From the NCBI GenBank assembly GCA_963971285.1, contig OZ020258.1, positions 3,968,001 through 4,032,000 on the forward strand: a DNA stretch of 64,000 nt, in the 5' to 3' direction. The translations under genes were made by a program, and so were the position numbers. Every line of letters begins with the position of its first letter. The first letter of the stretch is position 1. The notes beneath the pieces were generated by a model, which made no database searches, was not told where the DNA came from, and worked only from the letters and a program-made list of their open reading frames with translations. Origin of the DNA: Astropecten irregularis (Eukaryota; Echinodermata; Asteroidea; Paxillosida; Astropectinidae). Shown here in pieces: positions 1 to 64,000 of the stretch.

Positions 1-1889
1 CCAAGCACCTCGCGTAACACTTTAAAATCGCATAATTATTTCCAAAAGTCGCAAAAAGTCGCAGCCAAACTTTGCTTTAAATTGAACCTGAAGGTCCAGG
101 CTTTAAGAAAATATATAAGCTAATGTGGGAATCGGTGGGAATATTTATTGTTTTTCCGTTTGAAAAAAAAATCCCAAATTTTAACGATTTTTACCTAAAT
201 TTGGAGCTTTTTTAGACTTAAGCCCTCAAGTGAACGGGTTATGAATCTTATTTTCATAAAATATAGTTTATAAACGGCATCCAAGCCAATTTTGACGATG
301 TTATCTAGTCTGTTTCGACCGTGTCAGTCAATTAAACTAAACCTCGTGTTTTATTACTTAAATTAGAATTGTTATGATTTTTAGTATATAGATCGAGATT
401 TCGCCCCCAATAATGGTTTATGGCCATTAATTTGTGTATGTTAAGTACACCTGGACCATTGGAAACTAAAAAAAATATTGGTATTGATTTTTTTTAAAGT
501 CGCATTTTCCTATTCTGGCGCAGTTTGACCTTGAATAATGGCCTACTGTGCACCGTACCCCGCGTTGTTGTGAAGGTGCTGACGATTTATGAGTAACTGT
601 ATATGATGATCGATGCCTCTGAAATTAATGGTGGACTATAATGGAAAATACTATATTATTATAGCTTGCACTAGGCACTGGGGAAAAAATCGAGTCTAGG
701 CTAGGTCAAAATTGACGATTTTAAACGTGTTAGGGGTTGTATATGAAGGTAAATATCATACTTTGGGTTTTGGTCAAAGAAATATAGATTCATGGGCAAA
801 AATATCAAGACAGATACAGTAACAGTCATCTGCGAAAAATTCAGTCCCACACAGTGGCCACTTTTTTGAGAAAGCAGTGAAAAAACGGCCACAGTTTTTT
901 TAAAGTCTTTTCTGGTATTTCAGGTATTTATGATCTCTAAAAGATCAAAATTGTTTTTGGTCATTATTTTTACTATTTTCTAATTCAAAATTGTTTTTGG
1001 TCATTATTTTTTACTCTTTCCTGGATAAATACAGCATTTCAGGCAGAAAGAAATGTAACGGTATATATGTTTCTACCAGCTTCATCTTTATACCCTGTAA
1101 GTTACAGGTAAATCTGCAAAGATTTCTGTTTCGATATGCTACCAAAGTATGATAATACATTTCAGCCCTATATTGCTATTATACTTGATGATATCGCATC
1201 AGTGGTTTGGCCATGGATGCTATAAAAATACTCGACCTTGCAATGAAGACAGCAGTATACCTCGTTCCCCACCGCCTCAGAATTTTCTTTAAAGATATAA
1301 TACATGATTGATAAATGTCATGCAACAGCACCCCACATTTTATGTGATCCAAAATGTACATGAAATGAATCTTGCATTCAGCAACAGCCATTGGCCTTAT
1401 CTATTTTTATGAAACTTGTGTTTTGTTTGACTGTAGGCCTACCTGCTATATTATGATGTAGTCATCCCTGTTGATGCAAAATCAAATGAGCTTTCGTTAT
1501 AGGCTAAATATCATCACTTGTTTTTAATTTACTATTTCAGTTCGCAAAGGAAATGTTGGTCATTTTGTACTACTGAAATGTATCAGCCTTTTTTAAACAC
1601 AATTATGAACGTACATCAACATGTGAAGAGTTCATTTGCAAAAACAGATAACTCCTTTGTTGAAAAATTTACATTATCATCACGGATGCTTCTATTTTTG
1701 TTAAGGATACACCAGTATATTATATTTTTTTCATTTTCTGTACTTTGTTAAATTTGCAATAAATTAATAAGTTTGATATGTTCAAAAGTACGCGATTTCC
1801 TTGAATACTAAAACTTAAAGAATGACTTATTTAATTTTTCATAAATGGAGTTATCTGTTTTTTCAAATGAAATTGACCTTTCAAGCATG
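1..1889. other. Left-edge intergenic sequence, no gene seen
   Basis: AT-rich, with no spliced coding signal that I can support. The open frames are short and unrelated to known families. The only structured part is a copy of MITE family M1 near 745-1160. The 3' flank of the gene A lectin duplication may begin at the right end of this stretch. Confidence 0.5.
745..1160 (+). mobile_element. MITE family M1, diverged copy
   Basis: Begins with a diverged form of the AAAGGTARTATCATACTT terminus and ends with its reverse complement (CCAAAGTATGATAATA). The interior carries the family hallmarks: a CAGTAACAGTCATCTG block, a GATC-centred palindrome and a CCCTGTAAGTTA block. It has no coding capacity. 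About 20 full or partial copies occur in this window. Confidence 0.8.
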
Positions 1890-1985
1890 GGTGTCGATCC
1901 CGGGGATGGGAGGATATACCCCGCCCCCTATATTTGAGGGGGGGGGGGTGACGTATATTATCACCCCCTCCCAATATTTTGGAGG
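1890..1985 (+). repeat. G/C-homopolymer repeat, copy 1
   Basis: Contains GTGTCGATCCCGGGG, then GGATATACCCC and a long G run followed by ATTATCACCCCC. An inverted copy lies at 23803-23905 next to gene C. The pair marks the far end of the inverted A/C segmental duplication, or is an independent short repeat. Confidence 0.6.
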
Positions 1986-1989
1986 TTAA

Positions 1990-3500
1990 TGTCATTTAAT
2001 ATCGACACAATATCTGAAGTACCAACAAAATAATGAAGAAATAGAAATATTATTGTTTTTTAAATGCTCCAAAATGCGACTTTTCAACTCTTGTTTTTGT
2101 TTGTTAAGCACCTCGTGCGGGGTCCTCCAACAACCTCCCCCCACTCGGTCGCTTCGAACCCTCGCATAGAATACCAAATCACCAATCATCCCCCCAATCA
2201 TGAAAAGAAATCGACACCGATGCTTTCAAGGTCACAGATCGAGTTTTTACCAACCAAAATGGTAGAAACCATGAGGGTTGAAACAGACATCCTTGCATGT
2301 ACGTGCTGTATGTGCAGAGTTTGCTGTTAGTGTTTGTTGTATCATGGAGGTAGAAATACTATTTCTACCTCCATGGTTGTACATTATAGCATGGAGGTAG
2401 AAATGATTATAGCATGTAGTTCAATGTAGACTTAGCGTCATGCAACGGCTCTATATGAAAAAAAGACCCAGTAAATATTATGGAGCTGCATGAAGCCGAT
2501 GGCTGGAGAGCGTGAATTGTAATTAATTTGGATGGAGGTGTGATGCCCACAATGGCCGCGTTTGAATAACGGTCGCCCTAGTGATAATTATATCGATAAT
2601 AATTTGCACAGACGTGACAAAATAAAAGCACAGCATATAGTCCGCTATTGGCGTCGTTTATGCTGCGCTATAGCCGCAAATTGTTGCGCATCAATGCCCA
2701 TATTTTTATTCTTTGAAAGGCCAAATTAATGCCCAAACGTTCTGCAAGGAGGCAACATTTAAATTGCGGTAAATATAGGGCTGACAAGGGGGTTCTACGA
2801 CTGTTCAAGTGTACGACTGTTTCATGTTTCTCAGATGCAGTAGGCCCCTAACTATACAATACAGGGGCGGATCTAGCTTTCAGGAAACGAAAGGGGGGGG
2901 GGGATGACAATCAAAAGTGTAATTTCGATGAAATTAAGTCCCAATGTCAGCAATACTTTTTTATCCCTGGAATTGGAGTCATCCTCGCTAATTTGCACAT
3001 CAAAAATCGCTGTAAATTGTTGTTTTCCCATAATATTTGCATTGTTGAAATTAAAGCCGTGAAATATGATGATGAACATGCAATTATCGGTGATTGTCTG
3101 TAACCTAGATTATATTTTGCAATCATGAAGAAGGTGGGTCTAGAAAAGAAAATGATCGACGGACTTTTAAAGGCAAGACTGAATTTGGGCACGGCCTCGA
3201 TTCTTCGTTTACAAAATTGAAGATTTTTGTCGAGATTGTTGTCTAATTAGCCATGGTAAAAAAACAACAACAAACAAACAAACAAACAACCACAGGTGTG
3301 GAAAATGGACTAAATTTAGCTGATATGAATTATTTTAATTGGTAGGCCTATGCGGTTGAACCGGGGGCCGGATGCAACGCCCATCTCTATATCCGACACT
3401 GCCATTATCATATGGTTGGTCTATAGGCCTAGCATTTTTGCTATGCTTTGCTCCCGTATAGAGCCGCTTGCAGGAAAACCGATGGGAAATAGGAAGAAAC
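1990..3500. other. Intergenic sequence, no gene seen
   Basis: No credible exons. It contains a small direct repeat of the words CATGGAGGTAGAAAT and TTTCTACCTCCATG around 2343-2403, a G run near 2892 and an (AAAC)n run near 3268-3290. About 3505-3592 is similar, in inverted orientation, to 23655-23757. Confidence 0.5.
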
Positions 3501-3618
3501 GGTTGGTAAATATCGACAGACAATGCCATATGTTGTGCCGTAATCAAAGCAATTTCTTCATTTATTCCTCTATTAAAACATTTTCAGTTCATTATAGAAT
3601 CAGTGCTGGATTTCACCA

Positions 3619-3742
3619 AACACTAAGATTGATCTTAAGATGAGTTTTCAGAACCGCCATAGTGATTTGTATTGTTAAATCACACTTACTTTGCTAAGCA
3701 ACTAGGATTGCCCATGACTTAAGATCAGTCTTAGTGCTTAGA
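3619..3742. mobile_element. Short palindromic MITE (TIR CACTAAGATTGATCTTAAG)
   Basis: The sequence at 3621-3639 is nearly the reverse complement of 3718-3736 (CTTAAGATCAGTCTTAGTG). It encloses about 80 bp with no coding potential, consistent with a non-autonomous DNA element of about 120 bp. Only one copy was seen here. Confidence 0.6.
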
Positions 3743-3784
3743 GAAACAGTATTACTGTGCCATTTTCGACTGGTTTCGATCGAA

Positions 3785-3980
3785 GATCTTTTAAAAGATT
3801 AAAAATAAAAGAGAAAAGACTTAAGAAACACTGTGGCTGTTTTTCACTGTTTTCTTAAAAAGTGGGCACCGTCAATGGGACTGAAATTTTCACAGATGAC
3901 TGTTACTGTATCTGTCTTGATATTTTTGCCTAAGGATCTGTATTTCTTTGATAAAAAACCAAAGTATGATATTAACTTTA
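3785..3980 (-). mobile_element. MITE family M1, partial copy
   Basis: Holds the half of M1 from the GATC palindrome to the ACCAAAGTATGATATTA terminus. The other half is missing. Confidence 0.75.
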
Positions 3981-4079
3981 CATATCTTGCATTCTTATTT
4001 TGGAGAAAAATATTTCACGAAGGATATTTCGAACCGGTAAAGTCTTGAAGCATTCCAAATGCACCAATGTCCCATTGAA

Positions 4080-4400
4080 GATGTCCCATTCGATGGACGC
4101 GGCACAATGACATGACACAATGCACTACAGATTGTCCACAATGTTCAAGTCCATGTGAAGTTCGGTGACGTCACCAATTATATCACGTGGGTCCATGTAT
4201 CCAATGCGATAAAGTGGTTTCTCAGACAAACACTGAATGTTACACTCAGCAGAGCCTCGTTGTGCCATTATGAGTTTAGCTGATTCGCTACAAAATTGAA
4301 CGTTGCTTTTGTTACAAAATTCAGCAGTGAGAGCAAAAACAGGCCATAAAATATTAAAGAAATATAAAGGATATAGCAGTGCTTTCAAAGCCTGAATATT
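4080..4400 (-). promoter_or_regulatory. Conserved 3' flank of gene A with CRE and E-box
   Basis: Contains the perfect palindrome GGTGACGTCACC near 4164-4175, followed about 10 bp later by ATCACGTGGG. The whole block is homologous to the 3' flanks of gene B (about 12720-13250) and gene C (about 22400-22640). TGACGTCA is the CREB/ATF consensus and CACGTG is a bHLH E-box. Function is an inference: it could be an enhancer, transcribed 3' UTR, or simply part of the duplicated unit. Confidence 0.5.
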
Positions 4401-4440
4401 TGCAATAGTGGTTAATTATAACGAGAATGTTTCAAATATG

Positions 4441-5300
4441 GCCCTTTTGTATGGAGGACGAAAAGTGGCCATCTGTTTTTCTGCTCTCAGAGTAGCAAAA
4501 AAGCAGATTTTACGTTTTTGTTAGATGCAATTTTCCACTTTTCTACTTATTTGCTACCTCAAAAGCAGAATTTATTTTTGTAGAAACTAATTTTCTGCTT
4601 TTCTGTTACCGGGAAAGCAGATCTTAAATCGGTGGCCGAAAAGTTGCCATCGGCTTTTCTGCCTTCATAAAGAGAACCACGCCCTCCTCCTACTAGCGCT
4701 GAACCGCATCTCAAAGAATAATTTATATTAGCATAATTAATTAATCATCTAGCCATCATCCAATAGACAGCCTACATGATCGGGAAATCGTTCATATGAA
4801 TAATAGGGTGGACCATCGTTATTATTGGTTTCCACAGCGATCGTCTTCAATGGGAGACTTTTGAGAACCGGTCTTCAAGTCAACAGCGCATGCGCACGCA
4901 ATTGTGAGCATGCGCGCGTTGTTTTGCGCCTGCGCTGTTGTGCGTGCGCGTGCGCTGTTGACTTGAAGACCGGTTCTCAAATTAAAGTCTCCCATTCACA
5001 GGAAAGGAAACGGTAGTAACCCCTAGCCCTCTTTACCGTCAGCGCAACAGGAAGGCGCGGCCCTTTTTAATATGAAGGCAGAAAAGCCGATGGCCACTTT
5101 TAGGCCGCCGAATTAAGATCTGCTTTTCCGGTAGCAGAAAAGCAGAAAAATTAGTTTCTACAAACGTTTGATATGCTTTTAAAGTAGCAAAAAAGAAGAA
5201 AAGTGGAAAATTGCATCTTACCAAAACGCAAAATCTGCTTTTTTGCTACTCTGAGAGCAGAAAAACATATGGCCACTTTTCGTCCTCCATACTTTTGGCT
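4441..5300. mobile_element. Foldback element with about 260-bp inverted arms
   Basis: The left arm (about 4441-4702) and right arm (about 5038-5300) are imperfect reverse complements along most of their length. Both carry AGCAGAAAAGC-type words and end at GTATGGAGGACG and CGTCCTCCATAC. The central part holds another palindromic element (4848-4998). There is no transposase frame. It sits just downstream of gene A's stop codon. Confidence 0.75.
4848..4998. mobile_element. MITE family M6 (TIR GAGAACCGGTCTTCAAGTC), copy 1
   Basis: Starts AATGGGAGACTTTTGAGAAC and ends with the inverted equivalent ending in TCTCCCATT. The core is rich in CGCATGCGC. A second diverged copy is at 33057-33221. It lies within the loop of the foldback element, so it is probably a nested insertion. 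Confidence 0.75.
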
Positions 5301-5331
5301 TTATATTTACTCAGAATAAACTGCAATTTGA

Positions 5332-8300
5332 CTATTTGCAGACATAGACAACGACGAGGTATTTTGGAATACCGAAACACGGATCTCCACCGAACATGTC
5401 GTTGGTGGCAGGGATCCTACAGGTATGCTTCTCCTGACATTCTCGTCGTACCTCGGAGAGCGACTCGGTCTCATTACCGCAAGGCTGGGCTCTCTCCGGC
5501 CCCAAATTTTTCATGCAGTGGTTGGTGCCGCTTTCTCGTCCGTAGAGCGCCCACTGGACATCAATCACCTCGCTGCTGCTGGCACAGGCGATGGAGAAAT
5601 TCGAACCCTCGCAAACAAGTTTTACTGCAAACAAAATACAATGTACAAGGAAAGAATGTTTTCAATTTTTGTTAAAAAGGATTTACTAGTACAAACAACT
5701 GCGATGAATTAAATTCATTTGTTAATTATTTTATTCTTTATGGGTGCATTCGTTTAGCTCCCCCCGGGTCGACACCAGTCAACCTCGTCCCCTTTCTCTC
5801 GCTTGTTTTGCGCAGTAAAACATGACCATTCCCAGTAAGGGCTGACCCGTGTTAACTAAACGAATGCACCTTATGAGTGGGGTCCCCTTCAACCTTTTTG
5901 GTTGTGCCACGCCAAGAGGAATTATGGCTCTTTTTTGTTACTTGCCAAATGGCAAATGTAACCTCTGCAATGTCTAATAAAAAGGATTTGAGACCACCGA
6001 TCATCAAAGAAGCTCTATAGGCCTTGAAGGAGAGAAGCTTGGCGGTACAATACATCCGATGTACTAAGATTTCAGAGATCCCCCCCACATTTTTTCTGTT
6101 TGTTGTTTTATGTCTCTTAGTGCTGACAAACTGCTGGGGCCAATTTCGTAGAGCTGCTTAAGCGCCAAAATTTGCTTAAGCACCAAAAACCTTCGTAAAT
6201 AAAACTAATATAAAGTCAATATGCAAGTCAGAGCACCTTGATGTGAATATTATGCTCAGCAAACGATGGTCGAATACAAGTCATAAGCAGTAAACATTAC
6301 ATGAAAATTTGGTTTGCAATCCTGTTTGATCGAGGAAGACTTTTCTTGCTTGAGCAAATTTTGCGGTTAAGCAGCTCTATGAAATTGGGCAATGGTCATT
6401 ATAAGGCCTAAAAAAATGTGTTGTGTTGCCCTCAGCGAACGACCGTAAAATGCCAAAACTTTGGGTCGGGATTTTGCTCAGAGTCCTAAAGTATAAAAAC
6501 TCACCATCAGTTTTGACAGAAAATTTCAGATTTAGCAGTAAAAAAATCGTGTCTCTTCAAAACAACCCAAGACCGTTGATTTATAAGCCCTGGTGACCAG
6601 ACATCCTATATTTATTCTTAAATGTTTGAGAGTCGGCCCCCCCCAAAAAAAAAAAAAATAATAAATACATAAAATAAAATAAAATCGACCGACCGACCCA
6701 AAATTTTAATTTGTCCACTTGAGGGCAACACAACAAATTTCTTTTCGGCCTAAGGTTAATGTGTATCTATAGATTGGGGATTTAAAGAAAATGGTCTTAA
6801 GCGATTCCTACTCACCGGATGTGCAATTCAGTAACTCGGCAATCTTTTCGGGATCTTCAGTGGCGACGGACGAGTTCAGGTACGTTGGCAGGAAAGATCG
6901 CCCCGGTGCCTTCCGGTTGACTCCGCCAAGGCGTATCTTCCTGCAGCTGCACGGGTCTTCGTACGGCAGAACCCATCGCATCTTCCCGCTCTGGTCTGGC
7001 TCTTGGCTCATGTAACATTTTCTGGTCCCAAGGCCACCAACAGATCCAAATACTGTTAAAATTAGATGGGAAAAAAAGCAAACCAGCGTTTACCAAGAGA
7101 AAACTATAAACTAAAGCCTGGCAACGTACCGCAATCAATGATGAAATTTGTTTAAAAGGTAATATCATACTTTGGTTTTTATCAAAGAAATACAGATTCA
7201 TGGGCAAAAATATCAAGACAGATACAGTAACAGTCATCTGTGAAAATGTCAGTCCCATACGGTGCCCACTTTGTGAGAAAACCGTGAAAAACAGCCACAG
7301 TATTTCTTAAGTAGTTTCTCTTTTATTTTTATGGATAAATACACCATTTCAGGCGGAAACAATTTAACGGTATGTTTCTACCACCACCATCTTCATACCC
7401 TGTAAGTTATACGTAAATCTGTGAACTTTTCTGTTTTGGTCTCTTAACAAAGTATGATACTACTTTTAAAGGGTTCATGCAGTGCTTTTTTTCAGTCAGG
7501 TTATTTTATTGCCTTCAGATAGAGAATATACTGACAGATAATGAATGGCAAGTCTTATTTTGGTTCCAAACCAGCATTTGGTTTTCGTTTTAATGGCTTT
7601 GCAAAATGGGAGATTTGTATGCATACTCATGTGCATGGAGAACCAACAGCAAACTAGCTTTTACCATGAGAATAAAGAACTGTAGCCTTCATAACCACAG
7701 TCAGATGAAATTTCTTAGAGGTAGTATCATACTTTGGTAAGAAACCAAAACAGAAATGTTCACAGATTTACAGGGTAAGATGATAGTGGTAGAAACATGC
7801 CGTTAAGAATACAGCTGCCCGTCTGATAACTCACAGCAGAAAAAGCGATCATATTACTCCTGTTCTTAGATCAATGCATTGGTTGCCCATAGAATCACGA
7901 ATTTTGTTTAAAATATTCTTGCTCATGTTTCATTGTATCCATGGTACTGCCCCTGACTATAATGTTTCTCTTGTATACAGCAATATACCCCTATTAGGCA
8001 ACTTCGCTCATCTGAATCCATTTCATATGTTGTACTAAAAGTTAAAACCAAATGGGGGGATCGCTCATTTGTTCATGCGGGTACATTATGTTGGAATAAA
8101 TTGCCATTAGACAATAGACATTCGGGAAACTCATAATATTGTTACTTTCAAGGTTAAACTAAAGACATATCTTTTTCATAATGCATATAAGTAGTTTGTT
8201 CTGTTGTATATTGTTCAGACATTATTCTCTATTTTGTATTGCAGTATTTCCATTTTCACTTCTGTCAAGCGCTTTGAGCACTTCTGTGAATATTGCGCTA

Positions 8301-8663
8301 CATAAGTAACCATTATTATTATTATTATTATTTGTTAATTTCTTTTCGAAAATAAAAGCGCATCGTTATAGATTAACTGTTTTTCTTTTGTAGGTGTACT
8401 GATATTATTCTCTTCGTTTAAAATGAAGTCCGCTATTATTTTATTTTGAAAGAGGAGCCCTTAAATTCCTTGAAGATTTGACAGTTTTTGACACTCTCTC
8501 CACAAGAGGAAATCGGAGCTTGCATCAATTCAACCGCATCACCGATCTTCCAAAGTGAAATTTCATTTAGCAGTTCCAACGCCTCCACCAAATCCTTAAG
8601 AAAAACTTCACAGCATTACTTACCCCAGAGGAGTAGAAACAGACGCCAAGGCATCTTGTCCAT
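5332..8663 (-). CDS. Gene A: secreted SUEL-type (rhamnose-binding) lectin, 189 aa
   Basis: Three coding exons: 8624-8663, 6816-7052 and 5332-5624, with GT-AG borders and both introns in phase 1; the joined frame is 570 nt. Exon 1 encodes a signal peptide starting MDKMPWRLFLLLWG. Exon 2 encodes a 79-residue linker containing CYMSQEPDQSG, with four cysteines, that I do not recognise. Exon 3 encodes one SUEL/Gal_Lectin domain (about residues 93-189) with the family's YGR motif (120-122), DPC motif (173-175) and KYL (180-182). An N-glycosylation sequon, NET, is visible. Proteins of this family bind L-rhamnose or D-galactose and are used in egg, coelomic and immune fluids; export from the cell is inferred from the signal peptide. 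The start was chosen as the first in-frame Met before the hydrophobic run; a second Met lies three codons on. Paralogues are B and C. Confidence 0.85.
5742..5870. mobile_element. MITE family M4 (TIR GGGTGCATTCGTTTAGCT), copy 1
   Basis: About 130 bp, ending in the inverted terminus AACGAATGCACC. The core has GTCGACACC and GCTTGTTTTGCGC. It is inverted relative to copies at 10532 and 19003. It lies in the second intron of gene A. Confidence 0.8.
6136..6390. mobile_element. MITE family M3, diverged copy in gene A intron 2
   Basis: Ends match the M3 terminus GGGGCCAATTTC...GAAATTGG(G)C and the inner TTAAGC words are present. The copy is more diverged than those at 12.1, 14.4, 23.9 and 61.6 kb. 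Confidence 0.7.
6415..6750. mobile_element. MITE family M7 (TIR TTGTTGTGTTGCCCTC), copy 1
   Basis: Both ends carry the word GTTGTGTTGCCCTC in opposite orientations, next to CGACCGACCGACCC. A homologous element in the opposite orientation is at 29576-29876. A poly-C/poly-A stretch and an (AAAT)n-like run sit near 6640-6680. It lies in the second intron of gene A. Confidence 0.75.
7152..7470 (+). mobile_element. MITE family M1 copy in gene A intron 1
   Basis: Starts AAAGGTAATATCATACTT and ends AAAGTATGATACTACTTTTA. The central GATC palindrome has been deleted. A further fragment of the same family lies at about 7717-7807. Confidence 0.8.
7850..8335 (+). mobile_element. LINE 3' fragment (CR1/L2-like reverse-transcriptase tail)
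   Basis: The plus-strand reading from about 7856 gives DHITPVLRSMHWLPIESRI followed by LFKIFLLMFHCIHGTAPDY. This is the typical C-terminal end of CR1/L2/Crack-type non-LTR reverse transcriptases. A frame break follows, and the sequence ends in an (ATT)n tail near 8310-8335. It is a 5'-truncated dead copy inside the first intron of gene A, in the opposite orientation to the gene. The clade assignment is approximate. Confidence 0.75.
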
Positions 8664-8699
8664 TCAAGTCGAGCTCTATCTCCTGTTTGTAGTCGAGGT

Positions 8700-9960
8700 T
8701 TTTTTCCCAGCAGAATAATAAAAAAGATAAAATGTTTGCGGTGACACCATGTAATCTCTTCTGTGAGAGTGTGTGGTTCTGAGAAGAACCTGTGGTATTA
8801 TCTCGACGTTCCGAACAGTGTGCTCTGTTCGTCTTCAAGAGAGAATGTATAATACCAAAATGGTACCACTATTGCTACTGAAAACAATTAAGGTGATGTA
8901 TATGTGTGCGCATGCATACAGTTGATTTATTTTGTTGGGTGGTCCCTACTATTGTTTGATGTATGCCTATTGTTTGATTGAATCGTCCTTGACATTGTCA
9001 CGAACCCGCTCGTTCAAAATGTATCGGACTACAGTGATGATAATCGTGTTCGCTTGCTTGCATGCTTTCAGACTTCAGCAAATTGTTTGGGCAAAGAAAA
9101 TCTCTTTTTTTTTCGTTAAAAAGGGAACATAATTATCTGATGGTTCCTTAGTTTGCATTTAATGCGAGACAGGTTGTTACCGACATCTCAAAGAAAGGGC
9201 CACATTGTGATGTTCGAAATTATCCACCTTTTGGTTTTTTACAATTCAATTTTGTGTTTGTATGAACTTGTTATTACTTTGTGATATCTGTAGAGAAATG
9301 GGTGTTGCATGTCGCCCCTTTTCTTTATATAAGTCCACGCCCCTAAGGTATAGCCTTTTCACCCTAAGCCAGAGCTCACATACAGAAAGTCTACGGATTA
9401 TGCCGCATTTATTTTGAACGAGAGTTATAATATAATAATGGCTATACGAAAGCTGGTTCTCCGTTTTCATTTCAGTGGTTTTTATGTTTTATTTGACTTG
9501 AAAATTCACCGCCCCTCTTTTCTTTTTGAAAAGAGCGATGTTCCCTTTTACTGATGTGTATTAAGCAACAGCCATTAAATATTAAAAACGCATTGCAATC
9601 ATTTGAGAATTTGAGAATTAATATTCAAGCTAAAATGCGTCTATATTGAATTCGTGGAGTAGAATTTTCTATGATCTCCTTTCGCGTACAATGGATGATG
9701 AAGTATAATTATTGAATTCATATTGTACTGTCAGGGTGTGGCAGTGAAGCTCATTTATAATTGTGCCTGAATATAACAGATACGATGGCACTTTTATTAT
9801 TAATTTTGAAGTGCAGTTAAAGGAGGAATTTGAAAAGTGCATATAATGCAAATACATTAGCTTCATTTTATAATGACATTTGAAATATTTTCAACAAACC
9901 ACGAGGACTGTCAAAAACCCTCTGCTTTTAATAAAATGTTTAATTGTTTGGTCTTTCAGT
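8700..9960. other. Upstream region of gene A
   Basis: No coding exon is supported. 8976-9000 (TGATTGAATCGTC) resembles 16959-16985 upstream of gene B, so part of the 5' flank was duplicated with the gene. I see no clear TATA box. Confidence 0.4.
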
Positions 9961-10052
9961 GCCCTACATTCACAAAAAGATGACTGACATTTTTGTACCA
10001 TCTCTTTAATTTTCTCTCTTTGTCAACAAGTTGGATGAAAGCATTGTGTCAC

Positions 10053-10401
10053 TTAAAGGTTGTATCATACTTTGGTAAGAGACCAAAACAGAAATGTTCA
10101 CAGATTTACGTATAACTTACATGGTATGAAGATGGTGCTGGTAGAAACCTACCGTTAAAATGTTTCCGACTGAAATGATGTATTTATCCAGAAATTAGTA
10201 AAACAACGACTGAAAATCTTTTTGATCTTTTAAAAGATAAAAAATAAGAGAGAAAAGACTTGTGGCCGTTTTTCACGATTTTCTCAAAAAGTCGGCACCG
10301 TATGGACATGAAATTTTCACAGATGACTGTTACTGTATCTGTCTTGATATTTTTGCCCATGAATTTGTACTTCTTTAACCAAAGTATGATACTACCTTTA
10401 A
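10053..10401 (-). mobile_element. MITE family M1, full copy
   Basis: Both AAAGGTTGTATCATACTT-type termini are present, with the full interior including AAAATCTTTTTGATCTTTTA. It is inserted into the segmental repeat exactly between ACTT and AACCTTCTTTT, so the empty site can be seen at 18861. Confidence 0.85.
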
Positions 10402-10531
10402 CCTTCTTTTCTAAAGACGCAGAAAAAAACCGTCAGTATTCATTACGCATGATTCGGTTTGACACAATGAAGCCCCTTAAACCTTTTACATAAATCTTTA
10501 CATCAAGTGCTCTCCACAAGTCACTTATAAT

Positions 10532-10659
10532 GGGTGCATTCGTTTAGCTAACACGGGTCAGCCCTTACTGGGAATGGTCATGATATACAGCACAAAACAA
10601 GCGAGAGAATGGAAAGAGGTTGACTGGTGTCGACCCGGGGGAGCTAAACGAATGCACCC
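10532..10659. mobile_element. MITE family M4, copy 2
   Basis: Near-perfect terminal inverted repeat GGGTGCATTCGTTTAGCT. The core has TGGTGTCGACCCGGGG. The flanks match those of the 19003 copy, so the two copies arose by segmental duplication, not by separate insertion. Confidence 0.85.
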
Positions 10660-10998
10660 AATGGAGCATTCATTTATTTCATTGCAGTACTCAGATCTGT
10701 TCATTGCTTGTATTTTCCCTCGTCATTTTATAACAACATTAGCTGATGACTCTGTAGCAATTAAACTGCCACTCAAAGATGTATTCAATATTGGGTGTGA
10801 CTTACAGCATATCGCCTTTGCGTAACATGTTGCCCACAAACTGCAGCGTATATTCGATATCACAGCTTTGGAAGGAAACATTGTAAGGGGATTTAAGCCT
10901 TAGGACTGAAAGGATGTTTCGACTTTTCTAGTGATACAACTACATGTGATAAATGCAGTATATCTGTTATAGACTATGATATAATTCTTGCCCGTGCC

Positions 10999-11336
10999 TT
11001 AAAGGTAATATCATACTTTGGTTTTTATCAAAGAAATACAGATTCATGGTCAAAAATATCAAGACAGATACAGTAACAGTCATCTGTGAAAATTTCAGTC
11101 CCATACGGTGCCCCCTTTTTTAGAAAACAGTGAAAAACAGCCACAGTAGGCCTATTTCGTAAGTCTTTTCTCTTTTTATTTTAGATATTTTAAAAGATCA
11201 AAAACATTTTCGGCCGTTTTTTTTTTTTTACGAAAAATGTTAACGGTATTTTTCTACCACCACCATACATCTTCATACCCTGCAAGTTATACGTAAATCT
11301 GTGAAGATTTCTGTTTTGGTATGATACTACCCTTAA
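10999..11336 (+). mobile_element. MITE family M1 copy
   Basis: Starts TTAAAGGTAATATCATACTT and ends GGTATGATACTACCCTTAA. The central GATC palindrome is shortened. Confidence 0.8.
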
Positions 11337-11538
11337 TATACACAATCTCTACGGTTGGTTGGAAAAAGGAAAGATCGTTGATTAAGGTGATGCGTTGGTG
11401 CACTGATGATGTGGCAACTTACGCAGAATCCACAAACGAAACGTTTCGAATAACTGTCTCATTTTTAACTGCATGGTTTCGTTTGAACGAAGTGATCTCT
11501 GTAGTGTCAGTTTAATCGTTATTTTCGTTTGGGAACCT

Positions 11539-12026
11539 GGGGCCAATTTCACAGAGCTGCTTAACAGGCGCGGTTCTACGGGGGGCAATTTTTCAAAAAA
11601 AATCTTGAAAATACTGGATTTTTTCAGTTATTAAGCGCCAATTACATAAAAAACGCGTTGTGTGGCCTATAATGTGCATGTTTTTCGACCCCTAATAAGA
11701 CATGATAGCAGAAGCGAGTGTTAGAAGAACCCAAAATATCGGGTTTTCTAGCCCCCCCACCCCCCCCCCCCAAAAAAAAAAAATAATGGCTCTTCTAGCC
11801 CCCCAAAATTTTCGCTCTTGAACCGCGCCTGCTGCTTAAGCACAAAAAACATGCTTAAGCATGAAAAGTTTTCCTTGATCAAACATGATTACCAACCAAA
11901 TTTCCATAATTATGTGTGATGTTTGCTTTTGACTTGTATTCAGCCAGTGTTTGCTGACTTTACTTACCATTGTTTTTGGTACGTAAGCAAATGTTGGTGT
12001 TTCAGCAGCTCTGTGACACTGGCCCC
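11539..12026. mobile_element. MITE family M3 copy split by a 250-bp insert
   Basis: The outer ends are GGGGCCAATTTCACAGAGCT and AGCTCTGTGACACTGGCCCC. The element is broken at about 11571 by sequence rich in poly-C and poly-A with CTTCTAGCCCCCC words, and resumes at about 11827 with GCTGCTTAAGCAC. The insert is probably a later repeat. Confidence 0.65.
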
Positions 12027-12100
12027 TGATGGGGACAATTTCACGTAAGCCCTATAAGATCGATCGTTACTCGAATTACTAGGGATAACCCATAGTGTCC

Positions 12101-12342
12101 GGGGACCAATTTCATAAAACTGTTAAGCACAACAATTTGCTAAGCATGACATTTCTGTCTTAATTAAAACAGGGTTAACAACCATATTTCCATGTGCTGT
12201 GTATCACTTGTGATTGTTGTTTGGCTGTTGTTCGCTGATCATGAATATCAAATGGAATTTACAATGGTGGTTTGTTTTTTGGGGCGAGACATTGTTGTGC
12301 TAAGCAAATTCTTGTGCTTAACAGTTTTATGAAATTGGCCCC
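12101..12342. mobile_element. MITE family M3 copy
   Basis: About 240 bp with near-complete inverted termini around CCAATTTCATAAAACTGTTA. The interior has TGTATCACTTGTGATTG. No coding capacity. Confidence 0.85.
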
Positions 12343-12479
12343 TGCATTTGTGATGTAAGCAGGGCTGCCATGTATCATAAGTCCTACAATAATAGTAAGT
12401 TTGGAAGCGTTTCTTGAAATCGACCCTTGTATTTTGGATGTCATGGTCGACATCTCAGCATGCATATTGCATAATCCAA

Positions 12480-13250
12480 TGCCAATTTTATATTCTGAAT
12501 ATTTTGGCAGTATTATACATGCAAGCAGTGTATCGTTGGCCTATCCATGACCACGGACAAGAAAAATATCAAATTTAATCATAGGCCTATGCAAATTCAG
12601 TGCAGATAAAATGAAAGCTTTGCAGTCGATGAAACGAGCGAAGTGTGCATAATAATATTCAATCCGGTTTATTTTCTATTCAATCTCTTTCATTTGGGGC
12701 AACAATACATTTTGACAAAGAATATTTTGAACCGGTAAAATCATGAAGCATTTTAAATGCACCGAAATATATGATGTCCCATCATTTTGAAGATTGATGG
12801 ACGCGACTATTGTATAGATGACACAATGCACTAATGTCCTCATTGTTCGAATCTATAGGGCCTTTTCGAAACGGAGGCTTAGGCTCAGGCTCAGGCTCCA
12901 GCTCTGACATCCATATGCTGGAAATATAGGTTGTGGTTTTTCATTGAAGCTGAAGCTCTGTTTTCCTTTTCAAACCAGAGAATCTACCTCCGAACCGCAG
13001 CCAAAAGTCTCTACTTTGATGCCCGTTGTGTTCGAATGGATTCACGAAATTGAGCCGGAGCCTGAAACGGAGCCTGAACCTCCATTTCGAAAACGCCCAA
13101 AGTAAAGATCGGCGACGTCACCAATTACATCACGTGGGTCCATGTATACAATGCTGCTAATGCCATGAAGTGGTTTCTCATGCAAAGCCTCGTTATATGC
13201 CATTATGAGTTTGACTTATAGTTAGTGCCAATTCGCTATACTAAATTTAA
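12480..13250 (-). promoter_or_regulatory. 3' flank of gene B with the conserved CRE/E-box block
   Basis: 13110-13145 contains GCGACGTCACCAATTACATC followed by ACGTGGGTCC, matching the gene A and C flanks, although the outer half of the CRE has changed from GGTG to GGCG. Further homology with the gene C flank runs down to about 12490, including the words AATCCGGTTT and ATGCAAATTCAGTGCA. A palindromic MITE (12858-13098) interrupts this copy. Confidence 0.5.
12858..13098. mobile_element. Palindromic MITE with TIR GGGCCTTTTCGAAA
   Basis: The ends GGGCCTTTTCGAAACGGAGG and CCTCCATTTCGAAAACGCCC are inverted copies. The next inner parts (AGGCTCAGGCTC and GAGCCTGAA) also pair. It is absent from the homologous flanks of genes A and C, so it inserted after the duplication. 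Confidence 0.75.
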
Positions 13251-13529
13251 CTTTGCTTGTTCTAAACTCAGCAGTGAAAAGGGGCCGAATTGTTTAAGAA
13301 ATATTCACGTTAAAGGGCATGTACAACATTGGTATAAAGGTGACAGAGCAGCTGCAGGCTGCTCATAATTTGATTTGTCTTTAAATAAAAACAAACTTGT
13401 TTAAATTTGCAGCTCCATTGGTTTTTGGCAACCGTAGAATTTATACAGAAACCGATGCAATCGTTACGCCTAAGTGTGTGGGATTAGCTGTCTCGTTTTT
13501 TATCTTGCCAAGATAACAAACAAATGTTT

Positions 13530-13672
13530 TGGTGTTTAGTTTTATTCTTGTCTGCATAAATACAGAATTTCAGGATGAACCATTTTCACAGTATGTTTCT
13601 TCCATTATCATCTTTATACCCTGTAAGTTATACGTTAATTTGTGAACATTTCTGTTTTAGTATAGCTACCAA
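13530..13672 (+). mobile_element. MITE family M1, partial copy
   Basis: Retains TACAGAATTTCAG, ACCCTGTAAGTTATACG and AACATTTCTGTTTT. The terminus is degraded. Confidence 0.6.
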
Positions 13673-14423
13673 TAGTTACCAATATTGTACATGTACTCTA
13701 AATGAATGGGCATAACAATGCTTCAATAGCCTGAATAGGCCTATTTGCAACAATCACATTATGTCACGGTGCTTTGGGAGAATGTTTCAAAATTGCCGGT
13801 ATTGGCTTTGTACATCTGTACTTCAGATAAGCCGCAATTTGACTATTTGCAGATGTAGAGAACGACGAGGTACTTTGGAATACCATCACACAGTTCACCG
13901 AACATGTCGTAGGTGACAGGGATCTTACAGGTCTGCTTCCCCTGGCATTCTCCTCGTACCTTGGAGAGCGACTCGGTCTCATCACCGCAAGGCTGGGCTC
14001 TCTCCGGCCCCAACTTTTGCATGCAGCGGTTGGTGCCACTTTCTCGTCCGTAGAGCGCCCACTGCACATCAATCGCCTCGCTACTGGCACAGCTCAAACT
14101 CAAGCCATCCCACTCACAGGCAAGTTTGCGTATCTTTTCTGCAAACAACAAATACAAAGAAAGAAAGCTCCCATGAAAATGATTTACTCATAAAAACTTA
14201 ATCAAATAAAAGTCAATATACAAGTAATAAACTGCTGCAAACTGCTCATCAGCCAAAATGAGCAGATTATAGTCATGACAATTTTTTTGTGGGATCCTCT
14301 TCAACCTATTTTTGTTGTGCCATACAGAGAGGAATTATTACTCTTTTCTTTACAGCTCGACAACATCAGAGAAAACGGACTTAGACCAACGATCATCGAA
14401 GAATTTAAAAGCTGTATAGGCCA

Positions 14424-14664
14424 GGGGCCAATTTCATAAAACTGTTAAGCACAACCATTTGCTTAGCACAAAAATGTCTCGCCCAATAAAACAAACCACC
14501 ATTGAAAATCCCATTTGATATTCATGGTCAGCGAACAACAGCCAAAGAACAATCACAAGTGATACACAACACATGGAAATTTGGTTGTTAACCCTGTTTT
14601 TATTAAGACAGAAATGTCATGCTTAGCAAATTGTTGTGCTTAACAGTTTTATGAAATTGGCCCC
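14424..14664. mobile_element. MITE family M3 copy in gene B intron 2
   Basis: Full-length, with clean GGGGCCAATTTCATAAAAC termini. Very close to the copies at 23935 and 61574, which suggests recent activity of the family. Confidence 0.85.
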
Positions 14665-14804
14665 AGAAGAGGAGAGGCTTTGTAGGACATCCGATGTGCT
14701 GAGACTTTAGAGCTGTTTTCTGCCCTTTTTTGCGTTTGTTGGGGTGTTTGTTTGTCGTTTTTGTTCGTTTGTCTCTTTTCCCACAAACACTGCATGGTCA
14801 TTGT

Positions 14805-15184
14805 GAGGTTATAGGTATAATACAGGATTTGTAAAAAATACCCAAACAGAAATGGTCACAGATTTACGTAAATCATTCAGGATATGAAGATTTATGGTAT
14901 AGAAACATTCGGTTAAACATTCTGAAATGGTGTATTTATCCAGAAATTAGTCAAACAACGACCGAAAACTGTTTTGATCTCGAGGTAAGATCAAACCCAT
15001 TTCTTTATGTTATATTATAAGAAAGATTGAATCGGGTTTTCGCTATTTTATCGCGACTCAGAATGTCAGATTGAGCTCAAAGTTTCACATGTTTTTCATT
15101 TCATACATGTTTTACCAGACAAAGTATGGATGCTTTTTGCAGACCTAATTTACCAATTGATGTACATGTATTATAACTTTAAAG
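14805..15184 (-). mobile_element. MITE family M2 copy in gene B intron 2
   Basis: One end reads GGTATAATACAGGATTTGTA. The interior first matches M1 (CAGATTTACG, GGATATGAAGAT), then the M2-specific half (TCGGGTTTTCGCTATTTT, TTGAGCTCAAA). The terminus is near GTATTATAACTTTAA. Confidence 0.75.
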
Positions 15185-15577
15185 CGTATAAGGTCTTTGG
15201 TGTGGGCGGCTAGAAATGGTCTTAAGCGATTCCTATACTCACCGCGTGTGCAATTCAGCAACTCAGCTATCTTTACGGGATCATCAGTGACGATGATCGA
15301 GTCCAGGTACCTGGGCAGGAACGCTCGCTCGGGTGCCTGTAGGTTGACTCAGCCCGGCCGTATCTCGGTGCAGCTACACGGGTCGCGGTACGGCAGAACC
15401 CATCGCATCTTCCCGCTCTGGTCTGGCTCTTGGCCCATGTAACATTTTCTGGTCCCAAGGCCACCAACAGATCCAAATACTGTTAAAATTAGATGGAAAC
15501 AACGAACACACCAGCGTTTACCAAGAGAAAACTATAAACTATAGCCTTCACAACGTACAGCAATCAAATGAAATTTG

Positions 15578-15942
15578 TTAAAGGTAGTATCATACTTTGG
15601 TTTTTGTCAAAGAAATAAAGATTCGTGGGCAACAATATCAAGGAAGATACAGTAAAAGTAATATGTTAACATTTCAGTCCCATACGTTGCCCACTTTTTG
15701 AGAAAACAGCGAAAAACGGCCACAGCATTTCTTAAGTGTTTCCTCTTTTATTTTTGATCTTTTAAAAGATCAAAAAGATTTTCGGTTGATGTTTTACTAA
15801 TTTCTGGATAAATACACCATCTCAGGCGGAAACATTTTAACGGTAGGTTTCTACCAGCACCATCTTCATACCATGTAAGCTATACGTAAATCTGTGAACA
15901 TTTCTGTTTTGGTCTCTTACCAAAGTGTGATACTACCTTTAA
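15578..15942 (+). mobile_element. MITE family M1, full copy in gene B intron 1
   Basis: Termini TTAAAGGTAGTATCATACTT and AAGTGTGATACTACCTTTAA, with the central palindrome GATCTTTTAAAAGATC intact. A similar position is occupied by a copy in gene A intron 1 (7152-7470), so this insertion may predate the A/B duplication. Confidence 0.85.
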
Positions 15943-16606
15943 GGCTCACCCTCATTGGAAGTCAATCAGAAAAACCAATTAAAAACGCACCTCTAGATTA
16001 ACTTTCTTTCTTTTTAAAATTATCCTCTTATTTAAGACGAGGCCAAACGATCATTTTGGGGAAGACCAAATGAGTGGCTCTTTAAATTCTTGAAGACGCG
16101 TCACTCACTCTCCACACAGGAAAAAGAGAGACAGACATTTGTGAATGAAGCTTACATCCGGTGCCAAACTTTTTATAAGAAATCAATGAAAACGCCCACA
16201 GAATATTCTTAAAATCTTTTTGGTTTTTGGTCATTGGTTTTACTGCAAGGTTTTACTTGCATCCACTCAACCGCATTACCGATAAATTCCCTCCTTGACT
16301 TCCTAAGGAAATTTCATTCGGCAGTTCCAACTTTTCCCTCCAAATCCTACAAAATACCCAAGCCCATTTGGATGTCCATCCAACACTTACCCCATAGCAG
16401 TAGATACAAACGCCAAGGCATCTTGTCCAGACAACTCCAGCCTTATCTTCTGTTTGTGGTCTAGTGGTTTATCATCTGCGTTTATCATAGTTTTACCGAA
16501 TGTGATATCACTATATTGCTATAGGGAAAACTATGGTGAGTGCGCACGCATACATCTGACTATCGTTTTCATTCCTTACTCCTCCCTCTTATACCACAGT
16601 AGCAAC

Positions 16607-16961
16607 TTAAAGGTAATATCATACTTTGTTTTTTTGTCGAAGAAATTCAGATTCATGGGCAAACATATCAAGGAAGATACAGTAACAGTCATCTGTGAAA
16701 ATTTCAGTCCTATACGGTGCCCACTTTTTTAAAGAAAATCGTGGAAAACGGCCACAGTATTTCTTAAGTCTTTTCTCTTTTATTTTTGATCTTAAAGATT
16801 TTCGGTCGTTCTTTGACTAATTTCTGGATAAGTACACCATTTAGGCGGAAACATTGTAACGGTATGTTTCTAACACCACCATCTTCATACCCTGTAAGTT
16901 AGACGTAAATCTGTGAACATTTCTGTTTTGGTTTCTTACCAAAGTATGATACTACCTTTAA
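16607..16961 (+). mobile_element. MITE family M1, full copy upstream of gene B
   Basis: Termini TTAAAGGTAATATCATACTT and AAAGTATGATACTACCTTTA. Part of the central palindrome is lost. Confidence 0.85.
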
Positions 16962-18084
16962 TTGAATCGTCATTGAAATTAATACCACGAGCCTTCTTGG
17001 TCCAGTTTGTATAATAAATGATATTCAGAATGCATTGCGCTTTGTCAACAACTCTTGGACGAACCTTTTAATAACATGTGTCACTTAACCTTCTTTTCTA
17101 AAGACTGACAGGAAAACAATACCCGTCATTGTTGCCTGCTTTAGTTTGACACACTTACTTGCATGAGATTCCCTTAAAGGTTTGTATCTGGGTAACTCAA
17201 TTTAAAAAAAAATATGACCAAATCTGACCAAGTTGGCGTATTGAATGCAACAGGCCTTTTGCAGCAGACAATTTCTCTTACATGGGCCATTATGTGCTCT
17301 GGCTGATTTACCTCTGCATTTCAATTTGCTTTCAAGTGTTACCTCCAATGTTTGATCTAAGGTGGTTTGTGTTTTTGGGATGGGAGGGAGGGGCTGGGGA
17401 CGTGTGCCGGGCCCTTTGCAGCAGAAAAGTCCATGGGTAATTGCATGGGCCATTCCATACTTGCGTGTTGTACCTGTACTGTTCATTGGTTTCAAGTGGT
17501 AATGTATACCTGTTCGTTTGGGGGGTCCCCATGGGGCACATGCAGAAGGGGGTACCCGGCAGACGTCTATATCTGTTCGTATCTATATCGTATTTTTTTC
17601 TTTAGTGGGGGGGGGCCGTATTTTTCGACTGCCTCGGAAATTTGGGAGTTTTTCTAATTATTTCTTTTTAATTGGCCATTTTGCGTGGGAGCCTATGGGA
17701 AATTATTTACTGGTCTGCACTGAAAAAAATGCTCACGCGCTTTAGCAATGGTCACATGCACAAACCTATGCTAGGACACTAGGAACTTGACCGCATTTTA
17801 CTGACTACGCCAAACATAATCAAGGACCATTTCATGCCACAAAAGATATTGGCCCACGCAAACTCTACGGGTTTCCCTGTAAGCGTAACGGGAACAGTCG
17901 TTTGGCATAGTCAGTGAAATGCGGTCAAGTTTCCAGTCTTCTTAGCATGGTTTGCGCACGGGCTCATTGCTTAAGCGCGTGGGGAGTGAAATTGTAATTT
18001 TAAGACTAAAACAGGGCCAAGTTACAAAGGATATCGCCGATAAAATACTTGAAGAACTCTCTGAAGTGCTGTATGGATTATACA
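16962..18084. other. Intergenic region between divergent genes B and C, left part
   Basis: No exons supported. 17040-17160 is a copy of the segmental repeat seen at 10.4 and 18.8 kb. 17250-17470 has repeated CATGGGCCATT words. A palindromic MITE is at 17778-17936. Confidence 0.45.
17778..17936. mobile_element. Palindromic MITE with TIR AGGAACTTGACCGCAT
   Basis: ACTAGGAACTTGACCGCATT at the left end pairs with AATGCGGTCAAGTTTCCAGT at the right. Next inward, GACTACGCCAAAC pairs with GTTTGGCATAGTC. About 160 bp, non-coding. Confidence 0.75.
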
Positions 18085-18790
18085 TGTAGTATCATACTTT
18101 GGTTTTTGTCAAAGAAATTCAGATTCATGGGCAAACGTATCAAGGAAGATACAGTAACAGTCATCTGCGAAATTTTCAGTCCTATACCGCGGTGCCCACT
18201 TTTGAGAAAACAGTGAGAAACGCCCACAGTATATTCTTAAAGGGAGCTGTAGGATTTGCAAGGTCTCAGAGTTTGAGACAGACAATGGACTCAACAGTTT
18301 GTAAACAGTGCAAACAGTCACCATGGGAAATCTTGGTTCATCAGATGCTGGGTTTTTCAAGGAAATCAAGATTTAGTGTCTTTTCCAAAGATCGTTTGTC
18401 CGAACGATTTTTGGAACAAACATAAAGTAAGCTATTCTTTATGAAAAATCGAGTCGGGTTTTCGGTATTTTCTCGTGACTCAGATGTCCGATTGAGCTCA
18501 AATGTTCACAGGTTTATTATTTCATGTACATTTTTGATCAGGCAAAGTATGAGTGCTGTCCTGTGACCTTTACCAACTTGGATTAAAATCTTTTCACCGT
18601 TATTTCTGATCTTTAAAAGATCAACATTGTTTTGGTCATTGTTTTTTTTTTTACTCAAATACAGCATTTCAGTTAGGAAAGTTGCAACCTTTTTTTCTAC
18701 CATTACCATCTTAATATACTGTAAGTTATGGGTAAATCTGTGAAGATTTCTGTTTCGTTTACCAAAGTATGATAGCATATATACCTTTAA
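18085..18790 (+). mobile_element. Chimeric M1/M2 MITE block
   Basis: 18085-18240 is the left half of M1. About 18410-18590 is the M2-specific half (TCGGGTTTTCGGTATTTTCT, GATTGAGCTCAAA). 18595-18790 is the right half of M1 ending AAAGTATGATAGCATATATA. About 18243-18410 is unassigned sequence. Nested insertion or recombination between families would explain the order. Confidence 0.65.
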
Positions 18791-18829
18791 ACCAATTAAA
18801 GAATTTCTTTAATTTCATCTCTTTGTAAA

Positions 18830-19490
18830 CATCTCTTGGATGAAAGCTCAATGACATGTGTCACTTAACCTTCTTTTCTAAAGACGCAGAAAAACAATGC
18901 CCGGCAGTATTCATTATGCATGATTTGGTTTGACACACTGAAGCCACTTAAAACTTTTAAAGAAATCTTAACTTCAAGTGATCCCCATAAATCACTTATA
19001 ATGGGTGCATTCGTTTAGCTAACACGGGTCAGCCCTTACTGGGAATGGTCGTGATATACTGCACAAAACAAGCGAGAGAATGGGGGGACGAAGTTGACTG
19101 GTGTCGACCCGGGGGAGCTAAACGAATACACTCAATGGAGCATTCATTTATTTCATTGCGATACTCAGATCTGTTCATTGCTTGTATTTTCCCTTGTCAT
19201 TGAATAACAACATATAGCCGACTCTGTAGAAATTAAACTGCCACTCAATGATCTAATTAATACCCATGACACTTGTTTTCAATGGTTATCTTCATATGGG
19301 CGGCGCATCACTCACAAAGGGCCCCTTCTATACTAAAAGGAATCTACACATCAAACGTTCCCCTCAAAGTCATTTGAACCATTCAGTATCCGCTCTTTTC
19401 ATTGTTTGCCTATTCCCCTCCTGCTTTTATAACAACGCTATAGTCGAACCTGTAGCAATTTAAGTGCCACTCAAAGGTGTAATCAGTGAC
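18830..19490. repeat. Segmental repeat upstream of gene C
   Basis: Colinear with 10020-10810 minus the M1 insertion, including the embedded M4 element (19003-19132). 19300-19490 is a second tandem copy of its distal part (TCATTGTTTGCCTATTCCCC, TAGCAATTTAAGTGCCACTC). The orientation is the same as upstream of minus-strand gene A although gene C is plus, so the block was not simply inverted with the gene. Confidence 0.65.
19003..19132. mobile_element. MITE family M4, copy 3
   Basis: Termini GGGTGCATTCGTTTAGCT and GCTAAACGAATACACTC. The copy is within the duplicated block. Confidence 0.85.
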
Positions 19491-19777
19491 GGGTGTGACG
19501 CGTCTTTTTCCAAACTTGTGGGCTAATCACCCACAAATATCACTCCGCAGTTAGTGGCTGAACTACGGAGGAGTTTTAGTTGTCAGATGCATATTCTACA
19601 GCAAACTGGGAACAGACCGAATTTATGGTTTTGATATCAAATTGTTCTCCTCTATCGGACTGTTGAGTCACATTTTCTCCTTCTTGTAACAAAGAGACCA
19701 GAACACAAAATAATACGAACTCCATTAGGCCTATCTGTGGACATTTTTTCAAAGCCTTCGACCGGACTTATACATGC

Positions 19778-22154
19778 ATGATGTTTGAACGTCGTAAGAC
19801 CTACACAGTCATTGTGCTGATCATCTTGGGTAAGTTGAATTTATCCTTTGAATTTTATACAGGATTGGTAACATACCCAAACATAATGTTTACGTATAAC
19901 TTTCAGGGTATTATGAAGATGGTGGTTGTAGAAACATACCGTTAAATTATTTCTCCCTGAAACGGTGTATTTATCCAGAAATGATATAGTAAAACAAAGA
20001 CCGAAAACAGTTTTGATCTCGGGGTAAGATCAAATCCATTGATTATGTTAGTAAGAAAAATTGAGTTTGTTTCCCTATTTTCTCGTGACACAGATGTCCG
20101 ACTGAGAGCTCAAATGGTGTGTTATTGTATGTTCATGTTAGATTAGATCAAGTGTGAGTGCTGTAATTCTTTGACCATTACTAATCATGTATTATACCTT
20201 TAACGTCAGACCATCCTAAATTCGAGCAATAATTATGTTAATTAACAGAATTGGTTGCCTTGACTGTGTTTAAAGGTATAGAATCATATACTTTGGTAAG
20301 AAACCAAAACAGAAATGTTCACAGATTTACGAATAACTTACAGGGTATTAAGATGGTGGTGGTAGAAACATACCGGTACAAAACATTTCTCCGCCTGAAA
20401 TGGTGTACTTTATCCAGAAATAAGTCAAACAACGACCGAAAATCTTTATGATCTTTTAAAAGATCAAAAATAAAAGAGAAATTGACTTAAGAAATACTGT
20501 GGCTGGTTTTTCACTGTTTTCTCAAAAGCGTGCATCGTATGGGACTGAAATTTTCACAGATGACTGTTACTGTATCTGTCTTTATATTTTTGCCCATGAA
20601 TCTGTATTTCTTTGATAAAAATCAAAGTATGATATTACCTTTAACAAGAACACGCCCGAGTTGTTACGAGCAAAGACGTGAAATTGTGGTTATACGCATG
20701 AAGAACAGATCGACATCGCTGATTACCGAAAACTTTGAAGTTGATGAGAAAATGCCACTAATGTTCAAAAAGATACAGGCAACTATATTTTTTATACCTT
20801 TAGATCGTTTCTTGATTTATAAAAAAATGTCAGATTGTTATAAATATATATATTTTTCTCCTTTTGATTATAAAGGTCATTTGAGCCCCGTGATCGGCAA
20901 GGCGAAGACATGTTACTTCGGTCCTCCACCGAAGCCCGACCGCAACAATACTGATCCTCATCACTGGATGAAGCAAGCCATGCCGGACATACGCAAGAAT
21001 TGTCCGGGGAAAAACGCCGTTCAACCAGGTGAGTAACTGCAGCCAAAACTTGCAACATTTTATGCCAAGGTATACAGTACATTGGTAATACATGTATACC
21101 CAAACAGAAATGTTCTCAGATTTACGTATAACTTTTAGGATATGAAGATGGTGCTTGTAGAAACATACCGTAACAAATTTCCGGCTGAAATGCTGTATTT
21201 CACTCAGAAATGTGTAAAACAACGACCGAAAACAGTTTTGATATCTGAGTAAGATCAAAAGCGTTCTGTATGCTTTAGTCGGGTTGTCGATATTTTTTGT
21301 GTCTCGGATGTCCGATTGAGCTCAAATTTTCACAGGTTTATAATTTCATGTACATGCTGGATCAGACAGTGTGCATGGGTGCTGTTCTGTGACCATTATC
21401 AATCATGCGTTATACTTGTACGTGCAGCTCAAACGTATCGATTATAGAGAAATTCAACTGTTGAAATATCTGAAATGAGACTCGAACCAAACCCTTGTGA
21501 AGGAGAATTATTACTTGGACCCGTAAAGACCCCAGAAAAAAAACATAATCATTTCATGAGGCAACGAATATCATTGTTGAAGTTGATCTAAGTCTATACA
21601 TCTGAGAGTAACTTTTGTGTGAACGTATATGGTTTCAAATAAGAATATCATCATCAATGAAACAGCAATATTTCCTATCGTTCTGATATTTTTGCAATGC
21701 TGATATGCAAAGTTGCTTGTAGATAGGCACAATAAGCAACTAGGATGGGATCTTCTCTGTCCGTTTTTAATTTATTTTTTAAACATATTTTTGTCATTTT
21801 CTTTATTTGTCAACCATTTTCAAAAGTGGGAACTTTCTATCTTTGTATTTGTTTGCAGAAAAGATACGCAAACTTGCCTGTGAGTGGGATCACTTGAGTT
21901 TGAGCTGTGCCAGTAGCGAGGCGATTGATGTTCAGTGGGCGCTCTACGGACGAGAAGAAGGCGTCATGAACTGCACGGCCAGTGCGCCGGAGAAAGCCCA
22001 GGCTTGCGGTAATGAGACGGAGTCGCTCTCCAAGGTACGAGGAGAATGCCAGGGGAAGCAGACCTGTGAGATACATGTCACCGCCGACATGTTCGGTGAA
22101 GATCCGTGTCTAGGTATTCCAAAGTACCTCGTCGTGCTCTACATCTGCAAATAG
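19778..22154 (+). CDS. Gene C: secreted SUEL-type (rhamnose-binding) lectin, 166 aa
   Basis: Exons 19778-19829, 20876-21028 and 21859-22154, all with GT-AG borders and phase-1 introns; joined frame 501 nt. Exon 1 encodes a signal peptide (MMFERRKTYTVIVLIILG; the second Met could also start). Exon 2 is a 51-codon linker containing KTCYFGPPPKPD. It is shorter than in A and B, and only its CY and following proline-aspartate region look related to theirs. Exon 3 encodes one SUEL domain, about residues 69-166, with YGR (98-100), DPC (150-152), KYL (157-159) and sequons NCT and NET. It is closest in sequence to gene B's domain. It is on the opposite strand to A and B, divergent from B. Secretion and rhamnose/galactose binding are inferred from the family. 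Confidence 0.85.
19848..20203 (-). mobile_element. MITE family M2 copy in gene C intron 1
   Basis: Left end TTTATACAGGATTGGTAAC, right end TAATCATGTATTATACCTTT, with M2 interior words. Confidence 0.8.
20270..20643 (-). mobile_element. MITE family M1 copy in gene C intron 1
   Basis: Complete with both termini and the central GATCTTTTAAAAGATC. It lies head to tail with the M2 copy before it. A spurious open frame spans it and gene C exon 2. Confidence 0.85.
21070..21420 (-). mobile_element. MITE family M2 copy in gene C intron 2
   Basis: ATACAGTACATTGGTAATAC at the left end and CAATCATGCGTTATACTTG at the right end, with the M2 interior. Confidence 0.75.
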
Positions 22155-22159
22155 TCAAA

Positions 22160-22930
22160 TTGCGGCTTATCTGGAGTACAGATGTACAAAGCCAATACAG
22201 CGTAGCCTACCGGCAATTTTGATAAAATGATTATTGCAAATAATCAGGCTACTAAAGCTGCATTGCTATACTGCGTTCATTCAAACTTCATTTAAATATT
22301 TGTGATCATGAAGTGTATCCTAATTTTTATTCTCTTCTGCTGAATTTAATCCAAAAATCTAAGTTCAATTTTGTAGCGAATCGGTTCTAACTATTTAGTC
22401 ATAGGCTACCCATGATGGCATAATGAGGCTTTGCTGAGTGTAACATTCAGTGTTTGCATGAGAAACCACTTCATCGCATTAGCAGCATTGGATACATGGA
22501 CCCACGTGATACAATTGGTGACGTCACCGATCTTCACATAGACTTGAACATTGAGGACAGTAGTGCATTGTGTCATCTACGAGGGCCGCGGCCTTCGAAT
22601 GGGACATTATTTCTGTGCATTTCAAATGCTTAAATGACTTTATCAGTTTGTCAAATTGTTCCCCAAAGGCAAAAGTGTGAACAAAACATAAACCGGATTG
22701 AATATTATGGGAACTTTGCTCGTTTCACTCAACCTGCACAGCTTTCATTAATCAGTGCACTGAATTTGCATTATTATAAAATTATTGATGATTTTTCTTG
22801 TCTGTAGTTATATGAATAGGCTAACGATACATTGCTTGTATATAATACTTCAAAAATACACAGGAATACAAAATTGTCAGATATTTGGTTTATATGCTGC
22901 CGACCAGATCTCCCAAATGACATCCAAAAT
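22160..22930 (+). promoter_or_regulatory. 3' flank of gene C with conserved CRE/E-box
   Basis: 22504-22531 reads CACGTGATACAATTGGTGAC then GTCACCGA, i.e. the reverse complement of the block next to genes A and B. Homology with the B flank continues to about 22900. Its retention in all three copies could reflect constraint or just recent duplication. Confidence 0.5.
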
Positions 22931-23017
22931 ATACAGGTTCCCTAAACTATAAACATTCGTAGAATAGCGGGTAAACACAATGTACAGTTATCACAACTTC
23001 CAGACGAAACAACGCAG

Positions 23018-23330
23018 TTAAAAGTATTATCATACGTTGGTAAGAAACCAAAACAGAAATGCTCACAGATTTACGTATAACTTACAGGGTATGAAGATGG
23101 TGGTGGTAGAAACATACCGCTAAATATGTTCCGCCTGAAATGGTGTATTTATCCAGAAATTAGTAAAACAACGACCGAAAATCTTTTTGATCTTTAAAAA
23201 AGATCTAAATAAAAGATAAAAGTGGGCACCGTATGGGACTGAAATTTTCACAGATGACTGTTACTGTACATGTATCTGTCTTGATATTTTTGCCCATGAA
23301 TCTGCATTTCTTTGATAAAAACCAAAAATA
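23018..23330 (-). mobile_element. MITE family M1 copy
   Basis: Starts TTAAAAGTATTATCATACGT and contains the full interior. The right terminus stops at AAAACCAAAAATAG, so it is truncated. Confidence 0.75.
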
Positions 23331-23802
23331 GATAGTTATTCGATCGATAGTTCTTTCGTGGATTCTGTCATGTGGGTAGTTTCCACAATCGCCCCAATAA
23401 TTGCCCCCAAAGATTTACCTAAAGACCAATGATGTTTTTTTCAAACAAACCGTAGAGATTTTGTATTGGTTATGGCATAGCATTAACATGCTAAGCATGC
23501 ACAACAATCGCCAAATATTTGATGTCATTTGAGAGGCAAAGTCATCATCTCATCTAAACATTGATCATTAGCAGATCTACGACAGCGAATAATTATAATA
23601 AAGCTCCGGCCATGCTAATTTTAATACAATTTTACATAATAATTATGATCATTTCAGAATGTTTTAATAGAGGAATAAATGGAGAAATCGCTTTGATTAT
23701 GGCACAACATGGCATTGTTTGTCCATATTTACCAACAATAATTTACCAACCGTTTATTCATATCGCCTCCTATCGTTAACAAAAATAGAGTTGAAAAGTC
23801 GA

Positions 23803-23905
23803 AAAATTAGGGTGGGGGGGGGGGGGGTGATAATACACGCCATCCCCCACCTCAAATATCATCGGGGGATATACCCCCCCCCCCCCCCGGATCGACACTC
23901 ATGAA
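23803..23905 (-). repeat. G/C-homopolymer repeat, copy 2
   Basis: Inverted counterpart of 1890-1985: a G run, TGATAATACACGCCATCCCC, GGGGGATATACCCC, a C run, then GGATCGACACTCATGAACA. Confidence 0.6.
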
Positions 23906-23934
23906 CACTATGAAAGGTTCCCCAGGGGCCAATT

Positions 23935-24165
23935 TCATAAAACTGTTAAGCACAAAAATTTGCTTAGCACAAAAATGTCTCGCCCAATAAAACAAACGAC
24001 CATTGAAAATTCCATTTGATATTCATTGTCAGCTAACAACAGCCAAAGAACAATCACACGTGATACACAACACGTGGAAATTTGGTTGTTAACCCCGTTT
24101 TTATTAAGACAGAAATGTTTTGCTTAGCAAATTTTTGTGCTTAACAGTTTTATGAAATTGGCCCC
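23935..24165. mobile_element. MITE family M3 copy
   Basis: Clean termini and interior, nearly identical to 14424-14664 in the GTCTCGCCCAATAAAACAAA region. Confidence 0.85.
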
Positions 24166-24169
24166 AGGT

Positions 24170-27149
24170 CTGAGAACCTCCAGAAATTCACAATAGTATA
24201 ACTGTACGTTCGTTACGAGAAAAAAGGCGTATGCTTTGGGAGACTTTTGAGTAACCATTGTTAACTTAAAGAGGGCACCATTCACCGTTCTCGGGGTGCA
24301 CCACACTAAAATAGTGTCCCATTGACCTTAGTTTAAAATCGCTCAACTTCACAGTTAAAAAAACCCCATCCAGAAGTTTCTCAGTTGTTGGTGCAATAGT
24401 GTAAATGGTAGTGTGAACTCTCATCTACCCAATTCTTTTAAATTCTTTAAAAATTAAATGGATTTTTTGCTAATTGCCCCAAGAAAAAACACCCCCGAAA
24501 TGTCCTTTTTTTCCGTATAATTCCGTAACCGACTTGCTACGAGTTTTCATGAAGCAACCCTCCACGTTCAAGACAATGTAGGACCAGATTTTAAACCAAA
24601 ATATCTTAAGTCTCCACAACAGGCTGAAACACTGAACCCCCAGGTTGTCATAACCAGTCAAAATTACACAATATATTAATTGCACGACCCCCCAAATTGC
24701 ATATTTAAAAAACATTTGAGGGTACACACATTATGATAATCAGCTCGGCGCATTGATATTACTGTGCAGTGCCCGATTTATGGTGGTAGGGAGAACATGA
24801 ATTCCCCAGAACAAACAAATGCAGAATCTGTGGAGATTGACCATCAAAAGGGAGAGTTACAAACGATCATGGTGGCTGTCAGATGTCAAACATCATATTG
24901 TTTTGTGCACACAACTTTTACTTATTTGGAAAGCGAGACCTAGCATTTATTATTCCTTGCCAAACATAAGAATTTCACCACACTTTGTGTTTTCTGGCAT
25001 TATAATTTGGGTGAGCGGCAATGAGAAGCTAAAAGTTAATTGTAAATGTCCTGAATTTAATGTTCACAGCTTTTTCCTGCTTCTTTTGGAGAGTTTTTCG
25101 ACAATCACCGTGTACAAAAGTTTTCAGGAGAACGATAGTTTGCTGCCCTCTATCGACAGCCCGCTCCAAAAGTCTCCCAAACTGCCGCCGTTAGGGGCGG
25201 GCAGTAATAATTATAGGCCTAATTGCTTTCTTTTACTTTTCCTTTTTTTTTTAAAGGCCGTGTCCCAATATTATCTGGCTGCGGCTTCAAATTACACACG
25301 CACCTATGGCAGCCACTAGCCAGTGACTGCAGCCATTTCCATAGACTTGTGCGTTATTTGCGGTCGCAGCCAGAGAATTGAGACACGGCCTATGACTACC
25401 AGTAGTACCAAATAAATTAAAGGGACGATGAAGCTTATGAAAATCAAAATAACAATGTCCATTCGTTTGCCATATTAAGCGATAAAAAATGGCTAGAACT
25501 TAAAGGCGACAAATTCAACTTTATTTGCGATACTTTTTTCAGCTTATAATTATATGCTCCACAAATTCCATTTGTTTTTGTAAAGAAAAGAAAAGAAAAC
25601 GTTTCTCTTCAGTGTCAAACTTCTCACATGCCAGGAAAGTAAGTCATGAAATGGAAAATAATACTGAAATTAATCAAAATTTTAGGCTGTGGCCATGCAT
25701 ACACATAAAATTATTGAAGTCTAAACAGCTAGTGAATTATTATGCATCAAATTAAAATGGAGGGTTCGTATCTGACGTGTCTGAAATTGCAGGCTTTCAC
25801 ATGACATATAGCATGTTTCATTATTAATTGGTCATGGAGAAATAATTTATTGAAGTTGTGTAAACGTTGAAGGTATGACTGGCCGTGCCAAGCTCACCAC
25901 TGCCTGCAAATGGATCTAATAAAGATGAACGCATTTCACGATTCAATGGGCATTCATTCTTCTGGAGCCCCGTCCTTATCATCATTACCACTTGCTATAG
26001 CAACCGTGACTAATGCTATATGGCACAACAATGACATGAGAAAGGATATAGTAAATTCAGGTGGATTCTAGTAGCCACATAATCTCCAAGTGAAAGTATA
26101 AGGGTTTATCATTTTTCTACAAAATAAAGTAAGCTTGACAAAATGTCCGAAAAATGGCAAAATATTATTAAGTTATCCTGATCATTTTCGGCAAATGAGC
26201 GAACAATTTAAACGCTGCGTCATTCCATTTCGCGTAAAAACTGCAAGGCACCTCAAAATAGTCATTCGATTTCACTTCATGTGCAAGCAAAATGTAAACA
26301 AACGTCAGGCGATTTTTATTCGAATCGCCTTTCAATTTAGTGAAATTCCATTCGAACAGCAATCAAATTCGCACTCGGCTTTTGGCAGCGTGCTAAAATT
26401 GAATGCCGATTTTGCATGGCTAAACTGAATGACTGTTGAATTTAATTAAATGCAATGCTTTTTTATAAATACGGAAGCATCAAAGTGAAATCGAGTGATG
26501 GTTTCAACCGAGGAGGCAAAATCACATGAACACGAATGCGTAAAAATGGAATTGGCCGCTCATTTGCAGAAAATGACCGGGAAATCCTATATTTATTCTC
26601 GAGTATGGTTGCCAGAAAGAAAATTCGGCCTATTATACGGTTAATGCCTCGCATTTCCAAATTCCTCTTCCCTGTTATCTCATTTACAAACATTTATTAT
26701 GCAGGCCAGCAAATTATACATACATAATTAATATGCTATTTCCATCTCTAAAATGCATAGAGGAAAAACAAGAAAAAAAGTAGCAATTTTTTTTCATCAT
26801 TCTTCTTTTCTCGTACAAAATTATACTCGTACAAAATGTCCATTTTTTATCTAGAATGCAGCATAATTAATTAGTCTTGAACTTTACCGGAAGGTAACCG
26901 GTATTTACAAAGGGGCACTGCAACTGTTACTATGGCAACCAGTACTGGCGTTGCCGTATAACTACGAGCTATTTTTGGAGGTGCGCAACAGACACACCTT
27001 ACACGGCACTGTTGTGTGACGCAGTTTTTATTTGACCAGATTCCATCTTGACTGAAACTGAAACTTGCATCTCCAAACCACAATAAATCGGTCTAAAGAG
27101 AACAGACAAACTAGCTGTTACTACAAATTGCAGTTAGTTTATACAACGG
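24170..27149. other. Repeat-poor region upstream of the C-type lectin gene
   Basis: No convincing exons. The longest frame (24819-25319 plus) has no recognisable domain and no support from codon pattern. One MITE is at 25253-25392. 26130-26700 is AT-rich, with several TTAATTAA/ATAATTAA-like words, and unusually free of the repeats that fill the rest of the window. It could contain cis-regulatory sequence, but nothing in it proves that. Confidence 0.4.
25253..25392. mobile_element. Palindromic MITE with TIR AAAGGCCGTGTC
   Basis: AAAGGCCGTGTCCCAATATT at the left pairs with ATTGAGACACGGCCT at the right. Inner parts (TGGCTGCGGC and TCGCAGCCA) also pair. Confidence 0.75.
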
Positions 27150-27938
27150 ATGATCAAGATGTATTTCTTCACAGTATATGACATTGTAGCTATCTGGGGA
27201 GCGATCGTATCTACGTTGGGTTCTGATGGCTCACAGACTGGAGTGATATGCGACTGTTGTCCATCGGATTGGCAGTTTTGGCAGAATTCATGCTATCGGC
27301 TCATTACAACCGCGGCTACTTGGACTAATGCAAAGACAGCCTGCAATAATATGGGAGGCAACCTAGCCGCACCTCATTCACTCCAGGAAAATGAGTTCAT
27401 TGGAAACATGACGAAACTTTATTATACCAGGATCAAATTCTGGATTGGCTGCACCGACCAAGAGACAGAAGGAACTTGGGTTTGTGAGGGACAGGATGTG
27501 ACGCTGAAGGCATCCTATTTGAATTGGGACGACAATCAACCAGATAACTTGAATGCACAGGACTGTGCATGGATGCGTTCCACTGGTAAATGGGACGACA
27601 TTTCTTGCTTCATGCATGAATTCGGAGCAGTTTGCGTCCGTCGAGATGTCTGCTCCCGTCCTCATCGTCAGTACTGCTTGACAGCCGGCCCTGATGGACG
27701 CATCCCCAACACAACCTGCCTCCTGGACCACGTCACTAAGCAGTTTCCCACTGACACCATCACCGCCTGTGGTTCAGCCTGCGCCAAGGAGCCCGGATGT
27801 CGCTCCATCAACATCCAGATGAATGAGCAAGGCAAGAAAATCTGCCAACTGAACAACGCCACCAAGTCGGAGGACAAAGTCAAGTTTCAAGACGTCGGTC
27901 ATTTCTGCATGTACTCAGACATGTGCAACATGGACTAA
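27150..27938 (+). CDS. Secreted C-type lectin with PAN-like C-terminal domain, 262 aa
   Basis: An uninterrupted frame with no introns. Residues 1-24 look like a signal peptide (MIKMYFFTVYDIVAIWG). A C-type lectin domain spans about 37-162: the opening CCPSDWQFWQNSCY, the WIGCTD strand, a QPD motif (130-132), WDD (148-150) and the closing cysteines. QPD in this position is linked in the family to galactose-type, Ca2+-dependent binding. Residues 168-262 hold about eight cysteines in a PAN/apple-like pattern, including GCRSINIQMNEQGKKICQLN. Possible N-glycosylation sites are NMT, NTT and NAT. The intronless structure could be ancestral or from retroposition, although no poly-A tract follows. A role in recognition or immunity is inferred from the family only. 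Confidence 0.9.
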   Translation: MIKMYFFTVYDIVAIWGAIVSTLGSDGSQTGVICDCCPSDWQFWQNSCYRLITTAATWTNAKTACNNMGGNLAAPHSLQENEFIGNMTKLYYTRIKFWIGCTDQETEGTWVCEGQDVTLKASYLNWDDNQPDNLNAQDCAWMRSTGKWDDISCFMHEFGAVCVRRDVCSRPHRQYCLTAGPDGRIPNTTCLLDHVTKQFPTDTITACGSACAKEPGCRSINIQMNEQGKKICQLNNATKSEDKVKFQDVGHFCMYSDMCNMD

Positions 27939-28015
27939 GTACGAACACGTGAAAACATGAACATCATGCAGCTATAAAAGTAATATGTGCCTTTTGAGTT
28001 TCACCTGTAGAATAT

Positions 28016-28417
28016 ACCTTCTATTTTTGAATTCATGTCTTATGAGATTAATTAAAGGAACAATGAACTGGAATTTATACACATGGGCAACATAGGCAAG
28101 TGTCAAGACTAAACAGTCATTTTAGCACACGGTATCCATCAGTGTGCAGTATACAGACTCAGTACAGACATCGCAATGTCTGACATCATGCCCCCACATC
28201 AACCATGGAGAAATAAGGCTAGTGTTTCTCCATGCATCAACATTTCACCACAAACTAATAAAACTTCTCAATTCTAACATTTAACTGCCTTAAATTTCAA
28301 TCGTAGGATAGCTTCTATTTTTGAATTCATGTCTTATGAGAATAATAAAGGTACAATGAACTGAAATTAACAGTTTTTACACACGGGCAACATGCAAGTG
28401 TGAAGACTAAACTAAAG
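28016..28417 (+). repeat. Direct duplication in the 3' flank of the C-type lectin gene
   Basis: About 28016-28115 and 28308-28417 are copies of one roughly 100-bp segment sharing TTCTATTTTTGAATTCATGT, then AATGAACTG and GCAAGTGT(C/G)AAGACTAAAC. AATAAA is present at 28257. The second copy is joined directly to an M1 element. Confidence 0.75.
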
Positions 28418-28806
28418 GTTGTATCATACTTTGGTAAGAAACCAAAACAGAAATGTTCACAGATTTACGTATAACTTACTGGGTATGAAGATGGTGATGG
28501 TAGAAACATACCGTTAAAATTTTTCCACCTGAAATGGTGTATTTATCCAGAAATTAGTAAAACAACGACCGAAAATCTTTTTGATTTTTTAAAAGACCGA
28601 AAATCTTTTTGATCTTTTAAAAAAATCAAAAATAAAAGAGAAAAGACTCAAGAAATACTGTGGCCGTTTTTCACTGTTTTCTCAAAAAGTGGGCAACGTA
28701 TGGGACTGAATTTTTTTCACAGATGACTGTTGCTGTATCTGTCTAGATATTTTTGTCCATGAATCTGTATTTCTTTGATAAAGCCAAAGTATGATATTAC
28801 CTTTAA
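28412..28806 (-). mobile_element. MITE family M1, full copy with internal duplication
   Basis: Both termini are present. The word GACCGAAAATCTTTTTGAT is duplicated at about 28567 and 28596, so this copy is slightly longer than the others. Confidence 0.85.
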
Positions 28807-28809
28807 GTC

Positions 28810-29570
28810 AACCCGGTCGGGTTCAACACGTTCAATAACTTTTACGAGCAATGATCATGATCATCTAAACTTTTCAGCTTATTTTTTAAATCAAATCTAG
28901 TTAGTTTAAACATTTTCCAGTGATGTGGTAGGTAATCATCGCACCGTGCTTGTTTTAGTTTTAAAACAATTTTTAGATTCATTTTAAGGATTTTAATGAA
29001 AAATATATAAAATATTTTGTGTATGCATATTAACTTTCAACGTAACAAAATAGACACCAAAAAGGAAAAGCAAAAAAAAAAAAAAAAACGACTTTGGCAA
29101 TCAAAATTTCATTTTGACCGCTCTTGTGTATTGAAATGCTTTCCCATATACGAAATAATAACTTTTGTGTTCACCTTAATTGTACAAAATTTGTAGTGAT
29201 CAGTGAGTTTTGCAGTGATTGTGTAAAATTAAATAGAAATAGAAAGAAATATGTAAATCCAGACTGAAGCAAATAAAATTTCAATAAATATTTTTTTTTT
29301 GAAACAGATTTGAAAGCTTTCCAAGCTTTTATTGTAACACATACACTCTACACAATTTTCTTTACAGGATTAGAGAAATTTAAATCTAAAGTTCTGAATT
29401 AAAATTTTCTTTTTATTGAGTAAACCTCAAAGAAACCTCGATGAAAATATTTTTAAATGTGAAAAATAATGCACATTATTTTGATCCTAAAAAAATAAAT
29501 AACAATGGGCCTCTATATTCTGTGTGTCAAATATTTCTTTGTTGTATTAATTACAGAAAACAACTCCTAC
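28810..29570. other. AT-rich intergenic sequence
   Basis: No exon or named repeat recognised. Contains a poly-A run near 29072-29088. Confidence 0.45.
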
Positions 29571-29575
29571 CATTA

Positions 29576-29876
29576 GGCCAAAAAAAAATTGTTGTGTTGC
29601 CCTCAAGTGGAAAAATTTAAATTTTGGGTCGGTCGGTCGATATTTTATTTATTTATTTATTTTTTATTGCCGACTTTCAAACATTTAAGAATAAATACAG
29701 GATGTATGGTCACCAGGGCTTATAAATCAACAGTCTAGGTACGTTTTGAGGAGACACGTTTTTTTATTGCTAAATCTTACATTTTCTGTCAAAAATGGTG
29801 AGTTTTTATACTTTAAAAGTTTTGGCATTTTACGGTCGGTCGCTGAGGGCAACACAACAATTTTTTTTGTAGGCCT
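29576..29876. mobile_element. MITE family M7, copy 2
   Basis: TTGTTGTGTTGCCCTCAAGT at the left and GAGGGCAACACAACAA at the right, with TCGGTCGGTCGAT beside the left end. Homologous to 6415-6750 in inverted orientation. Confidence 0.75.
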
Positions 29877-30103
29877 TTTAGCTGATGCTCTCATGCCACT
29901 CCCATCAACCCCGGCACCGCCCCCACTCACACACACCCCCAGCCCCACCCCTCCCCGCCCAAGTCCTATTCTCAATTCCTTCACCAATCAACAGATCTAT
30001 AATTCTAGCCATATATTTTCAAATTTCTATCACCTTTTCCAAATTTCTCTAAAATGTCTATAACCTCACACTGCTCTGGTCGGCTATGGTGCAGAGATGT
30101 CGG

Positions 30104-30134
30104 GGGTCAAAGGTCAATTTCATGTCAAAGGTCA
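30104..30134 (+). promoter_or_regulatory. Two DR1-like nuclear-receptor half-site pairs
   Basis: GGGTCAAAGGTCA (30104-30116) is a near-perfect DR1, the HNF4/RXR-type consensus, and TGTCAAAGGTCA follows at 30123-30134. They lie just past the RIDA stop codon, in the 3' UTR or flank. No functional evidence. Confidence 0.35.
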
Positions 30135-30137
30135 GAT

Positions 30138-33100
30138 TTACAACTTGGGGGTATCTTCAGTAATCAGACGTCCCAAGATGGCGACGCTCTCAATCTCCAC
30201 TAGTGCTCCCTGTACAGAACAAAGCAAATGAAATCATAAAATGAACAAACTGCAAGTATTTGGATTGAAATATCTCTGAAAGTTCCCTACCATCTCAAAC
30301 TTCTGACATGTTTAAAGGTGATGTCATACTTTGGTTTTTGTCAGAGAAATGCAGATTCATGAGCAAAAATATCAAGGAAGATACAGCAACAATCATCTGT
30401 GAAAATTTCAGTCCCATACAGTGCCCATTTTATTTTTAGAAAACAGTCAAAAATTCTCATGTATTTCTTAAATCTTTCACCGTTATTTTTCATCTCAAGA
30501 TCAAAATTGTTTTTGGTCACTGGTTTTACTCTTTTCTGAATAAATTCAGCATTTCAGGCAGAAAAATTTTAACAGTGTGTTTCTGCCATCACCCATCTAT
30601 ATAACCTGTAAGTTAAAGGAAAATCTGTGAAGATTTCTGATTCGGTATGCTACCAAAGTTACCAAGGTATGATACTACCTTTAACAGTATTACAGGATTT
30701 TGAAGTTCATGAGGAAGGAAAATTGACCATGAAAAACTTCAGGGCTTCAAATGTGTCTTCTAATGGCTTCAACAGCGCCCTCTATAGTGTACTTACAGCT
30801 GGCAGTGCAGCAGCTTGGTAGGCAGCCCGTGCTGGAAAGTTCGTCTTGAAAACTGCATACAGTGAAAACAACACATGGAAGTAATAAACCTGCTGCAGAC
30901 TACTCATCAACCAAAATAATGGCCTGATATAATTATACAGGGTGTCCCAGAAAAAACGCAACACTGTGTCGGGACCCATTATGTTATAATTAAACTGTTT
31001 ATCACTTCAAGATTCAGATATGTGATACAACCATGTCTTGGCTATCACCATGTAGAATTTAAGCATATTGGGGCTGAAATTGGCGAAAATATGACCAATT
31101 GAAAGAGCACTCCTTAAAAACAAATTTACATGTATAACACGTATAGTGGCCAATACACACATAATGTGTATGGAAGAAAGATGAAAGTCAGGCTTTGAAG
31201 TTGGGTAATTCAGTCTTAGTTTTTTCACTAAATTTTAGTCCAATTTTGCTCAAATTCTCCATGGTGATAGCCAAGACATGGCTTTATCACATATCTGAAT
31301 CTTGAAGTGATAAACAGTTTAATATTTATATAATAGTTCTCGAAACAAGTGTTGCGGTTTTTTGAGGGGACACCCTGTATATCATGCTTAGAGTTTATAG
31401 GAGGGCATGGCTTTTAATTTTTAACAAAATCTTTCTCAAAGGCTAATCTCTTTGATTCTTTGAGCCTGATCCTGCAAAGATCGCAACGTCAGACCCTCCT
31501 ATTACTCAAAAGTCAATCAATGTGTTTCTTTATAAAAATGATTTGACACATCTAGAGTGAATTCTAAGTGCATATTGTGAAAATTCTTTAAAACTTCAGA
31601 TTTGAAGTCGGTAATGAAGGCTGATGATGGCTGTACATCACTGATTTAAAGGTAGTATCATACTTTGGTTTTTGTCTTTATACCCTGTAAGTTATAGGTA
31701 AATCTGTGAAGATTTCTGTTTTGGTGTGCTACCAAAGTACCTTTAATGTGCAGTTTACAAGTACCAATAATAAAAACACCAAAAACTAATAATAATAATG
31801 TCCTATTGTACTTAATGTCCAATAGACTTACAGTGCCCACTTTTTTTATAAAACAGCGAAAAACGCCCACAGTACTTTTTCTTATATCTTTCCACCGTTT
31901 TTTTTTTTTTCATCTCAGCTTCCGAAGATCAAAATTGTTTTTGGTCATTGGGTTTAGTCTTTTCTGAATAAATACAGCATTTAGACAGACAAATTGTAAT
32001 GGTATGATTCTACCATCACTATCTTTATACCCTGTAAGTTATGGGTAAATCTGTGGAGATTTCTGTTTCGGTCAAAGCTACCAAAGTATGATAGTACCTT
32101 TAAATGACACTTTAAGATTGCACTTACACTTTGCGTAGATTTCATTGACTTTGGCATAGTCGGCCATATTAGATAGAAGCACCGTTGTTTTTACAACTGG
32201 AGGGGAAAAAAAAAAGGAAAATCAGTCATTTTAGAGAAAGCATAAGACTAAGAGTCATTTGAATGGAAGAATTATTCAGTTTTAATCAACCACATGTAAG
32301 CTCCTTCTTATAAAATGGAATCTTCGACATAATTATCTGACAACGGTTCTTATCAGGGCCAGGGATCATCAGTGCTATGGCCTAGTGGTCTGGCGTGTCA
32401 TACTCAAGATCTTGTTGTCAATCTACAGATTGTGGGTTCGAGCTCCTGATTGTAGGTTCGAATCCAGCCATGGGTTAGTGGTGCTTGCATCCGTAGGCAA
32501 GACACTTTGTCACATTATTGCTCCTCTTCACCCAGGAGTAAATGGGTACCTGCGAGGGTAGAGATGGCTTTGTGTGCTTGATTAGCCTTTTGGCTCTCAA
32601 CTGCCTGGGAAGTACCCCAGGCAGTTGAGATGGTTTCAGGAATATAAATGCAGCCCAATGACCAGGGATAATAAAATAGTAATGTGTACGTGGAGAGATC
32701 AATATATCCATTCAATAACCACAAGGGAAACTGGCTTTCAGATTCCACTGTAGTCTAGTATTAAAATCATTAAAATCACTAAATTGTGTATATATTACCA
32801 TTGTCAAAACCAATATTTTGACTAGCAAGGATAGCCTCTATATTCTTCAGCACCTGAAAAAAAACAAAGAAAATACATTCTTCAGTTACTTACTTGAAAT
32901 AAAAATTAAACAATTTACTTGTTCCCCCAACTCACGGAAGATGGCACCAATACTCAAATTAAGTTTGAACATCAAATACATTGAATCAACCAGTTTCAAA
33001 TCAAATGGTGATATTTAAAGTATCTAAGGTTTAAATCCCACATGAAAAGGCTTTGAGAATGGGAGACTTTGGAGAACCGGTCTTCAACTTCAAGTCAACA

Positions 33101-35022
33101 TCGCACGTGCACAATTTTTCGCACGTGCACAAACGCGTACGCATGTGCAAAACAACACACGCATGCTCACAATTAATTGCATGCACTGTGGACTTGATAA
33201 CTGGTACTCCAAAGTCTCCCATTGTTTTGTTTTTGATTATGTGGAAATGGAAAACAGTGAAAAACCATTACAATAATGTTACGCAAAATTGTAACTTAAG
33301 GTAATTGTAATCGTAAGGTTTTGATCTGGGATATTAAAACTGTTTTCGGTCTTTTGTTAAACTACTAATTTCTGGATAAATACAACATTTTAGGCGGAAA
33401 CATTCTAACGGTATGTTTGTACCAGGTCCATCTTGATATCCTCCAAGTTATACATGCATCTGTGAACATTTCAGTTTTTAAGAAACAATAAGCACAAAAG
33501 ACAGGAAACATGGAAAGAATAAGACAAGGGATGAACTAATTGAACAAATATTAAGGTGCAATTTATATCGTTGCAGATCTTGGTCGCCATATTTGATCTT
33601 GCAAATCCACGTCGCAGGCAGGATACACTGAAATACCATCCAGAGCACGGGGATGGAAATAAGGTTTGGTGAGGGCAAGGCCAATTTTCCATCACAAGGG
33701 GCACTTCCCTTGGAGGTGCACCAAGGCCAAGAACCAGGGCAACGAAGGACAAGAACCAGGGTAACGAAGGCCAAGAACCAGGGCAACGAAGGCCAAGAAC
33801 CAGGGTAACGAAGGCCAAGAACCAGGGCAACGAAGGCCAAGAACCAGGGCAACGAAGGCCAAGAACCAGGGTAACGAAGGCCAAGAACCAGGGTAAGGCC
33901 ATGGCCTCCATTTATTTCCAGGCTTGGGAGCAGCTTTTGAGCGCCAGATCCCTAATTGTGTTCCTCAGAAACAAACAGGCCTTATTAAGTCACCCTCCAA
34001 AAAAAATGTCAAATCCTCCACGATCAAGACATGCTCACCTGCGTCGCCTGTGCTTCCAGTCCATCAACCATTTTGGACGTAGCTGGATCGATGCCAATTT
34101 GACCAGACAGATACATGGTGTCACCTACTGCGACAGCCTGGCTACAATTCAGAAAAAATAAAAGTAAAAATGCTTGATGTAAAGAGGGCCTTATGTTTTG
34201 AACCTAACATGTTACCTATACGTTCATGGTGTCCTCTTCAATATTATCAGCAAGGTTAAATTTGTGGAAAGAGGGAGGGCTTTGATTTTTTAGGGAAATG
34301 ATGAGGTAAAAAAAACGGTAATGAAGATGCGACTTTTCACGAACGCACGGAACGGCCGCAGACGAGAATATGGTCTAGTGTCTGCTCCGATCCTCTCATT
34401 GTGTGGACTTTTGATACGTTGGTACTGGTAGTAGGGCATTCTTAAAGATCATTAGACCACTCTGGTTAACTGGTACTCAGACTCAACAGACACCGAGTGA
34501 CAGGTGAGTGAGTTTACTGTAGAAGCATGGGGATGATGGCATGGGTACCAGCCACTAACCAGAGTGGACTAATCTACAGGAATGCCGGTAGTGGGTACCA
34601 GACTAAACTAGACCAGACAAAATGGCCAACGGGCTGTTTTCAAGTTCGCAACAAGTGTGTAAGAAAACTCTGAAATGTTGCACAAAATTCTAAAGGACTC
34701 GGGAACATTTGCTGAAAAACAAAAATATTATCATTTTGGAACAGTAGAAACTATTAAGTTGTTTTTATTCCCTTTATAAGTAGGGCCTATCGTACCTGGC
34801 AGCTCAGTACATAGTCATAGAGGTGTAGGCCTACATACTACATGTAGGCCCTACATTGTCATTGTGCACACAATAAGTAAATCATCATTACACAACTTCA
34901 CAAGCCGGGTCATGCGGGTAGGCTACAAAATCATAACAATTTACAACATTTTCTTACTTGTAAGGCCCAATAGCCTTAGGAGCATTTGGAGTGTTGATAA
35001 TTCGTCGTACAAGACCAGCCAT
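30138..35022 (-). CDS. RIDA: RIDA: 2-iminobutanoate/2-iminopropanoate deaminase, 139 aa
   Basis: Six exons: 34958-35022, 34039-34141, 32799-32853, 32128-32196, 30797-30852 and 30138-30209. All splice sites are GT-AG, the phases join perfectly and the total is 420 nt. The protein starts MAGLVRRIINTPNAPKAIGP, has LSGQIGIDP in the middle, KTTVLLSNM, then NFPARAAYQAAALP with the conserved substrate-binding arginine (R106), and ends near VEIESVAILG. These are the diagnostic segments of the YjgF/YER057c/UK114 family, and the length fits (human about 137). The enzyme removes reactive enamine/imine intermediates released by PLP-dependent dehydratases, yielding 2-oxoacids and ammonia. It is a trimer, cytosolic or mitochondrial. 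Here the residue after GPY is Asn where Ser is usual. Introns hold M1, M6 and M8 MITEs, a SINE and a 22-bp tandem repeat. Confidence 0.95.
30312..30684 (+). mobile_element. MITE family M1 copy in RIDA intron 5
   Basis: Termini TTTAAAGGTGATGTCATACT and AAGGTATGATACTACCTTTA. The interior is moderately diverged. Confidence 0.8.
30937..31380. mobile_element. Palindromic element M8 with TIR ACAGGGTGTCCC
   Basis: The ends are ACAGGGTGTCCCAGAAAAAA and GGGGACACCCTGT. Long inner arms pair as well (AACTGTTTATCACTTCAAGA with TCTTGAAGTGATAAACAGTT; ATGTCTTGGCTATCACCATG with CATGGTGATAGCCAAGACAT). About 440 bp, non-coding. ACAGGGTGTCCC-type ends are common in metazoan DNA transposons. Confidence 0.85.
31381..31510. 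repeat. Palindromic AGGAGGGC...GCCCTCCT-type repeat, diverged copy
   Basis: Shares TAGGAGGGC, ATCTTTCTCAAAGGCTAA, GATCCTGCAAAGATCG and CAGACCCTCCTA with 57237-57395, 54670-54805 and 63335-63380. Confidence 0.55.
31646..32104 (+). mobile_element. Rearranged MITE family M1 copy in RIDA intron 4
   Basis: Begins TTAAAGGTAGTATCATACTT, jumps to the distal part (31677-31745), then has unrelated sequence, then the interior and distal part again (31830-32104, ending AGTATGATAGTACCTTTAA). Two partial copies seem fused. Confidence 0.7.
32365..32690 (+). mobile_element. tRNA-derived SINE in RIDA intron 3
   Basis: The head has a pol III A-box-like TGGCCTAGTGGTC and a B-box-like GGTTCGAATCC, with a duplicated GTGGGTTCGAGCTCC. 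The body has TTCACCCAGGAGTAAATGGG, a shared motif of many tRNA-SINE tails, and a small hairpin AACTGCCTGGG...CCCAGGCAGTT. It is in the opposite orientation to RIDA. Confidence 0.75.
33057..33221. mobile_element. MITE family M6, copy 2, in RIDA intron 2
   Basis: Ends ATGGGAGACTTTGGAGAACC and TACTCCAAAGTCTCCCATT. The core has CGCACGTGCACAA repeats. Partner of 4848-4998. Confidence 0.75.
33325..33480 (+). mobile_element. MITE M1/M2-type partial copy
   Basis: Only the half shared by both families is left: ACTAATTTCTGGATAAATAC, GGCGGAAACATTCTAACGGT, CATCTGTGAACATTTC. Confidence 0.6.
33721..33901. repeat. 22-bp tandem repeat, about 8 units, in RIDA intron 2
   Basis: Unit AAGGCCAAGAACCAGGGYAA followed by CG, with C/T variation in the middle. 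It keeps an open frame on the minus strand for its length, which gives a repetitive spurious protein. Confidence 0.9.
34371..34617. mobile_element. Palindromic element near RIDA intron 1
   Basis: TGGTCTAGT, GGTACTGGTAGTAGGGCATT and CCACTCTGGTTAACTGGTAC pair with GTACCAGCCACTAACCAGAG, AATGCCGGTAGTGGGTACC and ACTAGACCA. About 245 bp, probably a MITE. Confidence 0.65.
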
Positions 35023-35313
35023 TGCAAGTTTATGCAACTCTGCAGTTAACAAAAATCTAAAGTTTAGACAGCAAAAAATGATTTAGTACAAGGCCTATGC
35101 AATGGAAATTGATTTGCCATGCGTACACGTAGGATATCCACACAGAATTCTTTAGGCTGGTTCCCTGCCCAAAGATTCCCCGACGTCTCTTATTAAAAAG
35201 CCTATATTTGACAGACAATAGTCTGGCGCTTTTTGGGTCCGGGAACCAGACTAAGAATTCTTTCCATGTCCGCCGCGCGGGGGCGCCCTATGGGCCGACC
35301 AGGCCGAAAGAAA

Positions 35314-35654
35314 ACAGGTATTATCATACTGATACCGAAACAGAAAATCTTCACAGATTTACCTATAACTTTCAGGTATAAAGATCGTGATGGTAGAAAC
35401 ATACCGTTACATTTTTTGTTCTGCCTGATATGCTGTATTTATCTAGAAAAGCGTAAAACCAGTGACCAAAATTATTTTTGATCTTTGAAAGATCAAAAAT
35501 AAAAGAGAAAAGACTTTTTCATGATTTTCAAAAGAAAAGTGGGCACCGTGTGGGACTGAAATTTTCACAGATTAATGTGACTTTATCTTCCTTGATATTT
35601 TTGCCCATGAATCTGTACTTCTTTGACAAAAACCAAAGTATGATACTACCTTTA
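35314..35654 (-). mobile_element. MITE family M1 copy upstream of RIDA
   Basis: Left end GGTATTATCATACTGATACC, right end CCAAAGTATGATACTACCTT, interior complete. It lies about 300 bp upstream of the RIDA start codon. Confidence 0.8.
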
Positions 35655-36136
35655 CATCTTGATGTAAACTGTATAAAAGTGTATAGTGTAAAAAAAAAAT
35701 GAATGAAAATTAATTTATCAAATAAGAAAAAAGAAGCATCATACAACTTCACTTTAATTGATTTTGAAATAAATCGTAAACAACAAATATGCGAATCAAT
35801 GTTTGATTGATTATGTTGAAATAAAGAAGTAACCAGACCAACCCAACCTACCGCGTCTAGAATCAGGACACGCCCTCTTGTAATAATACATTTTAAGCCC
35901 CTCCCCTTTTCGGTACAATTGTTTCTGTGATTTTCTTCGAAAAAAACTTATAACATTCAGTGAAATAGAGGTATAAATTGTCATTTGAGTTTAGCAGGCC
36001 CGTCAATGGAATAGTTTTGTGACCAACAAAAATAAAAGAAACATGAGACTAGTTGTAAGACATGTCGGATTTCCTGAGTTTTTGTCGTATTAAAGTGTAA
36101 AAATAAACTGCATCTGCTTGTTGTGCAAGCTATATA

Positions 36137-36266
36137 GGGTGCGTTCGCTTAGCTCCTATGGAGCAGCCCTGACATGGGAGCGCTGAACACACTGCGCAAA
36201 ACAAGCGAGTCGTGCGAGGACGGGGTGGACTAGTGTCGACTCGTGTAAAGCTAGACGAACGCATTC
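36137..36266. mobile_element. MITE family M4, diverged copy 4
   Basis: GGGTGCGTTCGCTTAGCTCC at the left and GCTAGACGAACGCATTC at the right; the core keeps GCGCAAAACAAGCGAG and TAGTGTCGAC. Confidence 0.75.
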
Positions 36267-36489
36267 TTAGGTAAATCCGGTGTTGCATGCTGGGATAGTA
36301 GATTCAGGCAGATAATGAGGTGTACAATCTAGCAGCCATTTTCTGCACCAGTGACGCGAACGGGTGCATGACATGCACATGGATTACTTCAAAAAGCCTC
36401 ATAAATAATGAATATTGGCCGGTGATTTTAAACTGTCACCTGCTACGAGTTGTTGGTCTGCGACCTGAGATTTTATTTGTGGTGATAAT

Positions 36490-37563
36490 ATGAGCAGGAA
36501 AAAGCTGTGAGTGTTCGTCGAGACAAAAAGTAAGCGTTGAGTTGAGTCAGTACAGTGTGCAGTGTGAGATTGAGTGCGAACCTGTGCTTGTTGATTTTTA
36601 TCATAATGCCTGTCCTGGCCTAGTTTCCGGACAGAGTCATTTTCCTGAATCCGAATTGATTGAGCAAGCAACACTTTGTTTGCTCAGGTTTACAACTTTA
36701 AATCTGCACCCATAGGCCTAGGCTACCTAGATTTAAACTTAAAGTGATAAAATGGTGGTGGGCGGTTAGTGTGCATTATTTAATGTTAGGCCTAGTTCGC
36801 AAGGCACATACAAACCTGCCCTATACATCGTGCGGGAATTTGCGCGCCTGCGCACTAGCAATCATTTTATGAAAAAAATTGTCGGTGACTTTCCTGCCGC
36901 TGGTCATTCCCCTCAGGCGTAATCTGAACCTCGAGGCTTGTGGTCAGCTACCATGGCAATGGCCGGGTCAAAAGGGCAACACACAAAAGATCGCTGCATA
37001 GTGTGCGTGTAATCTGATTTTTTCCCACGCCCGGCCTGTGTGCATGCAGTGTACGTACTGTACAATGCATGCATAGTATTTTGTACATGATATACTGTAC
37101 AGTGTGTATAGTGTGGATTTTTGTTTATAGGCCTAGGCCTCAGGCTAAATAATACTTTAATACTTTTTTAATAGCACGTTTAAAACTCCTTGCTTCATGT
37201 TTTTTTACCAAATGCAATGGAATTCTAGTATTCCAAAGTACAATAATTCGGCAACCGTGGTTTTCTACATTATGTTGTAAATTAGCCACTGAAATACACA
37301 GTAATCTGTGACTTTCTGTGTATATGTTTTAAGTAAATTTAACTTCATATTAATAACATTTCAGATCTGAACAAGTCTGGATGGTACCCGTGGTTATTTG
37401 GATGGATAAAGAACAAAGCCTACATCCTGCAAAAGTGATCGAGATCAAAGTTTATGGTCGGAGAATCCCGATGTTCACTACTTTTCCCAAGAAAGCCAGA
37501 GACATGCAAATAAAAGGAAATGACACTTGTGAAATGAAACCAAGAGAGGGGAAATATATTTAA
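36490..37563 (+). CDS. Possible small two-exon gene, 71 aa, not recognised
   Basis: A speculative model: exon 1 at 36490-36506 (MSRKKL, donor CTGTGAGTG) and exon 2 at 37365-37563, after an acceptor AACATTTCAG, running to TAA. The phases match and the joined length is 216 nt. The predicted protein is small and basic, contains VWMVPVVIWMDKEQ and GRRIPMFTTFPKKARD, and matches no family I know. The second-exon frame is 66 codons long, so it could arise by chance. Divergent to RIDA. Confidence 0.25.
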
Positions 37564-37569
37564 TCCCTC

Positions 37570-38480
37570 GATCTATCTGTCTATCTTTATATTAATCTCA
37601 TTCTAGAACAAAATATGATCTAAACAAACACACTCAAGACTCAAAATGAACACAATTTGCGGTTTACTGTCACATTTGTAATTATTTTAATGCCTTCAAC
37701 TAATATGATGATTAAAATAATATGATGATTAAAAACTAGTATGTTATGAGGGCAAAAAGTGTGAAATTGAAACTAGTGTTCAAAAATGAGCCGTGGAAAT
37801 TTCTCTGCTAAGTTCTCCCTTGGACTTTCATTTTTAATCAAGAAACTCCATGTAACATGCAGGTTGACAAATTACATATATTGTACCATTTCCTTTTCTG
37901 GGTAAACAATAACATTTGTGTAAAAAATCCATGAAAATAAAATGCATCATGGTATAAGTGTCATGGAAATCCCTTATCTGGATTATTGTAGTATTGCTAC
38001 TGAATAAATCACTGGGTCTGGATTGGAATTTTTTCCCCGTTTTCTTGTGAAAAAAATACATTCTTTCATACAAAAAGAATAACATATTTTAATGAATAAC
38101 ATTTTGTAAAACAATGATTGAGAAATGAGAAAATCTCTGGTTTGTTCCAATTCCTATTATCAAGGAAGACCATCTGAATGAAAATGTACATTTTAGGGAC
38201 ATTTGACTCTAACTGTACATGTATAACTGAAGCAAACTTTAAGTACCGTACATGAATGTGAATGTAGTCAGTGTATGTGTTCCAAATAATGGACCGCTCC
38301 TGTTGACGTTAGTGTAAATTTTGCCCTGATTTGTATTGGTTGGTTTGGGGACAGCTGGGAGAGGGTAAGCGGTGTTCTTGGTGGCTTGATCGCTGCGAAA
38401 TTGGTGCATCTTCTCAATACCACTGCAGTGCACTATCGTTGTGGATCCAAGCCTGGTGGTGGGATCTCTCTGGGGGCTGG
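37570..38480. other. AT-rich intergenic sequence
   Basis: Nothing beyond short simple repeats is seen. Confidence 0.4.
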
Positions 38481-38484
38481 CAGA

Positions 38485-41268
38485 TCAGCTGGCCGGTGGG
38501 TGATGGGTGGATTGGTGTTTCAGGGTCTTGCAGGGACTTCCTGGAAAAAATAACTCCAGGTTTGTGTAGTCCTTGAATGACAAAAAACAAACGAAATAAA
38601 CAAAAATTTATTAAGATTAATGTCTTGCATATTAACAGCATACTGAGGAGTGATAAGGTGGGGTGAAATTTAGGACACATTTTTTTTTCTTTTAAAAATA
38701 TTATTACCTGAAATGTTGATACCCTTGATGCTAGTCGGAGGCCGGAGGTATGTCTCAAGGAACTTTTTCAAGTCATAGTGCTGGACAATGATGTCCCTTG
38801 CCTCAGTACCAACTAGCTGTGATGTGTGTGCAAAGGTAAGAGCAAATCATACATGCAGCCGTGAAATACAAATCAGGAGAGGAAAAAACAATAGTCAGAG
38901 CACAAAACCATCCGTTCAATGGACATATAAATAGAGTCATTTTAGTTGTGTTTATATACTTTTAAGCAAAGAAATGTGGGATTGACTGATAGAAAGACTA
39001 TTGATGCTAAAATTGGGATGGTTATACTGTATGTGATGATAGTGCACTTCAAACTCTGTCCCGGATGAACAATCTCAGATTATTGTGAAGGCAGCCCACT
39101 AAGCTTAACAGGTGGATCTTAATCACACTCTCTTTGCGATTTATATTTCTTAAAATAAAATACAGTTTTATTTATTTATATATTTTTTTTTTTTGGGGGG
39201 GGGGGGTAGTGGCACCATATTTTACGATACATATCTCACAATATTGTGAATGAGGAGGAATTGTGGCTGGTGTATGTAGGTACATGATGTTGCCGTTGTA
39301 CCGATTCTTCTTCACCAGTGGATTTGATATACATGTACCAGTAGTAATCATACTTCTACACTCATTACACATCTTAGAAGGATGCACATTCAAATCATCT
39401 TCAGTAATATCTATGTTATACAATACCTCAATCACTCACTTACTGATATGATTGTACTGATGTTACGGAGGTATCTCAAGGGGGTCTTGTAAATCCTGCA
39501 CTACTGCATTACCTCCTAAGGTTGTTCTTGCGTCTGTCTAACTCGCCCATTGTTCTGAAAAGAACAAGATCAAAGAGTACTGTTAAAGTAGTTAAGACAA
39601 ATTATTTTTAACAATTGTGGAAAAGAAAGACTTCGGACTAGATTTTGTTTCAGAATTATTTCTGAAACTTCGGACTAAATTTCGGACTAGACTAGCTTCG
39701 GACTAGATTTTGTTTTAGAATTATGAAAAGAAAGACTTCGGACTAGATTTTGTTTCAGAATTATTTCTGAAACAAAATCTAGTTCGAAGTCTTTCTTTTC
39801 CACAATTGTTAGTTTGTTATCAATATTCAATTGTCTGTTCAACCGATTTCTAAAAACTTGAAGTTAATTACCGTATACTGTACATTCTGAAGTAGAAGTT
39901 TGAAAACTACTACAGGTTTGAACTGCTCATTTATTTACCATATTTAAAAGCATGATCTATGAGTGATGACTATACAATACTATAATTTTTTTCCATGAAG
40001 TCGGGAGTCGATATATACTAAAGTAGGTCAACATGTTCGCCAACCAAATCATACGCCGACCAACTCATACACCAATCAACTCGTACACCATTTCCAATGA
40101 AATGACTTTTCTCTGAATTTCAGGGATTCTGGATTTTTTTTTTTTCAAGTTTCTTCCCCTTAAAAATATCAATCCCCTGAAAAATTTATCACTAGAAAAA
40201 GGAAACCATTGATACATTGAAAACAAATCTTGTTATCCTCTTAAATGGAAAGCCTAAAAAAAAGAACTTGTCCTGAAAATATCCAATCCCTCAAACCCCT
40301 CAAATAAAAACCTGATTAATTACTTGAGTGGCGTACAAGTTGATCGGCGTACGAGTCGGTAATAATATAGGGTACGAGTTGGTCAGCGTATAAGTTTATT
40401 GCCATACGAGTTTACCTGCTTCGACTTAAATTGGCATTTGGGCATGGACTTCAATGTATAATCATGACTTATTAAATAAACCACTGACCAAAAAAACAAT
40501 AAAGGTCAAATTCGAAATATATAAATATTTTTAACGATCATAACTCGGAGATGAGTGGGCTCACACACAAAATCTGAAAACAGTAAATAAAACACCAAGG
40601 AAAAATCTAAAATTCAAAAGTTCCTGTACCTATTTTTCAGATCTGAAATTTTAATTTGGAGTTAAAATCTTTCTTTTTTTTAATCGGAATTCAGATTTAA
40701 ATCTGAAGTCCCACATCCCTGAATAATTTAAATTTTCATACCAAACGTAGGATAAAAAAATTCCAAGCAAGAAAATAAAATTGAATTTTTTTATTACGAT
40801 GCTTTCTAATCACGTACAGTACATGTACAGTAGGCCCTACATCATATACATGGCATGTACATGTACATGTACGTATATAACAATAACACATAAGTTGGTT
40901 CCTGCGCGCGCACGTGTTTATCACGTAATCACTTGCGCACATGAAAATAATTCGCGAATTATGGAAGTTCAATCGAAAAATGACCATGAATTTTATGCAT
41001 ATCGCTCGCGACCATCGCAGTATCAGACCGACCACCAACGTGTACCACACCATTCGACAGCTGAAACCCTCCACTATTCAGACCTAATGCAGTTTAGTTC
41101 CAACCAATTTCGAGAAGGAAGAAAAACTGGATTAAAAAGATGGACCCCCTCAGACAAAACGAAGTTTCAGTTCCGAAAAGGAAGACGGCAAAAAAATGTT
41201 TAAACTGTCAAAACTCACCGAAAACCTCACCGATTTTCACGTTTTCTTCGGCACCAGGAAGCAGCCAT
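38485..41268 (-). CDS. Possible minus-strand gene, partial exon chain, not recognised
   Basis: Candidate exons: 41231-41268 (MAASWCRRKRENR, donor GTGAGG), 39513-39554 (acceptor TTTTCAG, reading TMGELDRRKNNLRR), 38708-38816 (strong acceptor before CTAGTTGG; reading LVGTEARDIIVQHYDLKKFL then ETYLRPPTSIKG) and 38485-38540 (short tail to TGA). Exons 1-2 and 3-4 join in phase, but exon 2 to 3 does not, so an intermediate exon is missing or one boundary is wrong. The product is not recognised. Its first exon is close to the candidate promoter shared with ROCK. Confidence 0.35.
39172..39435 (-). pseudogene. Fragment resembling the RAG1 N-terminal zinc-binding region
   Basis: An open stretch reading IEVLYNIDITEDDLNVHP, then SKMCNECRSM and, after about 30 residues, TIPPHSQYCEICIVKYG. 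The pattern ID...HP-x3-C-x2-C followed by PH-x3-C-x2-C, with similar spacing, is that of the central non-core part of RAG1 and of the N-RAG proteins and transposons described from molluscs, echinoderms and amphioxus. A TGA precedes the frame directly and it runs into a poly-C/poly-A tract, so it looks like an isolated remnant. It could also be an exon of an unannotated gene. The similarity is judged from memory of the family. Confidence 0.45.
39609..39818. repeat. Hairpin/tandem block of CTTCGGACTAGATTTTGTTT
   Basis: The left arm ACAATTGTGGAAAAGAAAGA, then CTTCGGACTAGATTTTGTTT and CAGAATTATTTCTG, is matched by a near-perfect inverted arm ending TCTTTCTTTTCCACAATTGT. Extra direct copies of CTTCGGACTA lie between. 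It would form a long hairpin. Confidence 0.8.
40021..40430. mobile_element. Inverted-repeat element with CGTACGAGTTGGTC words
   Basis: Multiple ACCAACTCATAC / CAACTCGTAC words at 40040-40090 are inverted relative to GTACGAGTYGGTMRGCGTA words at 40335-40420. The arms are subterminal tandem copies, which would suit a subterminal-repeat DNA transposon derivative. Confidence 0.5.
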
Positions 41269-41269
41269 C

Positions 41270-41450
41270 TTTAGCTTGACATCGATGTATTTTCGCGCAT
41301 GTGCGACACCCGATGCATAAAGATTTCATTCATAAAACCGAAGCGAGTCGGGCCGAAATCGGCCGAAGTCTTGGCGAGCGCGCGAAGCGAAATTTGCTCG
41401 TGACGTCATAATGAGCGGCGCTGTTCACCTAATTTGCATACGAAGAATTC
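41270..41450. promoter_or_regulatory. Candidate promoter between ROCK and the minus-strand gene
   Basis: A local cluster of CpG dinucleotides (GGCGAGCGCGCGAAGCGAAA), a CRE TGACGTCATAA at 41402-41412 and a CGCATGTGCG word, between a minus-strand start codon (41268) and the ROCK gene. A 5' UTR exon of ROCK could end at the perfect donor TTAG/GTAAGT at 41687 and join the acceptor at 42004. The promoter call is inference. Confidence 0.4.
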
Positions 41451-42015
41451 TCAGCTAAGTTTGTATGTGCAAGGATTATTTTCAGACCCCCTTAATTTCC
41501 TTAAAAAATCAAAGCCCTGCCCTCTTTCTAAAAATGTTATCTTGTTAATGGTAGGACATCACAACTGGCCAACATATTCAAGTGATGTGGATCGGTTTAC
41601 AGAAACATGTAATAATCGTTAGTACTTTCGCACTTGTATTTCGTTCGCACTTCTCGTAAGGTCTAGTCTCAATGTTAGCATGGTTAGGTAAGTTACATGT
41701 AGGCCTATAGTTTATTGTTTAAGCCTTGTCTGAAAACAATCCTTGTGGACTAAAGCACACTGAGCCCACAAATCAGCTTGAAAATCGCTCCATCTCTTGT
41801 CAGTAGGCCTTATAAGTTATATGGCTGTGATGAAATGCAGCATTTTGTACTCAAGATCATTCCGTTTGATGAAAATGACGGCCCATGCCGCACGGCCACA
41901 CAAATTAAAAGAAAACATGGCCACTGTGGCGACAGAATGTCTAGTAATCAAATTACAACTTAATTAACCGAGATTTTAATTGTTCCTTTCCTTTTATAAT
42001 TCAGCTTGAATAAGA

Positions 42016-63510
<21,495 letters not shown>

Positions 63511-63599
63511 TGAATCAATGTGTGGCTTAGCCAATCAATGGGGCTCCGCGCTCGAGCCTATTTATAGGATACGCCTGTTATGTCTACAGCTATAGTTAC

Positions 63600-63677
63600 C
63601 CGGATGTTCGGACAAATTGTGCAACGTTTACATGTAAATTGGGTATAATGCAGTGCGACTTGTTTGTCCGAACATCT
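63600..63677. mobile_element. Small palindromic element GGATGTTCGGACAA
   Basis: CCGGATGTTCGGACAAATTG and GTTTGTCCGAACATCTGAA are inverted, about 78 bp. Followed by TGACGTCA at about 63683. Confidence 0.65.
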
Positions 63678-63764
63678 GAATGTGACGTCATGAGCGCTGA
63701 GCCCTATTATTGGTTTATGTCATGAAACCAGTAGGGTTTAATTTCCACATACAGGTTTCATTTA

Positions 63765-63900
63765 GGTAGCTTCATTAATTGGTTTTTGTAATACAAAATT
63801 CAGATTCATGGGCAAAAATATCAAGAAAGATACAGTTTCAGTCTTCTGTGAAATCGTTCTCATACGGTGCCCACTTTTTGAGAAAGCAGCTAAAAAAAGA
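63765..63900 (+). mobile_element. MITE family M1, partial copy at the right edge
   Basis: TTGGTTTTTGTAATACAAAA, ATTCATGGGCAAAAATATCA and ATACGGTGCCCACTTTTTGA are present. The family's left terminus is degraded and the rest is absent. Confidence 0.7.
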
Positions 63901-64000
63901 GTTTTGAGTTTTTGAGTTTTTTGGCTCTGAACTTAACTACATCACATCAACAAAGCTCAGCTTTTAGATACTGTCCATGATCAGTGTGGGCTCTGTTTGT

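What the first reader, a model, noticed from the sequence alone, without database searches (positions are those of the whole stretch)
1890..23905. Lectin cluster built by segmental duplication, with A and C as inverted copies
Three SUEL genes share exon plan, intron phase and splice positions. The homology continues into non-coding 3' flanks in matching order: for gene A the stop codon, the CRE block (about 4.1-4.4 kb), 3505-3592, then 1890-1985; for gene C the stop codon, the CRE block (22.4-22.6 kb), 23655-23757, then 23803-23905, all inverted. Gene B shares at least the first kilobase. This gives a datable expansion of a recognition-protein family.
Basis: seen in the sequence. Interest (0 to 1): 0.75.

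Follow-up and report, generated by a model that had tools for sequence, protein, structure and literature searches.

The report
Mosaic lectin genes, swapped front halves
Three neighbouring lectin genes, probably from an echinoderm, are not simple duplicates: their sugar-binding halves and their front halves have different histories, so the cluster is a patchwork of duplication and later swapping between copies.

Summary
Three SUEL-type lectin genes lie at 5.3-8.7 kb (A, minus), 13.8-16.4 kb (B, minus) and 19.8-22.2 kb (C, plus), with three exons and phase-1 introns each. A and C share inverted, ordered 3' flank: the "CRE block" and 3502-3582, the latter found nowhere else in the genome. The outermost block (1890-1985 / 23803-23905) is a dispersed repeat. 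A and C are not inverted copies of a whole gene: exon 3 plus 3' flank is shared, but exons 1-2 are of different types (I in A and B, II in C). The lectin-exon tree rejects A+C and A+B and joins B with C. B has an in-frame TGA and is probably dead. A stretch on contig C28 is colinear with window 9.75-22.3 kb. Across 11 related genes the two cap types mix on the lectin tree, with at least 4 changes. Exon-2 cores of B and C are much closer to a cluster 0.56 Mb away than their lectin exons are. Best reading: old duplications blurred by ectopic exchange; not datable here.

The parts
8624..8654 (-). gene A exon 1 (signal-peptide-like), phase-1 end
   Evidence: GT donor; MPWRLFLLLW
6816..7052 (-). 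gene A exon 2, cap type I
   Evidence: 72% identical to the type I exon at C22:4565171-4565383
5332..5624 (-). gene A exon 3, SUEL lectin domain and stop
16391..16421 (-). gene B exon 1
15243..15479 (-). gene B exon 2, cap type I, in-frame TGA at 15349-15351
   Evidence: 1 TGA inside
13843..14138 (-). gene B exon 3, SUEL domain; DPC motif reads ELC
19778..19829 (+). gene C exon 1
20876..21028 (+). gene C exon 2, cap type II
21859..22154 (+). gene C exon 3, SUEL domain and stop
4081..4339 (-). 3' flank block of A ('CRE block')
12430..13186 (-). 3' flank block of B, split by an element with inverted ends at about 12857-13101
22324..22931 (+). 3' flank block of C
3502..3582 (-). second 3' flank block of A; matches only C in the genome
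23658..23736 (+). second 3' flank block of C
1890..1985 (.). dispersed repeat copy, not evidence for the duplication
23803..23905 (.). a diverged copy of the same repeat
7147..7470 (.). transposon-like repeat in A intron 1, about 96 bp upstream of exon 2
   Evidence: B has one at the matching site
15575..15942 (.). same repeat at the matching site in B intron 1
4449..5292 (.). element with about 240-bp inverted ends between A's stop codon and its CRE block
   Evidence: 4449-4688 vs 5292-5049, 87.7%
10398..10790 (+). block X1, direct repeat of X3, with a nested short transposon
18865..19262 (+). block X3 upstream of C, with the transposon at the identical site

Best explanation
The cluster holds three single-domain SUEL (rhamnose/galactose-type) lectin genes with signal-peptide-like first exons: two probably working (A, C) and one probably dead (B). 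Each gene is a front half (signal exon plus a Cys-containing cap exon of type I or II) and a back half (lectin exon plus 3' flank). It arose by old duplications: A/B in tandem, B/C head to head, and a block with B and C copied between two contigs. Afterwards exon-sized tracts were exchanged between copies by ectopic gene conversion or recombination, so that front and back halves no longer share one history. Shown: the sequence mosaic and the tree conflict. Inferred: that conversion rather than crossing-over did it, that the proteins are secreted and bind sugars, and that B is dead.
For: Lectin-exon tree of 11 genes: C with the C28 copy (H) 97/95, B joined to them 99/99, the five genes of the 4.54-4.57 Mb cluster (D) together 100/100. 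AU rejects type I as one group (p 1.45e-10), A+B (0.0044) and A+C (6e-5). Starred branches force at least 4 changes of cap type; 369 (type II) or 380 (type I) of 500 label shuffles are as low. Synonymous differences, exon 2 vs exon 3, same pairs: B-D71 1/32 vs 35/59 (p 2.7e-8); C-D52 4/28 vs 29/59 (p 0.002); H-D52 3/28 vs 28/59 (p 0.0007). All 7 tested pairs of B, C or H with D have p 0.012 or less (not independent of each other); the 7 tested pairs of A, F or G with D have p 0.07-0.85. Matches of B's exon 2 to four D exons lie within 15247-15452 and those of C's to two D exons at 20896-21012, that is inside the exons, with no match in the introns. A-B: a run of 109 columns with one mismatch (A 6961-7069), 0 of 20000 shuffles as long, 209 of 260 identical outside. 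C28:6841035-6846230 is colinear with window 9748-22287. X1 and X3 carry a transposon at the same site; the C28 X3 copy is a clean empty site.
Against: The exon-2 trees are short: type I still places A with B (96/98, A branch long), and type II does not place the D exons (51/10). A long A branch means that part of the B-D closeness may be fast change in A. For A-B and for C-H the two exons give the same synonymous distance (p 0.82 and 0.53), so nothing there calls for exchange. F-G is reversed, exon 2 more diverged than exon 3 (p 0.02). In X, columns alignable in all four copies favour old orthology (15) over exchange (6), and the C28 X1 copy lacks the stretch with the transposon site, so that argument rests on one empty site and on no precise excision. 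The B-D71 comparison has 46 codons, because D71's exon is interrupted. No expression, reads or related genomes were seen. That B is dead rests mainly on one TGA in an assembly.
Confidence: 0.7

Rival explanations
1. Plain segmental duplication: A and C are inverted copies of one gene with flanks, B a third copy, all ageing together.
For: Ordered inverted 3' homology of A and C, unique in the genome for 3502-3582; shared intron phases; A-B exons 2 and 3 equally diverged.
Against: Exons 1-2 of A and C are of different types; AU rejects A+C in the lectin exon; the outermost block is a dispersed repeat.
Confidence: 0.12
2. Intron-mediated exon shuffling: symmetric phase 1-1 cap exons were inserted separately into lectin genes, without conversion.
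For: Cap exons are phase 1-1 in A, B and C and, read by eye, in the 6 other type I loci and 1 other type II locus looked at; caps occur at 150 (type I) and 100 (type II) matched places in the genome.
Against: Homology to the D-cluster exons stays inside the exons with no similar intron, which recent whole-exon transfer does not predict; exon 1 appears to follow exon 2 in type, weakly for A and B.
Confidence: 0.12
3. No exchange: exon 2 cores look young because selection holds their nucleotides, while lectin exons diverge fast.
For: Exon 2 type II has dN/dS of 0.05-0.70.
Against: The same exon has synonymous distances of 0.51-1.03 for G against the others, and type I 0.35-0.60 for A against D, so synonymous sites can change.
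Confidence: 0.05
4. Assembly artefact: uncollapsed haplotypes.
For: One A-B patch of 109 columns is almost identical.
Against: Other non-repeat copies differ by about 7-30%, different elements are inserted in them, and a further colinear copy lies on another contig.
Confidence: 0.01

Closest known systems
SUEL / rhamnose-binding lectin family (Pfam PF02140); nearest solved chain 5h4s (L-rhamnose-binding lectin), then CSL2 and CSL3
   Same: Domain scores above the Pfam cut-off; eight cysteines; YGR, DPC and KYL motifs in A and C (the meaning of the motifs is recalled)
   Different: One lectin domain per gene behind a cap exon; the three best solved lectins match with 2-3 stretches each
Cap type I / F5-8 type C (discoidin) genes of the same genome
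   Same: The type I cap exon, phase 1-1, lies upstream of an F5/8 type C domain: 3 of 3 ORFs scanned, one each from 3 of 6 fetched loci
   Different: Here the cap sits on a SUEL domain; no match for either cap in Pfam or NCBIfam, and only weak chance-like ones in PDB sequences
SpTransformer (185/333) genes of sea urchins (PMC8634487, abstract start and passages seen)
   Same: Echinoderm gene clusters with small segmental duplications and a mosaic coding exon
   Different: I take the proteins to be unrelated (recalled, not compared); their duplications are edged by GA short tandem repeats; they are upregulated on immune challenge, which is untested here

Membership tests
SUEL / rhamnose-binding lectin domain | Match above Pfam gathering score | tested here: met
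   A 66.5, C 74.2 bits, cut-off 31.4; B lectin exon 65.6 bits in the genome scan
SUEL / rhamnose-binding lectin domain | Eight cysteines and YGR / DPC motifs (recalled) | tested here: met
   Alignment, read by eye: A and C have all; B keeps eight cysteines and YGR but reads ELC for DPC
SUEL / rhamnose-binding lectin domain | Binds L-rhamnose or D-galactose | not testable with these tools
   needs protein
Segmental duplication A/C, inverted | Ordered non-coding homology outside exons | tested here: met
   two blocks; the third cited block fails
Segmental duplication A/C, inverted | Whole-gene extent and sister relation | tested here: not met
   exons 1-2 of different type; AU p 6e-5 against A+C
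Tandem duplication A/B | Shared transposon at the same intron site | tested here: met
   about 96 bp from exon 2 in both; the left flank aligns well, the right flank weakly
Ectopic gene conversion | Tracts of discordant identity with sharp edges | tested here: met
Ectopic gene conversion | Distinguished from unequal crossing-over | tested here: inconclusive
   edges inside exons favour conversion; no species series
Conserved CRE enhancer in the 3' flank | Palindrome kept across copies | tested here: not met
   2 of 5 copies
Caps I and II as one domain family | Profile similarity | tested here: inconclusive
   hhalign: 21 columns, probability 16, E 0.0016, around CY.G..P and W
Echinoderm genome | Mitochondrial code 9 (AAA=Asn, AGA=Ser) | tested here: met
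   COX1 on contig C168 reads without stops and gives INMR and IYNV under table 9; tables 5, 13, 14, 24 and 33 also give no stop, and 14 also reads AAA as Asn; flatworms share code 9 (recalled)

The most novel reading that the evidence does not exclude
The genome keeps two alternative 5' gene halves (cap I, cap II) and a pool of SUEL lectin exons that are repeatedly re-paired by ectopic recombination over 0.6 Mb and between chromosomes. This would be a combinatorial germ-line way to vary a secreted recognition protein. The two caps would be undescribed extracellular modules, type I used on both SUEL and discoidin lectins.
Probability: 0.3. Interest if true: 0.6.

Novelty: new variant of a known kind. 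Interest (0 to 1): 0.4.

Why it matters
It shows that a lectin gene count or a dated expansion in such a cluster can mislead: front and back halves of a gene can have separate histories. It also points to two short cap exons, at 150 and 100 matched places of one genome and without a Pfam or NCBIfam match, of which type I is joined to two unrelated sugar-binding domains. If the pairing is combinatorial, these recognition proteins vary by swapping halves as well as by point change.

Tried and rejected
Far block 1890-1985 as duplication evidence: rejected, dispersed repeat. CRE as a conserved regulatory site: rejected, 2 of 5 copies. Fold of the caps: type I model pLDDT 75, type II 65; type I Foldseek best E 2.8, 0 matches at 0.001; type II was not searched by fold. 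Profile searches of PDB sequences with both caps gave 2 matches each, E 0.03 or worse, which I take as chance; their names mean nothing here. The type II cap as part of a transposon: the one 1-kb stretch fetched shows the cap between AG and GT as a phase 1-1 exon and short ORFs only, of 108 codons or fewer, so not pursued. Whether caps I and II are distant relatives: open. Literature: 'rhamnose-binding lectin' with 'gene conversion' gave 0 papers; 'SUEL, lectin, echinoderm, gene duplication' gave 3, listing seen only; 'rhamnose-binding lectin, sea star, genome' gave 5, listing only; 'SUEL lectin domain' or 'exon shuffling' gave 994 with at least one term, 8 listed, listing only; gene conversion in echinoderm immune families gave 13, 10 listed, of which passages of PMC8634487 were read. 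Dating: not done, no clock. Related-species loci: not sought; the collections offered hold prokaryotes, viruses, phages, plasmids or metagenomes (the last at 0 scans here).

Full report
Setting. The window is C22:3968001-4032000 of a 475.7-Mb genome in 168 contigs. The mitochondrial COX1 on contig C168 reads cleanly under code 9, and AAA must be Asn in the stretches INMR and IYNV (their conservation is recalled), so the animal is most likely an echinoderm. The species is not known to me.

Gene models. A (minus) has exons 8624-8654, 6816-7052 and 5332-5624. B (minus) has 16391-16421, 15243-15479 and 13843-14138. C (plus) has 19778-19829, 20876-21028 and 21859-22154. All six introns are phase 1 with GT-AG borders. 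Exon 3 is a SUEL domain. B has an in-frame TGA in exon 2 (15349-15351) and reads ELC where A and C read DPC. Exon-3 dN/dS is 1.45 for B-C and 0.53 for C against its C28 copy, on few sites. B is probably a young pseudogene (inference).

The 3' flanks. Self-BLAST of the window gives A-C matches at 4081-4339 (77.4%, 288 columns) and 3502-3582 (91.4%, 81 columns), both inverted and in order after the stop codon. Genome-wide, the query 3490-3600 has 2 places, A and C. The CRE block has 6 matches: C itself, A, two pieces at B, and weak ones 3' of the SUEL exons at C22:11.18 Mb (F) and 13.84 Mb (G). A's spacing is stretched by an 844-bp element with inverted ends (4449-5292); B's block is split by a 245-bp one. 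The palindrome TGACGTCA is intact in A and C only (2 of 5 copies).

Two front halves. Exon 2 of A and B (type I) and of C (type II) differ in length and sequence; a profile comparison finds only a weak resemblance over 21 columns, so a distant relation is open. Searches of the whole genome gave 150 matched places for type I (218 candidates, 150 scored, so a lower bound) and 100 for type II (169 candidates, 150 scored) at E 0.001 or better. Comparing the listed places by eye, at least 12 loci have a cap hit within 5 kb upstream of a SUEL hit on the same strand: A, B, C; five at C22:4.546-4.575 Mb (D46, D52, D61, D71, D74); F; G; C28:6.845 Mb (H); and C28:6.908-6.913 Mb with several SUEL hits. 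The last was not read further; the tree uses the other 11. A type I cap at C22:4.541 Mb (D41) has no SUEL exon found near it. Elsewhere type I caps lie upstream of F5/8 type C domains: of 6 fetched loci I scanned one ORF from each of 3, and all 3 were positive. The caps tried have no match in Pfam or NCBIfam. Exon 1 appears to follow exon 2: A's and B's weakly match a type I gene of D (E 4e-5 and 6e-5), C's matches F, G and H.

Tree conflict. On the lectin exon (294 of 303 columns kept), the five D genes form one group (100/100) that mixes both caps. A, B, C, H, G and F form the other and mix them too. B joins C and H (99/99), and C and H pair (97/95). Starred branches force at least 4 changes of cap type, about the mean of shuffled labels (4.0 and 3.9). 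AU tests reject type I as a group (1.45e-10), A+B (0.0044) and A+C (6e-5). The exon-2 trees are weak: type I keeps A with B (96/98) with a long A branch; type II unites C and H (97/93) but does not place D (51/10).

Discordant distances. Of the pairs, 19 were compared between exons. For B, C or H against D genes, synonymous differences are few in exon 2 and many in exon 3: 7 of 7 pairs, p 2.7e-8 to 0.012, not independent. For A, F or G against D there is no clear difference (7 of 7, p 0.07-0.85). Of the other five pairs, A-B, C-H, C-G and C-F show no clear difference (p 0.07-1) and F-G is reversed (p 0.02). B and C match D only inside exon 2, not in the introns. A and B share a run of 109 columns with one mismatch in exon 2 and its border, against 209 of 260 identical around it; 0 of 20000 shuffles reach it. 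D71's type I exon appears to be interrupted by about 160 bp.

Block copy on another contig. C28:6841035-6846230 matches the window from 9748 to 22287 in order on one strand. It has gaps: window 10957-14078 is missing, joined at one point, and so is the part with B's exon 2. It holds an apparently intact C-like gene and a remnant of B. So the head-to-head B-C arrangement is probably older than this copy. In the window the direct repeats X1 (10398-10790) and X3 (18865-19262) are 89% alike and hold a short transposon at the same site. The C28 X3 copy has the clean empty site; its X1 copy lacks that stretch. One reading is that the insert was copied from one X to the other, though shared-site counts in the part alignable in all four favour old orthology (15 to 6).

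How it most likely works. Shown: three gene models, SUEL domains, mosaic histories. Inferred: signal peptide and secretion, sugar binding as in the family, and a cap that adds a partner-binding or oligomer-forming part. No expression or binding evidence was available.

Verdict. A date cannot be given from what I had. The mosaic is the more interesting part; small segmental duplications and mosaic exons in an echinoderm recognition family are known, for instance in SpTransformer clusters (PMC8634487, passages seen).

Noticed in passing
27138-27938 (+): A single open frame with a C-type lectin domain (PF00059, E 1.2e-19) and a PAN-like stretch just under its cut-off, 5 kb from gene C.
   Followed up: partly
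54816-55127 (+): Open frame containing [21 protein letters not shown], which looks like the start of a ROCK/NDR-type protein kinase (recalled); Pfam gave no kinase hit for the fragment.
   Followed up: no
741-1165, 7147-7470, 10049-10402, 15575-15942, 16605-16961, 20269-20644 and others: A repeat family of roughly 320-420 bp, many copies in the window and in most of the related lectin loci compared.
   Followed up: no
12098-12344, 14421-14666, 23922-24168, 61571-61818: A 246-bp repeat with about 47-bp inverted ends, four copies at 91-96%.
   Followed up: no
contig C131:32162-33484 of the same assembly: A COX1 gene with no stops under the standard code, beside the mitochondrial one on C168; perhaps a bacterial contig in the assembly.
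   Followed up: no
contig C11:12.56-12.71 Mb of the same assembly: A dense run of type I cap hits on one strand, many about 4-8 kb apart; the one stretch fetched has an F5/8 type C ORF downstream.
   Followed up: partly
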